Shown here: in pieces, positions 1 to 64,000 of the stretch
Numbering within the stretch: the first letter of the stretch is position 1
Layout of the letters: every line of letters starts with the position of its first letter
Source: Pseudomonadota bacterium
GTDB lineage: Bacteria > Pseudomonadota > Gammaproteobacteria > Burkholderiales > Rhodocyclaceae
Direction: 5' to 3'
Assembly: GCA_018241665.1 (NCBI GenBank)
Contig: JAFEDK010000003.1
Location: 1-64,000, forward strand
DNA: 64,000 bases
Translations under genes and position numbers: made by a program
Notes under the pieces: model-generated
Database searches by the model: none
Told to the model about the DNA's origin: nothing
Seen by the model: the letters and a program-made list of their open reading frames with translations, nothing else

Positions 1-801
1 CGTCTTCGGCTCGACGCCCTTGCGTCGCGGGCCGCGCGGTTCGCCCCGCTCGGGGTCGTAGGTGATGACCAGGGTGTCCGGATCGAACATCACGCCCTGG
101 AAGCGGGCGTAGGGGCACATGTACTTGCAGACCTGCTCGCGCATCACGCCGGCGAACAAGTAGGTGAAGCCGCCGTAGAAGAGGATCCAGAACAGCTCCC
201 ACGGGCCGAAGCTGAACGTCGCCGCTTCGCGCAGCAGTTCGTGGATCGGCGTGAAGTAGCCGACCAGCGTGAAGCCGGTCCAGATGGACAGCAGGCCCCA
301 GGTGCCGAACTTGGCGCCCTTGATCGCCAGCTTGCGGGCGCTCAGCGGGGCCTGATCCAGCTTCATGCGCTGGGCGCGGTTGCCTTCGATCTTCTCCTCG
401 ATCCACATGAAGATCTCGGTATAGACGGTCTGCGGGCACGAATAGCCACACCATAGCCGCCCGGCCACCGCGGTGAAGAAGAACAGCGAATAGGCGCTGA
501 TGATCAGCAGCACCGCCAGGAAGAACACGTCCTGCGGCCAGAAGATCCAGCCAAAGATGTAGAACTTGCGCTCGACCAGGTCGAGCAGCACCGCCTGCCG
601 GCCGTTCCACGGCAGCCAGCACAAACCGTAGAAGAGGATCTGCGTCGCCCACACCAGAATCCACCGCCAGGTCGCGAAGCGCCCTGTCACCGCGCGCGGA
701 TAAACCTTCTGGCGGACGGCGTAGAGGGTGTCCTCTGTTTCGCTCGCCTGTGCAGGCGCGGGACTCGCTTTCTTCTCAGCTGAGGTGTCTGGCCGACTCA
801 T
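1..801 (-). CDS. ccoG: CcoG, cbb3 oxidase maturation ferredoxin (partial)
   Basis: Membrane-bound polyferredoxin of the CcoG/RdxA/FixG family, which helps cbb3 oxidase assembly, probably through copper reduction for CcoN. Only the N-terminal 267 codons are visible; the gene leaves the window at base 1. The start is the ATG at 801, giving a Ser/Ala-rich head. The translation shows hydrophobic segments around residues 45-65, 85-110 and 155-180, and the family motif WCGYSCPQTVYTEIF near residue 120. A second stretch, CKYMCPYARFQGVMFD, lies near residue 225. The [4Fe-4S] domains would lie beyond the edge. It follows ccoNOQP on the same strand but is separated by a hairpin terminator, so it may be only partly co-transcribed. 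Confidence 0.93.
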   Translation of the reverse strand, partial: MSRPDTSAEKKASPAPAQASETEDTLYAVRQKVYPRAVTGRFATWRWILVWATQILFYGLCWLPWNGRQAVLLDLVERKFYIFGWIFWPQDVFFLAVLLIISAYSLFFFTAVAGRLWCGYSCPQTVYTEIFMWIEEKIEGNRAQRMKLDQAPLSARKLAIKGAKFGTWGLLSIWTGFTLVGYFTPIHELLREAATFSFGPWELFWILFYGGFTYLFAGVMREQVCKYMCPYARFQGVMFDPDTLVITYDPERGEPRGPRRKGVEPKT

Positions 802-835
802 GATCGCAAAATTACTATGTTCTAATATTCATTCA

Positions 836-862
836 CAAAAACTCCCCGGGACCAGCCCGGGG
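836..862 (-). terminator. Rho-independent terminator after ccoP
   Basis: On the minus strand a 7-bp GC stem (CCCCGGG at 856-862 pairing with CCCGGGG at 844-850) is followed by a run of five T (A on plus at 837-841). It lies between the ccoP stop and the ccoG start. Confidence 0.75.
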
Positions 863-900
863 AATTCCTGCACAAAAGCAATTCAGCGTCTCGCTGAAAC

Positions 901-1824
901 TTACTTCTTCTCTTCAGCCGGAGCCGCGGCGCTCTTGGAAAGGCTCAGCACATAGCCGGACAGCAGATGCACCTTGTCTTCACCAAGGAACTCCTTCCAC
1001 GCCGGCATCCGGTTGGTGCGGCCGTGGGTCACGGTTTCGATGATGGTCGCTTCGGAAGAGCCATACAGCCAGGTCTTGTCGGTCAGGTTCGGAGCGCCGA
1101 GAGCCGGGGTGCCCTTGGCTTCCGGGCCATGACAAGCCACGCAGTTCTGCGCGAAGATCTCCTTGCCACGCTGGGCACGCAGGGAGTCATTGGCCAGACC
1201 GGACAAGGAACGTACGTAGTTGGCAACGTCTTTCACGCCATCTGCACCAAGCGCCGGACCAAACGGGGGCATCATGCCCTGACGACCGTCCAGAATGGTG
1301 GTCTTGATGGTGTCAGGCTCACCGCCGTACAGCCAGTCATTGTCGGTCAGGTTCGGGAAGCCCTTGGCACCCTTGGCGTCAGCACCGTGACACTGAGCGC
1401 AATAGGTCAGGAACATGCGATGCCCCATCTCATTGGCTTCCTTGTCACCTGCTACCGCGTTGAGGTCCATACCACGGTACTTGGCGAAGATCGGGCCATA
1501 CTTTTCGGCCGCCGCTTTCTGTTCTGCTTCCCACTGACCGGCAGCAGACCAGCCCAGCTTGCCCTGGTTGTTGCCGAAGCCGGGATACAGGGTCAGATAG
1601 GTGATCGCGAAGATGATCGTGATCCAGAACATGTACATCCACCAGCGCGGCAGCGGATTGTTGTACTCCTGCAAAGTCTCGTCCCACACGTGATCGTGCA
1701 GGCCGACCGGGCCCGGGGTCCGCTTGGTCGTGTTGGAAACCAGCACGAACACGCAGAATGCGATGCTCAGGAACACCAGCACCATCACCCAGGCGTTCCA
1801 GAAACCGCTAACGAAGTCAGCCAT
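901..1824 (-). CDS. ccoP: Cytochrome cbb3 oxidase dihaem subunit CcoP
   Basis: Subunit III of the cbb3-type oxygen reductase, a membrane-anchored dihaem cytochrome c that feeds electrons to CcoN on the periplasmic side. The 307-residue product has two hydrophobic segments (about 8-30 and 60-82). Two CxxCH haem c sites follow: CAQCHG at 142-147 and CVACHG at 228-233, each in a cytochrome c fold with a downstream Met region. I chose the ATG at 1824 because MADFVSGFWNAWV is the family start; the frame stays open 47 codons further upstream but that part overlaps ccoQ. The start overlaps the ccoQ stop by 8 nt, which indicates translational coupling. Confidence 0.97.
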   Translation of the reverse strand: MADFVSGFWNAWVMVLVFLSIAFCVFVLVSNTTKRTPGPVGLHDHVWDETLQEYNNPLPRWWMYMFWITIIFAITYLTLYPGFGNNQGKLGWSAAGQWEAEQKAAAEKYGPIFAKYRGMDLNAVAGDKEANEMGHRMFLTYCAQCHGADAKGAKGFPNLTDNDWLYGGEPDTIKTTILDGRQGMMPPFGPALGADGVKDVANYVRSLSGLANDSLRAQRGKEIFAQNCVACHGPEAKGTPALGAPNLTDKTWLYGSSEATIIETVTHGRTNRMPAWKEFLGEDKVHLLSGYVLSLSKSAAAPAEEKK

Positions 1825-2008
1825 TTTTATTTCCTTCCTTGGTTTGCCGCCCCGAATCGGAGAGCGGCAAGTCGTCCTCGCCGAACGGCAGGAGCGCAGC
1901 TTCGTCGAAACCCTTCCGCGCACGACCGCTGTACGCCCACAGGCTGATACCGATGAAACAGACAAAGCCCAAGACGGTCACGACCGTACGTGCGTCATTG
2001 ATATCCAC
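1817..2008 (-). CDS. ccoQ: Cytochrome cbb3 oxidase small subunit CcoQ
   Basis: Small membrane subunit (63 aa) of the cbb3 oxidase, thought to stabilise the complex. One hydrophobic helix (about residues 8-27, TVVTVLGFVCFIGISLWAYS) is followed by a charged cytoplasmic tail, the normal CcoQ/FixQ layout and length. It sits between ccoO (27-nt gap) and ccoP (8-nt overlap), exactly where CcoQ is expected. Confidence 0.92.
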   Translation of the reverse strand: MDINDARTVVTVLGFVCFIGISLWAYSGRARKGFDEAALLPFGEDDLPLSDSGRQTKEGNKNG

Positions 2009-2035
2009 GATGCGCTCCCTCGTTCTCCGAATGGA

Positions 2036-2734
2036 TTACTGTTTTTCCGCGGCCGCAGGGGCCGGCGCCGGGGCAGCCTCCGCCGGAGCGGGAGCTGCAG
2101 CAGCGACCGCCGGAGCGGCCGGCTTGCCAGCACTCAGCGCGGTGCCGAGACCCTGCAGGTAGGCGATCACGGCCTCCAGCTCGGTCTTGCCTTCCAGCGC
2201 CTTGCGGGCACCCTGGATTTCCTCATCGGAATAAGGAACGCCAACCTTGCGGAGCGCGGTCATCTTGGCCTCGATGTCATCGATCTTCGCCGGGCGGTCG
2301 AGCCACGGGAAAGCCGGCATGTTGGACTCGGGGACGACGTCACGCGGGTTCAGCAGGTGAATGCGGTGCCACTGGTCGGAATAACGGCCACCCACACGGT
2401 GCAGGTCGGGACCGGTACGCTTGGAGCCCCACTGGAAGGGGTGGTCATACACGTACTCGCCGGCGACGGAGTAATGGCCATAACGCTCGGTTTCGGCACG
2501 GAACGGACGGATCATCTGCGAGTGGCAGTTGTAGCAGCCTTCACGGATGTAAATATCGCGGCCGACCAGGCGAACGGGGTCATAAGGCTTGAGGCCCTCC
2601 ACCGGCGTGGTGGTGGACTTCATGTGGAACAGCGGAACGATTTCCACGAGGCCGCCGACACTAACGGTCATCAGCGTGAAGACGATCAGCCAGCCAACCT
2701 TGCGTTCGATAAAGTCGTGATTCGATTGAGCCAT
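2036..2734 (-). CDS. ccoO: Cytochrome cbb3 oxidase monohaem subunit CcoO
   Basis: Subunit II of cbb3 oxidase, a membrane-anchored monohaem cytochrome c. The 232-residue product has an N-terminal anchor (about 13-34) and one haem site, CYNCH, at residues 67-71 followed by SQMIRPF, a CcoO signature. The start is the ATG at 2734 ([15 protein letters not shown]); the longer open frame would run into ccoN. The last 30 or so residues are a low-complexity Ala/Pro tail ending AAAEKQ, beyond the conserved fold. Second gene of ccoNOQP, 19 nt after ccoN. Confidence 0.97.
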
Positions 2735-2753
2735 GATTATTCTTTCCTCCCGA

Positions 2754-4175
2754 TCAGGCGTGGGCGCCGGCAGGTGCCAGCACCGGAGCTTCATAGGCCT
2801 TCTGACCGGCAATGGTCTTCACCATGTTGTAGAACATGATCAGCATGCCAGTCAGGAACAGCACACCGCCGAGAACGCGGATGGCCCAGAACGGATAGCT
2901 GGCCTTCACGGCTTCAACGAAGGAATAAGTCAGGGTGCCGTCCGGGTTGGTGGCACGCCACATCAGGCCCTGCATCACACCGGAAATCCACATGGAAGCG
3001 ATGTACAGCACGATGCCGATGGTCGCGACCCAGAAGTGGGCGGTGATCAGCTTGGTGGAATACATCTCGGTCTTGCCGTACATGCGCGGAAGCAGGTAGT
3101 ACATGGCGCCGATGGACACCATCGCAACCCAGCCCAGGGCACCGGAGTGCACGTGACCAACGGTCCAGTCGGTGTAGTGGGACAGCGCATTGACCGTCTT
3201 GATCGACATCATCGGACCTTCGAAGGTGGACATACCGTAGAAGGACAGCGAGGTGATCAGGAACTTCAGGATCGGGTCGGTGCGCAGCTTATGCCAGGCG
3301 CCAGACAGGGTCATGATGCCGTTGATCATGCCACCCCAGGACGGAGCCAGCAGGATCAGGGAGAAAACCATGCCGACGGACTGGGTCCAGTCGGGCAGCG
3401 CGGTGAAGTGCAGATGGTGCGGACCCGCCCACATGTAGGTGAAGATCAGCGCCCAGAAGTGCACCACCGACAGGCGGTAGGAGTACACCGGACGACCCGC
3501 TTGCTTCGGCACGAAGTAGTACATCATGCCCAGGAAGCCGGCGGTGAGGAAGAAGCCTACGGCGTTGTGGCCGTACCACCACTGGATCATCGCATCCTGA
3601 ACACCGGCATAGGCGGAGTAGGACTTGGTCAGGCTAACCGGCACTTCGGCGCTATTGACCAGGTGCAGCAAGGCAACGGTCAGGATGAAGGCGCCATAGA
3701 ACCAGTTTGCCACGTAAATGTGCGTGGTCTTGCGGGTAGCGATGGTGCCGAAGAACACGACGGCGTAGGAAACCCACACGACGGTGATCAGAATGTCGAT
3801 CGGCCACTCCAGTTCGGCGTATTCCTTACCGGAGGTGAAACCCAGCGGGAGCGAAATCGCAGCCAGCAGGATGACCAGTTGCCAACCCCAGAACGTGAAG
3901 GCTGCAAGGCCCGGGGCAAACAAGCGGGTGTGGCAGGTACGCTGCACACAGTAGTACGAAGTTGCAAAGAGAGCACAGCCACCGAACGCAAAAATCACCG
4001 CGTTGGTGTGGAGCGGGCGAAGCCGTCCAAAGTGCAGCCATTCGGCAACGTTCAATTCGGGCCACACGAGCTGTGCTGCGACGATAACGCCGACCAGCAT
4101 GCCCACGATGCCCCATACCACCGTCATGATGGCGAACTGCCGCACGACTTTATAGTTGTAAGTCTGCGATTGCAT
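2754..4175 (-). CDS. ccoN: Cytochrome cbb3 oxidase catalytic subunit CcoN
   Basis: Haem-copper oxidase subunit I, C-family: the high-affinity oxygen reductase and proton pump that lets aerobic respiration run at the low oxygen compatible with nitrogenase. It is 473 aa with about 12 transmembrane segments. Histidine motifs for haem b, haem b3 and CuB are visible: [40 protein letters not shown] and [12 protein letters not shown]. The start is the ATG at 4175. First gene of ccoNOQP and preceded by an FNR-type promoter. Confidence 0.98.
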
Positions 4176-4250
4176 TGTGAGTCACCTCATCAAAAGAAAA
4201 CAAAACCCCCCTGACTGCACGCCGGGCGGACCGGCGGCAGGCTTCGCGGA

Positions 4251-4291
4251 AGGATACGCCGCGATAAGGGCGACATTTTGACACAGATCAA
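4251..4291 (-). promoter_or_regulatory. Class II FNR/Anr promoter of ccoNOQP
   Basis: On the minus strand the box TTGATCTGTGTCAA (4278-4291) matches the FNR consensus TTGAT-N4-ATCAA with one mismatch. A -10-like TATCCT lies at 4251-4256. If the box is centred at -41.5, transcription would start near 4243 and the -10 falls exactly in place, as in a class II FNR-activated promoter. The ccoN ATG is about 68 nt further on. This supports induction at low oxygen. Confidence 0.85.
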
Positions 4292-4438
4292 CTTTATTGC
4301 GCCGCAAGAAGGCCCGCCGGCCGGGGCGATCCGGAGCCTTTGTCTGTTGGCACTGAATGGGCAAACACTGCTTATGCATGAATAAATGCAACCGCCCAAT
4401 TACGCTCGCATATAACGGTCAGTAAAACTGGGGCTCAC

Positions 4439-4454
4439 TGTCGCATTTCCGACA
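4439..4454 (+). promoter_or_regulatory. NifA upstream activator sequence for rnfH
   Basis: TGTCGCATTTCCGACA fits the NifA enhancer TGT-N10-ACA exactly. It lies about 90 bp upstream of the -24/-12 element at 4537, a typical distance for NifA with sigma-54 RNA polymerase. The right half overlaps a perfect 20-bp palindrome. Confidence 0.7.
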
Positions 4455-4465
4455 ATTGTCGGAAA
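4446..4465. other. Perfect 20-bp palindrome, possible operator
   Basis: TTTCCGACAATTGTCGGAAA is identical to its reverse complement over all 20 bases; symmetry stops at the next base on each side. It overlaps the NifA site by nine bases and lies upstream of the rnfH sigma-54 promoter and about 270 bp upstream of ccoN. It has no T-run. A dimeric regulator site is the simplest reading; I do not recognise the motif. Confidence 0.6.
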
Positions 4466-4536
4466 ACACCGCAGCAGAACCAACCATCAAGAACAAAAAG
4501 CCATTGATTTTCAATGCATATCAACCTGCAAAAGCC

Positions 4537-4552
4537 TGGCACAGGACGTGCT
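4537..4552 (+). promoter_or_regulatory. Sigma-54 promoter of rnfH
   Basis: TGGCACAGGACGTGCT has the invariant GG-N10-GC spacing of -24/-12 promoters and a near-perfect -24 half (TGGCAC). The -12 half is GTGCT instead of TTGCT. A NifA site sits about 90 bp upstream and the rnfH ATG about 180 bp downstream. Confidence 0.65.
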
Positions 4553-4731
4553 GTGGCATTAGCAAGCTGGTCGAGCGATGTTGCAGCAATCCACCTGTCT
4601 CCCTGCGCAGCCGGTCGCTGCAACACGCTTCAAATAAATAGTCGAGTCCTGGTCAGCTCAGCTTGCGGCAAGACACCGAACCGCAATCGGCCACCCAGCC
4701 CAGGGCCCGAGCACATCAGGAGTTCTGAACC

Positions 4732-5010
4732 ATGCAAGTTGGCGTTGCTTATTCCGAGCCGTCCCAACAGGTCTGGCTGACCATCGAAGTGCCCGATGGC
4801 GCTTCCGCCCGCGATGCCATCGAAGCCTCGGGCATACTCAAGCAGTTCCCTCATATCGACTTGGGCAGCCAGAAGGTCGGCGTCTTTGGCAAGCTGGTCA
4901 AACTGGAAGCCCCGCTCAAGCCTGGCGACCGCGTCGAAATCTATCGCGGGATCATTTGTGACCCCCAGACCGTTCCTCGCCGCCAGCTGGACGATGACGA
5001 CGACGATTGA
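4732..5010 (+). CDS. rnfH: RnfH-family ubiquitin-like protein
   Basis: A 92-residue beta-grasp protein of the RnfH family, named from the rnf electron-transport genes of Rhodobacter that serve nitrogenase; its exact biochemical role is unsettled. The family pattern is clear: VGVAYSEPSQQVWLTIEVP at the start, GVFGKLVKLEAPLKPGDRVE in the middle and EIYRGIICDPQTVPRR near the end. It finishes in a run of Asp residues. An AGGAG ribosome site (4718-4722) precedes the ATG. It stands alone after a NifA/sigma-54 promoter; no rnfABCDGE genes are visible here. Alternative: a general RnfH homologue unrelated to Rnf, but the promoter argues for a nif role. Confidence 0.88.
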   Translation: MQVGVAYSEPSQQVWLTIEVPDGASARDAIEASGILKQFPHIDLGSQKVGVFGKLVKLEAPLKPGDRVEIYRGIICDPQTVPRRQLDDDDDD

Positions 5011-5239
5011 CCCCGTGTCAATTTTTGTCACTGCACCTCACGGCCCAGACTGAGCGCCGCCTCCGCATTGTCGATCGTCGGGCCGTCTTCTGCGCCCGGC
5101 TCGCCCCTGCCCCCAGGATTTGTCACCTCGCGCGCTCCTTCCACCGCGCCCGCCCCTCCCTGCCCGGCAGGAAGGGGCGTCGAAGACGAGCCCGATTCAA
5201 ATTTCCTTATGTCACAGCAAGAATAGAAGGAGCACGCCC

Positions 5240-6214
5240 ATGAATGCGAACCCGAGCTGGACCGAGCGCACCAAGGCACTCGAAGCGTCAGTAATCGAAG
5301 TCAGCACCCTTGTCCCGGTTTCTGCTGGCCCCGGCATACTGGCCAAAGAGTTGGCCCGTCATCTTCCGGAACTCCACTTCCGCCGGACCCTCTGCCGCGG
5401 TGGCTGGTATCGTCTTGGCGGGGTCCTCGCCGCAGATGGGTCGCGCATCTCGGACGACCTGGAAAGCTGGGCAGAAATGACTTTGGCGGCCTGCGACGGG
5501 GATTTCGACGCGCTGCGCGACGAGTACGCGGACAAGGGCCTGGTCGCAACCCGGCGCGTGGGGCGCACCCACTATTTCGTAGCACCGACAGGCGAGAAAT
5601 CCACCGACTTCCTGCAACTGGAGATCGAAGATCTGCAGGAGACGCAGGCCCACGCGCTGTTCGGACAGACACCCGCCCCCAGCGCGATCGATGAACTCAT
5701 CGATCCGGACCTCGGACATCACAATGGGCAGCCCATCGGGCTGCCCTATTACACTTTCCGGCGCCTCACCCACATCGGCGACCTGCTGGCCCGCTTGCGC
5801 CAGCAAGCGCCGGAGGCACAGCCCATCCACCGTTTCACCGACGACTGGAGCGAATCCAGCGCCGGGCATGCGACGGCCTTCAGCAACCAGTGGGTCATCG
5901 CAGTTCGCGAACACCTCGACCGCTTCCAGCAGAGCATCATCCGCGCCCAGCCGGTCCCCGCGATCGACGGCGAACCGCCAGCCTTTGGGGCCCGCGAGGG
6001 AACCCGAGAGCTGGCCCTCCACGACGCACTGGTGTCCTTCGATCGGGCCGCCGGCTATCCCTTCGCCTGGTACTTCCACATGCTGACCACCAAGGCTGTA
6101 CCTCACTGGGTGGCACGCGTCGTGATGGAAGATGCCAATGCGGGGTTCGCCTACCTGCCCCGCCGGGATGAGGAAATCGTGCGCCGCTGGCTGCACTCAC
6201 CTTACGCACTGTAA
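5240..6214 (+). CDS. Unrecognised protein upstream of nifLA
   Basis: A 324-residue soluble protein I cannot assign. The ATG at 5240 has a strong ribosome site (AAGGAG, 5227-5232). No signal peptide, membrane segment, nucleotide-binding loop or Cys cluster is visible. The N-terminal third looks like a chorismate-lyase or small regulatory fold only vaguely (RTLCRGGWYRLGGVLAADG), which is not enough to name it. The C-terminal half is rich in aromatic residues (GYPFAWYFHMLTTKAVPHWVA). It lies between NifA-controlled rnfH and nifLA on the same strand, so a role in nitrogen fixation or its regulation is a guess from position. Codon usage is like its neighbours. Confidence 0.8.
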   Translation: MNANPSWTERTKALEASVIEVSTLVPVSAGPGILAKELARHLPELHFRRTLCRGGWYRLGGVLAADGSRISDDLESWAEMTLAACDGDFDALRDEYADKGLVATRRVGRTHYFVAPTGEKSTDFLQLEIEDLQETQAHALFGQTPAPSAIDELIDPDLGHHNGQPIGLPYYTFRRLTHIGDLLARLRQQAPEAQPIHRFTDDWSESSAGHATAFSNQWVIAVREHLDRFQQSIIRAQPVPAIDGEPPAFGAREGTRELALHDALVSFDRAAGYPFAWYFHMLTTKAVPHWVARVVMEDANAGFAYLPRRDEEIVRRWLHSPYAL

Positions 6215-6254
6215 TAGGGCTGTGGGCTGGACGCTGGATCCTGCCTGGGAACAA

Positions 6255-6271
6255 TGCACCAGCATGGGGCA
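6255..6271 (+). promoter_or_regulatory. NtrC-binding site upstream of nifLA
   Basis: TGCACCAGCATGGGGCA differs from the NtrC consensus TGCACCA-N3-TGGTGCA at one position. It lies about 150 bp upstream of the sigma-54 element at 6406, a normal enhancer distance. A looser pair, GGCACC (6291) and GGTGCC (6308), has wrong spacing but could add weak affinity. Confidence 0.75.
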
Positions 6272-6405
6272 ACATCCCCAGGAGCGGCGAGGCACCGCGG
6301 CGAATACGGTGCCAAACCAGCCCGCCCAATCCGAAAAGTCCATATCTTTGATTCACAAAAAGAAACAAAGCGTACTCAGGGGTGGCCGGGGGCCGCGCCG
6401 CAAGA

Positions 6406-6422
6406 CAGGCCCGGTCCTTGCT
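6406..6422 (+). promoter_or_regulatory. Sigma-54 promoter of nifLA
   Basis: CAGGCCCGGTCCTTGCT has GG-N10-GC spacing and a perfect -12 half (TTGCT); the -24 half is AGGCCC. Transcription would begin near 6434, leaving a leader of about 85 nt before nifL. Confidence 0.65.
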
Positions 6423-6460
6423 CAATAGGCTCATCACCCACCATCGGTCCCCACCGATAG

Positions 6461-8179
<1,719 letters not shown>

Positions 8180-8197
8180 GCCAATGCACGCCATTGA

Positions 8198-9781
8198 ATG
8201 GACCCGACGCCCGTGAGCGAAAATCTGATCCAGGCCCCTGGCGCTCTTCTTGAAGCAGAGCTGGATACGCTGTTCAGCGTCAGCCAGATCCTGTCCCGCT
8301 CCCTCGACTTGCAGGACACCCTCAAGGAAGTGCTCCAGGTCATCGGCGAAGGCTGCGGCCTGCGCCTGGGCCTCGTCGCCCTCCTCAGCGACGAAACCGG
8401 CAACGAACTCTTCATCAGCGCGGCCCACGGACTCGACGTGGAAGCCGCCGGCCACATCCGCTACTCCCGCGGCGAGGGCATCCTCGGCCTGGTACTGGAA
8501 CGCGGCCGCAGTGTCATCCTCGACGAAGTGGCCCGCGAACGGCGCTTCCTCGATCGGCTCGGCGCCTATGCGCCCGACAAACCCTTCATCGCAGTACCGA
8601 TCCGCATCGGCTCCGAACTGGTTGGCGTACTGGCCAGCCAGCCCGACACCTCGGACGACGGCCTGCTCGACGAGCGCGCCCACTTCCAGGAGATGGTCGC
8701 CAACCTGATCGGCCAGAGCGTACGTCTGGCCCGCCAAGTCGCAAAGGAAAAGCGCGATCTGGTGGACGAGCGCGACGACCTGCGTCGGGCGGTACGCGGC
8801 CAGTACGGCTTCTCGTCTATCGTCGGGCGCTCCGAGCCGATGAAGCGAGTCTTCGATCAGCTCCGACAGGTCGCCAAGTGGAACACCACTGTCTTGATCC
8901 GCGGCGAGACCGGCACCGGCAAGGAGCTGATCGCCAGCGCCATCCACTACAACTCGCCACGCTCGGCCAGCCCCTTCGTCAAGCTGAACTGTGCGGCGCT
9001 ACCCGAAAACCTGCTCGAATCCGAACTCTTCGGCCACGAGAAAGGCGCCTTCACCGGCGCGGTGTCCCAGCGCAAGGGGCGCTTCGAGCAGGCTGACGGC
9101 GGCACCCTCTTCCTCGACGAAATCGGCGAAGTCTCCGCAGCCTTCCAGGCCAAGCTGCTGCGCATCCTGCAGGAAGGCGAACTCGAACGGGTCGGTGGCA
9201 GCCGCACGCTGAAGGTGGACGTCCGCGTCATCGCCGCCACCCACCGCGACCTGGAAATGGCCGTCGAGGAAGGCAAGTTCCGCGAGGACTTGTACTACCG
9301 CCTCAACGTCATGCCGATCTACGTGCCGCCGCTGCGCGACCGCATCGAGGACATCCCGGAGATCGCCAATTTCCTGGTCACCAAGATCGCCAAGCTACAG
9401 GGCCGCGAACTGGGCATCACCGACAGCGCACTGCGCCTACTGACCCAGCACATGTGGCCGGGCAACGTACGCGAACTGGAAAACTGTCTGGAGCGGGCCG
9501 CCGTCATGTGCGAAGGCAGCCATATCGACCGGGACCTGGTCCTGCTGTCCGGCATCGAGGAACGCCTGCAGCCGCCCCGTCCCCGTACGGTCAGTGCCAC
9601 CGCCGCTCCTGTCAGCAACGTGGATCTGGGCGACGAGAACATTGATGAGCGGGAGCGCGTCATCGCCGCGCTGGAGCAGGCTGGCTGGGTGCAGGCCAAG
9701 GCCGCACGCCTGCTGGGCATGACCCCACGCCAGATCGCCTACCGCATCCAGACCCTCAACATCACGGTAAGGCAGATCTGA
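8198..9781 (+). CDS. nifA: NifA, sigma-54 activator of nif genes
   Basis: Enhancer-binding activator of nitrogen fixation promoters, 527 aa. An N-terminal GAF domain spans about 25-175. The AAA+ domain starts near 205, with Walker A GETGTGKE (236-243), the sigma-54 contact loop GAFTGA (283-288) and Walker [12 protein letters not shown]. The C-terminal helix-turn-helix is [18 protein letters not shown]-like ([19 protein letters not shown]). The linker before the HTH lacks the paired cysteines of oxygen-sensitive NifA, which fits control by the adjacent NifL. The ATG at 8198 has no strong ribosome site; a GTG at 8213 is possible. Confidence 0.97.
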
Positions 9782-9941
9782 ACGTTCCGCCTTACCCGTG
9801 ACGATCCGGCCGGCTTGGCAATCGCTCCGGGCCGACCGGATTCCGCTTCAGCTCCACAAGGGCTCGCGCTGAACTCCCACGCACCATCGGCGTCAACAGG
9901 CTTCCCGTTGACTTCAACCGACTGGATGACCCGCGCCAACC

Positions 9942-10805
9942 ATGAAACAGCACTTGAGCGCCCTGCTGGGGGGCCTGATCCTTCACGTTGCCACCCAGGC
10001 TGCCGCGCCTGACGGCGAACGCATCGTCGACACCCGGACGGGGCAATCGCTCAGCCAACCCGAACTGCTCGCCCGCCTCCGCCAGGCGGACTTCCTGCTC
10101 CTCGGCGAGATCCACGACAGCCCGGTCCACCACCGTATCCGGGCCGAGTTGATCACCACACTGGGAGCACGGACCGTAGCAGCCGAGCATATGGACAGGG
10201 GACGGCGTTTCAGCGCCGGTCCCGCCGAGCGCATCCGAACCGACCTGGAGGCGGCCGGCTTCGACGCCGCAGCGTGGCAATGGCCTGTGCACGAACCCCT
10301 GTTCGGCGGACTGGCGCGAGCCGGCATCGATGTCATCGGGGCCAACCTCCCGCGGGAGCAGGCTCGCAACGTGGTACGCAGCGGCAGCAGCGCCCTCCCG
10401 GCCGACATCGCCGCCACGCTGGCGCTCGGTCCGCTATCCGACACGGCCACCCAGGCCCTCGATACTGATCTACTGGAAAGCCACTGCGGCCAGTTGCCGG
10501 CCAGCCGGGTGCCCGCCATGCGCCTCGCCCAGCGCGCCCGCGACGGCGCCATGGCCACCGAACTGACGCACCTCACCGAGCGTCCGGCCATCCTGGTCGC
10601 CGGCAACGGCCACGTGCGCGGCGACTACGGCGTTCCACAGTTGCTGGCCCACCTCAAGCCCGACGCCCGCATCGTCAGCATCGCCTTCGAGGAGACCGGC
10701 GACGGCCCGGACACCAGCCGCTCGCCCCACACCTATTCCTACGTCTGGTACACCGCCCCCACCCCGCGCACCGATCCGTGCACCGGGTTCAGCGGCAAAC
10801 GCTGA
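9942..10805 (+). CDS. ChaN-family putative haem/iron-binding protein
   Basis: A 287-residue exported protein of the ChaN/EreA-like fold family. The family core is visible: LLLGEIHDSPVHHRIRAELI near residue 50 and AGNGHVRGDYGVPQLL near residue 225. ChaN-type lipoproteins bind haem and often sit in iron-uptake loci. The N-terminus is a signal peptide (about 1-22, ending AAA) but has no lipobox Cys, so the protein is probably periplasmic rather than lipid-anchored. It lies 160 nt downstream of nifA and may be read through from it. Function beyond the fold is unproven. Confidence 0.78.
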   Translation: MKQHLSALLGGLILHVATQAAAPDGERIVDTRTGQSLSQPELLARLRQADFLLLGEIHDSPVHHRIRAELITTLGARTVAAEHMDRGRRFSAGPAERIRTDLEAAGFDAAAWQWPVHEPLFGGLARAGIDVIGANLPREQARNVVRSGSSALPADIAATLALGPLSDTATQALDTDLLESHCGQLPASRVPAMRLAQRARDGAMATELTHLTERPAILVAGNGHVRGDYGVPQLLAHLKPDARIVSIAFEETGDGPDTSRSPHTYSYVWYTAPTPRTDPCTGFSGKR

Positions 10806-10944
10806 TGCAGGCAACACTCGCGCCCTCGGAAAATCAGGTTTCATTCAGTTTTTTTCGAACATTTACTACAGGCAATTCTGATTTTATTTAATTTCAAGTG
10901 GCGCTATTGTTGACCTGTCGTTACCCCAATCACAGGAGACACGC

Positions 10945-11879
10945 ATGAAATCCTTTGCCCTGATGGGCGCCGCCCTGGCGCTGGGCCTGACCCTAGTAAC
11001 CGGCGATGCAGACGCCGCCAAGCGCTTTGGTGGCGGCAAGTCCTCAGGCATGCAGCGCCAGGAACTCAGCCAGCCCAAGTCCCCCAACGCCACGCCGGCA
11101 ACCCCGGCCCAGGCGCCGGGCGCAGCCGCCGCGCCTCATACCCAGCAGGCCGCCGGCGCCGCTGCAGCCGCAGCCACGCCCAAGCGCTCGTGGATGGGCC
11201 CGCTGGCCGGTCTGGCCGCCGGTATCGGCCTGGCCGCGCTGGCTTCCCATTTCGGTTTCGGTGAGGAACTCGCCTCGATGATGACGATGGCCCTGATCGC
11301 CTTTGCCGCCATCGCGCTGATCGGCTTCTTCATGCGCCGCCGCGCGGCCTCCCAGCAGCCGGCGCTGGCCGGTGCAGGTGTGAGCCCGATGCAGTATTCC
11401 GGCGCGCCCCAGTCCTACGGCAACAACAGCAGCAACGCGACGCCCGCCTTCGGTGGCGGCAGCGCGGCAGCCGCTGCACCTGTCGCGGCAACGCCGGTCC
11501 GTAACATCCCGGCCGACTTCGACGCCGAAGGCTTCGTGCGTCACGCCAAGATGAACTTCATCCGCCTGCAGGCCGCCAACGATGCGCGCAACCTGGAAGA
11601 CGTGCGGGAGTACACCACGCCGGAGATGTTTGCCGAGATCAAGATGAACTGGATGGACGAACCGGCCACCGCACAGAAGACCGATGTGTTTCCCTCAACG
11701 CCGAGGTCATCGACGTCGCCGAGGAAGCCGATCGCTACATCGTCACCGTACGCTTCACCGGACTGCTGCGCGAGGACCCGAACGCCGCGCCGGAAGGCAT
11801 CGACGAACTGTGGCACCTCACCAAGTCGCGCAGCGGCAACGGCGGCTGGCTGCTCGCCGGCATCCAGCAGAACGGCTGA
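10945..11879 (+). pseudogene. Tim44-like membrane protein gene, frameshifted
   Basis: The gene encodes a Tim44-domain (mitochondrial import-like) inner membrane protein. It has a signal peptide (MKSFALMGAALALGLTL), an Ala/Pro-rich spacer and two hydrophobic segments around residues 85-130, the second ending FFMRRRA. The C-terminal Tim44 domain begins near residue 190 (DFDAEGFVRHAKMNFIRLQAAND). Reading breaks near 11688 at GATGTGTTTCCC: the frame continues as nonsense past the natural end. One extra G there restores DVVSLNAEVIDVAEEADRYI and a proper end GWLLAGIQQNG, stop at 11877-11879. This is a single-base deletion or a sequencing error. A ribosome site CAGGAGA precedes the ATG. Confidence 0.85.
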
Positions 11880-11921
11880 CTTCTCCTCAAATAGCAGCAG
11901 TTCCCACCGACCACTAGCCTC

Positions 11922-11962
11922 GCCCTGCCCGCGGCCCTCCGGCCCAGGCAGGGCTTTTTTTC
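11922..11962 (+). terminator. Rho-independent terminator of the Tim44-like gene
   Basis: GCCCTGCC (11922-11929) pairs with GGCAGGGC (11947-11954), followed by eight T. Its position supports 11879 as the true end of the upstream gene. The T-run overlaps the nhaR stop, which comes from the other strand. Confidence 0.85.
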
Positions 11963-12890
11963 AGCCCGGTTCTCCCTGGGTCACGACTCCGCCGCTCCCC
12001 ATCGCCTCCAGCCCGGCCTTGGCCGCATCCGAAATCGCCAGCACACAGGGATGGGTCAGGCGCCGCTCGACCGAGATCGCGTAGTACTCGATCCGCACCT
12101 CCTCCGCCCGGCCCAGCACCAGCAGATCACCGGTACCCAGGATCTCCTGCTCGATCGCCGTCGGCACCACGAAGGCACCGACGCCGGCACGGCCGAAAGC
12201 CGTCATCAGGGCCGTATCGTCGAACTCGCCGACGATGCGCGGCCTGAGCCGCTTGCGATCCAGCCAGTCTTCGAACTTGCGGCGGATCGCCGAATCCTCG
12301 CCAGGCAGCAGGGTCGGCAGCGTCCCCATGCAGGCCGGAAACTCGGGAAGCTGCTCGCCGAGCAGCGAGCGCGCGGCGATAAAGCTCAGGCCCGACTCCC
12401 CCAGACGGTGGTTGTAGGCGCGCACATCGACGCTCGGAGGAATCGGTGAATCGGCGATCACCAGGTCCAGCTTGTGCACCGCCAGCTCGGTCAGCAAGCG
12501 GTCCAGCCGCCATTCCCGGCAGATGATGCGCACCGGATCAGCCGGATCCACCGCCGGCCTGAGCAGGCGATAGGCGATCGACTTCGGCACCGCGTCCGAC
12601 ACGCCGACCCGGAACTCCACCGGCCGCCCCTTCGGATAATGACGCAGCGCCTGCTCCAGTTCGGCGCTCAGCGAGAACATCTCGTCGGCGTACTCCATCG
12701 CCATCCGCCCGGCCGGTGTCAGCTCCAGGCTCCGCCCGTCGCGGGTGAACAACTGGGTGTCCAGGCTGTCTTCCAGCAGACGGATCTGCCCGCTGATCGT
12801 CTGCGGCGTGACGTGCAGCGCCTCACCGGCCTTGACCACGCCGCCACTGCGCGCGGTCTTCCAGAAATAGAACAGATGCTTGAGATTCAC
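11961..12890 (-). CDS. nhaR: NhaR-type LysR regulator
   Basis: LysR-family transcription factor of 309 aa, closest in pattern to NhaR, the sodium- and pH-responsive activator of Na+/H+ antiporter genes. The winged HTH covers about 1-60 (MNLKHLFYFWKTARSGGVV, ALHVTPQTISGQIRLLE), and the rest is the effector-binding domain. NhaR is recognised by the KHLFYFW-PQTISGQI pattern; no nhaA antiporter gene is in the window. It is divergent from the HPF gene with a 120-bp AT-rich gap. Confidence 0.85.
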   Translation of the reverse strand: MNLKHLFYFWKTARSGGVVKAGEALHVTPQTISGQIRLLEDSLDTQLFTRDGRSLELTPAGRMAMEYADEMFSLSAELEQALRHYPKGRPVEFRVGVSDAVPKSIAYRLLRPAVDPADPVRIICREWRLDRLLTELAVHKLDLVIADSPIPPSVDVRAYNHRLGESGLSFIAARSLLGEQLPEFPACMGTLPTLLPGEDSAIRRKFEDWLDRKRLRPRIVGEFDDTALMTAFGRAGVGAFVVPTAIEQEILGTGDLLVLGRAEEVRIEYYAISVERRLTHPCVLAISDAAKAGLEAMGSGGVVTQGEPG

Positions 12891-12915
12891 GGGGCCACCG
12901 CAGCATTTGTAAAGA

Positions 12916-12930
12916 TTCGAATATATCGAA
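12916..12930. promoter_or_regulatory. Dyad in nhaR-hpf intergenic region
   Basis: TTCGA-N5-TCGAA lies 26 bp upstream of the nhaR ATG. It has the size and symmetry of a LysR-type site and sits where autorepression would work. Assignment to NhaR is inference. Confidence 0.35.
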
Positions 12931-13010
12931 ACAAAGCTTCGATTAATACGTGTTTACCTGATTCATTGATACCCATACAGTGGACTCTCCGAAACGCAAA
13001 GGAGATAAGA

Positions 13011-13361
13011 ATGGAAGTCCAGATCAAGGCCAAGGGCCTGCCTGCTGCCAAGACCCTGCGTAACCACGCCGCACGGCGCATCCAGGGCGCCCTCGGCCGC
13101 TTCGGCCACGTCGTCCAGTCCGTCAGCGTTCGCCTGTCGGACATCAACGGGCCCCGCGGCGGTGCCGACAAGCTGTGCCGCATCGTCATCCAGATGAAGA
13201 ACCGCTCCCTCGTGGTGGAAGAACTCGGTGACGACATGCGTCGCGTCATCGACCGCATCACCGAGCGCGTGCAGTACAACGTCAGCCGCCAGATCGACAA
13301 GCTCGCCGCCATCAACCGCAAACTGCTGCCGGAGCCCGCCCTGGTGCCGGTCCACGCGTGA
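13011..13361 (+). CDS. HPF/RaiA-family ribosome hibernation factor
   Basis: A 116-residue protein of the HPF/YfiA (sigma-54 modulation) family, which binds the 30S decoding site and stabilises inactive ribosomes in stationary or starved cells. The N-terminal beta strand MEVQIKAKGLPAA and the central VRLSDINGPRGGADKLCRIVIQ segment carry the pattern. The long-HPF dimerisation domain is absent, so this is a short type. A clear ribosome site (AAAGGAG) precedes the ATG at 13011. A hairpin follows the stop, so it is likely separate from nifB, which starts 226 nt downstream. Confidence 0.82.
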   Translation: MEVQIKAKGLPAAKTLRNHAARRIQGALGRFGHVVQSVSVRLSDINGPRGGADKLCRIVIQMKNRSLVVEELGDDMRRVIDRITERVQYNVSRQIDKLAAINRKLLPEPALVPVHA

Positions 13362-13388
13362 TGCCGACGCGCGCCTGATTTCGCAAGC

Positions 13389-13410
13389 ACCGCGGCCTCC
13401 CGGCCGCGGT
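13389..13410 (+). terminator. Hairpin after the HPF gene
   Basis: A 9-bp perfect stem ACCGCGGCC/GGCCGCGGT with a 4-nt loop, followed by a poor T-run (TCTAC). It would end hpf transcription before the nifB promoter. Confidence 0.6.
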
Positions 13411-13455
13411 TCTACATGCAGCTGTCGCATTCCTCACGCAGCGGGCCGCCAGCCC

Positions 13456-13471
13456 TGTGACATTCACTACA
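13456..13471 (+). promoter_or_regulatory. NifA upstream activator sequence for nifB
   Basis: TGTGACATTCACTACA is an exact TGT-N10-ACA NifA site 63 bp before the sigma-54 element. A second near-match, TGTCGCATTCCTCACG, at 13423 resembles the rnfH site and may be an auxiliary site. Confidence 0.82.
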
Positions 13472-13533
13472 GGCAGCCCCCACAAAAACACGACACACCT
13501 TAAATTTCAAGCACTTAAGCAAACACCCCGAAC

Positions 13534-13549
13534 TGGTACGCGGCTTGCA
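13534..13549 (+). promoter_or_regulatory. Sigma-54 promoter of the nifB operon
   Basis: TGGTACGCGGCTTGCA matches the -24/-12 consensus (TGGYACG-N4-TTGCA) in full. The predicted start is near 13561, just before the nifB ATG at 13587. Confidence 0.9.
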
Positions 13550-13586
13550 ATTCCACTCCCACAAACGAACCGAGTGGGGACCAACC

Positions 13587-15104
13587 ATGGAACTGCCAGT
13601 GATCAGCAATACCGCCGAATCCGGCGGCGGCGGGTGTAGTTCGCATTCCTGCGGCTCGACCGCGGACCAGCTCAATCAGATCCCGGACGAAATCCTGCAG
13701 AAGGTGTTCAACCACCCCTGCTATTCGGAAGACGCCCACCACCATTTCGCACGGATGCACGTGGCCGTCGCCCCGGCCTGCAACATCCAGTGCAACTACT
13801 GCAACCGCAAGTACGACTGCGCCAACGAATCCCGTCCCGGCGTGGTGTCGGAACTCCTCACGCCCGACCAGGCCGCCAAGAAAACCCTGGTCGTCGCCTC
13901 GGAGATCCCGCAGATGAGCGTGCTGGGCATTGCGGGGCCGGGAGACCCCTTGGCCAACCCCGAGCGTACCTTCGCGACCTTCCAGATGCTCAGCGAACAC
14001 GCTCCGGACATCAAGCTGTGCGTATCGACCAATGGTCTGATGCTGCCCCAGTCGGTGGACGAGATCGCCAAACACAACATCGACCACGTGACGATCACCA
14101 TCAACTGCGTCGATCCCGACGTGGGCGCCAAGATCTATCCGTGGATTTTCTGGAACAACAAGCGCATCAAGGGCCGCGAAGGCGCCGCGATCCTCATCGA
14201 GCAGCAGCAGAAGGGCCTCGAGGCGTGCATCGCCAAGGGTGTTCTGGTCAAGGTGAACTCGGTGATGATCCCCGGCGTCAATGACGAGCACCTGAAGGAA
14301 GTCAGCCGCGTCGTGAAGTCCAAGGGCGCCTTCCTGCACAACGTGATGCCGCTGATCGCCGAGGCCGAGCACGGCACCTACTACGGCCTGACCGGCCAGC
14401 GCGGCCCCACCCAGGACGAACTGCAGGCCCTGCAGGACGCCTGCGCCGGCGACATGAACATGATGCGCCACTGCCGCCAGTGCCGAGCCGACGCCGTCGG
14501 CCTGCTTGGCGAGGACCGCGGTGCGGAGTTCACGCTCGACAAGATCGCCGAGTACGAGCTCGACCTGGAGGGTGCAGCCGCCCGCCGCGCCGAAGTCCGC
14601 GACCGCATCGCCGCCGAACTGGAAGAGAAGCGCAACGCCAAGGCTGCCGCACCGGCACCGAAGCTGGTCGCCCTCGACATGAGCGGCCTCGCTACCAAGG
14701 AAGCCCTGCGGCCGGTCAAGATGGCCGTGGCCACCAGCGGTGGCGGCGTGATCAACCAGCACTTCGGGCACGCCAAGGAGTTCCTGGTCTACGAGGCCTC
14801 CGAGAAGGGCGTGCGCTTCCTCGGCCACCGCAAGACCGACCTCTACTGCAGCGGCGGCGACACCTGCGGCGACGCGGACACCACCCTGCAGCAGACCGTC
14901 AAGACGCTGGAAGGCTGCGAAGTGGTGCTGTGCTCGAAGATCGGCTACGAGCCCTGGGGGATGCTGGAAGAAGCCGGCATCGCACCGAACGGCGAGCACG
15001 CCATGGAAGGCATCGAGGACGCGGTGATGGCCGTGTATGCCGAGATGGCTGCCGCCGGCAAGCTGGTCGCACCGGTCGAAGCCCCCGCCCAGTCTGCCGC
15101 CTGA
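13587..15104 (+). CDS. nifB: NifB, FeMo-cofactor core (NifB-co) synthase
   Basis: Radical SAM enzyme that fuses two [4Fe-4S] clusters and inserts carbide to make the NifB-co precursor of the nitrogenase cofactor. The 505-residue product has a Cys-rich head (GGGGCSSHSCGS) and the radical SAM motif Cx3Cx2C at C65, C69, C72 (CNIQCNYC). The SAM GGE-like region reads GIAGPGDPLANPE. A C-terminal NifX/NafY-like domain starts near 375 (KMAVATSGGGVINQHFGHAKEF), a fusion common in proteobacterial NifB. The ATG at 13587 follows the sigma-54 promoter closely. First gene of a seven-gene operon. Confidence 0.98.
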   Translation: MELPVISNTAESGGGGCSSHSCGSTADQLNQIPDEILQKVFNHPCYSEDAHHHFARMHVAVAPACNIQCNYCNRKYDCANESRPGVVSELLTPDQAAKKTLVVASEIPQMSVLGIAGPGDPLANPERTFATFQMLSEHAPDIKLCVSTNGLMLPQSVDEIAKHNIDHVTITINCVDPDVGAKIYPWIFWNNKRIKGREGAAILIEQQQKGLEACIAKGVLVKVNSVMIPGVNDEHLKEVSRVVKSKGAFLHNVMPLIAEAEHGTYYGLTGQRGPTQDELQALQDACAGDMNMMRHCRQCRADAVGLLGEDRGAEFTLDKIAEYELDLEGAAARRAEVRDRIAAELEEKRNAKAAAPAPKLVALDMSGLATKEALRPVKMAVATSGGGVINQHFGHAKEFLVYEASEKGVRFLGHRKTDLYCSGGDTCGDADTTLQQTVKTLEGCEVVLCSKIGYEPWGMLEEAGIAPNGEHAMEGIEDAVMAVYAEMAAAGKLVAPVEAPAQSAA

Positions 15105-15120
15105 TCCAGGCATGCAGACC

Positions 15121-15160
15121 GCTCCCGGAGCGCCGTCCGCCAGAGCGGCGCCCCGGGAGC
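15121..15160 (+). other. Strong intercistronic hairpin, nifB-ferredoxin
   Basis: GCTCCCGG-A-GCGCCG pairs with CGGCGC-C-CCGGGAGC: 14 base pairs interrupted by one A/C mismatch, with a 10-nt loop. There is no T-run, so it looks like an mRNA-stabilising or processing element rather than a full terminator. Confidence 0.7.
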
Positions 15161-15190
15161 CCTACCCTAGCCATAAGAAGGAGCGCTGCG

Positions 15191-15490
15191 ATGGCACTCG
15201 AAATCAACGACCTGTGCGTGAACTGCTGGGCCTGTGAGCCCCTTTGCCCCAACAAGGCGATCTACTCCGCTTCCCCGCACTTCGAAATCGATCCCGACAA
15301 GTGCACCGAATGCGCCGGCGACTTCGCGGACGCCCAGTGCGCGGCGATCTGCCCGATCGAAGGCGCCATCGTCGATGAGCTGGGTGATGCCCTCAACCCG
15401 CCGGGTTCCCTCACCGGCATCCCGCTGCAACTGCTGATGGAAGCCGCCGGTGCGCTGGAAGGCACCGCTGCCAAGGTGAGCAGCAGCTGA
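15191..15490 (+). CDS. fdxN: Nif-associated 2[4Fe-4S] ferredoxin (FdxN-type)
   Basis: A 99-residue bacterial ferredoxin with two [4Fe-4S] sites: C9, C12, C15, C19 (CVNCWACEPLCP) and C38, C41, C50, C54. The second motif has an enlarged Cx2Cx8Cx3C loop (CTECAGDFADAQCAAICP), typical of the nif-linked FdxN/NifB-associated group, which supplies low-potential electrons to nitrogenase or NifB. AAGGAG (15178-15183) precedes the ATG. It follows nifB in the same operon. Confidence 0.92.
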   Translation: MALEINDLCVNCWACEPLCPNKAIYSASPHFEIDPDKCTECAGDFADAQCAAICPIEGAIVDELGDALNPPGSLTGIPLQLLMEAAGALEGTAAKVSSS

Positions 15491-15502
15491 CGGGAGCCCG
15501 CC

Positions 15503-15936
15503 ATGACGACCATCGAGTTCTTCGAAAAGCCCGGCTGTTCGACGAACACGAAGCAGGTGGCCAGCCTGCGGGCTGCGGGGTGCGAGGTCGCCCCCCGCAG
15601 TCTGCTGTCTCACCCGTGGACCGCCGCCAGCCTGCTCGCCTTCCTCGCCCCGCACCCGTCGCCGGCCTGGTTCAACCGGGCCGCGCCCAGGGTCAAGTCG
15701 GGCGAGATCGACCCCGCGGCCTTGTCCCGTGACGAAGCCCTCGCCGCGCTGCTGGCCGAGCCGCTGCTGATCCGCCGCCCGCTGATCCGTATCGGCGACA
15801 CCCACCTGCTCGGCTTCGAGCCGGCCGCCATCGCCGCCGGCCTGGGGCGCCCGTCCGACGGTTTCCTCGGCACGCCGCCCGGCGAAGGCTGCAGCCACAA
15901 GCCCGACACCCCGCCCTGCGGCAGCGGAGGCCCCGG

Positions 15937-15940
<4 letters not shown>
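15503..15940 (+). CDS. ArsC-like nitrogenase-associated protein
   Basis: A 145-residue thioredoxin-fold protein of the ArsC/Spx family, in the nitrogenase-associated branch (NifO-like) found in nif operons. MTTIEFFEKPGCSTNTKQV places a Cys at residue 12 where ArsC has its catalytic Cys. RRPLIRIGDTHLLGF matches the ArsC substrate-loop region. The C-terminus adds a Cys-containing tail (GEGCSHKPDTPPCGSGG). The biochemical role is unknown; NifO is reported to affect nitrate/molybdenum use in Azotobacter. It overlaps fprA by 4 nt. Confidence 0.85.
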
Positions 15941-17560
<1,620 letters not shown>

Positions 17561-17612
17561 AGCACCTGAAGGAGCACCACCACCAGCGACAGAGAGAATC
17601 GTTGTGGAACCC

Positions 17613-17641
17613 GCGGCCTCCGCCATACCGGCTCCGGCCGC
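17613..17641 (+). other. Intercistronic hairpin between the two ferredoxins
   Basis: GCGGCC-TCC-GCC pairs with GGC-TCC-GGCCGC around a 5-nt loop, giving a 6+3 bp stem with an internal loop. No T-run follows; possibly an mRNA stabiliser. Confidence 0.45.
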
Positions 17642-17664
17642 ATCACTCAAGTAGGAGGAAAACC

Positions 17665-18024
17665 ATGGCACTCATCACCTTCACCAGCCCGATGCACAAG
17701 GACAAGACCGTCTACGCCGTGGCTGGCAGCCACAAGAAGACCGTCCTCGAACTGGCCAAGGAAAACCACGTCCCGATCGACTTCGGCTGTCAGAACGGCG
17801 AATGCGGCACCTGCCTGTGCAAGGTCACCAACATCACCAAGGGCGGCGTGGTCCACGCCGGCCCGCTGACCAACAGCGAGCGCAAGACCCTCAAGGAACT
17901 CGGCAAGCTGTCCGCCGATGAAGAAGCCAAGATGGACGTGGACGACTTCCCGACCCCGTGGCGCCTGGCCTGCCAGATGATCGTCCGCGACGAGGACGTC
18001 ACCATCGAATATCCCAGCGCCTGA
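17665..18024 (+). CDS. [2Fe-2S] ferredoxin, nif operon (second)
   Basis: A 119-residue [2Fe-2S] ferredoxin with ligands C42, C47, C50 (CQNGECGTC) and C103 (RLACQM), plus an extra Cys at 52. An insert of about 30 charged residues before the last ligand (LGKLSADEEAKMDVDDFPT) separates it from the first ferredoxin, so the pair is not a recent duplication. Strong ribosome site (AGGAGGAAAACC). DraG follows after 16 nt. Confidence 0.9.
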   Translation: MALITFTSPMHKDKTVYAVAGSHKKTVLELAKENHVPIDFGCQNGECGTCLCKVTNITKGGVVHAGPLTNSERKTLKELGKLSADEEAKMDVDDFPTPWRLACQMIVRDEDVTIEYPSA

Positions 18025-18040
18025 CCGCCGGCGGCCGGTG

Positions 18041-19015
18041 ATGCCAAGCTCCATGTCCGACCTGCACGCCGTGCTGGAGCCACCGGCCGCTGACTTCGCC
18101 GCCCGGGCAGAGGCCGCCTACCTGGGCCTTGCCCTGGGCGACGCGCTGGGCGCCACCGTCGAGTTCATGACGCCGCGGGAGATCCAGGCCCAGTACGGCT
18201 GCCACCGCACGATCCGTGGCGGCGGCTGGCTCAAGCTCAAATCCGGCGCGGTCACCGACGACACCACCATGGCGCTGGCCCTCGGCGACGCGATCCTGGC
18301 TGCCGGCGGCATCGACGCCCACACCATCGGCGAGGCCTTCGACGCCTGGATGCGCGCCAAGCCGGTGGACATCGGCAACACCGTGCGGCGCGGCATCATC
18401 GAATTCCGCCGCACCGGCCGGCTCGAAGCCCCGCCCAGCGAGCACGATGCCGGCAACGGCGCCTGCATGCGCGTGCTGCCGGTCACCCTGGCCACCCTCG
18501 GCCAGCCCGAGGACGCGGTGCGCACCGCCTGCCGCGTGCAGGCTCACCTGACCCACAACAATCCGCTTTCCGACGCCGGCACCGAGACCGTGACACTGAT
18601 GGTCCAGGACGCGCTGCGGGGTGCCGACCTCGACACGCTGGTTCGCCGGCGTGTGCGCCCCCTGCTCGACGCCTTCCCGCTCTTCGACCCCGCCGGCAAG
18701 CGCGAGGAAAACCCGTCCGGCTTCATCAAGGACACCCTGCGCGCGGTCTTCCAGGCCCTGCTCGACACCGACAGCTTCGAGACCTGCCTGATCGACGTGG
18801 TCAACCGCGGTGGCGACGCCGACACCACCGGCGCCATCGCCGGCATGCTGGCCGGCGCCCTGTACGGCCCCGCCAGCCTGCCCGAGCCCTGGCTGGCCGC
18901 CCTCGACCAGGATATTCGCCGCGCCTGCATGGCCCAGGCACGTGCTCTGCTATCCATCCCGTGGGGGCGAATTCATTCGCCCTCTGCGTGTGGCTCGACC
19001 GCCGCGGGCGAATGA
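18041..19015 (+). CDS. draG: DraG, ADP-ribosyl-[dinitrogenase reductase] hydrolase
   Basis: Removes ADP-ribose from nitrogenase Fe protein and so reactivates it after ammonium or dark switch-off. Family motifs are plain: GLALGDALGATVEFMTPREI, VTDDTTMALALGDAI, SEHDAGNGACMRVLP and VNRGGDADTTGAIAGMLAGALYG, which include the dimanganese ligands. The natural end in relatives lies near ARALLSI. After that this copy reads about 18 residues (starting PWGRIHSPSACG) encoded by a REPIN-like repeat, which also supplies the stop codon. The start is uncertain: GTG 18038, ATG 18041 or ATG 18053, none with a good ribosome site. The partner draT is not in the window. Confidence 0.93.
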   Translation: MPSSMSDLHAVLEPPAADFAARAEAAYLGLALGDALGATVEFMTPREIQAQYGCHRTIRGGGWLKLKSGAVTDDTTMALALGDAILAAGGIDAHTIGEAFDAWMRAKPVDIGNTVRRGIIEFRRTGRLEAPPSEHDAGNGACMRVLPVTLATLGQPEDAVRTACRVQAHLTHNNPLSDAGTETVTLMVQDALRGADLDTLVRRRVRPLLDAFPLFDPAGKREENPSGFIKDTLRAVFQALLDTDSFETCLIDVVNRGGDADTTGAIAGMLAGALYGPASLPEPWLAALDQDIRRACMAQARALLSIPWGRIHSPSACGSTAAGE

Positions 19016-19027
19016 ATTCGCCCCCAC
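18961..19027. repeat. REPIN-like double hairpin, copy A
   Basis: Two 22-nt arms in inverted orientation (18961-18982 and 19006-19027) around a 23-nt spacer. Each arm is itself a hairpin (GGGCGAAT-2 nt-ATTCGCCC) with a GTGGG/CCCAC outer tail. The draG stop (19013-19015) lies in the right arm. Confidence 0.92.
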
Positions 19028-19182
19028 AGAGTCCAGCCTCACAGAGCCCAGCCCCACAGGGGAATCGGACCTGCTTGCACCATCCTTCCCCAACGTCGCG
19101 GCCCCTACCAACTTGCAGCCCCCCCACCGATAAGCAGTAAAATCGCGGCCCGAAAGCCATCTGCGGGACCAACTACCCCGCC

Positions 19183-20796
19183 ATGACCGCCATGCTGCGA
19201 CTCTCCGAACTCCGCCTCCCCCTCGACCATCCGGAAGAGGCCCTGCCCGCCGCCATCATCCAGCGCCTGGGCATCTCCGCCGACCAGCTCGTCAGCTTCA
19301 AGGTTTTCAAGCGCAGCTACGACGCACGCAAGAACGTGCGCCTGTGCTTCATCTACATCATCGACCTGGAGGTGAAGAACGAGGCGGCGCTGCTGAAAAA
19401 ATTCGCCGACGACCTCCACGTCAAGCCGGCACCGGACACCGAGTACCACTTCATCGGCAAGGCGCCGCCCAATTTCACGCAGCGCCCAATCGTCATCGGC
19501 TTCGGCCCCTGCGGCATCTTCGCGGCGCTGATCCTGGCCCAGATGGGCTTCAAGCCGATCGTGCTGGAACGCGGCAAGGCCGTGCGCGAGCGCACCCAGG
19601 ACACCTGGGGCCTGTGGCGCAAGAACACCCTCAACCCGGAGTCGAACGTGCAGTTCGGCGAAGGCGGCGCCGGCACCTTCTCGGACGGCAAGCTGTACAG
19701 CCAGATCAAGGACCCGAAGCACTATGGCCGCAAGGTGCTCACCGAGTTCGTCAAGGCCGGCGCGCCGGAGGAGATCCTCTACGTCTCCAAGCCCCACATC
19801 GGCACCTTCCGGCTGGTCGGCATGGTGGAAGCCATGCGGGCCGAGATCACCGAGTTGGGCGGCGAGATCCGCTTCCAGCAGCGCGTCACCGACCTGATCG
19901 TCGAGGACGGCCAGGTGCGCGGCGTGCGCACCTCCACCGGTGACGAGCTGCGCAGCGACCACGTGGTGCTGGCCCTCGGCCACAGCGCCCGCGACACCTT
20001 CGAGATGCTCCACGAGCGGGGCGTCTTCATGGAGGCAAAATCCTTCTCGGTGGGCTTCCGCATCGAGCACCCCCAGTCGTTGATCGACAAGGCCCGCCTC
20101 GGCCCCCACGCCGGCCATCCGCTGCTCGGCGCCGCCGACTACAAGCTGGTGCACCACGCCTCCAACGGCCGCGCGGTGTACAGCTTCTGCATGTGCCCGG
20201 GCGGCACCGTGGTGGCCGCCACGTCGGAGCCCAACCGCGTCGTCACCAACGGCATGAGCCAGTATTCGCGCAACGAGCGCAATGCCAACGCCGGCATCGT
20301 GGTCAGCATCGACCCGAAGGACTACCCCGGCGGCCCGCTGGCCGGCATTGAATTCCAGCGCAAGCTGGAGAGCCATGCCTTCGTGCTCGGCGGCGGCACC
20401 TACGAAGCCCCGGCCCAGCTGGTCGGCGACTTCCTGCGCGGCAAGGCCTCCACCGCGCTGGGCGGCGTCGAGCCGTCCTACAAGCCTGGCGTGCATTTGT
20501 GCGATCTCGCCAGCGCGCTGCCCGACTACGCGATCACCGCGATGCGCGAGGCGATCCCGGCCTTCGACCGGCAGATCCGCGGCTTCAACATGTACGACGC
20601 GGTGCTCACCGGCGTCGAGACGCGCACCTCGTCGCCGCTGCGCATCACCCGTGGCGAGGACTTGCAGAGCCTCAACACCAAGGGCCTGTACCCGGCCGGC
20701 GAAGGCGCCGGCTACGCGGGCGGCATCCTGTCGGCCGGCGTGGACGGCATCAAGGTTGCCGAAGCCGTCGCCGCCAGCCTGCTCCAGCAGGGCTGA
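19183..20796 (+). CDS. FAD-dependent dehydrogenase (COG2509-type)
   Basis: A 537-residue soluble flavoprotein of the NAD(P)/FAD-dependent oxidoreductase family often labelled uncharacterised FAD-dependent dehydrogenase. An N-terminal region of about 90 residues precedes the dinucleotide-binding loop IVIGFGPCGIFAALILAQMG (about 104-123, GxGxxG-like). Further family patterns are FGEGGAGTFSDGKLYSQIKD and, near the end, LYPAGEGAGYAGGILSAGVDG, the second FAD contact. Substrate is unknown. The start could be ATG 19183 or 19192. It is probably its own unit: REPIN copy A separates it from draG and a GC hairpin follows. Confidence 0.85.
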   Translation: MTAMLRLSELRLPLDHPEEALPAAIIQRLGISADQLVSFKVFKRSYDARKNVRLCFIYIIDLEVKNEAALLKKFADDLHVKPAPDTEYHFIGKAPPNFTQRPIVIGFGPCGIFAALILAQMGFKPIVLERGKAVRERTQDTWGLWRKNTLNPESNVQFGEGGAGTFSDGKLYSQIKDPKHYGRKVLTEFVKAGAPEEILYVSKPHIGTFRLVGMVEAMRAEITELGGEIRFQQRVTDLIVEDGQVRGVRTSTGDELRSDHVVLALGHSARDTFEMLHERGVFMEAKSFSVGFRIEHPQSLIDKARLGPHAGHPLLGAADYKLVHHASNGRAVYSFCMCPGGTVVAATSEPNRVVTNGMSQYSRNERNANAGIVVSIDPKDYPGGPLAGIEFQRKLESHAFVLGGGTYEAPAQLVGDFLRGKASTALGGVEPSYKPGVHLCDLASALPDYAITAMREAIPAFDRQIRGFNMYDAVLTGVETRTSSPLRITRGEDLQSLNTKGLYPAGEGAGYAGGILSAGVDGIKVAEAVAASLLQQG

Positions 20797-20804
20797 AGCC
20801 GAAC

Positions 20805-20830
20805 GTGGCGGCGGCCCGCGCCGTCGCCAC
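20805..20830. terminator. Bidirectional GC hairpin between convergent genes
   Basis: GTGGCGGCGG pairs with CCGTCGCCAC (one G/T pair) around a 6-nt loop, placed between the convergent FAD oxidoreductase and porin stops. There is no T-run, so it is a weak intrinsic terminator at best. Confidence 0.45.
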
Positions 20831-20840
20831 GCGACACCGC

Positions 20841-22199
20841 TCAGAAGCGATAGCGACCACCGAGCATCAGCGACTTCGGCGTGAAGTTGGCCGGCAGGTT
20901 GGTGTCCCCGTCGAAGCCCTGACAGGTGCCGCCGGCGCACAGGGAGTTCTTGCCGCCGTTCTTGTTGCTGACCTGGGCGTAATACACGTACAGGTCGGTC
21001 TGCTTGTCGAGCGCGTACTCGTAGCCCAGGCCGTAGTGGTCCGAATCCCGGTCGGTGCTCATGCGGTCGTCCAGGTGGCTATACACCGCCCGGAAGGTAT
21101 GCACGTCGCGGAAAGGCACCGAAGCCCCCAGCCACCACACGCGGCGGTCGAGCTTCTTGCCGACACCGTCCTGCTTGTCCTCGCCGATCAGGTACTGGGC
21201 ATAGACCTTGGCCACCTTGAAGTCGTAGGTGGCGGCCAGGTTGCGCGCGGTGCGGCGGACGTCCTCCGTGGCCGGCGCGGTCACCGTGCCCTGGCGCAGG
21301 AAGTTCAGGTAGCCGGCGCCGACGAACAGATCGCCGTTCTTGTAGGTGAGCGTCGCGCTGCCGCCCTTGCCCTCGTCCTTCGGGCCGGTGCTGGTGGCGG
21401 AGCCGGTCACGCCGACATTGCTGCGGCTGTTGTTCTCCATCCCCGCCGAGTAGGCCACGTTGGCCTGGAAACCGCCAAACACCGGCGACGCGTAGAACAC
21501 GCCGTTGTCGAAGCGGCTGGCCGCCGCGCTGGACCACAGGCGGAAGGCCGTCGCCCCGCCGATGGTGAACGGATCCGAGGTGCTGGTGATCGAGTAGATC
21601 GGCGCGTAGTCGCGGCCGAAGCGGATATCGCCGTAGCGCCCACGCAGGCCGACGAAGGTGTTGCGCGAGAAGATCGCCACGCCGGTGGTGTTGGGTGCCG
21701 ACGAGGACGCCGCGCCCTGGCCCGGATTGCTGATGTTGCTGGAGTGGCCGGTGTTCTGCCCGTTGTCGAAGGAAATCCCCGCCTCGAGCTGGAAATAGGC
21801 CTGCAGGTCTTCGCCGAAGTTGCGCTCGCCCTTGAAGCCCAGCCGGCTGGCCGAGCCCAAGCCGCTCTGCACGCGAACCTTGTGCCCCTGGCCGTAATCC
21901 CCGTATTCGACGCCGGCATCCGCGATACCGTAGATCGTCAGCCCGGACGGCATCGACAACCCCTTCGAGGCCGGCGCCTGCGCAGCGGCGCTCTGCTCGA
22001 CCTTGGCCACCACCTTGGCGGTCTCGGCCTGCGCTGCGCTGGCGGCGGCCAGCTTCTTTTCCAGCTCCTCCAGGCGGCTGCGCTGGGCGGCCAGCTCGGC
22101 GCGCAGCTCGTCGGTGACATCGGCCATCGCGGGGGTGGCGGCAGCGGCAAGCGCCATCAGGCTGGCCGTCACGGCCAGGGACGCGGGAGTGTGTCTCAT
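20841..22199 (-). CDS. Gram-negative general porin with coiled-coil head
   Basis: Outer-membrane trimeric porin of the betaproteobacterial family, 452 aa. A signal peptide (1-26, ending PAMA) is followed by a predicted coiled coil (about 27-60, rich in Ala, Glu, Leu). The barrel opens with LTIYGIADAGVEYG and closes with the C-terminal Phe (MLGGRYRF) required for BAM-dependent insertion. One Cys pair (SLCAGGTCQG) is likely a disulphide in a late loop. A direct-repeat operator shared with the ABC operon lies 83-101 bp upstream, suggesting co-control by the TctD-like regulator and entry of the same solute. Confidence 0.9.
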   Translation of the reverse strand: MRHTPASLAVTASLMALAAAATPAMADVTDELRAELAAQRSRLEELEKKLAAASAAQAETAKVVAKVEQSAAAQAPASKGLSMPSGLTIYGIADAGVEYGDYGQGHKVRVQSGLGSASRLGFKGERNFGEDLQAYFQLEAGISFDNGQNTGHSSNISNPGQGAASSSAPNTTGVAIFSRNTFVGLRGRYGDIRFGRDYAPIYSITSTSDPFTIGGATAFRLWSSAAASRFDNGVFYASPVFGGFQANVAYSAGMENNSRSNVGVTGSATSTGPKDEGKGGSATLTYKNGDLFVGAGYLNFLRQGTVTAPATEDVRRTARNLAATYDFKVAKVYAQYLIGEDKQDGVGKKLDRRVWWLGASVPFRDVHTFRAVYSHLDDRMSTDRDSDHYGLGYEYALDKQTDLYVYYAQVSNKNGGKNSLCAGGTCQGFDGDTNLPANFTPKSLMLGGRYRF

Positions 22200-22281
22200 C
22201 TCTACCTTCCTTGTTTTATGTGTGGGTCGCCCGCCCCGGCCAACGGCCGGTTGCGGGCAGAACGGATTTCAGCCAAATCAG

Positions 22282-22300
22282 CTTTCGATCCGCTTTCGAT
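22282..22300 (+). promoter_or_regulatory. Predicted TctD-like operator at the porin gene
   Basis: CTTTCGATCCGCTTTCGAT: two copies of CTTTCGAT with starts 11 nt apart, as expected for two response-regulator DNA-binding domains on one DNA face. The same arrangement occurs at 27559 upstream of the ABC operon, in the same orientation relative to the minus-strand genes. Confidence 0.6.
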
Positions 22301-22314
22301 GAAGGTCAGGGGTG

Positions 22315-23376
22315 CTATCGGGGCAGCGCGGCGAAGCGCAGGAAGAAACCGCACACCTTCGGCGCGCAGACGGTGATCAGCACCACGCGCAGCACGTGGG
22401 TGGCGGTGATCAGCGGCACGCCCAGGTGCAACACCTTGGCGGTGACGCACATCTCGGCCATGCCACCGGGCGAGGCGGCCAGCAGCAACGACGGCAGGGA
22501 CACCGCGCCGCAAGCCGCCAGCGCGAGCACGAAGAGGCCCGACAGCAGCAGCGCCAGCAACGTGCTCGCCGCCGACACCGCCAGGAAACGCGGCGCGGCA
22601 CGGAAAAACTCCGGGGAGAAACGCCCGCCCAGGGCCACGCCGAGGAGCAGCTGGCCGCCGCCTACCAGCCAGCCCGGCAGCGCCGACAGCGGCACCTGCG
22701 CGGCGGTCAGCGCGGCGATGCAGGCCAGCGGCCCGAGCACCCAGGCATTGGCAATACGCAGGGCGCGGAACACCCCGACGCCCAGCAGCGAGGCCGCCAC
22801 CAGCAGGGGAAAGCGCCCCCACTCCACCGTCAGCAGGGCCGGCACGTAGCTGTCGTGTCCCTGTCCGCCCCAGTGGTAAAGGATGAAGGGCACCACCGAC
22901 ACCACCATCATCACGCGCAGCGCGTGGGCCGCCGCCACCCGGTCGGGCGCGCCACCCTGGCGCTCGGCCAGCACCACCATCTCGGACGCGCCGCCCGGCA
23001 GCCCGGCGAAGAAGGCGGTGGCCGGGCTGACGCCGGCCCAGCGGTGGATCAGCCACGCGCTGACCATCCCGATGCCCACCGCGCTGCCGGCCATCAGGCC
23101 GATCAACAGCAGGTTCTCGGCGAGATGGGCGAGGACCAGCGGTGTGAAGTACAGCCCCAGCGCCGTGCCGATGGCCCACTGGCCGGCCTGGCGGCCGCCG
23201 GGCGGACCCTCGATCATCCAGCCGGCAATGCGCGCCAGCGCCACGCTGAACAAGGGGCCGATCATCCACGGCAAGGGCACATGCAGCGCCTGGGCCAGCG
23301 CGCCGGCACAGGCGGCCAGCCCGAGGGCCGGCAGGACCCGGCCCCAGCGCAAAGTGAAACGAAAGTCGGGAGACAT
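22315..23376 (-). CDS. AbrB-family integral membrane protein
   Basis: A 353-residue membrane protein of the AbrB/COG3180 duplicated family (sometimes labelled putative ammonia monooxygenase; unrelated to the AbrB DNA-binding protein). About ten hydrophobic segments fall in two homologous halves. Each half has the family signature: PLPWMIGPLFSVALAR and AGLPGGASEMVVLAERQGG in the first, LLAASPGGMAEMCVTAKVL in the second. I take the ATG at 23376 (MSPDFRFTLRWG); the open frame extends 40 codons further but through the upstream terminator. Substrate is unknown; it lies between the porin and the ABC operon and may belong to the same uptake system. Confidence 0.85.
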   Translation of the reverse strand: MSPDFRFTLRWGRVLPALGLAACAGALAQALHVPLPWMIGPLFSVALARIAGWMIEGPPGGRQAGQWAIGTALGLYFTPLVLAHLAENLLLIGLMAGSAVGIGMVSAWLIHRWAGVSPATAFFAGLPGGASEMVVLAERQGGAPDRVAAAHALRVMMVVSVVPFILYHWGGQGHDSYVPALLTVEWGRFPLLVAASLLGVGVFRALRIANAWVLGPLACIAALTAAQVPLSALPGWLVGGGQLLLGVALGGRFSPEFFRAAPRFLAVSAASTLLALLLSGLFVLALAACGAVSLPSLLLAASPGGMAEMCVTAKVLHLGVPLITATHVLRVVLITVCAPKVCGFFLRFAALPR

Positions 23377-23433
23377 GCTGGGCAATCCACGCAAGGGAGC
23401 GGGACGGCAGCGACGCGCCCTGCCCGCTCCATG

Positions 23434-23479
23434 AAAAAAAGAAACCCCGCCACCTCCCGCTGGGGAAGCATGACGGGGT
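23434..23479 (-). terminator. Terminator after the ABC transporter operon
   Basis: On the minus strand ACCCCG (near 23479) pairs with CGGGGT (near 23444), enclosing a smaller CCC/GGG stem, and is followed by TTTCTTTTTTT. It separates the ABC operon from the AbrB-family gene. Confidence 0.75.
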
Positions 23480-23543
23480 GGAAAGCCCGGCGCCACGGGA
23501 CCACTGGCGCCGGAAACAGGGACGGTTCAGCGCATCGGCGGCG

Positions 23544-24611
23544 TCAGAAGACCCACACGGCGTCCGGCGGAAACTCCAGCCAGCGGCGCCCGCTGGCTTC
23601 CTGCCGGCTGCCCCAGGCGCGCAGCAGCGCGCTGCCGGCGTGGAAGACGTACTCGAAACGGTCGCCGAGGAACATGGACGTCGCCAGGTCGATGCTGACC
23701 CGGTGCTCGGCCGGCCCTTCGGCCAGGCGCACCTGCTCGACGCGCACCACCACCGACACCTCCTGGCCGACCGCCGCGTCGTTGCGGCGCTGGCCCCACA
23801 GGCGCAGCCCTTCGCCGACCTCGACGCAGGCCTCGCCACCACGGATCTCGGCGACACGCCCCTTGAGGATGTTGTTGCTGCCCATGAAGTCGGCGACGAA
23901 CAGGGTCTTCGGTTGGCTGTACATCTCCTGCGGCGTGCCTTGCTGTTCGATGACCCCGCCATTGAGGAGCAGGATGCGGTCGGACATGGCCATCGCCTCG
24001 GACTGGTCGTGGGTCACCACCAGCGCCGACAGCTGCATTTCGACGATCAGGTTGCGCAGCCAGGCGCGGGCTTCCTCGCGCATCTTGGCGTCCAGGTTGG
24101 ACAAGGGTTCGTCGAGCAGGATGACCGGCGGGTTGTAGACCAGCGCCCGGGCGATCGACACGCGCTGCTGCTGGCCGCCCGACAGCTGGTGCGGGTAGCG
24201 CTCGGCCAGGTGGGCCAGGCCCAGGTTCTTCAGCGCCGCCTGCACCCGCTCGGCGATCTCCGCGGTGCCGACCTTGCGCAGCTTGAGCGGGTAGGCCACG
24301 TTGTCGAAGACGGTCTTGTGCGGCCACAGGGCGTAGGACTGGAAGACCAGCCCGAGGTCGCGCTTCTCGGCCGGCACGTCGATGCCTGCCGCGCCGTCGT
24401 AGATGGTCCGCCCGGCGATCTTGACGCGCCCTTCATGCGGTTGTTCGAGGCCGGCGACGGCCCGCAGCAGGGTCGTCTTGCCGCTGCCCGAGGGCCCCAG
24501 CAGGGACACCACTTCGCCGCGCCGCAGCTGCATCGAGACGCCCTTCAGGATCGGGTTGCTGCCGTAGGACAGGGCGAGGTCGTCGACGGTCAGGATGGTC
24601 TTGTCAGTCAT
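23544..24611 (-). CDS. ABC importer ATPase (FbpC/PotA type)
   Basis: ATP-binding subunit, 355 aa, of a type I importer. Walker A is GPSGSGKTT (39-47), Q-loop [12 protein letters not shown] signature LSGGQQQR, Walker B VILLDEP and switch VVTHDQ. The C-terminal TOBE regulatory domain spans about 250-355. The pattern ([15 protein letters not shown]) is that of the iron(III)/putrescine/phosphonate importer class. Its start overlaps the permease stop by 8 nt. The cargo cannot be read from the ATPase. Confidence 0.92.
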
Positions 24612-26283
24612 GAAGTTTCACTCCGAAACGCAGCGCCAGCGCCAGGCCGCAGCCCACCAGCAGCATGTTGATCAGGGACAGGGCGGCGACCACGTCGACC
24701 GCGCCGGAGGCCCACAGGGACACGATTTGCGCACCGATCACCTCGGTGCCGGGCGACAGCAGATAGACGCCGGTGGAATACTCCCGCTCGAAGATCATGA
24801 AGATCAGCAGCCAGGAGCCGAGCAGGCCGTTGCGGATCAGCGGCACCGTGATGTCGCGGGACACCCGCGCGCGGGACGCACCGACCAACCGGCCGGCCTC
24901 TTCCAGCTCGGGGCCGACCTGCATCAGCGCGCTCTGGATCAGGCGCATGCCGTAGGCCAGCCAGACCACCGCGTAGGCGAACCACACGCTGAACAGCGTC
25001 GAGCGCAGCGGCGCCAGGAAGGGCACGAAGAGGAACACCCAGAACACCGCCAGGCCGGCCATCAGGCCCGGAATGGCCCGCGGCGTGAGCACCACGTAAT
25101 CGACGAAGCGCGACAGGCCGTCCGGCTTGCGGTGGGTGGCCAGGCCGATCAGCAGGTAGCCGACCACCGCCACCGCGCCGCCAAGGGTGCCGATCAGCAC
25201 CGAGTTGAGGATGGAGCGGATCATCGTGTCCTCCTCAAACACCGCCCGGAAGTGGTCCAGGGTCAGCACTTCGAGCAGGTTGATGCCGGCACCCCAGCTG
25301 CTCACCACCGAGCGCAGCGCCACGCCGGCCACCGGCACGACGATGGTCAGCAGCAGCCACAAGCCGATCAGCGCCAGCGCCACCCACTTCCAGCCGCCCA
25401 GGGCCAGGCGCCGCTGGCGTGCCGACTTGCCCTTCACGGCGACGAAGCGCTGGGCCGACTTGAGCAGCACCCGCTGCAGCAGCACCAGCGGGAAGGTCAC
25501 CGCGATGATGCAGGTCGCCACCGCCGCCATCAGGTGATAAGACGGCGTGCCGAGCTTGTTGGTGAGCTTGTAGAGGTAGGTGGTCAGCACCAGGTGGCCT
25601 TCCGGATCGCCGAGGATCAGCGGCAGGCCGAAGATCTCGAAGCCCAGGAAGAAGACCAGCACACCCACATAGAGCAGCGCCGGCGAGACCATCGGAATGG
25701 ATACGTCGCGGGCCACGCGGAACGGGCTGGCACCGCTCAGCCGCGCCGCCTCCTCCACGTCAGAGCCGAGATTGCGCAGCGCCGACGAGGAGTACAGGTA
25801 CACGTGGGGCACGTGGGTCAGGCCGGCGATCAGCACGATGGAGGTCATCGAGTAGATGTTCCACGGCACGCTGCCAAAGATCTGCTCGAACCACACCGAG
25901 AAGAAGCCCACCGGCCCCAGCGACACCACGTAGCCGAAGCCGAGCACCACCGGCGAGACGAAGATCGGGATGAGGATCGGCGTCTCCAGCCAGCGCCGGC
26001 CGGGCAGGTCGGTGCGCACCATGATGAAGGCCAGGATGGCTCCGAGCGGGATGGCGATGACGCTCATGCCAACGGCGATGACCAGGGTGTTCTTGGTCGC
26101 CGACCAGAAGTCCGGATCGTCGAAGATGAACGCGAAGGCCTCCAGGCTGAGGCGGGCTGCCGGCATGAAGAACGGCCCCGACAGCACGCTCTGGTAGAAC
26201 ACCAGGCCGAGGGGAAAGAAGACGGACAGGGCGAGCGCAGCCACCACTGCCCGCCTGGGCAATGTCTGAAACATGGGAGTCAC
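24604..26283 (-). CDS. ABC importer permease, double-length (FbpB type)
   Basis: A 559-residue fused permease with two BPD_transp_1 domains, about 12 transmembrane helices. Each half ends with an EAA loop that contacts the ATPase: EEAARLSGASPFRVARDVSIP (first 20 residues: EEAARLSGASPFRVARDVSI) near 185 and EEAGRLVGASRARVSRDIT near 465. Fused permeases are typical of iron(III) (FbpB, AfuB) and 2-aminoethylphosphonate importers. The start is ATG 26283 or the internal ATG 26274. Middle gene of the operon, 72 nt after the binding protein. Confidence 0.92.
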   Translation of the reverse strand: MTPMFQTLPRRAVVAALALSVFFPLGLVFYQSVLSGPFFMPAARLSLEAFAFIFDDPDFWSATKNTLVIAVGMSVIAIPLGAILAFIMVRTDLPGRRWLETPILIPIFVSPVVLGFGYVVSLGPVGFFSVWFEQIFGSVPWNIYSMTSIVLIAGLTHVPHVYLYSSSALRNLGSDVEEAARLSGASPFRVARDVSIPMVSPALLYVGVLVFFLGFEIFGLPLILGDPEGHLVLTTYLYKLTNKLGTPSYHLMAAVATCIIAVTFPLVLLQRVLLKSAQRFVAVKGKSARQRRLALGGWKWVALALIGLWLLLTIVVPVAGVALRSVVSSWGAGINLLEVLTLDHFRAVFEEDTMIRSILNSVLIGTLGGAVAVVGYLLIGLATHRKPDGLSRFVDYVVLTPRAIPGLMAGLAVFWVFLFVPFLAPLRSTLFSVWFAYAVVWLAYGMRLIQSALMQVGPELEEAGRLVGASRARVSRDITVPLIRNGLLGSWLLIFMIFEREYSTGVYLLSPGTEVIGAQIVSLWASGAVDVVAALSLINMLLVGCGLALALRFGVKLHD

Positions 26284-26355
26284 CGATGGGTTGGCGTGGA
26301 TCGGGACGCCGGCCGCGGCATCAGGCCGGGCCGGCGGCGGAACCGGGAGGCCCGC

Positions 26356-27462
26356 TTACTTCGCCTTGACGGCGCCGTTCCACTGCTTGATGAAGTCGAG
26401 GCGCTTGGCCTGATCGAGGTAGGTCAGCAGGCCGGTGCCGATGGGCACCGGGCGCAGCGCGTCGCCGAGCTGCTTCTTGAGGCCGCTGGCAGTGGTCTCG
26501 CCTTCCACGTCGCTGCGGATCGCGTAGAGATCAGCCTTGTTGGCGATGATCTCCTGGCCCTTCTTCGACAGCACGAAGTCCACCCACAGCTTGGCCGCGT
26601 TGGGGTGGCGCGCGCCCTTGGCGATGAACATCACCCGCGACAGCACCAGCGTGTAGTCCTTGGGCAGCACGATGCCCAGCGACGGGTCCTTGCGGGCGCG
26701 GGTCAGCGCGTAGGCCGCGTTGAGGTTGTAGCCGATCAGGTTCTCGCCGGAGGCGATACGCTCCATCATCGTGCCGGTCGCGCCCTGCACGCGCACCGCG
26801 ACGCCGCCGAAGGCCTTCAGCAGATCATTGAAGCCGGCGCCGTTCACCTGCTTGTCCTGGGTCACCAGCATGAAGCCGACACCGGACTTCTCCGGGTCGT
26901 AGGTGGTGACCTTGCCCTTGTACTTGTCGGCCTGGGCGCTCAGCAGGCGCACGAAGTCGGCGTGGCTCTGGGGCACGTCGGCGGCCGGCACCAGGCGCTT
27001 GTTGTAGACGAAGCCGACCGGCTCGTAGGTGGTGCCGAAGGCCTCGTTCTTCCAGTTGGCCCAGTCGGGCAGCTTGGCCGTCTCGGCCGACTTGTGGGGC
27101 TGGGCGTAGCCGTCGTTGACCAGCTTGACCTGCAGGTCCATCGCCGACGACCAGGTCACATCCGCCGAGGCGCCGGCGGCGCTCTCCGAGATGAAGCGGT
27201 TGTACAGCTCGGTGGTGCTCATGTTGCTGTACTCCACCTGGACGGCGGGGTACTGGGCGCGGAACTCGCGGATCAGGTGGTTGGCCTGCTCGTTGTCGGT
27301 CACCCCGTAGATCACCAGCTTGCCTTCCTTGGCGGCCGCGGCGGCCAGTTCGGACGGGGTCTGGGCCAGCGCCGGCGCGGCGCCGAAAGCGGCGGCCACA
27401 CAGGTGGCGACCAGCAGCTTGCCGAAACGGCGGCGGGAAGCGGGCAGGAACGTGTTCATCAT
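26356..27462 (-). CDS. ABC importer periplasmic binding protein (Fe3+/AfuA-like)
   Basis: Solute-binding protein of 368 aa in the cluster that binds Fe(III), polyamines or phosphonates. A twin-Arg-like or Sec signal (RRRFGKLLVATCVAAAFGAAPALA) is cleaved near residue 33. The mature domain begins with KLVIYGVTDNEQANHLIREF, the typical first strand of this cluster. There is no clear tyrosine dyad for ferric ion near the C-terminus. With a TctDE-like sensor pair and a co-regulated porin, an organic anion is as likely as iron. Confidence 0.88.
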   Translation of the reverse strand: MMNTFLPASRRRFGKLLVATCVAAAFGAAPALAQTPSELAAAAAKEGKLVIYGVTDNEQANHLIREFRAQYPAVQVEYSNMSTTELYNRFISESAAGASADVTWSSAMDLQVKLVNDGYAQPHKSAETAKLPDWANWKNEAFGTTYEPVGFVYNKRLVPAADVPQSHADFVRLLSAQADKYKGKVTTYDPEKSGVGFMLVTQDKQVNGAGFNDLLKAFGGVAVRVQGATGTMMERIASGENLIGYNLNAAYALTRARKDPSLGIVLPKDYTLVLSRVMFIAKGARHPNAAKLWVDFVLSKKGQEIIANKADLYAIRSDVEGETTASGLKKQLGDALRPVPIGTGLLTYLDQAKRLDFIKQWNGAVKAK

Positions 27463-27558
27463 CTTGTCTCCTCTATCTTTTCTGTGATCCGTCGGCCGGT
27501 TCCGCCGGGGCTGTGCGCCCTCTGGCGGACCGTCTGGGATGGATCATTCGCCGATCGC

Positions 27559-27577
27559 CTTTCGATTCGCTTTCAGT
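27559..27577 (+). promoter_or_regulatory. Predicted TctD-like operator, ABC operon/tctDE
   Basis: CTTTCGATTCGCTTTCAGT repeats the CTTTCGAT pair with the same 11-nt period seen at 22282. It lies in the divergent gap, 97-115 bp upstream of the binding-protein gene and 55-73 bp upstream of the response-regulator gene, so it could serve both. Confidence 0.6.
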
Positions 27578-27631
27578 CTTTTCCGGCGCTAACCTTGGCC
27601 CATCTCCCCTTTTTACAAGAAAGCCGCCCCC

Positions 27632-28309
27632 ATGCGCATCCTCCTCGTGGAAGACCACCCGGAACTCGGCGAGTGGCTGGCGAAATCCCTACGCCAGGCC
27701 GGCTACGCCGTCGACGTGGCCGACCGGGGCGACCACGCCGAGCACTTCCTGCTGTCCCAGGAGTACGACGGCGCGATCCTCGACCTGACCCTCCCCGGCA
27801 AGGACGGGCTCGACGTGCTGCGCGGGCTGCGCGCCCGCGGCTCGCGCATGCCGGTGCTGATCCTGACCGCCCGCGGCGCGGTGGACGACAAGGTCAAGGG
27901 CCTCAACCTGGGCGCCGACGACTACATGGCCAAGCCCTTCGAACTCAACGAACTGGAGGCCCGCCTGAAAGCCCTGCTGCGCCGCTCGGCCGGCTTCAAT
28001 CCGGTGGTGCGCATCGGCCGGCTGGATTTCGACACGGTCAGCCGCCTGGCCAGCGTCGAAGGCCGCCCGCTGGCCCTGACCCCGCGCGAGCTGGCGGTGC
28101 TCGAAGCCCTGCTGCTGCGGGCCGGCCGCCCGCTGGCGCGGGAGGCCCTGTTCGAGAAGGTCTTCAGCCTCGACCAGGAAGCCCGCGCCGAAGCCATCGA
28201 GATCTACGTCCACCGCCTGCGCAAGAAGCTCGACGGCTCCGGCGCCTGCGTCACCACCGTGCGCGGGCTGGGCTACATGCTCGGCCCGGAAAAGACCGAC
28301 GCACCATGA
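27632..28309 (+). CDS. tctD: TctD-like OmpR-family response regulator
   Basis: A 225-residue response regulator. The receiver domain (1-115) has the acidic pocket EDHPE, the phosphoacceptor Asp in DGAILDLTLPG (D51) and the Lys in MAKPFE. A winged-helix DNA-binding domain follows (about 130-220, LTPRELAVLEALLLRAGRP, IEIYVHRLRKKL). TctD-type regulators control tricarboxylate uptake in Salmonella. Divergent from the ABC operon and overlapping the kinase gene by 4 nt. The exact ligand is unknown. Confidence 0.88.
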   Translation: MRILLVEDHPELGEWLAKSLRQAGYAVDVADRGDHAEHFLLSQEYDGAILDLTLPGKDGLDVLRGLRARGSRMPVLILTARGAVDDKVKGLNLGADDYMAKPFELNELEARLKALLRRSAGFNPVVRIGRLDFDTVSRLASVEGRPLALTPRELAVLEALLLRAGRPLAREALFEKVFSLDQEARAEAIEIYVHRLRKKLDGSGACVTTVRGLGYMLGPEKTDAP

Positions 28310-29739
28310 GGACGCTCAGCCTCAAGCGCCGCCAGACCTTCTGGCTGGTCGGCGTGCTGTCCCTGCTGCTGGTCGTGGACGCCTGGTTCAGCTACGGCGA
28401 CGCCCAGCAGGCCGCCAACCAGGCCTACGACCGCTCCCTGTCGGCCTCCGTGCGCGGCATCGCCGAGCGCGTCTATGCCACCGAGAGCGAGGTGGTGGTG
28501 GACGTGCCCTACTCGGCGCTGGAGCTCTTCGAGGCGGGCAGCGCCGATCGCATCTACTACAGCGTGCAGATCCACGGCGGCGACATCATCACCGGCTACG
28601 AAGGCCTGCCGCCGCCCCCCACCGGCGACCACAACAAGGCAATCTTCTACGACGGCAGCTATCGGGGCGAATCGGTGCGCATCGGCGCCCTCATCAAGCC
28701 CTTGTACCGACCCGAGTTCCCCAAACCGGTGATGATCGTCGTCGCCGAAACCACCAACGCCCGCCAGGAAGTGGTGGCGCACCTGTTCTTCCGGGAATTC
28801 GCGCGCAAGGCCTTGGTCATCGCGGTGGCGCTGGCCGTAGCGCTGCTGGCCACGATCTTCGCGGTGAAACCCATAGACCGCCTCGGCCAGACCATCCGCG
28901 CCCGCCACGAGGACGATCTGACGCCCCTTGACGGCCGCGACGTGCCGGCGGAAGTCCAGCCACTGGTTGGCGCCATCAACCACCACCTGGACCGCATCGG
29001 GCGGATGCTGGAAGCCCGCCGCCGCTTCATCACCGACGCCGCCCACCAGCTGCGCACCCCGCTGGCAGTGCTCAATACCCAGGCCGAGTACGCCCTGCGT
29101 CAGGACGACGCCGGCGAGATGCGCCACGCGGTGGAAGCCCTGCACCGCAGCCTCGGCCAGGCCACCCGGCTGGCCAACCAGCTGCTGTCCCTGTCCCGTG
29201 CGGAGCCGATCAACGGTCTGATGTTGAAGCAGGAGGAGGTCGACCTCGCGGCCCTCGCCCGCGACGTGGTCATCGACCTGCTGGTGCTCGCCACCCGCCG
29301 GGACATCGACCTGGGCATCGAGGGCAGCGACGCTTCCGTAATGGTCCGCGGTCAGCCACTGCTACTGCGCGAGATGATCTCCAACCTGGTGGACAACGCC
29401 TTGCGCTACACGCCGGCCGGCGGCGTCGTGACGGTGCAGGTGGATGTGCAGGGAGACGTCACCGACTCGCCGCCGATGGCACGCCTGCGGGTCACCGACA
29501 ACGGCCCGGGCATTCCATCTGACAGCCGGAGCACGGTGTTCCTGCGCTTCTATCGTCTGCCCGGCACCGACCACACGGGCAGCGGGCTGGGCCTGTCGAT
29601 CGTCAAGGAGATCGTGCTCGGCCACCACGGCGAGATCGCACTGGATGATGCCCGGCCGGACGCCGCCGAACGGCCGGGGCTGGCCGTCACCGTGCGCCTG
29701 CCGCTCGCCGCCGCGGCGGACTCAGCGCACGAGGAATGA
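28306..29739 (+). CDS. tctE: TctE-like sensor histidine kinase
   Basis: Membrane sensor kinase of 477 aa, partner of the upstream regulator. TM1 lies at about 13-30, a periplasmic TctE-type sensor domain at about 31-165 and TM2 at about 170-192. The HisKA domain has its phospho-His in FITDAAHQLRTPLAVL (near 245). HATPase motifs are N box EMISNLVDNALRYTPAGG, VTDNGPGI and GSGLGLSIVKEI. The ATG at 28306 overlaps the regulator's stop (ATGA). Confidence 0.92.
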   Translation: MRTLSLKRRQTFWLVGVLSLLLVVDAWFSYGDAQQAANQAYDRSLSASVRGIAERVYATESEVVVDVPYSALELFEAGSADRIYYSVQIHGGDIITGYEGLPPPPTGDHNKAIFYDGSYRGESVRIGALIKPLYRPEFPKPVMIVVAETTNARQEVVAHLFFREFARKALVIAVALAVALLATIFAVKPIDRLGQTIRARHEDDLTPLDGRDVPAEVQPLVGAINHHLDRIGRMLEARRRFITDAAHQLRTPLAVLNTQAEYALRQDDAGEMRHAVEALHRSLGQATRLANQLLSLSRAEPINGLMLKQEEVDLAALARDVVIDLLVLATRRDIDLGIEGSDASVMVRGQPLLLREMISNLVDNALRYTPAGGVVTVQVDVQGDVTDSPPMARLRVTDNGPGIPSDSRSTVFLRFYRLPGTDHTGSGLGLSIVKEIVLGHHGEIALDDARPDAAERPGLAVTVRLPLAAAADSAHEE

Positions 29740-30666
29740 ACGGAAGCTGTTTTCCTTGCCGAGGACGAGGCGGCCGAACTCATCCAGCAGCTCGGGGCCG
29801 ATGGCCTCCGCCGGCAAGCGACAGGATGCGAAGCCAAAACGCTCCAGGTTGCGCGACTCGACGATCACCTGGCGGTTCTCGAAATCAGCCCGCCACACCA
29901 CCTGCACGCTGATCTCGTCGGTCACCGTGAAGGTGCCCATTTCGAGCTCGCGCTGGCGGTTGCGCCGCTCCACACATTCGAAGCGCAGCCCCAGGTCGAA
30001 CAGCATCTGGCGCAGGCGTTCGACCGCATGGCCAGCCCGCTCGATGATGCGCACGCCACCGCCCTTCAGCGTGTAGCCGAGGGTCACCCGCTCGATACGG
30101 CCGCCATCGCTCTCCGCCTGGGTGCGGAAATCGGCAAAGCCCTCCAGCCAGGCCAGGTTGCGGAAGGCGTCGCCTGCATCCATGAAGATGTAGTTCCGCG
30201 CCACCTGGGGCTTGAGATAGTTGAGCTGGGTGGTCAGGTCATGGAAATACTCGAAGGCCGCCCGCAGGCGCCGATCCAGGCTGGTCTTCGCCGCATCGAC
30301 ACGCTCGAAGGCATCTTCGGCCGCCCGCTGGCGGGTCGCCACCTCGCCGCGCAACTGGTCCAGCAGGCCGCCCGCCCGCAGCGTCGGCACCGGCTCCTCA
30401 TCTTTCTGCGCGGCCGCCGAGCGCCCACCCAGACGCACCGTCGGGAAGTCATTGCCCGGTACCTCGTGGTAAGTCTCGGTCGAGCGCTTGAGCCCCAGGT
30501 AGCGGGAATCGACCTCCTGGACGCGCTTGCGCGCGGCCTCCAGATCGAAGGAATTGATGTCGGCGAGCAGGGCCGCGGCCTCCGCATCCAGCGTATTGGC
30601 CTTGGCGTCCTCGTGTCGGCCTTCGTCCTTGTCCGGACAGGAATCCGGGAGGGAAGGGGAGGCCAT
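29722..30666 (-). CDS. Conserved-looking protein, function not recognised
   Basis: A 314-residue soluble protein, convergent with tctE and overlapping its end by 18 nt. The start is uncertain: ATG 30666, or GTG 30702 for 12 more residues; neither has a clear ribosome site. The first half is helical and charged with coiled-coil character (LDAEAAALLADINSFDLEAA, DQLRGEVATRQRAAEDAFER). The second half is a mixed domain (DFRTQAESDGGRIERVTLGY, GTFTVTDEISVQVVWRADFE). No signal peptide, membrane segment, metal or nucleotide motif. Coding bias is normal for the region, so it looks real. Confidence 0.75.
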   Translation of the reverse strand: MASPSLPDSCPDKDEGRHEDAKANTLDAEAAALLADINSFDLEAARKRVQEVDSRYLGLKRSTETYHEVPGNDFPTVRLGGRSAAAQKDEEPVPTLRAGGLLDQLRGEVATRQRAAEDAFERVDAAKTSLDRRLRAAFEYFHDLTTQLNYLKPQVARNYIFMDAGDAFRNLAWLEGFADFRTQAESDGGRIERVTLGYTLKGGGVRIIERAGHAVERLRQMLFDLGLRFECVERRNRQRELEMGTFTVTDEISVQVVWRADFENRQVIVESRNLERFGFASCRLPAEAIGPELLDEFGRLVLGKENSFRSFLVR

Positions 30667-30909
30667 GCCACGGCCGGGAGGGGAAAAGGAGTCAGGTTGC
30701 ACGGAAATCAGGGCGCCACGCGAATGTGATCCGACAGGAAGGACCGGGGGTTATTACAGATGCAAGTATTCCGCCGCCCGCAGGCCCGGTCAATCCCATA
30801 ATGGTGCAGGATTACCCGCTTATCCATGTGAAAAAATCCCCATTCCGGCAAGTCGTTCCCCAAAGCAGGCACGATCCCCTATTTCGAGCAGGAGCCGGAC
30901 CACGAAGGC

Positions 30910-30939
30910 TTGCGCAGGCCAAGGACATGCGGTTAGACT
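30910..30939 (+). promoter_or_regulatory. Sigma-70 promoter of the cobalamin operon
   Basis: TTGCGC (30910) and TAGACT (30934) are separated by 18 nt, and the start would fall near 30946, exactly where the riboswitch begins. Confidence 0.5.
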
Positions 30940-30947
30940 CCGGGCCG

Positions 30948-31140
30948 TTACGGGTGCCAACCCTGCGTCTGCAGGGAAGGTGAAACGGGAAGTCCGGTGA
31001 CGTCGGGAGCATGCTCTCCCCGACCATTCCGGCGCAGCCCCCGCTGCTGTAAGCCTGACGAATCTGCCTCACGCCACTGGGTTTTTCCCCGGGAAGGTTG
31101 GCAGACGAGAGTGAAGGCGAGCCAGAAGACCGGCCTGTGA
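30948..31140 (+). promoter_or_regulatory. Cobalamin (AdoCbl) riboswitch
   Basis: The conserved B12-box elements appear in order: GGTGCCAACCCTG paired region, GGGAAGTCCGGTG, the core GCAGCCCCCGCTGCTGTAA at about 31033-31051, CGCCACTGGG, GGGAAGGTTGGCAGACG and a closing GCCAGAAGACCGGCC. This is the usual cobalamin class I layout. It precedes cbiM by about 200 nt, so the operon should be switched off by adenosylcobalamin. The expression platform lies in 31140-31341. Confidence 0.93.
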
Positions 31141-31341
31141 CGATTTGGTGTGGTACCGGCCCCGGGGTGTGGGCAGATCCGACCGATGGGCTTGCCCAGA
31201 CCCGCTGTCGTCCCGTTCCTCCTGACTTTTTCCGGAGCCGTCGCCGCCACAGGTCCGCACCCGCCTGGTCAGTATGCGTTTGTTCTGCACATCCCCGTTG
31301 CCCTGCCGCACTTCGTTCAACCGACACGAAGGAAAGCAAAC

Positions 31342-31968
31342 ATGCACATCGAACCGGGGTACGTCGCCAGTGCCAAGATCGTCGCCGCCAACGCCGCCGC
31401 CGTGGCGCTGCTCGGCAGCCAGTCCGTCCACCTCCTCAAGCAACCGCAGCTGATCGTCCGCACGCTGATCGCCGGCGTCCTGTTCACGCTGTTCATGCAG
31501 GCCTTCCATCTGAAGGTCGGCCCGTCCGAACTGCACTTCCTCGGCGCCATGCCGATCTACCTGTCCCTCGGCTTCGTGCCGGCCCTGTTCGGCTTCGCCA
31601 TCGGCCTGCTGGCCCAGGGCCTGCTGTTCGAGCCGACCGACCTGGTGCATCTGGGCGTCAACACCCTGTCCCTCGCCGTGCCGCTGATGCTGGTGCATGC
31701 CACCTTCGGCCAGCGCCTCGCCCGGCTTGATGTACGCAGCATCCTCAAGCTCGATGCCGCCTACTACAGCGGCGTGACCCTGATGGTTGGCTTCTGGCTC
31801 GCCATCGGCGAGGTAGCCACGCCCTTCTCCGCCTGGCTCGCCTTCGCTTCGTCCTACGCCGCCATCGTGATGGTCGAGCCGATCTTCACGCTGCTCGCCC
31901 TGCAGGCCATCGGCCGCCGCCAGGACAATGCAGCAGTGCGCTTCTGCTTCGCTCCGCAGGCTGCCTGA
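31342..31968 (+). CDS. CbiM-type cobalt ECF transporter permease
   Basis: A 208-residue membrane protein of the CbiM/energy-coupling-factor S-component family, which captures Co2+ for corrin synthesis. MHIEPGYVASAKI is the family start, where His2 and the free N-terminus form the metal site. Five or six hydrophobic segments follow. The ATG at 31342 is fixed by this motif; the frame is open upstream but into the riboswitch. The other ECF subunits (CbiN/Q/O) are not seen in this operon. Its stop overlaps the cobM ATG (TGATG). Confidence 0.88.
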   Translation: MHIEPGYVASAKIVAANAAAVALLGSQSVHLLKQPQLIVRTLIAGVLFTLFMQAFHLKVGPSELHFLGAMPIYLSLGFVPALFGFAIGLLAQGLLFEPTDLVHLGVNTLSLAVPLMLVHATFGQRLARLDVRSILKLDAAYYSGVTLMVGFWLAIGEVATPFSAWLAFASSYAAIVMVEPIFTLLALQAIGRRQDNAAVRFCFAPQAA

Positions 31969-32768
31969 TGGCCGGCAAGGTCTGGTTCGTGGGCGCCGGT
32001 CCGGGCGACCCGGAGCTGCTCACCGTGAAGGGCCGCCGCCTGCTCGAAGAAGCCGGCGCGATCCTCTTCGCCGGCTCGCTGGTGGATCAGGCGGCGACGC
32101 TGTTCGCGCCGCCCGGCTGCGAGATCCGCGACTCCAAGGACATGACGCTGGAAGAGATGAGCGCCTGGCTCCTCGACCAGACCGCCCGCCACGCCACCGT
32201 GGTGCGCCTGCAGACCGGTGACCCCGGCCTGTACGGCGCGCTGGTGGAGATGACCCGCCCGCTCACCGCCGCCGGCATCGAATGGGCGGTGGTGCCGGGC
32301 GTCTCGTCGGCCTTCGCCTCGGCGGCGGCGGCCGGCGAGACCCTGACGCTGCCGGAAGTCACGCAGACGGTGATCCTGACCCGCGTCGCCGGGCGCACGC
32401 CGATGCCAGCGGGCGAGGAACTGGAAGCCCTGGCCGCCCACCGGACCACGCTCTGCATCTTCCTGTCGATCACCCTGCTGCACGAGGTGCAGCGCGCGCT
32501 GCGTGCCGCCGGCTGGGCCGAGGACGCGCCGATCGTGGTCGTGCAGAAGGCCAGCTGGCCGGGCGAGGAGAAGATCGTCCGCGGCACCCTCGCCGACATC
32601 AAGAAACGCTGCCAGGCCGAGAAGATCGCCAGCCAGGCAATGATCATCGCCAGCCCCACGCTGGGCGCCGCCGACTGGCCGACCCTGGCCCGCTCCAAGC
32701 TCTACGACCCGGCCTTCGGCCACCGCTTCCGCAAGGCTTCGGCCCCCTCTGAAGAGACTTCCGCATGA
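31968..32768 (+). CDS. cobM: Precorrin-4/cobalt-precorrin-4 C11-methyltransferase
   Basis: SAM-dependent methyltransferase, 266 aa, methylating C11 in the corrin ring. The tetrapyrrole methylase motifs are VWFVGAGPGDPELLTVKGRR at the N-terminus, VVRLQTGDPGLYGALVEM and VVPGVSSAFASAAAAGETLT. Length and the PGVSSAFASAAA pattern fit CobM/CbiF rather than other family members. Overlaps cbiX by 4 nt. Confidence 0.93.
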   Translation: MAGKVWFVGAGPGDPELLTVKGRRLLEEAGAILFAGSLVDQAATLFAPPGCEIRDSKDMTLEEMSAWLLDQTARHATVVRLQTGDPGLYGALVEMTRPLTAAGIEWAVVPGVSSAFASAAAAGETLTLPEVTQTVILTRVAGRTPMPAGEELEALAAHRTTLCIFLSITLLHEVQRALRAAGWAEDAPIVVVQKASWPGEEKIVRGTLADIKKRCQAEKIASQAMIIASPTLGAADWPTLARSKLYDPAFGHRFRKASAPSEETSA

Positions 32769-33673
32769 ACGACACCACCCTGCTCCTCGTCGGCCACGGC
32801 TCCCGCAACCGGGATGGCAACAAGGAAATCCTGCACTTCACCGCCCAGTGGCGCGAACGCCACCCGGCCTGGCGCATCGAGGTGTGCTTCATCGAGCACG
32901 CCGACGTGCTGCTCGCCGAAGGCCTCGACCGCGCCGCCACGGGCAGCCGCCGGGTGGTCGTGCTGCCCTTCATCCTCAACGCCGCCGGCCACGTGAAGAT
33001 GGAGCTGCCGGCCGCCATCGAGGACGCCCGCGCCCGCCACCCCGGCGTGGACTTCGGCTGCACCCGCCACCTGGGCATGGGCCGCGAGATCCTTGCCGTG
33101 CTGCAGGCCCAGCTCGACCGCCTGATGAAATTCCTGGCGATGCCCGACCCCCAGACCACCGGCGTGGTCCTCCTCGGCCGCGGCTCCTCGGACGCCGGCG
33201 CCAACGGTGAACTGGCCCGCATGGCGCGCTGGCTCTTCGAGGACAACGACCACGAGCTGGTGGACCTGGCCTTCACCGGCGTCACCTGGCCGCGCCTCGA
33301 AACCATCGTCCAGCGCCAGGTGCGCCTGGGCATGACGCAGATCTGCGTGGTGCCGGTGTACCTGTTCACCGGCGTGCTGATCGAACGCATCCAGGCCCAA
33401 CTGGAGCGCCTGCGCCAGCAATACCCGCAGGTCGCCTTCGCGCTGGGCACCCACTTCGGCTTCGACAAGGGCATCTTTGACCTGCTCGACACCCGCGTGG
33501 CCGGCGCTGAACTGCCGGAGGGCGGCCTGCTCGAATGCGACGGCTGCAAGTACCGCCAGGCCGCCGAAGCCGAGCACCTGCACGACCACAGCCACACCCA
33601 CACCGGCCATGCCGGCTGCGGCCACGAGCATGGTCATGGCCATGAACACACCCATGAACACGCTCATGCCTGA
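32765..33673 (+). CDS. cbiX: Sirohydrochlorin cobaltochelatase CbiX with His-rich tail
   Basis: Inserts Co2+ early into sirohydrochlorin, the committed step of the anaerobic route. The 302-residue product has the chelatase start LLLVGHGSRNRDGN and a second half repeating the fold (VVLLGRGSSDAGANGELARM), the long CbiX form. The C-terminus has a Cys pair (LECDGCKYR) and then about 30 residues packed with His (HDHSHTHTGHAGCGHEHGHG), likely a cobalt-storage arm. The ATG overlaps cobM by 4 nt. Confidence 0.95.
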   Translation: MNDTTLLLVGHGSRNRDGNKEILHFTAQWRERHPAWRIEVCFIEHADVLLAEGLDRAATGSRRVVVLPFILNAAGHVKMELPAAIEDARARHPGVDFGCTRHLGMGREILAVLQAQLDRLMKFLAMPDPQTTGVVLLGRGSSDAGANGELARMARWLFEDNDHELVDLAFTGVTWPRLETIVQRQVRLGMTQICVVPVYLFTGVLIERIQAQLERLRQQYPQVAFALGTHFGFDKGIFDLLDTRVAGAELPEGGLLECDGCKYRQAAEAEHLHDHSHTHTGHAGCGHEHGHGHEHTHEHAHA

Positions 33674-33707
33674 GCCACTCAAGGGCTGATCTTGGCACCT
33701 CTGATCC

Positions 33708-33773
33708 GTGGGGGCGAATTCATTCGCCCGCGGACCTTGATGAACCCACATGGGCGAATGAACTCGCCCCCAC
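33708..33773. repeat. REPIN-like double hairpin, copy B
   Basis: Arms at 33708-33729 and 33752-33773 in inverted orientation; the right arm has one change (GAACTCGCC for GAATTCGCC). It lies between cbiX and the methylmutase gene, inside the operon. The rest of the 233-nt gap (33674-33906) shows no gene. Confidence 0.92.
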
Positions 33774-33906
33774 AGCCAAGGCCACAGCCACTGAGTCAGC
33801 CCGACCTCAGCCACAACAAGAAGCCAGCCCCCGACAACAGCAAGAGCGCTCAACCGCCGGACGCCCGTATGCGACCTGCCCGGTCCCCCCACGAACACCA
33901 ACAGCC

Positions 33907-34584
33907 ATGACCACCGCCAACACTGTCACCGAACAGCTCACCGCCGCCGGCCGCGCCATCGAGCACGACTCCTTCGCGATCATCGACCAGGAAGCCGGCC
34001 CCCATGCCTACAGCGCCGAGCAATGGCCGCTGGTGCGGCGGATGATCCACGCCAACGCCGACTTCGAGTTCAACGGTCTCACCGCCTTCCACCCGCAGGC
34101 CATGCAGGCCGGGCTGGAACGCATCCTGGCCGGCAACACGCCGGTCGTCGCCGACGTGGAAATGATCTGCGTCGGCCTGTCGCAGCCGCGCCTGAGCCAC
34201 TTCGGCATGAAGACCCACCAGTTCATCTCCGACCCGGACGTGATCGCCGCCGCCCAGGCCGAGGACACCACCCGCGCCGTGCAGGCCATGCGCAAGGCCC
34301 ACCGGCATGGCCTCCTCGACGGCGCCATCATCGGCATCGGCAACGCGCCCACCGCGTTGATCGAGGTCGTCCGGCTGATCCGCGAGAAAGGCGTCCGCCC
34401 GGCCCTGGTCGTCGGCATGCCGGTCGGCTTCGTCTCGGCAGCCGAATCCAAGGACCTGCTGATGGAGCTGGGCGACACCCCGTGGGTCGCCATCCGCGGA
34501 CGCAAGGGCGGCTCGACGCTGGTCGTCGCGGCCATCCACGCCATCCTGGGCCTGGCCGAAGAGCGCCAGCGCCAGGCCGCCTGA
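33907..34584 (+). CDS. cobH: Precorrin-8X methylmutase
   Basis: Moves the C11 methyl group to C12 to form (cobalt-)hydrogenobyrinic acid; CobH/CbiC family, 225 aa. Conserved stretches are IIDQEAGPHAYSAEQWPLVR, ADFEFNGLTAFHPQAMQAG and GIGNAPTALIEVVRLIREKG, the last binding the substrate carboxylates. His in HHFGMK-like position (SHFGMKTHQF) is present. Eight nt separate it from cbiD. Confidence 0.95.
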   Translation: MTTANTVTEQLTAAGRAIEHDSFAIIDQEAGPHAYSAEQWPLVRRMIHANADFEFNGLTAFHPQAMQAGLERILAGNTPVVADVEMICVGLSQPRLSHFGMKTHQFISDPDVIAAAQAEDTTRAVQAMRKAHRHGLLDGAIIGIGNAPTALIEVVRLIREKGVRPALVVGMPVGFVSAAESKDLLMELGDTPWVAIRGRKGGSTLVVAAIHAILGLAEERQRQAA

Positions 34585-34592
34585 GGCCGCCG

Positions 34593-35744
34593 ATGGCTGC
34601 AGGTCACACCCTCCCCGAGAAGGTCCGCAAAGGCGATCCGAAACGGGATCGCGGCAACCGCACGGGCTTCTCCACCGGCGCCAACTCCGCCGCCGCCGCC
34701 GCCGCCGCGACCCTCGGGCTGGTCCAGGGGCGCGTGCCGGAGGCGATCGAATGCGTGCTGCCCAACACTCAGCGGGTGCGCTTTTCCATCACCGACGGGT
34801 GGACCGACGGCCAGCATGCCCGCGCGGTCAGCATCAAGGATGCCGGCGACGACCCGGACGCCACCAACGGCGCCCACCTCACCGCCGAAGTCGAGCGCCT
34901 GCCCGGCGCCGCCGGCCAGATCGTGCTGCGCGGCGGCCCCGGCGTCGGCACTGTCACCAAGCCCGGCCTCGGGCTCGACGTGGGCGGGCCGGCGATCAAC
35001 CCGGTGCCCCGCCGCAACATCACCGACAACGTACGCGCCGCCGGCGCCCCCATCCTCGAAGCCGGCGACGGCATCGCGGTGACCATCTCGGTGCCCGGCG
35101 GCGAGGAGATGGCCAAGAAGACCCTCAACGCCCGCCTCGGCATCCTCGGCGGCATCTCCATCCTCGGCACCACCGGCATTGTGCGCCCGTACTCCACCGC
35201 AGCCTTCCGGGCCAGTGTGGTGCAGGCGGTGGACGTGGCCGCCAACCAGGGCCAGACCAGCGTGGTATTCACCACCGGTGGGCGCACCGAGAAATGCGCG
35301 ATGCGCTGCTTCCCGGAGCTGGACGAAGCCTGCTTCGTGCAGATGGGCGACTTCGTCAAGGCCGCCTTCCAGACCGCCGTCAAGCAGGGCATGCAGCACA
35401 TCATCGTCGGCGCAATGGTCGGCAAGCTCACCAAGATCGCCCAGGGCCTGTCCGTCACCCACGCCTGGCGCGAGGAGGTGGACCGGGAGCTGATCGCCTC
35501 GGCCGCTGCCGAGGTCGGCGCCCCGCCTGATCTGGTCGAGGAGATCCGCGCCGCCGAGACGGCCCGCTTCGCCGCCGAGCGGCTGGCCGAGCTGAACCTG
35601 ACCATCGCCTTCCATCGGGCCCTCGCCGAGCGCGCCATCCGCAGCCTGCGCGAACGCTACCCCGGCCCCCATCACCTCACCGTGCTCGCCTGCAATTTCG
35701 AAGGCGTGCCCATCGTCACCGTCGAAGAACATGAACTCGCCTGA
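34593..35744 (+). CDS. cbiD: CbiD, cobalt-precorrin-5B C1-methyltransferase
   Basis: C1-methylating enzyme specific to the anaerobic cobalamin route. The 383-residue product begins with RGNRTGFSTGANSAAAAAAA, the CbiD N-terminal pattern. GGPGVGTVTKPGLGLDVGGPAINPVPR (only the first part GGPGVGTVTKPGLGLDVGGP need be matched) and the central ILGTTGIVRPYSTAAFRAS follow. I take the ATG at 34593. It overlaps cbiET by 14 nt. Confidence 0.95.
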   Translation: MAAGHTLPEKVRKGDPKRDRGNRTGFSTGANSAAAAAAATLGLVQGRVPEAIECVLPNTQRVRFSITDGWTDGQHARAVSIKDAGDDPDATNGAHLTAEVERLPGAAGQIVLRGGPGVGTVTKPGLGLDVGGPAINPVPRRNITDNVRAAGAPILEAGDGIAVTISVPGGEEMAKKTLNARLGILGGISILGTTGIVRPYSTAAFRASVVQAVDVAANQGQTSVVFTTGGRTEKCAMRCFPELDEACFVQMGDFVKAAFQTAVKQGMQHIIVGAMVGKLTKIAQGLSVTHAWREEVDRELIASAAAEVGAPPDLVEEIRAAETARFAAERLAELNLTIAFHRALAERAIRSLRERYPGPHHLTVLACNFEGVPIVTVEEHELA

Positions 35745-37122
35745 ACTGTGCCGCATCGTCGGCATCCTCGATGACGGCTGGTTCGGCCTGGGCGACCCGG
35801 CCCGCACCACCCTCATCGAATCCGATCTCCTCATCGGCGCCCGCCGCACGCTGGATCTCGTGGCCCCCTACCTCCCTCCCAGGGTGGAACTGCGAGATAT
35901 GGACGGCCAACTCGGCCGTGTCCCGGAATGGGTCCGTGCGGCGCGCGGCGCCGGCCACACCAGCACCGTGCTGGCCACCGGCGATCCCCTGTGCCACGGC
36001 ATCGCCAGCTTCCTGGCCGGCAAGCTCGGCACGGATGCCATCGCGGTGCTCCCCGCCGTGTCCACGCTGCAACTGGCCTTCGCCCGCTTCAAGAAATGCT
36101 GGCAAGCCGCCGCCATCGCCTCGGTGCACAGCCGCGACGCTGGCGAATGGCAGATCGGCGCAACGCCCGAGCACGGCCTCTACCCGCTCGTCCGCGCGGC
36201 CTCCCGGCACGCGCTGATCGGTGCCTTCACCAGCCCGGACAACAACCCGGCGCGCATTGCCCGGGCGCTGATCACCGCCGGCCACAAGGACGATTTCCGC
36301 CTGTCGGTCGCCGCCCGCCTGTGCCTGCCGGACGAGGCCCTGTTTGCCGACCTGCCGCTGGGCGACGCCGCCGGCATGGACTTCCCCGATCCGAACATCG
36401 TCGTGCTGGAGCGCATCACGCCGCCCGACAGCCGCGCCACCTTCGGCTTCGACGACGCCGACTTCGTACAGCGCGCCCCCGAGAAAGGCCTCATCACCAA
36501 GCAGGAAGCCCGCGCCCTGTCTCTCGCCAAGCTGGGCCTGCGCCCCGACAGCCGGGTGTGGGACATCGGCGCCGGCTCCGGCTCGGTGGGTCTCGAAGCC
36601 GCCCGCCTGGCTTACGACGGCCACGTGTGGGCCATCGAGAAGAACCCCGGCGACGCCGACAACGCCCGCGAGAACGCCCGCCGCCTGAAGGCCAGCAACT
36701 ACACGCTGATGGAAGGCAAGGCACCGGCCGGGCTGGATCAATGGCCCGATCCGGACGCCGTCTTCATCGGCGGCTCCGGCGGCGAACTGGCCGAGCTGAT
36801 CCGCCTGGTCCTCGCCCGCCTGCGCCCGCACGGACGCCTGGTGATGAACTTCGTGACGCTGGAGAACCTGGCCACCGCCACCGCCGCACTTACCGAAGCC
36901 GGCGCTACGTGGGATGTGGTCCAGCTGCAGGCCGCCCGCAGCCAGCCCATCCTCGACATGCACCGTCTCGCCGCGCAGAACCCGGTGTGGATCGTCTCGG
37001 CCAGTGGGGGCGAATTCATTCGCCCACGGACTTTGGTCAACGCACAAAGGGCGAATGAATTCGCCCCCACTCAGACACCGCCCTCGGAAATCACGTCCCA
37101 ACAGCAAGGAGCCGCCCAATGA
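35731..37122 (+). CDS. cobL: CbiET fusion, precorrin-6Y methyltransferase/decarboxylase
   Basis: Bifunctional enzyme: CbiE domain (about 1-210) methylates C5, and CbiT domain (about 235-420) methylates C15 and decarboxylates. CbiE shows ATGDPLCHGIASFLAGKLG and LPAVSTLQLAFARF; CbiT shows LGLRPDSRVWDIGAGSGSVG, the SAM loop. The last 40 residues are abnormal: after NPVWIVSA the sequence GGEFIRPRTLVNAQRANEFA is encoded by REPIN copy C read in-frame, followed by about 17 unrelated residues. The enzyme core is complete. Its stop overlaps the next ATG (ATGA, 37119). Confidence 0.95.
   Translation: MNSPELCRIVGILDDGWFGLGDPARTTLIESDLLIGARRTLDLVAPYLPPRVELRDMDGQLGRVPEWVRAARGAGHTSTVLATGDPLCHGIASFLAGKLGTDAIAVLPAVSTLQLAFARFKKCWQAAAIASVHSRDAGEWQIGATPEHGLYPLVRAASRHALIGAFTSPDNNPARIARALITAGHKDDFRLSVAARLCLPDEALFADLPLGDAAGMDFPDPNIVVLERITPPDSRATFGFDDADFVQRAPEKGLITKQEARALSLAKLGLRPDSRVWDIGAGSGSVGLEAARLAYDGHVWAIEKNPGDADNARENARRLKASNYTLMEGKAPAGLDQWPDPDAVFIGGSGGELAELIRLVLARLRPHGRLVMNFVTLENLATATAALTEAGATWDVVQLQAARSQPILDMHRLAAQNPVWIVSASGGEFIRPRTLVNAQRANEFAPTQTPPSEITSQQQGAAQ
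37004..37070. repeat. REPIN-like double hairpin, copy C, within cbiET
   Basis: Arms at 37004-37025 and 37049-37070 in inverted orientation. The whole element is inside the cbiET reading frame with no stop and adds 22 residues to the C-terminus. Confidence 0.93.
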
Positions 37123-37907
37123 ATAGCCCCCGCCTCGGGCGCCTGATCGGCGCCTCCCTCGGCCCCGGCGATCCCGAACTCATCACCCGCCGCGCCTGGG
37201 CCGCGCTGCAGTCCGGCGCGCGCTGGCTTTACCCGGTGAAGAAGGCCGAGGAATCCTCCTACGCCCTCGGCATCGTCGAACGCGGCGGCCTGGCTGTGCC
37301 GGAAGATGCCGAAGCCCTGGTCTTCCCGATGACCCGCGATCCGGTCGCCCTCGCCAAGGCCTGGTCCCGCGCGGCGAGCCGCACCGTCGAGCTGCTGCGC
37401 GAGGGGCGCGACCTGGTGTTCCTCGTCGAAGGCGACGCCTCCACCTTCGCCACCTTCGGCCACCTGGCCCGCGTAGTGCGCGAGCTGGCGCCGGACGTCG
37501 AAGTGGAAACGATCCCCGGCGTCAGCTCCTTCGCCGCCGCCGCAGCCGGCACCGGCCTGTCCCTCGCCGAGGAGGATGAAACCTTCGCGGTGATCCCCGC
37601 CGCCTACGGCGTGCCGGTGGTCGAGCGCCTGCTCGACGAGTTCGACACGCTGGTGCTGCTGAAGGTCAAACCGCTGCTCGACGAGATCCTGGACCTGCTG
37701 ACCCGCCGCGGCCTGCTCGCCACCAGCTGCTTCATCGAGAAAGTCGGTTCGCCGGAAGAACGCATCGTCCGCGACGTGGCCAGCCTGGCCGGGCAGAAAG
37801 TGAATTACCTGTCCCTGATGCTGGTGCAGAACCCCAAGCGGGTCCGCGGCGAACTGCGGAGAGGCTGCCGCAAGCACGCGCCGGCTATGGCCTCGGTGGA
37901 GGGCTGA
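37119..37907 (+). CDS. cobI: Precorrin-2 C20-methyltransferase
   Basis: Tetrapyrrole methylase of the CobI/CbiL family, 262 aa, methylating C20. Motifs: GRLIGASLGPGDPELITRRA at the start, LVFLVEGDASTFATFGHLAR and VETIPGVSSFAAAAAGTGLS. KVGSPEERIVRDVASLAGQK near the end is typical of CobI/CbiL. Translation is coupled to cbiET through an ATGA overlap. Confidence 0.94.
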   Translation: MNSPRLGRLIGASLGPGDPELITRRAWAALQSGARWLYPVKKAEESSYALGIVERGGLAVPEDAEALVFPMTRDPVALAKAWSRAASRTVELLREGRDLVFLVEGDASTFATFGHLARVVRELAPDVEVETIPGVSSFAAAAAGTGLSLAEEDETFAVIPAAYGVPVVERLLDEFDTLVLLKVKPLLDEILDLLTRRGLLATSCFIEKVGSPEERIVRDVASLAGQKVNYLSLMLVQNPKRVRGELRRGCRKHAPAMASVEG

Positions 37908-37959
37908 GTTTCCCCTTCTCCTTCCCGGTCTCTTTGTAGATCCCGTTGTAGATCCCTTT

Positions 37960-38026
37960 GTGGGGGCGAATTCATTCGCCCATCGCGGGTTGCATCACCA
38001 CCGCAGGCGAATGAATTCGCCCCCAC
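37960..38026. repeat. REPIN-like double hairpin, copy D
   Basis: Left arm 37960-37981; right arm 38005-38026 with its first base changed (AGGCGAAT). It fills most of the 185-nt gap between cobI and cbiG; nothing else is visible there. Confidence 0.9.
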
Positions 38027-38092
38027 AGACAGCCCCCCGCGCCCCCCAACCAAGCACCTCACACAAAACACGTTCCAACGGAAACCCCCAGC

Positions 38093-38863
38093 ATGTCCCA
38101 GCACCTGCCCTTCCCCACCAGCCGCATTGCGGTCGTTTCCATCACCCGCCACGGCATTGCGCTGGCTGGCCGTGTGGTCGCTGCGCTGCCCGGTGCACGC
38201 CTGTTCGCCCCCGAAAAGTTCGCCGCCGAGGCCGAGGCCGCCGCACCGGGCGCCGCCGCCTGCTATGCCGGCAAGACCGGCGAGCAGATCCCGATCCTGT
38301 TCTCCAACTTCGACGGCATTGTCGCCATCGTCTCCCTCGGCGCGATGGTGCGGCTGGTCGCGCCCTACCTGGTGAAGAAGGAATCCGACCCCGGCGTGGT
38401 GGTCATCGACGAGGCCGGACGCTTCGTGATCCCGATGCTGTCCGGCCACCTGGGCGGCGCCAATGCGCTGGCCGGCACCATCGCCAGCGCGCTGGACGCC
38501 ACGCCGGTGCTCACCACCGCCTCCGACGCGCGCCAGACCCTGGCCGTTGATCTGCTCGGCCGCGAGCTGGGATGGACCTTCGAAGCCAGCCACGACGAGA
38601 TCGTGCGGGCCAGCGCCGCGGTGGTGAACGACGAGCTGGTGGCGGTCGTGCAGGAAGCCGGCAGCCCCGACTGGTGGCGCAAGCACGCCAACGGCCGCAG
38701 CGGCCCGCTGCCCGGCAATCTGGTGCCTTTTGCGCGCCTGGAGGACGTGGAGCCGGAGCGCTTCGGCGCCGTGCTGTGGATCAGCCACCGGGACGAGCCA
38801 GCCGAGCTGGCGCCGCGCCTGGCCGGCAAGCGCGTCATCTACCGCCCGCCGGTAACCCAATGA
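38093..38863 (+). CDS. cbiG: CbiG N-terminal/central domain, cobalt-precorrin-5A hydrolase
   Basis: Opens the lactone ring of cobalt-precorrin-5A, releasing acetaldehyde in the anaerobic route. The 256-residue product holds the CbiG N-terminal and central domains (RIAVVSITRHGIALAGRVVA, GAMVRLVAPYLVKKESDPGV and SGHLGGANALAGTIASALDA). The C-terminal CbiG domain is absent and encoded by the next gene, which overlaps by 4 nt, so CbiG is split here. Confidence 0.93.
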   Translation: MSQHLPFPTSRIAVVSITRHGIALAGRVVAALPGARLFAPEKFAAEAEAAAPGAAACYAGKTGEQIPILFSNFDGIVAIVSLGAMVRLVAPYLVKKESDPGVVVIDEAGRFVIPMLSGHLGGANALAGTIASALDATPVLTTASDARQTLAVDLLGRELGWTFEASHDEIVRASAAVVNDELVAVVQEAGSPDWWRKHANGRSGPLPGNLVPFARLEDVEPERFGAVLWISHRDEPAELAPRLAGKRVIYRPPVTQ

Positions 38864-39267
38864 GCCCGCGCCAGCCCCTTGCCCTCGGCATCGGCTGCGA
38901 CCGCGGCACGCCGGCGGCCAGCCTGGCCTGGGTCGTCGTCGAGGCGCTGGCCCTGTGCGGCGCCAGCCTGCAGGACGTAGTCGCCGTCGCCAGTATCGAC
39001 CTGAAGGCCGACGAACCCGGCCTGCAGGAACTCGCCCACTGGCAGGGCTGGCACATCACCTTCTACCCGGCCGCCGCGCTGGCCGGGATCGAAGTCCCCA
39101 ACCCATCGGAAACCGTCCGCAAATACACCGGCACGCCGTCCGTCTCGGAGGCCGCCGCGCTGCTGGCGGCCGGCACCGACATGCGCCAGCTGCTCGTCGA
39201 AAAACACAAATACCGCGGCCCCGACGGCCGTAACGCCACCGTCTCCATCGCGAGGATTCCCCAATGA
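38860..39267 (+). CDS. CbiG C-terminal domain/CobE-like protein
   Basis: A 135-residue protein matching the CbiG C-terminal (CobE/GbiG) domain: LALGIGCDRGTPAASLAWVV at the start, AVASIDLKADEPGLQELAHW and SVSEAAALLAAGTDMRQLLV. It probably completes the split CbiG as a separate subunit. It overlaps both neighbours by 4 nt (ATGA), so its translation is coupled to cbiG and cobJ. Confidence 0.9.
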   Translation: MSPRQPLALGIGCDRGTPAASLAWVVVEALALCGASLQDVVAVASIDLKADEPGLQELAHWQGWHITFYPAAALAGIEVPNPSETVRKYTGTPSVSEAAALLAAGTDMRQLLVEKHKYRGPDGRNATVSIARIPQ

Positions 39268-40250
39268 ACGACATCGCCTCCGCCGCCCCCCGCGGCAAGA
39301 TCATGCTGGTCGGCCTCGGCCCGGGCAGCCACGAACATCTCACCGCCCGCGCCCGCGCCGCCATCGCCGAAGCCGACACGGTGATCGGCTACGTGACCTA
39401 CATCCGCCTGGTGGCCGATCTGCTGGAGGGCAAGGAGGTCATCAAGAAGTCGATGACCGAGGAGCTCGACCGGGCCATCGAATCCCTCGACCGCGCCCGC
39501 CAGGGCAAGAAGGTGGCGCTGATCTCGTCGGGCGACGCCGGCGTGTACGGCATGGCCGGGCCGACCTTCGAGGTGCTGTTCCAGGCCGGGTGGACGCCGG
39601 ATTCGGACATCGAGGTGGAGATCATCCCTGGCGCCTCGGCCATCAACACCTGCGCGGCACTGGTCGGCGCGCCGCTGACCCACGACTTCTGCGCGATCTC
39701 CCTGTCCGACCTCCTAACCCCGTGGCCGACCATCGCCCGCCGCCTGGAGGCGGTAGCCGCCTCCGACTTTGTGGTGGCACTCTACAATCCCAAAAGCGGA
39801 CGCCGCACCCGCCAGATCGTCGAAGCCCGCCGCCTGTTCCTGCGCCACCGCCGACCGGATACGCCGGTGGCCATCGTCAAGTCGGCCTACCGCCCCAAGC
39901 AACGCATCGAATTCACCACCCTCGAGAACATGACCGACTGCGACATCGGCATGCTGTCCACCGTGCTGATCGGCAACTCCAACACCTTCGTCAAGCACGG
40001 CCTGATGGTCACGCCGCGGGGCTACGCCAACAAGTACGACGTGGACAGCGGCAGCACCCGCGACGGCGAGAAGGCCGGCCGCTCCCTGTCCACCGGCCTC
40101 GACGGCTGGCTGGCAGCGATCCACACCAGCGGCCGCAGCGCCGCCGAACTGGCGCGGGAATACCGCCTGCCCGAGGCCTATATCGCCGAGCTGCTGGCCG
40201 AACCCTTCGAAGCCGACAGCGCCGCCCCTGCCGAGGAGGCCGAGGCATGA
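39264..40250 (+). CDS. cobJ: Precorrin-3B C17-methyltransferase
   Basis: CobJ/CbiH enzyme that contracts the ring and methylates C17; 328 aa. Motifs: IMLVGLGPGSHEHLTARARA, VALISSGDAGVYGMAGPTFE, EIIPGASAINTCAALVGAPL and ALYNPKSGRRTRQI, all typical of CobJ. The last 75 residues form a linker and a C-terminal extension (GLDGWLAAIHTSGRSAAELA) rich in Ala/Glu, longer than minimal CobJ. It overlaps the next gene by 4 nt. Confidence 0.94.
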   Translation: MNDIASAAPRGKIMLVGLGPGSHEHLTARARAAIAEADTVIGYVTYIRLVADLLEGKEVIKKSMTEELDRAIESLDRARQGKKVALISSGDAGVYGMAGPTFEVLFQAGWTPDSDIEVEIIPGASAINTCAALVGAPLTHDFCAISLSDLLTPWPTIARRLEAVAASDFVVALYNPKSGRRTRQIVEARRLFLRHRRPDTPVAIVKSAYRPKQRIEFTTLENMTDCDIGMLSTVLIGNSNTFVKHGLMVTPRGYANKYDVDSGSTRDGEKAGRSLSTGLDGWLAAIHTSGRSAAELAREYRLPEAYIAELLAEPFEADSAAPAEEAEA

Positions 40251-40588
40251 GCGAACCCATCAAGCCCAAGATCGGCGGCTACCGCCGCCACCTGCTGGTC
40301 TGCACCGGCCCGCGCTGCACTGCCGACGGCCAGGCGCAGGCACTGTTCGACAGCCTCGGCGCCAAGTTCAAGGCGGCCGGGCTGGATGGTGGCGAACTGC
40401 GCGTCAAGCGCACCCGCGCGGCCTGCTTCGCCGCCTGCAAGGGCGGCCCGATCCTGTGCGTGCAGCCGGACGGCACCTGGTATTACGGCGTCACCGACGC
40501 GGTGATGGACCGCATCGTCGACGAGCACCTGGTCGGCGGCCAGCCGGTGGCCGAGCATGTCTTCCACCAGACCGGCGAGCCGGACTGA
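40247..40588 (+). CDS. Thioredoxin-like [2Fe-2S] ferredoxin
   Basis: A 113-residue protein of the thioredoxin-fold [2Fe-2S] group, with cysteines in RHLLVCTGPRCTADG (two Cys) and RTRAACFAACKGGPILCVQP (three Cys). These match the Cx4-12C...Cx3C ligand layout. It is last of the coupled corrin genes (overlap 4 nt with cobJ). It may deliver electrons for ring contraction or for cobalt reduction; this is inference. No CobG or CobZ is visible, which makes a redox partner here interesting. Confidence 0.85.
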   Translation: MSEPIKPKIGGYRRHLLVCTGPRCTADGQAQALFDSLGAKFKAAGLDGGELRVKRTRAACFAACKGGPILCVQPDGTWYYGVTDAVMDRIVDEHLVGGQPVAEHVFHQTGEPD

Positions 40589-40601
40589 ACGCCACCCGAC
40601 G

Positions 40602-42056
40602 ATGTCCGCACGCCTCTCCCGCCTCCTGCATCTCTTCCACCGCTGGCTCGGCATCAGTGCCGGCCTGCTGGTGCTGGGCTGGTTCGTCTCCGGCCTGGTG
40701 ATGCTGTACTCACCCTTTCCGCGCCTGACCACGGAAGAGCGGGTGCAGCACCTGGAAGTCCTGCACGGCGAGGCAGTGCGGATCAGCCCCGCCGAGGCGG
40801 CCACCCAATGCCCCGGCACGCCGCGCGGCGTACGCCTGGCCATGCTCGCCGGGCGTCCGGTCTATCACTTCAGCGGCGGCAAACCGGCCTGCAGCGTGTG
40901 GGCCGACGACGGCCGCTGGGTCGGGCCGGTATCCGCCGAGATGGCCCTTGAGGCCGCGCGGTACTTCCTGCCCGGCGTAACGCTGGCAGAACCGGACCGC
41001 ATCGAGCGCGACCAGTGGAGCGTCTACAGCAGCTACAACGCCCACCGCCCGCTGTACCGCATCGCGGCTGACGACGCGGCCGGCACGGTGCTCTACGTAT
41101 CGTCGAAGAGCGGCGAGGTGCTGGCCGACACCAATCGCCGCGAGCGCCTGCTCGGCTGGCTGGGCAGCGTGCCCCACTGGATCTATTTCACCCCGCTGCG
41201 CGGCGACGACCTGGGCGCCTGGCGCGTGCTGGTGCTGTGGCTGCCGCCCATCGCGTTGCTGACTGCCATCGCCGGCCTGGCGCTGGGCATCCAGCGTGTG
41301 CGTGTGCGGCGGCGCTACCCGCGCGGCCAGATCACGCCCTACCACGGCTGGAAGCGCTGGCACCATCTGGCCGGGCTGGCCGTCGGCGGCTTCGCCGTCA
41401 CCTGGCTGCTGTCCGGCTGGCTGTCCAACCATCCCTTCGGCCTGCTGGAGATGAGCAGCCCGCCACCCGGCAGCGCCCAGCGCCTGACCGGCGGCCCGTT
41501 CCGCCCGTCCGCCGACGTCGACCTGCTGCGCCGCCAGCTGGCCCAGGTGGCGGATGCCCGCGAAGCCGAGTGGTATCGCTTTGGCGGCCGGGACTACCTC
41601 GAAGTACGCACGCCGGCCGGCCCCCGCCGGCTGGACGACCAGGCTCACGCCGCCGCGCCCATCGACGTGGCGCCCCTCGCCGCCGCCGTCGAAGCCATCG
41701 AGCACCAGCCGGTGGCCCGCGCCGAGCTGATCGACCACGAAGACCTTTACCACTACGGCCGCAGCAGCCCCGCGGTGCTGCCGGCGGTGCGCATCCGCCT
41801 GGCCGACGCCCAGGACACCACCTGGTACCTGGACCCGGCCACCGGCCGCATCCTGCAGCGCATCGACGCTGCCAACCGCTGGCACCGCTGGGTCTTCAAC
41901 GCCCTGCACCGCCTCGACTTCCCGCCCCTCGCCAGCCTGCCCGGGCTGCGGGAGGGGTTGATCACCCTGCTCTGCCTGCTCGGCGCCAGCCTGGCCGGCA
42001 GCGGCTGTGTCATCGGCTGGCGCCGGCTGTTCCGCCGGCGTCCGCCCCCCGCCTAG
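40602..42056 (+). CDS. PepSY-domain membrane protein
   Basis: A 484-residue inner-membrane protein of the PepSY-associated TM family, with hydrophobic segments at about 15-36, 205-232, 265-285 and 445-470. Two large periplasmic PepSY regions alternate with them (e.g. GTVLYVSSKSGEVLADTNRR, LYHYGRSSPAVLPAV). These proteins often accompany TonB-dependent metal receptors and may act as ferric/metal reductases. It starts 13 nt after the ferredoxin and precedes the receptor by 18 nt, so all are probably in the riboswitch operon. Confidence 0.85.
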   Translation: MSARLSRLLHLFHRWLGISAGLLVLGWFVSGLVMLYSPFPRLTTEERVQHLEVLHGEAVRISPAEAATQCPGTPRGVRLAMLAGRPVYHFSGGKPACSVWADDGRWVGPVSAEMALEAARYFLPGVTLAEPDRIERDQWSVYSSYNAHRPLYRIAADDAAGTVLYVSSKSGEVLADTNRRERLLGWLGSVPHWIYFTPLRGDDLGAWRVLVLWLPPIALLTAIAGLALGIQRVRVRRRYPRGQITPYHGWKRWHHLAGLAVGGFAVTWLLSGWLSNHPFGLLEMSSPPPGSAQRLTGGPFRPSADVDLLRRQLAQVADAREAEWYRFGGRDYLEVRTPAGPRRLDDQAHAAAPIDVAPLAAAVEAIEHQPVARAELIDHEDLYHYGRSSPAVLPAVRIRLADAQDTTWYLDPATGRILQRIDAANRWHRWVFNALHRLDFPPLASLPGLREGLITLLCLLGASLAGSGCVIGWRRLFRRRPPPA

Positions 42057-42074
42057 CCACCTCAAGGACATCCC

Positions 42075-44189
42075 ATGAAGAAGCTTTTCGCTCGCCCCTC
42101 CCGGGGGGCGCTGGCCCTGCTCGTCTCCAGCATCGGCACCACCGCCCACGGGGCCGGCATTCCGACGCTGCAGGAAGTCACGGTCAGCACCACCAAGCAG
42201 GACCTGATCGGCGTCGCCGACTCGGCCACCGAAGGCACCGTGACCGCCGCCCAGCTGCGCAACCGCCCGCTACTGCGCCCGGCCGAGGCACTGGAGACGG
42301 TGCCCGGCCTGATCGTCACCCAGCACTCCGGCGACGGCAAGGCCAACCAGTACTTCCTGCGCGGCTTCAACCTCGACCACGGCAGCGACTTCGCCACCAG
42401 CCTGCTCGGCATGCCGGTCAACATGGCCAGCCACGCCCACGGCCAGGGCTACATGGACCTCAACTTCCTGATCCCGGAACTGGTCCAGGGGATCGCCTAC
42501 CGCAAGGGCCCCTACGCCGCCGAGGATGGTGATTTCGCCACCACCGGCTCGGCGCGCATCGACTACCGGCGCAAGCTGGACGGCAACTTCGTGGACTTCG
42601 GCCTCGGCCAGAACGGCTACCAGCGCGTCCTCGCCGCCGGCAGCCGGGCCCTCGGCGAGCCGGACAGCGGCGACAGCCGCCAGCTGCTGGCCGCCGTCGA
42701 GCTGATGGGCAACGACGGCCCGTGGGACCAGCCCGAGAACCTGGTGCGCCGCAACGCCGTGCTGCGCCTGTCGGACGGCACCTCCGCCCACGGCTACGCG
42801 ATCACCGCGATGGCCTACTCGGCCGCATGGACCGCCACCGAACACGTACCGCAGCGGGCTATCACCAACGGCGAGATCGGCCGCTACGGCGCCCTGTCGG
42901 CCCACGACGGCGGACGGACCCACCGCCACAGCCTGTCGGCCGAATGGGGCCGCCTCGGCGAGACCACCGCCAGCAAGGCCAACGCCTACGTGATCGACTA
43001 CGGCCTCAACCTGTTCTCCGCCCCGTCCGGCTACATCAACGGCCCACAGGGCGACCAGCACGAACAGGCCGACCGCCGCTTCACCTGGGGCGGCGACGGC
43101 CGCCACGCGTGGTTCCTCGGCCCGGCCTGGCGCGATACCGAACTGGCGGTGGGCGCCCACCTGCGCCAGGACCGCATCGGCAAGGTCGGCCTGTACTCCA
43201 CCGTCGATCGGGCCCGCACGGCCACCGTGCGCGAGGACCGCATCACCGAGACCAGCATCGGCGTCTTTGCCGAAGCGCGCACCCAATGGACGCGCTGGCT
43301 GCGCAGCACCGCCACCCTGCGCCGCGACGAGCTGCGCGCCGACGTCACGCCCCTCGGCGGCCCCTACAACATGGACAACGGCGGCCACGCCCGCGCCGGG
43401 CAGACCAGCCCGAAGCTCGGTTTCATCTTCGGCCCCTTCAACCTGGCCGGCGCCACCGAGTTCTACGCCAACTGGGGCCACGGCTTCCACAGCAACGACG
43501 CCCGCGGCGCCACCAGCAGCACCAACCCGGCCGACGGCAGCGCGCTCGAGCGGGTGCCGCTGATCGTCAAGGCCAAGGGCTCGGAAGTCGGCCTGCGCGC
43601 TGCGCCGCTACCGGGCTGGAACACCAGCGTATCGGTGTGGCAGATGGACCTGGCCTCCGAGCTGGTCTTCATCGGCGACGAGGGCATCACCGAGCCGAAG
43701 GGCGCATCGCGCCGCCACGGCCTGGAGTGGGCCAACTACATCACACCGACGGACGGTCTCATCATCGACGCCGACCTGGCCCTGTCGAAGGCCCGCTTCA
43801 AGGACGCCACGGCCGGCGCCGACCGGGTGCCCAACGCGATCCCCGTCACCGCCTCGGTCGGCGTCGCGGTGGACCGCGGCGGCCCGTGGCACGGCGGCCT
43901 GCGCCTGCGCTACCTGGGCGCCTACCCGCTGGAAGAAGCCGGCGAGCACAAGTCCACGCCCTTCTGGACGGCCAACCTGAAGCTCGCCTACCGCGCCTCG
44001 GCGCGCGTGCAGGTCAGCATGGACGTGCTCAACCTGTTCAACCGCCACGCTAACGACATCGAGTACTGGGGCGGCGCCTGCACACGCAGCGAGACGCTGG
44101 GCGGCAGCTGCAACGGTGGCATCGACGGGCGCCTGGTCCATCCCCTCGAGCCGCGCAGCCTGCGCGTCGGCCTGCGTATCGGCTTCTGA
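42075..44189 (+). CDS. TonB-dependent outer-membrane receptor
   Basis: A 704-residue receptor. Signal peptide about 1-26; a TonB box-like EVTVSTT at 33-39; the plug domain at about 45-160 includes RPAEALETVPGLIVTQHSGD and QYFLRGFNLDHGSDF. The barrel ends in Phe (LRIGF). A Cys pair (GGACTRSETLGGSC) lies near the C-terminus. Position at the end of a cobalamin-riboswitch operon suggests cobalt or corrinoid uptake. It is not an obvious BtuB by sequence. Confidence 0.9.
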   Translation: MKKLFARPSRGALALLVSSIGTTAHGAGIPTLQEVTVSTTKQDLIGVADSATEGTVTAAQLRNRPLLRPAEALETVPGLIVTQHSGDGKANQYFLRGFNLDHGSDFATSLLGMPVNMASHAHGQGYMDLNFLIPELVQGIAYRKGPYAAEDGDFATTGSARIDYRRKLDGNFVDFGLGQNGYQRVLAAGSRALGEPDSGDSRQLLAAVELMGNDGPWDQPENLVRRNAVLRLSDGTSAHGYAITAMAYSAAWTATEHVPQRAITNGEIGRYGALSAHDGGRTHRHSLSAEWGRLGETTASKANAYVIDYGLNLFSAPSGYINGPQGDQHEQADRRFTWGGDGRHAWFLGPAWRDTELAVGAHLRQDRIGKVGLYSTVDRARTATVREDRITETSIGVFAEARTQWTRWLRSTATLRRDELRADVTPLGGPYNMDNGGHARAGQTSPKLGFIFGPFNLAGATEFYANWGHGFHSNDARGATSSTNPADGSALERVPLIVKAKGSEVGLRAAPLPGWNTSVSVWQMDLASELVFIGDEGITEPKGASRRHGLEWANYITPTDGLIIDADLALSKARFKDATAGADRVPNAIPVTASVGVAVDRGGPWHGGLRLRYLGAYPLEEAGEHKSTPFWTANLKLAYRASARVQVSMDVLNLFNRHANDIEYWGGACTRSETLGGSCNGGIDGRLVHPLEPRSLRVGLRIGF

Positions 44190-44590
44190 GCACAACGAAC
44201 TGATATCCGGCATGCCACGACATCCATCCGGATGTTCCGAAGTGAGTTCGTAACTTCCAAATTAGACTTCTGCTAGATCAGAAATTTTTTACGGATCCGC
44301 AGAAGTGTTGTCAGAAGCCTCCGAAGTCGATATCACGGTGTGAACATTCCATATCGCCACGCACACATTGAATGTTCGCGCCGCGCATGCCGATAAACCA
44401 CCTGCACACCTGGATGTTGCCGCCGCCCCATCGAGGCCAGCCGGCCCGCAGCGTCCGCCACCGCCGTCACAGCGCTTCGTGACGCAACAGGCTTGAACCC
44501 GGCCAGGCGATGGAGGATGCTGCCAGCGGCTGCGCGCCGACAGGCGGCACATAACAACAACAGCACCTCACCCTGATTCGAGGAGCCGCG
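44190..44590 (+). other. 401-nt gene-free region with weak terminator
   Basis: No supportable gene. A short stem TTCTG/CAGAA (44268-44283) followed by six T is a weak terminator for the receptor gene. The stretch 44200-44300 is AT-rich for this genome. CGTCAC/GTGACG at about 44465-44484 is a small hairpin without a T-run. Confidence 0.5.
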
Positions 44591-46162
44591 ATGGGCACCG
44601 CCCTGGAGACGCTTCTCCACTGCCTCAGATACCTCCTGCTGCCCTGCGTGCTGGCGCTGGGCACCGTGGGCCTGGCCCACGGCGGAGACGCGCAACAGGT
44701 CTTCCGGGTCGGCATTACCTCCTTCCGCGACAAATCGGTGACGCTGCGGGAATGGAGCCCGACCATGGACTACCTGGCGGACAAGATTCCCGGCAGCCGC
44801 TTCGTGGCCGTGCCGATGAGCCTGCGCGAGTTCGAGGCGGCCGTCAGCCGGCACGAGATCGACTTCGTCATCACCAACCCCGAGCACTACATCCTGCTCG
44901 AGACGGTCCATGGGGTTTCCCGCGTCGCCACCCTGGTCAAGCGCGAGAACGGCGTTCTCGTCAATCAGTTCGGCGGGGTGATCTTCACCCGCGCCGACCG
45001 CGCCGACATCCACGACCTGGGCGACGTGAAGGGCAAGCGGATCGCCTCGGTGGACCGCAGCTCCTTCGCTGCCTTCCTGCTCCAGTACGACTTGCTGAAG
45101 GAACACGATGTGGACGTCGACCGCGACTGCCACGTGGATTTCCTCGGCTTTCCGCAGGACCTCAGCGTCCGCGCCGTGCTCGACGGGCGCGCCGACGTGG
45201 GCTTCGTGCGCAGCAGCGTGCTCGAAGCGATGGCCCGCGAAGGCAAGATCGAGCTGGCGCAGATCCGGATCCTGCATCCCACCCGCGCCGGTGAATTCCC
45301 CTTCCTGATCTCCACCGGCCTGTTCCCGGAATGGCCCTTCGCCGCCGCGCCGCAAGTGCCCATCGACATCCGCAACCAGGTCGCCGCCGCGCTGCTGACG
45401 ATGCCGCCGGATGCCCCCGCCGCCCGCAGCGCGCGCTACTACCGCTGGTCCACGCCGGTGGAATACCTGAGCGTGCAGAACCTGATGCGCCGCCATCACA
45501 TCTATCCCTACGACAAGATCGAAGCGATCACGCTACGTGAGCTCTTCCAGCAGTACGCGGTGCACGTCGTGGCCGCCACGCTGACGCTCATCCTCGTCAT
45601 GGCGTCCCTGTATCTGCGCGCCCGCCGGCTGAACGCGGCACTCAGCCGCTCCCGCCAGGCGCTCGACCATCAGGCCCACTACGATGCCCTGACCGGCCTG
45701 CCCAATCGCAACCTGCTCGACTACGATCTCGAAAGAGCCCTGAGCCAGGCACGACGCACCGGGCAGGAGTTCGCGCTGTGCCTGATGGATCTGGACGGCT
45801 TCAAGCCGATCAACGACCGCTGGGGCCACAAGGTCGGCGACGAGGTGTTGCGGGAAATCGCCCGGCGCCTGCAGCATGGCCTGCGCGCCGGCGACCGGGT
45901 CGCCCGCTGGGGCGGCGATGAATTCGTGCTGCTGCTGGGCGGGGTCGCCACCCGCCAGCAGCTGACCGAGATCATCGAGCGCATCCTGCACTCGGTGGCC
46001 ATGCCGCTCGACAGCTGCAGCGGTGCCCAGGTCTGCGCCAGCATCGGCGTCAGCCTGTACCCGCAGACGGCGACGGACGCGGAAGGCCTGCTGAAATCCG
46101 CCGACGAGGCGATGTACAAGGCCAAGCACGCCGGCGGCAACCGCTTCGTGTCCCCGGCATGA
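44591..46162 (+). CDS. Diguanylate cyclase with PhnD-like sensor domain
   Basis: A 523-residue signalling protein making c-di-GMP. The N-terminus has a membrane signal (about 10-30). A periplasmic phosphate/phosphonate-binding-protein-like (PhnD-type) domain runs from about 38 to 300 (FRVGITSFRDKSVTLREWSP, EIDFVITNPEHYILLET). One TM helix lies at about 320-340. The GGDEF domain follows: HYDALTGLPNRNLLDYDLER, the active site RWGGDEF, and an inhibitory I-site RxxD (RAGD) five residues upstream. The ligand is unknown; a soluble anion or gas-free small molecule is plausible. Confidence 0.9.
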   Translation: MGTALETLLHCLRYLLLPCVLALGTVGLAHGGDAQQVFRVGITSFRDKSVTLREWSPTMDYLADKIPGSRFVAVPMSLREFEAAVSRHEIDFVITNPEHYILLETVHGVSRVATLVKRENGVLVNQFGGVIFTRADRADIHDLGDVKGKRIASVDRSSFAAFLLQYDLLKEHDVDVDRDCHVDFLGFPQDLSVRAVLDGRADVGFVRSSVLEAMAREGKIELAQIRILHPTRAGEFPFLISTGLFPEWPFAAAPQVPIDIRNQVAAALLTMPPDAPAARSARYYRWSTPVEYLSVQNLMRRHHIYPYDKIEAITLRELFQQYAVHVVAATLTLILVMASLYLRARRLNAALSRSRQALDHQAHYDALTGLPNRNLLDYDLERALSQARRTGQEFALCLMDLDGFKPINDRWGHKVGDEVLREIARRLQHGLRAGDRVARWGGDEFVLLLGGVATRQQLTEIIERILHSVAMPLDSCSGAQVCASIGVSLYPQTATDAEGLLKSADEAMYKAKHAGGNRFVSPA

Positions 46163-46189
46163 ACACGAACGGCAGCGCGCCCACGCAGC

Positions 46190-47875
46190 TCAGACGCTGA
46201 ACTGCTCGACCGAGGCCTTGAGCTGCCGGGCCAGGCTGGCCAGATCCCCGGCGGCAGCCGACACGTCGCGCACGATGCCGGAGGTTTCCTCGGACATCTC
46301 CACGGTACGCTGGACGTTGCCCGCAATCAGGTTGCTCGTCGCACTCTGCTCGTGCAACGCAGTCGAGATTTCCGCCACCGACGCCAGCACCTGTTCGATG
46401 CTGCCCTGGATCTGTCCCATCGCCGTATCGGCCTGCCCGGCCATCTGGACACCTTCCTCGACACTGGCAAGACCGCCGTTCATGCCTTCGACGGCGGCCT
46501 GGGTGTCGCTCCAGATGCGCTCGATCATCCCGGCGATTTCCTGGGTGGACAGTGCCGTCCGCTCCGACAGCTTGCGCACCTCGTCGGCCACCACCGCAAA
46601 GCCGCGCCCGTGCTCCCCGGCGCGGGCGGCCTCGATGGCGGCATTCAGCGCGAGCAGATTGGTCTGGTCGGCAATCTCCTTGATGACGCTGACGATGCGC
46701 GAGATCTGGTTGGAGCTTTCGCCGAGGGACATCACGCGCTCCGACGAGTGCGTCACCGCCCCGGAGATCTTCTGCATCTCGCCAACCATCTCCTGCACGG
46801 CCCGGGTTCCGCTGCGGGCCAGGGAGCCCGTCTCCGACGCATGGCGGTCCACCTCCGACGCATTGTCGGCGATGTTGCCGATGCAGGCGGTCAGTTGCTC
46901 GACCGATGCCGCCGAAGCGGCAGAGGCGTCGTTCTGGCGTTCCGTCGCCTGCAGCATCGCGCTCGACGAGGCGGACAGCCGCTGGGCCGAGGTGGCGAGT
47001 TCGGCGGCACTGCGGACGATGCGCCCGACAATCTCCCGCAGCCCGACCTGCATCTGCCGGGTTGCGAAGAGCAGGCTGGAATCATCCCCCGGCCGCGTGA
47101 CGATCTCTTCCGACAGCTTGCCCTGGGCGATGTGCCGCACGACGTCGATGACGTAACGCGGTTCGCCGCCCAGCTGCCTGAGCAGGCGACTGACGATCAG
47201 CCCGATGAGCAGGAACAGCACGAGTTGCAGCAGCCCCTGGCCGATCCACAGGCCGCGATTGAGCGCCCGCAGGGCCGCCATGTCGCCTTCGATATCGATG
47301 CTCACGCTGGCCCCACCCAGCACGAAGCCCTCTTCCACGCCATGACACTTGAGGCATTCGATGCTGCGGAAATTCTTCATCGCCACATAAGGCACGACGA
47401 CCCGCAGCTGGCTGCCGCCCGACGGCGGGTGGGAGAAACGGATTTCCTCCTTGCCGGATTGCAGGATCCGCTGGTCCAGTTCGTCCACCGGCAACTCCTG
47501 CGGCAGCGCCGGCGGAAACTCCTCGTCCAGTTGCTTGGCACGGAAGACACGCAGTTCGCGGATGAATTCGGACTTGCCGATCTTCTCGATATACAGCGCG
47601 CGGCTCTTCTGATCGCTGATGACCTCGGCGTCGCCGGCCTTGGTGATCATCAGCGTATTGAGGCCGTTGATGGCGCCATCGGCGACCATCCGGGCCCGGT
47701 CGGCGGCGGCGGCCAGGGTCTGCCGCTCGAGATGCTGCATGAGCCACAACTGCATCAGGACGAAAACCAGCACCAACGCGCCCTGGATCAGAAGCTGCAG
47801 CCTGGTCCGGAGCCCAAGTCCCTGCCACCACGATGAAAGCCAATCCAAAATGTCCCCCTGCAGGGCATTGCCCAT
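46190..47875 (-). CDS. Chemoreceptor with periplasmic c-type haem motif
   Basis: A 561-residue methyl-accepting chemotaxis protein. TM1 at about 25-46; periplasmic domain about 47-207; TM2 about 208-229; HAMP about 230-285; signalling domain after that with the hairpin tip [20 protein letters not shown]. The periplasmic domain holds CLKCHG (174-179), a CxxCH covalent haem c motif, just before the second helix. This resembles the Tar-like/DUF3365 haem sensors of redox or gas chemotaxis. There is no CheR-tethering pentapeptide at the C-terminus. Confidence 0.92.
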
Positions 47876-47950
47876 GATGTCGATAAGGGAATTAGATCAT
47901 ATGGCATCCATCGCAAGTATTTGCAGGCAGGCATCCACAGGACGGACAAA

Positions 47951-47980
47951 GTAAAAACGCCCCAAAAGGGGCGTCTTTAC
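47951..47980 (-). terminator. Terminator after tRNA-Ser
   Basis: On the minus strand ACGCCCC-TTTT-GGGGCGT followed by TTTT, 9 nt past the tRNA 3' end. The symmetric A/T flanks let it work in both directions. Confidence 0.85.
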
Positions 47981-47988
47981 TGGGTATC

Positions 47989-48076
47989 TGGCGGAAGCGG
48001 TGAGATTCGAACTCACGATGGGTTTCCCCACGCCGGTTTTCAAGACCGGTGCATTCAACCACTCTGCCACGCTTCC
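47989..48076 (-). tRNA. tRNA-Ser (anticodon TGA)
   Basis: The minus strand folds as a class II tRNA: acceptor GGAAGCG pairing with CGCTTCC, anticodon loop CTTGAAA with anticodon TGA, a long variable arm (CGTGGGGAAACCCAT region), T-loop GTTCGAATC and an encoded CCA end. It reads UCA-family serine codons. Confidence 0.96.
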
Positions 48077-48232
48077 AATGCATTGCCTGTGCGCATATGC
48101 AGGGCGCGCATTCTAACATGGGCGCACGTTTCGCCAAGCCGCCTGAAATGGAGCGGCGGTTGAAACTTCCTGAGGCCTTCGCTACTCTCAGTCGGTGCAG
48201 GCCATCCTGCTAATGTCATTCGGAGGATTTAC

Positions 48233-48919
48233 ATGCAACTCGACACTTACGGTCAGCAAACGCAGGTCTTGTCGCAAAGCGCCAACCGCGTGCTGCGCAA
48301 CACCTACCTGCTGCTCGCACTCTCCATGGTGCCGACCGTTGCCGGTGCGCTGATCGGCGTACAAATGCAGTTCTCGTTCCTGGCGGGCAGCCCGCTGATG
48401 AGCTTCCTGCTCTTCATGGGGATCGCCTTCGCGTTCTTCTACGGGATCGAGAAAAACAAGAACAGCGGCGTCGGCGTGGCCCTGCTGCTGGCCTTCACCT
48501 TCTTCATGGGCCTGATGCTGTCGCGCATCCTGCAGGTGGCGCTCGGCTTCTCCAACGGCGGCTCGATGATCGCGCTGGCCGGTGGCGGCACTGCCGCCAT
48601 CTTCGCGACCATGGCGGGCATCGCCAGCGTCTCCAAGCGCGATTTCAGCAACATGGGCAAGTTCCTGACCGTTGGCCTGGTGGTTGTGCTGATCGCAATG
48701 GTGGCCAACATCTTCCTGCAGATGCCGGTGCTCCACTTGGTCATCTCGGCGGTCGTGGTGCTGCTGTTCTCGGGTTACATCCTGTACGACATCAGCAACA
48801 TCGTGCAGGGCGGCGAGACCAACTACGTGAGCGCCACGCTGGCTGTGTATCTGGACATCTACAACGTGTTCGTCAGCCTGCTGAACCTGATCATGTCCTT
48901 CACCGGCGAACGCGACTGA
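48233..48919 (+). CDS. yccA: BAX inhibitor-1/YccA-family membrane protein
   Basis: A 228-residue inner membrane protein with seven hydrophobic segments, of the Bax inhibitor-1 family. YccA interacts with and modulates the FtsH protease in E. coli. The family end pattern SGYILYDISNIVQGGETNYV is clear, as is the start NRVLRNTYLLLALSMVPTVA. Ribosome site GGAGG seven nt before the ATG. A strong terminator follows. Confidence 0.92.
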   Translation: MQLDTYGQQTQVLSQSANRVLRNTYLLLALSMVPTVAGALIGVQMQFSFLAGSPLMSFLLFMGIAFAFFYGIEKNKNSGVGVALLLAFTFFMGLMLSRILQVALGFSNGGSMIALAGGGTAAIFATMAGIASVSKRDFSNMGKFLTVGLVVVLIAMVANIFLQMPVLHLVISAVVVLLFSGYILYDISNIVQGGETNYVSATLAVYLDIYNVFVSLLNLIMSFTGERD

Positions 48920-48944
48920 GCGTCATCGGCGTCACCTGATCAGC

Positions 48945-48972
48945 AAAAACCCCCGGCATGCCGGGGGTTTTT
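48945..48972. terminator. Bidirectional terminator, yccA/rlmD
   Basis: AAAAACCCCCGGC pairs with GCCGGGGGTTTTT, only 2 nt in the loop centre, with A- and T-runs at either end. It sits between convergent stops. Confidence 0.92.
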
Positions 48973-48995
48973 GCTTGTATCTTCGTCCAGGCCGC

Positions 48996-50294
48996 TCAGT
49001 CCCGCTCGAACAGCGCGATGGACTCCACATGGGAGGTCTGCGGGAACATGTTGGCGATGCCCGCCCCCTTCAGCTGGTAGCCCTTCTCCTTGGTCAGCAC
49101 CGCGGTATCGCGGGCCAGCGTGGCCGGGTTGCAGGACACATAGACGATACGCTTCGGCGCCTGCTCGCCAATTGCCTTGACCACCGCGATGGCGCCTTCC
49201 CGCGGCGGGTCGATGAGCATCTTGTCCAGATGGCCGAGGGCCGCCAGGCTGTCCTCGGTGGCCTCGAAGAGGTTGGCGGCGTAGAACTCGCAACGCTCCG
49301 CCAGGCCATTCGCGGCGGCATTCTGACCAGCGCGGCGGACCAGCGTCTCGCTGCCTTCGACGCCGACCACGTGGGCCCCCAGCGCGGCGATCGGCAGGCT
49401 GAAGTTGCCGAGGCCGCAGAACAGGTCGGCAATGCGTTCGCCGGGCCGTGGATCGAGCAACTGCATCGAGCGCCGCATCAGCACGCGGTTGATCCACATA
49501 TTGACCTGCGTGAAGTCGGTCGGCCGGAAGGCCATCGACACGCCGAACTCCGGCAGCGTATAGGCCAGCCCGGGCGCCTCGGCGGGATGCAGGCGATGGG
49601 CGGAATCCGGCCCGCTCGGCTGCAGCCACACCTGCACCTGCTCGGCCTCGGCGAAGGCCTTCAGGCGCGCCGTATCGGCCTTGCTGAGCGGCACGATGTG
49701 GCGGAACACCAAGACCGTGATCCCTTCGCCCACCGCAATCTCGATCTGCGGCAACCGGTCGGGCACGGACAAGCCGGCCACCAGCTCGCGCAGGCGCGGC
49801 ACCATGTCCGACACATGCGGTGGCAGGATCGCGCAGCTCTCCATCGGCGCCACGTAGCTGCTGCGGCGCTCGTGGAAACCGATCAGGACGCCGCCCTTGC
49901 TCGGCACCACGCGTACGGTGAGGCGTGCGCGATAACGGTAGCCCCAGTCCGGCCCGACGATGGGCGGATAGAGCACGTCGGGCTTCGCACGGCCGATATG
50001 CCACAGGGCGTTTTCCAGCACACGCTGCTTGGCCGCCACCTGGGCGCCCGACTCCAGATGCTGCATGCTGCAGCCCCCACAGACGCCGAAATGCGGGCAG
50101 AGCGGCTCGACGCGCTGGGAGCTGGATTTCAGGACACGGTCCGCATCCGCCAGTTCGTAGTTCGGCTTGACCTTGTGGGACGTGAAGGTCACCCGCTCGC
50201 CCGGCAGGGCACCTTCGATGAAGATCGTCTTTCCGTCGAGGTGGGTGACGCCGCGCCCCTCGTGGTCGAGGGATTCGATGACCGCTTCGCGCAT
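48996..50294 (-). CDS. rlmD: 23S rRNA m5U1939 methyltransferase RlmD
   Basis: SAM-dependent RNA uracil-C5 methyltransferase, 432 aa. TRAM domain first (about 1-55, VIESLDHEGRGVTHLDGKTI); then the [4Fe-4S] cysteines CPHFGVCGGCSMQH; later a Cys in MESCAIL. The methyltransferase core has ADLFCGLGNFSLPIA and the catalytic Cys in VYVSCNPATLARD. A start at ATG 50324 would add ten residues; 50294 begins directly at the TRAM domain. Divergent from roxA by 78 bp. Confidence 0.95.
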   Translation of the reverse strand: MREAVIESLDHEGRGVTHLDGKTIFIEGALPGERVTFTSHKVKPNYELADADRVLKSSSQRVEPLCPHFGVCGGCSMQHLESGAQVAAKQRVLENALWHIGRAKPDVLYPPIVGPDWGYRYRARLTVRVVPSKGGVLIGFHERRSSYVAPMESCAILPPHVSDMVPRLRELVAGLSVPDRLPQIEIAVGEGITVLVFRHIVPLSKADTARLKAFAEAEQVQVWLQPSGPDSAHRLHPAEAPGLAYTLPEFGVSMAFRPTDFTQVNMWINRVLMRRSMQLLDPRPGERIADLFCGLGNFSLPIAALGAHVVGVEGSETLVRRAGQNAAANGLAERCEFYAANLFEATEDSLAALGHLDKMLIDPPREGAIAVVKAIGEQAPKRIVYVSCNPATLARDTAVLTKEKGYQLKGAGIANMFPQTSHVESIALFERD

Positions 50295-50360
50295 GGCCGG
50301 GAGTCCAGAAATGAAGGGCGCCATTTTAGCGGCGGGACCGGCCTTTGCAAGGCGAACGGC

Positions 50361-50366
50361 TATAAT
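50361..50366 (+). promoter_or_regulatory. -10 element of roxA, implying a leaderless mRNA
   Basis: A perfect TATAAT ends 6 nt before the roxA ATG at 50373, so transcription should start at or next to the start codon. The -35 region (about 50338-50348) is poor. Confidence 0.55.
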
Positions 50367-50372
50367 CGCGCG

Positions 50373-51503
50373 ATGATCTCTACACTTTTGGGCGGCCTGA
50401 CGGCAGAGGAATTCCTCGCCGAATACTGGCAAAAGAAACCACTGCTGATCCGCCAGGCAGTTCCCGGCTTCACCGGCGTCGCCACCAAGGACGAACTCTT
50501 CGAACTGGCCCGCGACCCTGACGTCGAATCCCGTTACGTCACCCATGACAACAAATCCTGGGAAGTCATCCGCGGCCCGCAGAAGGCCTCCGACCTGCGC
50601 CGCAAGAAACACCCGTGGACGGTGCTGGTGCAGGGTCTCAACCTGTTCTGCCCGGATGGCGACGAACTGCTGCACCGTTTCGACTTCATTCCCCAGGCCC
50701 GCCTGGACGACCTGATGGTCAGCTACGCAATCGATGGCGGCGGCGTCGGCCCGCACTTCGACAACTACGACGTGTTCCTGCTGCAGGGTATCGGCCAGCG
50801 CCGCTGGCTGATCAGCAACCAGGACGACCGCAGCCTCGTCGAGGACGCGCCGCTGAAGATCCTGCAGAACTTCCAGCCCGTTTACGACTGGGTACTGGAA
50901 TCCGGCGACATGCTCTACCTGCCGCCCCACTGGGCCCACAACGGCATCGCCATCGGTGAATGCACCACCTATTCGATCGGCTTCCGCTCGCCGACCTCCC
51001 AGGAACTCGCCCAGCAGTTCATGGGCCATCTGCAGGAGACGATCCAGATCGATGGCATCTACGCCGACCCGGACCTGAAACTCCAGGCCCATTCGGCCGA
51101 AATCGGCGATGCGATGATCGATCGGGTAGTGGACACCCTCAAGCGAATCACCTGGAACCGTGAAGACGTGCGTGACTTCCTCGGCGCCTATCTCACCGAA
51201 CCCAAGCCCCACGTGTTCTTCGACTGCCCGGACGAACCGCTGGAGCACGAGGAATTCGTCACCGCGGGCCTGGCCGACGGCTACCGGCTCGATGCGCGCA
51301 GCCTGCTGCTGTTTTCCGGCGGCAGGTTCTTCATGAATGGCGAACCGGTCCCGGTCGAGGAAGAAGACCTCGCAATCCTCCAGAACCTGGCCGATCAGCG
51401 CCGTCTGGACTCGGTCATCGGCCTGTCCGAAGAAGGCCTGGCCCTGCTGTATGACTGGTACTGCTGCGGCTTTGCACACCCATCAAAATCGCTGATGGAA
51501 TAA
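50373..51503 (+). CDS. roxA: JmjC-type ribosomal protein L16 hydroxylase (RoxA/YcfD-like)
   Basis: Fe(II)/2-oxoglutarate oxygenase, 376 aa, of the cupin/JmjC family whose E. coli member hydroxylates an Arg of ribosomal protein L16. Metal ligands appear as HFD in GGGVGPHFDNYDVFLLQGIG and a distal His in YLPPHWAHNGIAIGE. A dimerisation/winged-helix region fills the C-terminal third. It needs oxygen, so activity would report oxygen supply to translation. No Shine-Dalgarno is seen at the right distance; see the TATAAT element. Confidence 0.92.
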   Translation: MISTLLGGLTAEEFLAEYWQKKPLLIRQAVPGFTGVATKDELFELARDPDVESRYVTHDNKSWEVIRGPQKASDLRRKKHPWTVLVQGLNLFCPDGDELLHRFDFIPQARLDDLMVSYAIDGGGVGPHFDNYDVFLLQGIGQRRWLISNQDDRSLVEDAPLKILQNFQPVYDWVLESGDMLYLPPHWAHNGIAIGECTTYSIGFRSPTSQELAQQFMGHLQETIQIDGIYADPDLKLQAHSAEIGDAMIDRVVDTLKRITWNREDVRDFLGAYLTEPKPHVFFDCPDEPLEHEEFVTAGLADGYRLDARSLLLFSGGRFFMNGEPVPVEEEDLAILQNLADQRRLDSVIGLSEEGLALLYDWYCCGFAHPSKSLME

Positions 51504-51543
51504 GGCAGAAGTTTGATTTAATGGCTTGACAAGTGCTTATCCC

Positions 51544-51561
51544 TGTTGCGGCAACGCAACA
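51544..51561 (+). other. 7-bp hairpin with GCAA tetraloop
   Basis: TGTTGCG-GCAA-CGCAACA lies 41 nt after the roxA stop. GNRA loops are unusually stable. No T-run follows, so it is a poor terminator; it may protect the roxA 3' end or form part of the next gene's control region. Confidence 0.5.
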
Positions 51562-51676
51562 ATGTCTTTATTCAAGCACTTCGTCCGTGATAGCATTCGA
51601 ACCAGATCGGGTCCCCCACCTGATTGCTCCTAAATTTAGGTTGTTGTACTTCATTTATCGATAAGGGAAATCAACA

Positions 51677-51925
51677 ATGAAACAATCTCTCCTGGTTGCT
51701 GCTCTCGTTGCACTCGCTGTTTCCGCTTGCGGCAAGAAGGAAGAGCCGAAGCCCGTTGAAGCTCCGGCCCCCGCTCCCGCTGCTGCTCCCGCTCCGGAAG
51801 CCAAGCCCGCTGAAGCTGCTCCCGCCGCTGCTCCGGCTGCTGACGCTGCCAAGCCCGCTGACGCTGCTGCTCCGGCTGCTGACGCTGCCAAGCCCGCTGA
51901 AGCCGCTCCCGCCGAGAAGAAGTAA
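51677..51925 (+). CDS. Small Ala/Pro/Lys-rich lipoprotein
   Basis: An 82-residue predicted lipoprotein. The signal peptide ends in the lipobox LAVSAC (Cys18); the mature protein starts CGKKEEPKPVEAPAPAPA and is entirely low complexity (Ala, Pro, Lys, Glu, Asp). A 13-residue unit AAPAADAAKPADA is repeated twice. No fold is expected; it may span the periplasm or stick to the cell wall. A strong terminator follows, so it is a single gene with its own promoter. No known family name. Confidence 0.85.
   Translation: MKQSLLVAALVALAVSACGKKEEPKPVEAPAPAPAAAPAPEAKPAEAAPAAAPAADAAKPADAAAPAADAAKPAEAAPAEKK
51827..51904 (+). repeat. 39-bp tandem repeat inside the lipoprotein gene
   Basis: Two 39-bp copies (51827-51865 and 51866-51904), identical at almost every base, each encoding 13 residues. 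In-frame change in copy number is possible. Confidence 0.8.
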
Positions 51926-51949
51926 TCAGGTTTTCTCCGGTAGCAAGAA

Positions 51950-51976
51950 AAGCCAACCTGCGGGTTGGCTTTTTTG
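51950..51976 (+). terminator. Terminator of the small lipoprotein gene
   Basis: AAGCCAACC-TGCG-GGTTGGCTT followed by TTTTGTTG: a 9-bp stem with a T-run. Confidence 0.9.
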
Positions 51977-52031
51977 TTGCCATTCGCCGGCCCTGCCAAT
52001 GACAGACTCGGCGAATGCTTCCCGCAGACGC

Positions 52032-52061
52032 AAAAAAGCCGGAGCATGCCCCGGCTTTTTT
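52032..52061. terminator. Bidirectional terminator facing bamC
   Basis: AAAAAGCCGG pairs with CCGGCTTTTT around a 7-nt loop, with A- and T-runs. It ends the minus-strand dapA-bamC unit 20 nt past the bamC stop. Confidence 0.88.
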
Positions 52062-52081
52062 GTAACAGCTGGCAACAAGAA

Positions 52082-53260
52082 TTACTTGAGCTGCTCGAAC
52101 AGCAGGCCAAGAATCTTGCGCGCGGAGTCGGACGTATCCGTACCGCCTTCGCGGGTCAGGACCTGCACCGACGACGAGGCGGCCTCACCCGACTTCACGT
52201 AGATACGATACTGGTTGCCCGACTGGATCGATGGCTTGGAATCACTGCTGCGCCAGAAAGCCAGCTTGGACAACAAGCCCTCGTCGCCCTTCTTCTTGAC
52301 GTCGACCTCCGGATCCACGTAACGCACGTAATAAATGCCCTGGGAGCGGTCACGATCTTCCACCGTGAAACCGACGCGATCCAGGGCCAGGCCGACGCGC
52401 CGCCAGGCACGGTCGAAACCTTCCTGGACCTGCAGCACGGAAGCACCACCTGAGGCGCTCTGCAACTTGGCCTTGTCAGCAACCGGGGCAGCCGCGATCT
52501 GTGCCTTGGCCCGCGTTTCATCAGCACCGAGGCGAATCATCAGGCGCTGCAGGAACTCGGCCTCCAGTTCGGGATCAGCCGGGCGCGGCTGCCACACGGT
52601 ACGGTCCTTCGCTTCGTTCGGATAGATTTCCATCATGCCGCGGTGGCTGATGTAGATCTCGACCGAACCCGGCGTATTGCTCGTTTCCAGACGGGTCCGG
52701 AACTTGTCCCGCTCCGGGGTCGAATACAGGCCGTCAATTACCTTGCCGAGCGTGCGGCGAATGATGTCGTTGTCGATCTTGGCGCGGTTCTCGGCCCAGT
52801 CGGTCTCCATCACGCCGATCTCGGGGCGATCGACGTTCAGCAGGAAACCGTTTTCCTGCCAGAACTCGCGGACCTGCGGCCACAGCTTGTCGGCCGTACC
52901 CTGCACGACCAGCCAGCGCTGGCTGCCGGAACGCTCGACGCGCATCTTGTCGATCGACTGTGGCGCAACGACGGCCACCGGCTTGGCTGCGGCCGCGGTG
53001 CCGGCTTGCGGCCCGCCCCGCTCCGCGTTGTAGGCGGAGAAAGTGGCCGAGCCCTTGGGGTTCAGATCCGGCACGGCATAGCGATCGTCCGCGGCGGGAG
53101 TGGTGAGATCGGGCGGAACCTCCAGCGAAGGCAGCGTGGCGGCTGATGCCGCGCTCTTGTAATCGATCTTCTTCGATTCCAGCAAGGAACCGGAGCAACC
53201 GGCGAGCGCAATCGTCGCAACGACGATTGCCGAACCGGAAGCCAGCTTACGGCTTTGCAT
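52082..53260 (-). CDS. bamC: BamC, outer-membrane assembly lipoprotein
   Basis: Lipoprotein of the BAM complex that inserts beta-barrel proteins (formerly NlpB). The 392-residue product starts at ATG 53260: signal MQSRKLASGSAIVVATIALAGC with lipobox LAGC (Cys22). An unstructured Pro-rich segment (PSLEVPPDLTTPA) binds BamD in relatives, and two helix-grip domains follow. It is the usual partner of dapA; the dapA stop is 30 nt upstream. Confidence 0.94.
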   Translation of the reverse strand: MQSRKLASGSAIVVATIALAGCSGSLLESKKIDYKSAASAATLPSLEVPPDLTTPAADDRYAVPDLNPKGSATFSAYNAERGGPQAGTAAAAKPVAVVAPQSIDKMRVERSGSQRWLVVQGTADKLWPQVREFWQENGFLLNVDRPEIGVMETDWAENRAKIDNDIIRRTLGKVIDGLYSTPERDKFRTRLETSNTPGSVEIYISHRGMMEIYPNEAKDRTVWQPRPADPELEAEFLQRLMIRLGADETRAKAQIAAAPVADKAKLQSASGGASVLQVQEGFDRAWRRVGLALDRVGFTVEDRDRSQGIYYVRYVDPEVDVKKKGDEGLLSKLAFWRSSDSKPSIQSGNQYRIYVKSGEAASSSVQVLTREGGTDTSDSARKILGLLFEQLK

Positions 53261-53289
53261 GCGTAACCCTCGGGATGGGAAATACAAAC

Positions 53290-54168
53290 TCAAACTTCGA
53301 TGCCGGCCTGACGCATCGCGTCACGCACGCGCTCGTGACAGCTGTCGGACAGGCGGGTCAGCGGCAGGCGGATGCCGGAACCGATGAGCCCCATCTGCTC
53401 GACCGCCCACTTGACGGGGATCGGATTGGCTTCACAGAACAGGTGGCGGTGCAGACCGACCAACTTGGCATTGATCTCGCGAGCCTTCACGCCCTCGCCG
53501 GCGGAGGCGGCGACACACAGCTCATGCATCAGGCGCGGCGCGACGTTGGCGGTGACCGAGATGGTCCCGTGTCCGCCCAGCAGGATGAAGGCCAGGGCGG
53601 TCATGTCGTCGCCGGTGTACAGCGCGAAATCTTTCGGAGCCCGGGCGATCAGGTCGCAGGCGCGATCGATGTTGCCGGTTGCATCCTTGATGCCGATGAT
53701 GTTGGGGATCTCGGCCAGACGCAGCGCGGTGTCGTTGGACATGTCTGCAACGGTGCGCCCCGGCACGTTGTAGAGGATCGTCGGCAGCGGGCTCGCCTCG
53801 GCGATGGCACGGAAGTGCTGGTAGAGGCCTTCCTGGGTCGGGCGGTTGTAGTAAGGCACGACCGACAGACCGGCGACCGCACCGGCCTCGCGCGCGAATT
53901 CGCTCAGCTCGATGGCCTCGCGGGTGGAATTTGCCCCCGTGCCGGCAATGATGGGAATGCGTCCAGCGGCATGCTCGACGGCAACGCGGATCAGCTCGCA
54001 GTGCTCCTCGACATTCACCGTCGGCGATTCGCCGGTGGTGCCGACGACGACGATGCCATCGGTACCTTCCTTGACGTGGAAGTCGATGAGGCTACGGAAA
54101 CGGGAAATATCCAGGCTGCCATCTTCGAGCATCGGGGTAACGATGGCGACAATCGAACCGGTAATCAT
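53290..54168 (-). CDS. dapA: 4-Hydroxy-tetrahydrodipicolinate synthase
   Basis: Condenses pyruvate with aspartate semialdehyde in lysine and diaminopimelate synthesis. 292 aa TIM barrel. Class I aldolase motifs: GTTGESPTV (Thr/Ser proton relay), [14 protein letters not shown] with the relay Tyr, [12 protein letters not shown] and the Schiff-base Lys in [14 protein letters not shown]. Operon with bamC, as in E. coli and other relatives. Confidence 0.97.
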
Positions 54169-54197
54169 GAGCTAGTGCTGGAGAGGGAAAGTTGAGT

Positions 54198-54203
54198 ATT
54201 GTA
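54198..54203 (-). promoter_or_regulatory. -10 element of dapA-bamC
   Basis: On the minus strand TACAAT lies 30 nt upstream of the dapA ATG. The -35 region is weak (CTATGC). Confidence 0.4.
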
Positions 54204-54294
54204 CCCAATCACTTCGCGAAGCATAGACGGGTGCAAACAGCGGTTACCAAAAGGCCGACGCGAGCGTGACGAAGTCACGCCGGGCATGAAACGA

Positions 54295-54315
54295 AAACCC
54301 GCCGCAGCGGGTTTG
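54295..54315 (-). terminator. Terminator after the deacetylase-family gene
   Basis: On the minus strand AAACCCGC-TGCG-GCGGGTTTT, an 8-bp stem ending in T. It lies 22 nt past the stop at 54337. Confidence 0.8.
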
Positions 54316-54336
54316 CGCCGGAATTTTGGCGATCAA

Positions 54337-55263
54337 TTACAGGTCGGCCAGCGCCTTGACGTGCGCCACCACGCTGCGAGCCAGGGACGACAGCGAATAA
54401 CCGCCTTCCAGCAGGGACACGATGCGGCGCCCGGCACATTCGGCAGCCACGGTCTTGAGCTGCTCGGTGGCCCACACGTAATCGGCCTCGACCAGGCCCA
54501 TGGAGCCCATGTCGTCCTCGTAGTGGGCGTCGAAGCCGGCCGAGATGAAGATCATCTCCGGCGCGTGATTGCGCAGCGCCGGCATCCAGATATTGGTGAC
54601 GACCTCGCGGAAGACGTCACCCCGGCTGCCCGCCTTCATCGGCACATTGACCATGTTGGGAGCTGGGTTGTCGGCGCCGCTGTACGGGTAGAACGGGTGC
54701 TGGAAGATGCTGACCATCAGCACGCGGGGATCGTCGCGGAAGATGTCTTCCGTGCCGTTGCCGTGATGCACGTCGAAATCCACCACAGCAACCCGCTTCA
54801 GCCCGTGCGCCTCCAGCGCATGTCGGGCCGCCACCGCCACATTATTGAAAAAGCAGAAGCCCATCGCCTTGCCGGCCTCGGCATGGTGGCCGGGCGGGCG
54901 GATTGCGCAGAACGCGTTCTCGGCCTGCCCGGAAATCACCAGGTCGGTGGCGTAAACACCGGCCCCCGCCGAGCGCAGCGCCGCCTTCATGGAATTGGGA
55001 CACAGGGCCGTGTCCGGATCCAGATGGCGGATGCCATGCTCCGGCACGCTGGCCAGGAGCTCCTCGACGTGCTCCCGGGGATGTGCCCGGGAAAGCTGCT
55101 CAATGGTCGCCTGCGGCGCGTCATGAAAGGCCAGATACATATCGAGGCCCGCAGCAATCAGACGGTCGTTTATCGCACCGAGACGCTCCGGGGACTCCGG
55201 GTGATGCTCACCCATGTTATGCAACCAGCAATCCCGGTGCGTGATGAATGCGGTACTCGTCAT
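54337..55263 (-). CDS. Histone-deacetylase-fold (class II) protein
   Basis: A 308-residue zinc hydrolase of the HDAC/acetoin-utilisation/polyamine amidohydrolase superfamily. Active-site pattern is intact: CAIRPPGHHAEAGKAMGFCF (the two catalytic His), VVDFDVHHGNGTEDIF (zinc Asp and His) and ISAGFDAHYEDDMGSM (second zinc Asp). The Tyr is in LLEGGYSLSSLA. Substrate in bacteria is unknown; likely a small acylated amine. It is followed by its own terminator and divergent from moxR. Confidence 0.92.
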   Translation of the reverse strand: MTSTAFITHRDCWLHNMGEHHPESPERLGAINDRLIAAGLDMYLAFHDAPQATIEQLSRAHPREHVEELLASVPEHGIRHLDPDTALCPNSMKAALRSAGAGVYATDLVISGQAENAFCAIRPPGHHAEAGKAMGFCFFNNVAVAARHALEAHGLKRVAVVDFDVHHGNGTEDIFRDDPRVLMVSIFQHPFYPYSGADNPAPNMVNVPMKAGSRGDVFREVVTNIWMPALRNHAPEMIFISAGFDAHYEDDMGSMGLVEADYVWATEQLKTVAAECAGRRIVSLLEGGYSLSSLARSVVAHVKALADL

Positions 55264-55440
55264 AGACTCTCCCCTGCCTCTCGCAGTGTCTTGTTATACG
55301 TCGTGAATGCTTGCACTCCCCGGCGTACGCCTTGTCCGGCGCGAACTCCTCGACCTTGTACTGGTCATTGGAGCACGACGCCGAGAGCGCTGTTATGGAA
55401 TCATTATCCCCTTAACTACAGCCTGAAAAAAGCCCGCGCC

Positions 55441-56361
55441 ATGCCGCAGCAGATTGCCAACCGACTTGCCGAAGCCACATGCCGGATCATTCTCGGCAAG
55501 GAGCGCGCCGTCCGTCTCGCCCTTGCCTGCGTGCTGGCCCGCGGCCACCTGCTGATCGAAGACATTCCGGGGGTCGGCAAGACGACCCTCGCCCACGTGC
55601 TCGCCCGGGTGCTGGGCCTGCAGTTCCAGCGCATCCAGTTCACCAGCGACATGCTGCCCGCCGACATCGTCGGCGTATCGGTATTCGACCAGCGGGAAGG
55701 CGCCTTCCGCTTCCACCCAGGGCCGGTGTTCTCCCAGTTGGTCCTGGCCGACGAGATCAACCGGGCCACGCCCAAGGCCCAGAGTGCACTGCTCGAAGCC
55801 ATGGAGGAGCGCCAGATCAGCGCGGAAGGCCGCACCTGGCCGCTGCCCGAGCCCTTCTTCGTTATCGCCACCCAGAACCCGGCCGAGCAGATCGGCACCT
55901 TCGCCCTGCCGGAAAGCCAGCTGGACCGTTTCCTGATGCGCATCTCGATGGGCTATCCGGACCCCGCCGCGGAACGCGCCCTGCTCGCCGGCGAAGACCG
56001 GCGCGAGATGCTGGCGCGGGTGCAACCCGAGCTGCAGCCCGGCGAGCTCGACAGCCTGTTCGCCGCGGTACGCCAGGTCCACGCCGGCCCGCGCCTGCTC
56101 GATTACCTGCAAGCCCTGCTCGCCCACAGCCGCCAGGGCGCCGGCTTCGCGCTGGGGCTGTCGCCGCGGGGTGGACTGGCCCTGCTGGCGGCGGCTCGGG
56201 CCTGGGCCTTGCTGGCCGGCCGCGACCACGTACAGCCCGAGGATGTGCAGGCCGTCCTGCCAGCCGTCGCCGGCCACCGCCTGCGGGCCGCCGACGACGC
56301 CCCATTGACTGCGGATCAACTGGCACGGCGCCTGATTGAAGCCGTAGCCCTGCCGGGATGA
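55441..56361 (+). CDS. MoxR-family AAA+ ATPase
   Basis: A 306-residue chaperone-like ATPase. Walker A is IPGVGKTT (42-49), Walker B LVLADEINRATPKAQSAL, sensor 1 FFVIATQNPAE, and the Arg finger near RFLMRISMGYPD. MoxR proteins help mature cofactor- or metal-dependent complexes together with DUF58 and VWA proteins. The following two genes complete that classic trio with a transglutaminase protein. The frame is open far upstream, but the ATG at 55441 starts the domain directly. The DUF58 ATG overlaps its stop. Confidence 0.92.
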   Translation: MPQQIANRLAEATCRIILGKERAVRLALACVLARGHLLIEDIPGVGKTTLAHVLARVLGLQFQRIQFTSDMLPADIVGVSVFDQREGAFRFHPGPVFSQLVLADEINRATPKAQSALLEAMEERQISAEGRTWPLPEPFFVIATQNPAEQIGTFALPESQLDRFLMRISMGYPDPAAERALLAGEDRREMLARVQPELQPGELDSLFAAVRQVHAGPRLLDYLQALLAHSRQGAGFALGLSPRGGLALLAAARAWALLAGRDHVQPEDVQAVLPAVAGHRLRAADDAPLTADQLARRLIEAVALPG

Positions 56362-57335
56362 GTTTCACCCGCTTGCGCACCGCCTTCCAGCGCTGGCTGT
56401 TCCGCGTCAAGGGGCCCGAGGTGGCTCCGATCACGCTGGGCCAGCGACGCATCTTCGTGCTGCCGACCGCCTTCGGGCTCGCCCTTGGCGCAACCCTGGC
56501 GGTAATGCTGCTGGCGTCGATCAACTACACCCTGAGCCTGGGCTACGCACTGAGCTTCCTGATCGGCGGCGTCGCCTGGGTGAGCATTCACCACGCCTTT
56601 CGCAACCTGGTCGATCTGAGCATCGAACCCGGCCGGGTCGAGCCGGTCTTCTGCGGCGCCCCGCTCCACTTCGGAATCGTCCTGGACAACCCTGAAGGGC
56701 GCACCCGCACGGGACTCCAACTGCGACCGACACACGCAGGAAGACCAGTAGGAGAAGAGCTTTTCGATCTCCCGGCCACAGGGCGGGCCCGGCAGGACGT
56801 CGCCATTGCCACCACGGTGCGCGGCTGGCTCCAGCTCCCCCGCCTGACCCTCGAAACCCACCACCCCCTCGGCCTGATCCGTGCCTGGAGCCTGTTCCAG
56901 CCCGACATGCGCGGCCTGGTCTACCCGACGCCGGAAAGCCACGCGCCCGCCCTCCCCCACGGCACAGACGACCACCCCGGCGGCAGCACGCGCGGCCACG
57001 GCACCGACGACTTCGCCGGCCTGCGCCATCACCAGCCGGCAGACTCCCCGCGCCATGTGGCCTGGAAGGCTGTGGCCCGGGGTGGCCCCTGGCGCACCAA
57101 GACCTTCGACGGCGGCCAACGCGGCAGCATCTGGCTGGACTGGCAAGCCCTGCCCGCGGGCCTGGACACCGAAGCCCGCCTGTCGCGCTTGACCAGCTGG
57201 ATCATCGACGCGGAGCGGAGCGGCCTCGACTATGGTCTGCGCATTCCCGGCACCCAGCTTCAATGCGCCCATGGCACAGCGCACCGGCATGCCTGTCTCA
57301 GCGCCCTCGCGCTATACGGTCGCCCCCATGGCTGA
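56358..57335 (+). CDS. DUF58 membrane protein
   Basis: A 325-residue protein with two N-terminal hydrophobic segments (about 34-55 and 60-78) and a DUF58 region (vWA-like) carrying DFAGLRHHQPADSPRHVAWK, the family signature near 215-235. Partner of the MoxR ATPase. Overlaps MoxR by 4 nt and the transglutaminase gene by 8 nt. Confidence 0.9.
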   Translation: MSFTRLRTAFQRWLFRVKGPEVAPITLGQRRIFVLPTAFGLALGATLAVMLLASINYTLSLGYALSFLIGGVAWVSIHHAFRNLVDLSIEPGRVEPVFCGAPLHFGIVLDNPEGRTRTGLQLRPTHAGRPVGEELFDLPATGRARQDVAIATTVRGWLQLPRLTLETHHPLGLIRAWSLFQPDMRGLVYPTPESHAPALPHGTDDHPGGSTRGHGTDDFAGLRHHQPADSPRHVAWKAVARGGPWRTKTFDGGQRGSIWLDWQALPAGLDTEARLSRLTSWIIDAERSGLDYGLRIPGTQLQCAHGTAHRHACLSALALYGRPHG

Positions 57336-59271
57336 ACCCGGCCTGCGCCCCGATCAGGCAGGCTGGCTGATCGCCTGCGCTGTCATCAGCCTGGCCCCCC
57401 ACGGTCAGCACCTGCCCCCGGCGATCACTGCGGTCTGCATATTGCTGCTGCTGTGGCGGACGGCCATCAGCCTCGACAAGGGGCACCTGCCCCATCGCCT
57501 CCTGCTGATCGGCGTGGCAGCCTGCGTGGTCGGGCTGGTTCTGCTGGAATACCACCAGTTCTTCGGCAAGGATCCAGGCATCGCGGTCCTCGCCGGACTG
57601 CTGAGTCTCAAATTGCTGGAAACGGACAGCCGCCGCGACGGCCGGGCGGTGCTGCTGCTGTGCTTCTTCATGCAGACCGGCCTGTTCCTGTACCAGCAGA
57701 GCATGCTGGTCGCTGCCCTCGCCCTGCTCGGCACAACGGTGGCCATCGGCAGCCTGCTGGCACTGCAAGGACGGTCCGCGGCCCCGAAGGCGCGCCTCAC
57801 CGCGGCCGCAAGGCTGGTGCTGCAGGGCGTTCCGCTGATGCTCGTGCTGTTCGTCCTCTTTCCCCGTGTTCAAGGCCCCCTGTGGGGTCTGCCGGCCGAT
57901 GCCTACAACCGGGTTAGCGGGCTGTCGGACAGCATGACGCCCGGCGACATGGCACGCCTCAGCGAATCCAGCGACATTGCCTTCCGGGCCGCCTTCGCCG
58001 GCGAACTGCCGCCCCCCGCCGAGCGCTACTGGCGCGGCCCGGTCCTCAGCCGTTTCGACGGGCGCAGCTGGCGTACCGCGCGCAGCAGCACGAGCCCGCG
58101 GCCGGCTTACGCCCCCCAGGGCGTCGCCTACCCCTACACGCTCACCCTCGAACCCCACAACCAGCGCTGGCTGCTGGCGCTCGACTTCCCCGCTGAGGCC
58201 CCCGGCCTGCGCTACGGCAGCGATTTCCAGCTGATGTCGGGCGATCCGGTACGTAGCCGGCTGCGGCTGTCCCTGCTCTCCTATCCTCACACGCCGGTCG
58301 GCATCGATGCCAGCCCGCGGGAGCTCCGCGAGGCCCTGGCCCTGCCCTCCGGCAGCAATCCCCGTACCCAGGCGCTCGGCGCCCGCATCCGGCAGGAAGC
58401 CCGCGACGCCGACGATGCGCTGCAGCGGGTCATCGCCGACTTCCGTCACCGCAGCCTGAGCTACACCCTCGACCCCCAGCCCTTGGGCCGGGAGGATGCG
58501 GACAGCTTCCTGTTCGATACGAAGCAGGGTTTCTGCGAGCACTTCGCCTCTGCCTTCGTCATTGCCATGCGTGCAGCGGGGGTTCCGGCGCGGGTCGTCA
58601 CCGGCTATCAGGGCGGGGAATTCAACCCGGTGGACGGGACGCTGGTGATCCGTCAGTCGGACGCCCATGCCTGGGCTGAAGTCTGGCTGGCCGGACGCGG
58701 CTGGACGCGCGTCGACCCGACCGCCGCGAGCGCCCCGCGGCGCATCGATGGCGGACTTGCCGCCGCCCTGCCCGACAGCGACCGCCTGCCGCTGCTGGCC
58801 CGCAGCTCCCTTGCCTGGTTGCGGGAGCTGCGCAATCAGCTGGACGCCCTAGACAACCGCTGGAACCAATGGGTTCTCGGGTACAATCCGGCCCGCCAGA
58901 AAGCCCTGCTCGCCGACTTTGGCGTGGTGGATGCCGACTGGCAGACGATTACCGCGCTGATGGCCGGCGCCTGCACCCTCGTCATGGCGGCCCTGACCGC
59001 ATGGGTATTGCGACGTCGCCTGTCGGCCGACGCCCTTGATCGCAGCTGGTCTCTTTTCTGTCGCCGACTCGCTTCCGCGGGACTACCTCGCGCTGCCTGG
59101 GAAGGCCCGCAGGACTATGCCGAGCGTGTCGCCAGCCAGCGGCCCGACCTCGCCGACACCGTGAAGCGCATCGCCACCGACTATGCCCGCCTGCGTTACG
59201 GGCGCACCGGCATCGAGCGAGCCGCCCTCCAAAGCCTGAAGCACTCCATCAAGAATTTCCGTCCCCGATGA
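57328..59271 (+). CDS. TgpA-like membrane transglutaminase-family protein
   Basis: A 647-residue protein with an N-terminal block of six to seven TM segments (about 12-170), a TgpA_N domain, a periplasmic transglutaminase-like domain and a last TM near 575. The catalytic triad is visible: Cys in TKQGFCEHFASAFVIAMRAA, His in SDAHAWAEVWLAG and Asp in TRVDPTAAS. Such proteins are essential in Pseudomonas (TgpA), with a cell-envelope role. The start could be ATG 57271, adding 19 residues. It overlaps mltB by 4 nt. Confidence 0.9.
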   Translation: MAEPGLRPDQAGWLIACAVISLAPHGQHLPPAITAVCILLLLWRTAISLDKGHLPHRLLLIGVAACVVGLVLLEYHQFFGKDPGIAVLAGLLSLKLLETDSRRDGRAVLLLCFFMQTGLFLYQQSMLVAALALLGTTVAIGSLLALQGRSAAPKARLTAAARLVLQGVPLMLVLFVLFPRVQGPLWGLPADAYNRVSGLSDSMTPGDMARLSESSDIAFRAAFAGELPPPAERYWRGPVLSRFDGRSWRTARSSTSPRPAYAPQGVAYPYTLTLEPHNQRWLLALDFPAEAPGLRYGSDFQLMSGDPVRSRLRLSLLSYPHTPVGIDASPRELREALALPSGSNPRTQALGARIRQEARDADDALQRVIADFRHRSLSYTLDPQPLGREDADSFLFDTKQGFCEHFASAFVIAMRAAGVPARVVTGYQGGEFNPVDGTLVIRQSDAHAWAEVWLAGRGWTRVDPTAASAPRRIDGGLAAALPDSDRLPLLARSSLAWLRELRNQLDALDNRWNQWVLGYNPARQKALLADFGVVDADWQTITALMAGACTLVMAALTAWVLRRRLSADALDRSWSLFCRRLASAGLPRAAWEGPQDYAERVASQRPDLADTVKRIATDYARLRYGRTGIERAALQSLKHSIKNFRPR

Positions 59272-60299
59272 AAAACGCCTCCTTCCGTCGCTCTCTGACG
59301 CTGGCCCTTCTCACTTCCTGCCTCGGCGCCCCCACCATGGCCCATGCCACGGAACGCTATGCCGACCGCCCGGAAACCCAGCAGTTCATCGCCGAAATGC
59401 AGCAACGCCACGGCTTCGACAAGGACGCACTGACCTACATCTTCCGCCGCGCCCAGTATCTGCCATCGGTGATCAAGGCCATCTCCCCACCGAAGGACCC
59501 CGGCGTGCGATCCTGGCAGCGCTACCGCGGCCGCTTCATCGAACCCGTGCGCATCAAGGCCGGCGTGGCCTTCTGGGAGCGCTACCAGGACACCATCAAG
59601 GCGGCGAGCGAGAAGTACGGCGTGCCGGAGGAGATCATCGTCGGCATCATCGGCGTGGAGACCATCTACGGTCGCAACACCGGCAACTACCAGGCGGTGT
59701 CGGCCCTGTCCACCCTGGCCTTCGACTACCCGCGACGAGCCGAGCTATTCCGCGGCGAACTGGAAAACCTGCTGCTGATGGCGCGGGAACAGCACCGCGA
59801 CCCGCTCGACTACCAGGGCTCCTACGCCGGCGCACTGGGTCTGCCCCAGTTCCTGCCGAGCAGCGTGCGCAACTACGCGGTGGACTTCGACGGCGATGGC
59901 CAGATCGACCTGCTCAACAGCCCCAAGGACGCCATCGGCAGCGTCGCCCGCTACATGCAGATGCACGGCTGGGAGAGTGACGCACCGGTTGCCGTGCGCG
60001 CCAGCGTGACGCCGGGCGCCGACCTCACCGCACTGATCGCCAACGACGTTGATCCCGCCTTCGATCCGGCAACGCTCGCCAGCCGCGGCGTCAAGGCTGC
60101 CAGCGGCGAGATGCCCGCCAACAAAGCCGCCTTCATCGAACTGGTTACGCCCGGCGAAGACAGCGAATACTGGCTCGGCTACCAGAACTTCTACGTGATC
60201 ACCCGCTACAACCGCAGCAGCTTCTACGCCATGTCTGTGTTCCAGCTGGGCGAAGCCGTCAAGGCCGCCCGCCAGACGGCCCTTGCCAACCGGCGTTGA
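59268..60299 (+). CDS. mltB: Lytic murein transglycosylase B
   Basis: Cleaves peptidoglycan glycan strands to 1,6-anhydromuropeptides. The 343-residue product has a lipoprotein-like signal with LLTSC (Cys18). The catalytic Glu is in IIGVETIYGRNTGNYQAVSA; the family PQFLPSSVRNYAVDFDGDGQ segment follows, with EF-hand-like Asp residues. It is translationally coupled to the transglutaminase gene (ATGA), suggesting a joint envelope function. Confidence 0.95.
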   Translation: MKNASFRRSLTLALLTSCLGAPTMAHATERYADRPETQQFIAEMQQRHGFDKDALTYIFRRAQYLPSVIKAISPPKDPGVRSWQRYRGRFIEPVRIKAGVAFWERYQDTIKAASEKYGVPEEIIVGIIGVETIYGRNTGNYQAVSALSTLAFDYPRRAELFRGELENLLLMAREQHRDPLDYQGSYAGALGLPQFLPSSVRNYAVDFDGDGQIDLLNSPKDAIGSVARYMQMHGWESDAPVAVRASVTPGADLTALIANDVDPAFDPATLASRGVKAASGEMPANKAAFIELVTPGEDSEYWLGYQNFYVITRYNRSSFYAMSVFQLGEAVKAARQTALANRR

Positions 60300-60324
60300 G
60301 ACCGGCTGCAGCCCACTACTGATC

Positions 60325-60391
60325 GTAGGGGCGAATTCATTCGCCCAAGGACTAGATTCAACCGACTGAGGGCGAATGAATTCGCCCCTAC
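60325..60391. repeat. REPIN-like double hairpin, copy E
   Basis: Arms at 60325-60346 and 60370-60391, with GTAGGGG/CCCCTAC outer tails instead of GTGGGGG. It sits between the convergent mltB and ArsC-like stops. Confidence 0.92.
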
Positions 60392-60426
60392 GGCTTTAGG
60401 CTGCGGATTGCCACTGGGGGCTTCCG

Positions 60427-60777
60427 TTAGAACAGCTCGAGCACCTTCTCGGGCGGCCGGCCGACCACGGCGCGCTCGCCGCGCACGACGATCGGCCGCT
60501 CGATGAGAATGGGGTGCGCAGCCAGCGCATCCAGCCATTCGTCCTCACTGAGCGAGCGCCCCTTGTAGTCGGACTTGTAGATATCCTCACCGGTGCGCAC
60601 GATGCTTTCGGCCGGCACGCCCAGCTTCCTGACGATCTCGGCCAGTTCGGCCCGGCTAGGCGGCGTCTTGAGATATTCGACGATTTCCAGTGCCACGCCT
60701 TTTTCCTGCAGCAGCGCGCAGGCGGAACGGCTCTTGGAGCAACGGGCATTGTGATACACGCGAACGGTTTCGCTCAT
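60427..60777 (-). CDS. arsC: ArsC-family (glutaredoxin-type) reductase
   Basis: A 116-residue ArsC/YfgD-like protein. The catalytic Cys is in HNARCSKSRSACALLQEKGV (Cys12 region), and the substrate Arg in HPILIERPIVVRGERAVVGR. ArsC enzymes reduce arsenate; YfgD-like members near housekeeping genes may have other thiol roles. No other ars gene is near, so arsenic resistance is unproven. Start ATG at 60777; a longer frame is open but without support. Confidence 0.85.
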   Translation of the reverse strand: MSETVRVYHNARCSKSRSACALLQEKGVALEIVEYLKTPPSRAELAEIVRKLGVPAESIVRTGEDIYKSDYKGRSLSEDEWLDALAAHPILIERPIVVRGERAVVGRPPEKVLELF

Positions 60778-60852
60778 GGACTTCAATCCTGATGGAAGGT
60801 GAATTAACGGAACGCCGCGGCGGCTGGCCGGCATTCCGCCCACCGCCCCGGA

Positions 60853-61788
60853 CTAGAGAAGCACATCCTTCGAAACACCGCGCCGCTTGATGATGCGGCG
60901 CAGCTGACCGAGGGCCTCGAGCTGGATCTGGCGCACCCGCTCGCGGGTCAGCTCCAGGCTGTCCGCCAGCTCCTCCAGCGTCTGCACCTCGCACTCGTCG
61001 ATACCGTAGCGATGACGGATCACCATTCGCTGCTTTTCGCTGAGCTGGCCGATCCATTCCCGCACGAGGGTTTCGACCTCGAGATCCTGGATCTGCACGT
61101 CCGGCGTCTCGGCATCGTCATCCGCCAGGGATTCGCCGATCGACAGGGTTGGATCGATGTCCAGCGGCGCGTCCAGGGACGCCGTATGCTCGTTGAGGGC
61201 GAGGATCGCCCGCACATCCTCCACCGGCCGGCCGAGCTGGCGAGCCACGTCCTCGATGGAGAAATCCCCGTTACTGGCAGCCTCGAGCTGGCGCTGGCAA
61301 CGCAGCACCTGGTTCAGCTCTTTCACCACATGCACCGGCAGGCGGATCGTGCGGGACTGGTTCATGATCGCCCGCTCGATGTTCTGGCGGATCCACCAGG
61401 TCGCGTAGGTGGAGAAACGGAAGCCACGCTCCGGATCAAACTTTTCGAGGGCGTGGATCAAGCCCAGGTTGCCCTCCTCAACCAGGTCGAGCAGCGGTAT
61501 GCCCCGGTTGAGGTAATGCTTGGCAATGTTGACGACGAGGCGCAGGTTGCGCTCGATCATCGTCTGCCGGGCCAGAAAATCCCCCTCGCGGACCCGCCGC
61601 GACAGGGACAGCTCCTCGTCCGCCGTCAGCAGCGGATTGGCGCCGATTTCGTTGAGATAGAGCTGGGTAACGTCACCCAGGAATTCGGTGTCGGGCGACT
61701 GCGCCGGGACTTCGAGGAAGGCCTCGACCTCCGGGGGCAGGTCCGACTCCGGGCTGTCGAGCTCCTCAGGAACGGCCGGATCGTACAT
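60853..61788 (-). CDS. rpoS: RNA polymerase sigma factor RpoS
   Basis: General stress/stationary-phase sigma factor, 311 aa. Region 1.2-2 shows [20 protein letters not shown] and region 2 [20 protein letters not shown] (-10 recognition). Region 3 [16 protein letters not shown] and region 4 helix-turn-helix [20 protein letters not shown] follow. Located after nlpD as in most proteobacteria; the rpoS promoter probably lies inside nlpD. The product is distinguished from RpoD by its short N-terminus. Confidence 0.97.
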
Positions 61789-61945
61789 GGAACCCTCTCT
61801 GAACCGTAGGGAGACACTCAGGGAGACAACATTTCATGCAGCTCCTCCTGCCAGTGCTCACCCAAAGTTCGGCAAGGGTGATGCCCGGCGACTATAGTCA
61901 TTCATATCAGCGCACCGCTCAACCCTGCCCCGCACCCGCAGGTGT

Positions 61946-62986
61946 TCAACGAGGGGGCAGGAACTTGCCGGGATCAACCGGCTTGCCTTGCTTGCGGATC
62001 TCGAAGTGCAGCTTCGGGCGGTCGCTGTCGGTATCGCCCAGTTCGGCAATTTTCTGCCCCTTGCTCACCGCCTGCCCTTCCTTGACCATCAGGTTCTGGT
62101 TGTGGGCGTATGCGCTCAGGAAGTTATTGTCATGCTTAACGATAACGAGTTTGCCATAACCGCGCAAACCCGTACCGGCATAAACGACGCGACCGCTGGC
62201 CGCGGCAAGGACCGGATCGCCGCTTTTGCCGGCCAGGTCCACACCCTTGCTGGACGTTTCGTTGAAACCGGCAATGATCTTGCCGGATGCGGGCCAAGCC
62301 CAGTCGATCTTGCCATCCTCGCCGGAAGTCGCCGGAGCGGCCTTGGCCGGCTCGGGCTTCTTTTCTTCCTTGGGTTCGGGCTTCGGTTCCGCTTTGGCGG
62401 CCTCGGGCTTCACGGCTTCCGGCTTGCCGGCATCCAGCCGGGGCTCGACCTTGGCCACGGCGACGGGGGCTTCCGGCTTCTGGGCCAGGGCCCAGGCCTG
62501 TTCGGAATAGGGCACCTTGCCCCCCTTCGGCTCGCGGCGTACTCCGTCCGTACTTGCAGCCGCAGCGGACGCAACCGCGCCGTTGGTGGCGGCACCGACA
62601 GGACGCACCTCGACGCCGGACGAAGCCACCGGCCGTGTCACCGCGCCGGACTCGGGCGGACGCACGCGCAACTCCTGCCCGACCTCGATCAGGTTGGGGT
62701 TCTCGAGGCCGCTCCAGGCAGCGATGTCCCGGTAATTCTGGCCGTGATCAAGGGCAATGCGGATCAGGGTGTCACCGGGCTTGACGATGTAGTACCCCGG
62801 CCGTGCCACCTTGGGCTGCGCAGCCGGGGCCGGCGCCTCGCCCTTGTCCGGCGCCTGACTTGCGGGACGCGTCGTGCGCTCCGCAACAGGGGCGGGCGAC
62901 TTGGTGGCGCACCCGACCAGCAGCAGGGCCATCAGGAGACTACTTGTACAAACGCGGGACAACATCATTCGTTGAGCATCAATCAT
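61946..62986 (-). CDS. nlpD: NlpD-like LysM/LytM lipoprotein
   Basis: Envelope lipoprotein, 346 aa, that activates cell-division amidases (AmiC in E. coli). Signal with lipobox LVGC (Cys26). LysM domain at about 65-110 ([20 protein letters not shown]). Ala/Pro/Glu/Lys-rich linker at 170-225. C-terminal LytM (M23) domain at about 235-346. Zinc ligands of active LytM are missing: SSKGVDLAG lacks the first His and KLHFEIR has Lys for the first His of HxH. It is therefore a regulator, not a peptidase. Confidence 0.94.
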
Positions 62987-63642
62987 TCTGTGCCGGGCAG
63001 CAGGGGTACGAAGCGCACCGCGCTGAGGCGTGTTTCTCGGATGCCGCGAGCCGTGCGCTCGATCAGCACCAGCACCTGCTCTGCCGCGCCGACCGGCAGG
63101 ATCAGCCGGCCGCCATCGGCCAGCTGTTCGACGAGCGCCGGCGGCACCTTCGGCGCAGCCGCAGCGACGATGATCGTGTCGTAGGGCGCGGCCTCCTTCA
63201 AGCCCACGCTACCATCGGCATGTTTCAGGCGCAGGTTGGGGCGACGCAGGTGACGCAGGTTGTTACGTGCCCGGTCGAGCAGCGGCCGCAAGCGCTCCAC
63301 CGAATAGACTTCCGTTCCGAGGTGCGACAGCACTGCAGCCTGGTAACCACACCCGGTTCCGACCTCCAGGGTCTTGCCAAGTTCGCGGCCAGCCATCAAC
63401 AGCTCGATCATCCGTGCCACGACGAAGGGCTGGGAGATGGTCTGCTGCAGGCCGAGGGGCAGCGCCGTGTCCTCGTAGGCCCGCGATGCCAGCGCCTCCT
63501 CGACGAAGAGATGGCGCGGCACGGCCATCATCGCCGCGAGTACGCGCTCGTCGCGAACACCCTGCTCCTTGATCCGCTCGACCATGCGTGTCCGCGCCCG
63601 CAGGGTGGTCTGCAACGCGGTCCGCAGCGCTTCACTGCTCAT
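62983..63642 (-). CDS. pcm: Protein-L-isoaspartate O-methyltransferase
   Basis: Repairs isoaspartyl residues in aged proteins using SAM. 219 aa. Motifs: [20 protein letters not shown], the substrate region [23 protein letters not shown] loop [15 protein letters not shown] and [20 protein letters not shown]. It overlaps surE and nlpD by 4 nt each, part of the surE-pcm-nlpD-rpoS unit. Confidence 0.96.
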
Positions 63643-64000
63643 TTGCCCAGCCAGTCGCGGACGGTGGAAATCTGGCCCTGGTGGGTCAGATCGATCTGCA
63701 GCGGCGTGACGGACACGTAGCCGTTGGCCACCGCATGGAAATCAGTTCCCTCGCCGGCATCCTGGGCCGCGCCGACGGCGCCCACCCAATAGACGGTCTC
63801 GTTGCGCGGCGTCACCGACTTGACGGTGGGCTCAGCCTTGTGGCGCTTGCCGAGGCGCGTGACCTGCACGCCCTTGATCTGCGCATAGGGCAGATCGGGC
63901 ACGTTGACGTTGAGCAGCGTCGGCACGCCGATGGACTCCTGCTGGAAACGCTCGACCAGTTCGCGAGCCACCCGCGCCGCGCCGGAGAAATCCGACGCGC
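63639..64000 (-). CDS. surE: SurE 5'-nucleotidase (partial)
   Basis: C-terminal 120 residues of the SurE stationary-phase survival nucleotidase; the gene leaves the window at the right edge. Readable patterns are [28 protein letters not shown] and the family end [20 protein letters not shown] with DLTHQG. It begins the surE-pcm-nlpD-rpoS block and overlaps pcm by 4 nt. Confidence 0.95.

What the first reader, a model, noticed from the sequence alone, without database searches (positions are those of the whole stretch)
18961..60391. Five copies of a 66-67 bp REPIN-like double hairpin
Copies at 18961-19027, 33708-33773, 37004-37070, 37960-38026 and 60325-60391 share the same layout. Two 22-nt arms are inverted around a 22-23 nt spacer, and each arm is itself a hairpin GGGCGAAT-NN-ATTCGCCC with a GTGGG or GTAGG outer tail. 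The spacers of copies B, C and E also agree (GGAC-TT/GG-CAAC pattern), so the unit spreads as a whole. The arms resemble from memory REP sequences of Pseudomonas-type genomes, which are mobilised by RAYT transposases; none is in this window. Three copies lie within 4.3 kb of the cobalamin operon.
Basis: partly seen in the sequence, partly recalled or inferred. Interest (0 to 1): 0.75.

Follow-up and report, generated by a model that had tools for sequence, protein, structure and literature searches.

The report
REPIN repeats whose spacers flip
The five repeats belong to a genome-wide family of short mobile DNA (REPINs) with one matching transposase gene elsewhere in the genome, and comparison with a sister species shows that the middle segment of such a repeat is sometimes turned around in place, for which I found no earlier report.

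Summary
In detail: ten arms in five inverted pairs. They belong to a REPIN population: 222 exact pairs in a 5.43-Mb genome, with one REP-associated tyrosine transposase (RAYT) gene lying between REPINs. The genus is Zoogloea by inference. Sites A, B, D and E are empty in three close relatives; C is occupied in one.

The surprise lies at 29 sites occupied both here and in relative G016: the spacer is direct at 15, inverted between standing arms at 8, unclear at 6. Four of the eight have both flanks collinear within 20 nt. Without requiring exact arms, 15 shared sites (11 of them the same) give 6 direct, 4 inverted, 5 unclear.

The likeliest cause is polymerase template switching between the 22-nt arms, reported in yeast to invert spacers and homogenise arms (PMC8604942, passages). 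RAYT-driven flipping is not excluded; a Pseudomonas replicate was inconclusive. New member of a known kind; I found no report of in-place spacer inversion in REPINs.

The parts
18961..19027 (.). REPIN copy A: arms 18961-18982 and 19006-19027, spacer 18983-19005 (23 nt)
   Evidence: folds as one hairpin; no pair at this site in G016, G021, G020 or G019
33708..33773 (.). REPIN copy B: arms 33708-33729 and 33752-33773, spacer 33730-33751 (22 nt), between the CbiX and CbiC genes
   Evidence: no pair in G016, G021 or G020, while in G019 a REPIN with different arms lies there
37004..37070 (.). REPIN copy C: arms 37004-37025 and 37049-37070, spacer 37026-37048 (23 nt), in frame inside the 3' end of the ORF 35731-37122
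   Evidence: also present in G020 with the spacer direct and 7 of 23 bases different; no pair in G016, G021 or G019
37960..38026 (.). REPIN copy D: arms 37960-37981 and 38005-38026, spacer 37982-38004 (23 nt), between a TP_methylase gene and the CbiG gene
   Evidence: no pair in G016, G021, G020 or G019
60325..60391 (.). REPIN copy E (GTAGG tails): arms 60325-60346 and 60370-60391, spacer 60347-60369 (23 nt), between convergent SLT_2 and ArsC genes
   Evidence: no pair in G016, G021, G020 or G019
18038..19015 (+). ADP-ribosylglycohydrolase ORF whose last codons and stop are supplied by REPIN copy A
   Evidence: PF03747, E 9.7e-62
35731..37122 (+). tetrapyrrole methylase plus methyltransferase ORF (CbiE/CbiT-like, name recalled) that reads through REPIN copy C, giving a REPIN-coded C-terminal stretch
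   Evidence: PF00590 and PF13847

Best explanation
The five units are members of a REPIN population of a Zoogloea genome: pairs of GTRG-tailed palindromic REPs in inverted orientation around a spacer of about 23 nt. They are most likely spread by the single RAYT gene on another contig (shown: the gene exists and lies between REPINs of the same family; inferred: that it moves them). After insertion a copy is inherited in place, and during replication the polymerase now and then switches template between its two 22-nt arms. Shown: at sites shared by two species the spacer lies inverted in 8 of 23 classifiable cases, with outside flanks unmoved where they can be followed closely. Inferred: that polymerase template switching does this, and that the same process copies one arm from the other and so helps keep the two arms alike.
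For: 222 exact pairs in the genome, 0 for the pattern read backwards. One RAYT in the genome: PF01797 and NF047646 REP_Tyr_transpos, E 1.4e-43, 148 bits against a cut-off of 80, with REPINs on both sides; His-x-His and the tyrosine are invariant in six sequences of the genus, own included. Presence/absence: 23 of 38 mapped G000 pairs have no pair in G016. Inversion: of 29 shared sites 8 inverted, 15 direct, 6 unclear, threshold the 99% level (13) of 812 non-orthologous comparisons, whose maximum is 17; 6 of the 8 inverted exceed 17, L100 equals it and L127 (14) lies below. L103/L169 is an exact 23/23 reverse complement. Four of the eight have both flanks collinear within 20 nt (letters). Without requiring exact arms: 4 inverted, 6 direct, 5 unclear of 15; its ten classified sites are all among those. 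Third genomes: two decayed G021 copies are inverted against G016 (scores 13 and 15). Arm homogenisation: at L116/L160 both arms carry the same A/C difference with the spacer unchanged; within G000 same-base deviations outside the tail base occur in both arms 4 times against 0.54 with shuffled partners (p 0.0036). Template switching between inverted repeats is reported to cause both outcomes in yeast (PMC8604942, passages).
Against: No transposition was seen, only presence/absence. G016 has no RAYT hit yet has 36 exact pairs. The arm-concordance evidence is thin: 4 events, and subfamilies could mimic it; the tail base varies across the family, so its paired changes (5 in 72, p 0.027) may be independent. 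6 of 29 shared sites have unrelated or weakly related spacers, and the 4 sites that adds are unclear too, which neither inversion nor point mutation explains. Of four third-genome comparisons scored, the two with G020 are direct (15 and 9). G000 and G016 are drafts (55 and about 730 contigs) and no reads were examined. A scan of other sequence found no comparable inversions but was not matched for arm length. The Pseudomonas test gave no support: 1 of 17 comparisons rose above the null, and it was direct; four comparisons at three sites leaned inverted (21-23) within the null.
Confidence: 0.82

Rival explanations
1. The in-place flips are made by the RAYT: it excises the single-stranded unit and rejoins it in the opposite sense, or strand-transfers between the two arms.
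For: RAYT-class enzymes cut and join REP single strands in vitro (PMC8266576, passages); the units carry GTRG tails and the genome has a RAYT.
Against: G016, G020 and G021 have no RAYT hit, although flips could predate its loss. The estimated flip number, about 0.6 per element against about 0.06 substitutions per spacer base (my arithmetic), seems low enough to need no enzyme (judgement).
Confidence: 0.17
2. A dedicated site-specific recombinase inverts the spacer as a phase switch.
For: Inversion between inverted repeats in place.
Against: The invertible segment is about 23 nt and differs at half its positions between copies, and over 200 copies would all be switches. Neither recombinase genes nor promoters were searched for.
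Confidence: 0.03
3. The inversions are assembly artefacts of short-read drafts around a repeat present over 200 times.
For: Both genomes are drafts; the arms are nearly identical across the genome.
Against: The unit is 67 bp, shorter than usual reads (general knowledge), and the flanks are specific to the site. Two decayed copies in a third genome, G021, are also inverted against G016.
Confidence: 0.07
4. Spacers are exchanged by ectopic recombination between REPINs, and the inverted cases are conversions from a similar copy elsewhere.
For: 6 of 29 shared sites carry unrelated or weakly related spacers.
Against: For 7 of 8 inverted sites the partner at the site scores higher than every other spacer in a pool of 98 sampled G000 spacers; at L105:16080 another spacer ties. 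The pool is a part of the genome's copies, so a donor outside it is possible.
Confidence: 0.06

Closest known systems
REPINs of Pseudomonas fluorescens SBW25 (Bertels and Rainey 2011, PMC3116915, passages seen)
   Same: Inverted REP doublets, conserved ends with a less conserved spacer, predicted hairpin, high copy number, a RAYT proposed to act in trans, some tandem arrays.
   Different: Shorter unit (67 bp), nearly self-complementary arms (GGGCGAAT-TC-ATTCGCCC), a Zoogloea host, and in-place spacer inversion between species. The word 'inversion' does not occur in that paper's main text.
GTAG-tagged REP dimers (PMC3733652, passages seen)
   Same: GTAG or GTGG tail, mostly 6-9 bp stems, dimers with spacers mostly of 20-100 bp, some RAYT genes flanked by the repeats.
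   Different: Spacer inversion at shared sites: the word 'inversion' has 0 occurrences in the main text.
Template-switch spacer inversion at short inverted repeats in yeast (PMC8604942, abstract and passages seen)
   Same: Spacer inversion between perfect arms and homogenisation of arms.
   Different: There the inversions reported lie in coding sequence and amount to 2-5 bp substitutions; here the spacers are about 23 nt in a mobile bacterial repeat family.
BIMEs of Escherichia coli (PMC8266576 and PMC3686654, passages seen)
   Same: REP doublets in inverse orientation, with a TnpA-REP.
   Different: E. coli REPs are imperfect palindromes of three types in mosaics, often in tandem; these arms are nearly identical, and the tandem arrays I noticed were at a few places such as the RAYT region.

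Membership tests
REPIN | Two REPs in inverted orientation forming one unit that can fold as a hairpin | tested here: met
   222 exact pairs
REPIN | GTRG tetranucleotide 5' of each palindrome | tested here: met
   144 paired arms: G at position 1 in 142, T at 2 in 139, G or A at 3 in 138, G at 4 in 141
REPIN | Arms much more conserved than the spacer | tested here: met
   0.5 of 18 against 11.6 of 23 mean pairwise differences
REPIN | Pairs predominate over single REPs | tested here: met
   72 pairs and 15 unpaired arms (sample fetched around listed arms plus the window); 46 pairs and 16 singles in blocks chosen around shared sites
REPIN | Extragenic location | tested here: inconclusive
   3 of 5 window copies lie between genes; A overlaps a stop codon and C lies in frame in an ORF; not tested genome-wide
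REPIN | Cognate RAYT gene in the genome, flanked by the same REPs | tested here: met
REPIN | Mobilised by that RAYT | not testable with these tools
   Presence/absence between species only
RAYT (REP-associated tyrosine transposase) | HUH motif and catalytic tyrosine in a Y1 transposase | tested here: met
   NF047646 148 bits against a cut-off of 80, PF01797 over its cut-off; His61, His63 and Tyr121 invariant in 6 sequences, their roles recalled; no fold or activity tested
Template-switch inversion hot spot | Spacer inverted between unchanged arms with flanks in place | tested here: met
   8 of 29 sites; 4 of the 8 with both flanks collinear within 20 nt
Template-switch inversion hot spot | Arms homogenised with each other | tested here: inconclusive
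   one clear double change and a small excess
Template-switch inversion hot spot | Independent of any transposase | not testable with these tools
   Needs a RAYT deletion
MITE of a DDE transposase | Target-site duplication at empty sites | tested here: inconclusive
   Four occupied/empty site comparisons show no clean junction

The most novel reading that the evidence does not exclude
REPINs are invertible elements: their RAYT, besides rare transposition, flips the spacer of resident copies in place as a regular side reaction, so that orientation at a site is a living record of RAYT activity, and arms and spacer evolve by different processes.
Probability: 0.17. Interest if true: 0.8.

Novelty: new member of a known kind. 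Interest (0 to 1): 0.5.

Why it matters
The REPIN-RAYT population in Zoogloea is ordinary in kind. In-place inversion matters because the conservation of REPIN arms is read as a sign of selection through transposition (PMC3116915, passages). If template switching also copies one arm from the other, part of that conservation is mutational, and spacer orientation becomes a countable record of fork switching at defined 22-nt inverted repeats in wild bacteria. It can be tested directly with a cloned unit. It also warns against using spacer orientation to trace REPIN copies.

Tried and rejected
Pseudomonas replicate (20 REPINs of DTU12.3, G040, against two related genomes): 17 comparisons had a pair in both; only one exceeded the 99% null level, in direct orientation. 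Four comparisons at three sites leaned inverted (scores 21-23) but lie within the null (99% level 25.4). The spacers there are semi-palindromic and mostly too different to align. Not evidence either way.

Hypermutable spacers were considered because the spacer at site C differs from G020 at 7 of 23 bases, all transitions. Rejected as a general reading: at the 15 direct G016 sites the mean is 0.93 differences per spacer, near what the flanks show.

A general small-inversion process was looked for in six pairwise alignments of four genomes (416 kb summed): one marginal 10-nt event. The scan skips gapped windows, did not report the one REPIN inversion known in that region (which has a 3-nt indel), and was not matched for arm length, so it only suggests that REPINs are special.

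A shared REP sequence in distant RAYT hosts was looked for: the 18-nt arm occurs in 3 of 80 RAYT loci and never as an exact pair. The 80 are the best of 531 confirmed stretches of a capped list.

The first arm count counted the shadow of each near-palindromic arm on the other strand and was replaced. Nulls for spacer scores were made from the same sites, so they are not independent. The 38 G016 pairs followed are the 36 exact pairs plus two with one arm mismatch (L113:1568, direct; L127, inverted); the exact-arm choice biases the G016 arms towards perfection. Of the 38, 29 had a pair in G000, 2 had only a half unit (one beside a run of N), and 7 had no homologous region in the sample. One search drops the exact-arm condition; 11 of its 15 shared sites are among the 29, including all ten that it classifies, and the four it adds are unclear (one scores 13 direct). 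The union is therefore 33 sites: 15 direct, 8 inverted, 10 unclear.
Full report
Observation. The window holds ten matches to GGGCGAATNNATTCGCCC (up to 3 mismatches), all in the five claimed pairs, against 0.58 expected from shuffles. Each unit has 22-nt arms with GTGGG or GTAGG tails and a spacer of 22 or 23 nt. As single-stranded DNA each unit folds into one long stem with the spacer as loop, z-scores -7.35 to -10.21, and in each case 0 of 200 shuffles did as well.

Genome-wide. The window lies on contig C33 of a 5.43-Mb, 55-contig genome. The exact pair of 18-nt arms with a 15-30 nt spacer occurs 222 times (the pattern is its own reverse complement, so 222 forward and 222 reverse are the same units), and 0 times read backwards. 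A 19-nt arm pattern occurs 633 times (301 forward, 332 reverse). In 335 kb, made up of the window and 17 stretches fetched around listed arms, I found 159 arms (up to 5 mismatches in 22): 72 pairs and 15 unpaired arms; the spacer was 23 nt in 60 of the 72. In seven blocks (477 kb of G000) chosen around known shared sites, the window's contig among them, there were 46 pairs and 16 singles.

The transposase. One Y1 transposase gene was found in the genome (it is also the only G000 hit). It passes the NCBIfam cut-off for REP-associated tyrosine transposase (E 1.4e-43), and REPINs lie on both sides of it. The surrounding 14 kb is rich in copies, with arrays of 113-116 bp period. Six sequences of the genus, own included, keep the His-x-His and tyrosine positions. 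Relatives of the protein occur in Stutzerimonas, Pseudomonas, Thiobaca, Methylococcaceae and others (the best 80 of 531 confirmed stretches of a capped list), but the arm sequence does not follow them (3 of 80 loci, no exact pair).

Host. Two pieces of a G019 locus (same genus as the window's genome) are contained in contig JAOAUC010000083.1, titled Zoogloea oleivorans, of the same length as G019:C83, 20,552 bases. The genus Zoogloea (Betaproteobacteria) is therefore inferred.

Distribution. Exact pairs were sought in 40 genomes, own included: 6 have them, all in the genus: 222 in G000, 36 in G016, 3 in G019, 2 in G020, 1 each in G008 and G015. G016, G020 and G021 have no RAYT hit by two queries. 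A sister family with arms GGGCGACTTCAGTCGCCC was sought in five genomes of the genus: 19 exact pairs in G019, 8 in G013, 2 in G022, none in G018 and G003.

Presence/absence. Sites A, B, D and E have no pair in G016, G021 and G020; site C is occupied in G020 and not in the other two; in G019 only site B holds a pair, with different arms. In the syntenic blocks 38 of 46 G000 pairs could be mapped onto G016: 23 without and 15 with a pair there. Four occupied/empty comparisons show no clean target duplication.

Spacer inversion. I followed 38 G016 pairs into G000 by their flanks: the 36 exact pairs and two with one arm mismatch. 29 sites have a pair in both genomes; 2 have only a half unit in G000; 7 had no homologous region in my sample. 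Scoring each spacer directly and as reverse complement, with the 99% level (13) of 812 non-orthologous comparisons as threshold, 15 are direct, 8 inverted and 6 unclear; the null's maximum is 17, which 6 of the 8 inverted and 14 of the 15 direct exceed. L103/L169 is an exact 23/23 reverse complement. Four inverted sites (L103, L122, L124, L082) and 13 direct sites have both flanks collinear to within 20 nt of the G016 unit (gaps listed; letters of the inverted sites). The orthologous spacer is best or tied best in a pool of 98 sampled G000 spacers at all 23 classified sites, tied at two. Spacer differences average 0.93 at direct and 2.12 at inverted sites. One search, without the exact-arm condition, has 15 shared sites: 6 direct, 4 inverted, 5 unclear, and 5, 3 and 2 with both flanks within 20 nt on the G000 side; its ten classified sites are all among the 23 above, so it is a check on the choice of sites and not a replicate. 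The union is 33 sites: 15 direct, 8 inverted, 10 unclear. In third genomes I scored four pairs: two decayed G021 copies are inverted against G016 (13 and 15) and two G020 copies are direct against G000 (15 and 9); a few further occupied sites were not scored. Treated as a two-state process, 8 of 23 means about 0.6 flips per element on the path between the two genomes, against about 0.06 substitutions per spacer base; this is my arithmetic, and the threshold biases the substitution figure downwards.

Mechanism. Two traces fit polymerase template switching between inverted repeats. First, spacer inversion with flanks in place. Second, arm homogenisation: at L116/L160 both arms show the same A/C difference while the spacer is unchanged; within G000, same-base deviations outside the tail base occur in both arms 4 times against 0.54 for shuffled partners, p 0.0036, and at the tail base 5 times against 1.96, p 0.027. 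This second trace is suggestive only: 35 of 72 pairs have identical arms and most deviations are in one arm. PMC8604942 (start of abstract, passages) describes both outcomes for yeast and refers to template switching in bacteria. At L120/L171 a unit corresponds to one palindromic arm in G000. A scan for other small inversions found one marginal event. A RAYT-driven flip is not excluded.

Unexplained. At six of the 29 sites both genomes carry a pair with different or only weakly similar spacers. Independent insertion at the same spot, replacement or conversion are possible; I could not choose.

Replication elsewhere. In Pseudomonas (100 forward matches of a REPIN pattern in DTU12.3) 20 sites were followed into two relatives; 17 comparisons had a pair in both, one exceeded the null, direct. 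Generality is untested.

Literature. Searches: REPIN and RAYT (all 18 listed), inversion with REP or template-switching terms (none, 20 of 60 listed, one, nine), REPIN with orientation terms (10 of 697 listed), Zoogloea with REP sequences (none). I saw no report of REPIN spacer inversion in these listings. The word 'inversion' is absent from the main texts of PMC3116915, PMC8049555, PMC3733652, PMC3686654 and PMC8266576 (passages seen, none read whole). Only open-licence papers are held, so this is a limited statement.

Genes. Copies B, C and D lie in a cobalamin gene cluster (CbiX, CbiC, tetrapyrrole methylases, CbiG). C lies in frame in the 3' end of an ORF and A supplies the end of another, so a flip at such a site would change a protein tail; whether these tails matter was not tested.

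Verdict. The finding is right and ordinary in kind, in a genus where my one search found no earlier report. The in-place inversion is the part worth following.

Noticed in passing
window 35731-37122 and 18038-19015: REPIN copies C and A supply coding sequence for protein C-terminal ends (for C a stretch reading GGEFIRP...ANEFAP); read by eye, the two arms are open in 5 of 6 forward frames, so REPINs can add tails to proteins.
   Followed up: partly
L007 (G000:C3:128500-142716): The RAYT neighbourhood is rich in REPINs, with arrays of 113-116 bp period in which neighbouring spacers are alike.
   Followed up: partly
L006 around 1930-1990: Upstream of the RAYT start a short unit ending in the REPIN tail (GCATCAGCCCCCACA type) is repeated several times in tandem.
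   Followed up: no
G019, G013 and G022: A sister REPIN family with arms GGGCGACTTCAGTCGCCC, in G019 with spacers near GCCTTTTCGTTGATCAACCACCGAT, in genomes with their own RAYT hits.
   Followed up: partly
L171 compared with L120: A complete REPIN in G016 corresponds to a single fully palindromic arm in G000, as if the spacer and one arm were deleted.
   Followed up: no
L286 compared with L294 (Pseudomonas): At one shared site both arms differ in the same way between species (GGGC to GAGC) while the spacer stays alike, which hints at concerted change of the arms.
   Followed up: no
L112:1022 compared with L016: At one shared site with a direct spacer the two tails are swapped (GTA...CAC in G016, GTG...TAC in G000).
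   Followed up: no
L142 (G000:C17, near 130.8 kb): A run of N interrupts a REPIN site, so one half unit could not be read.
   Followed up: no
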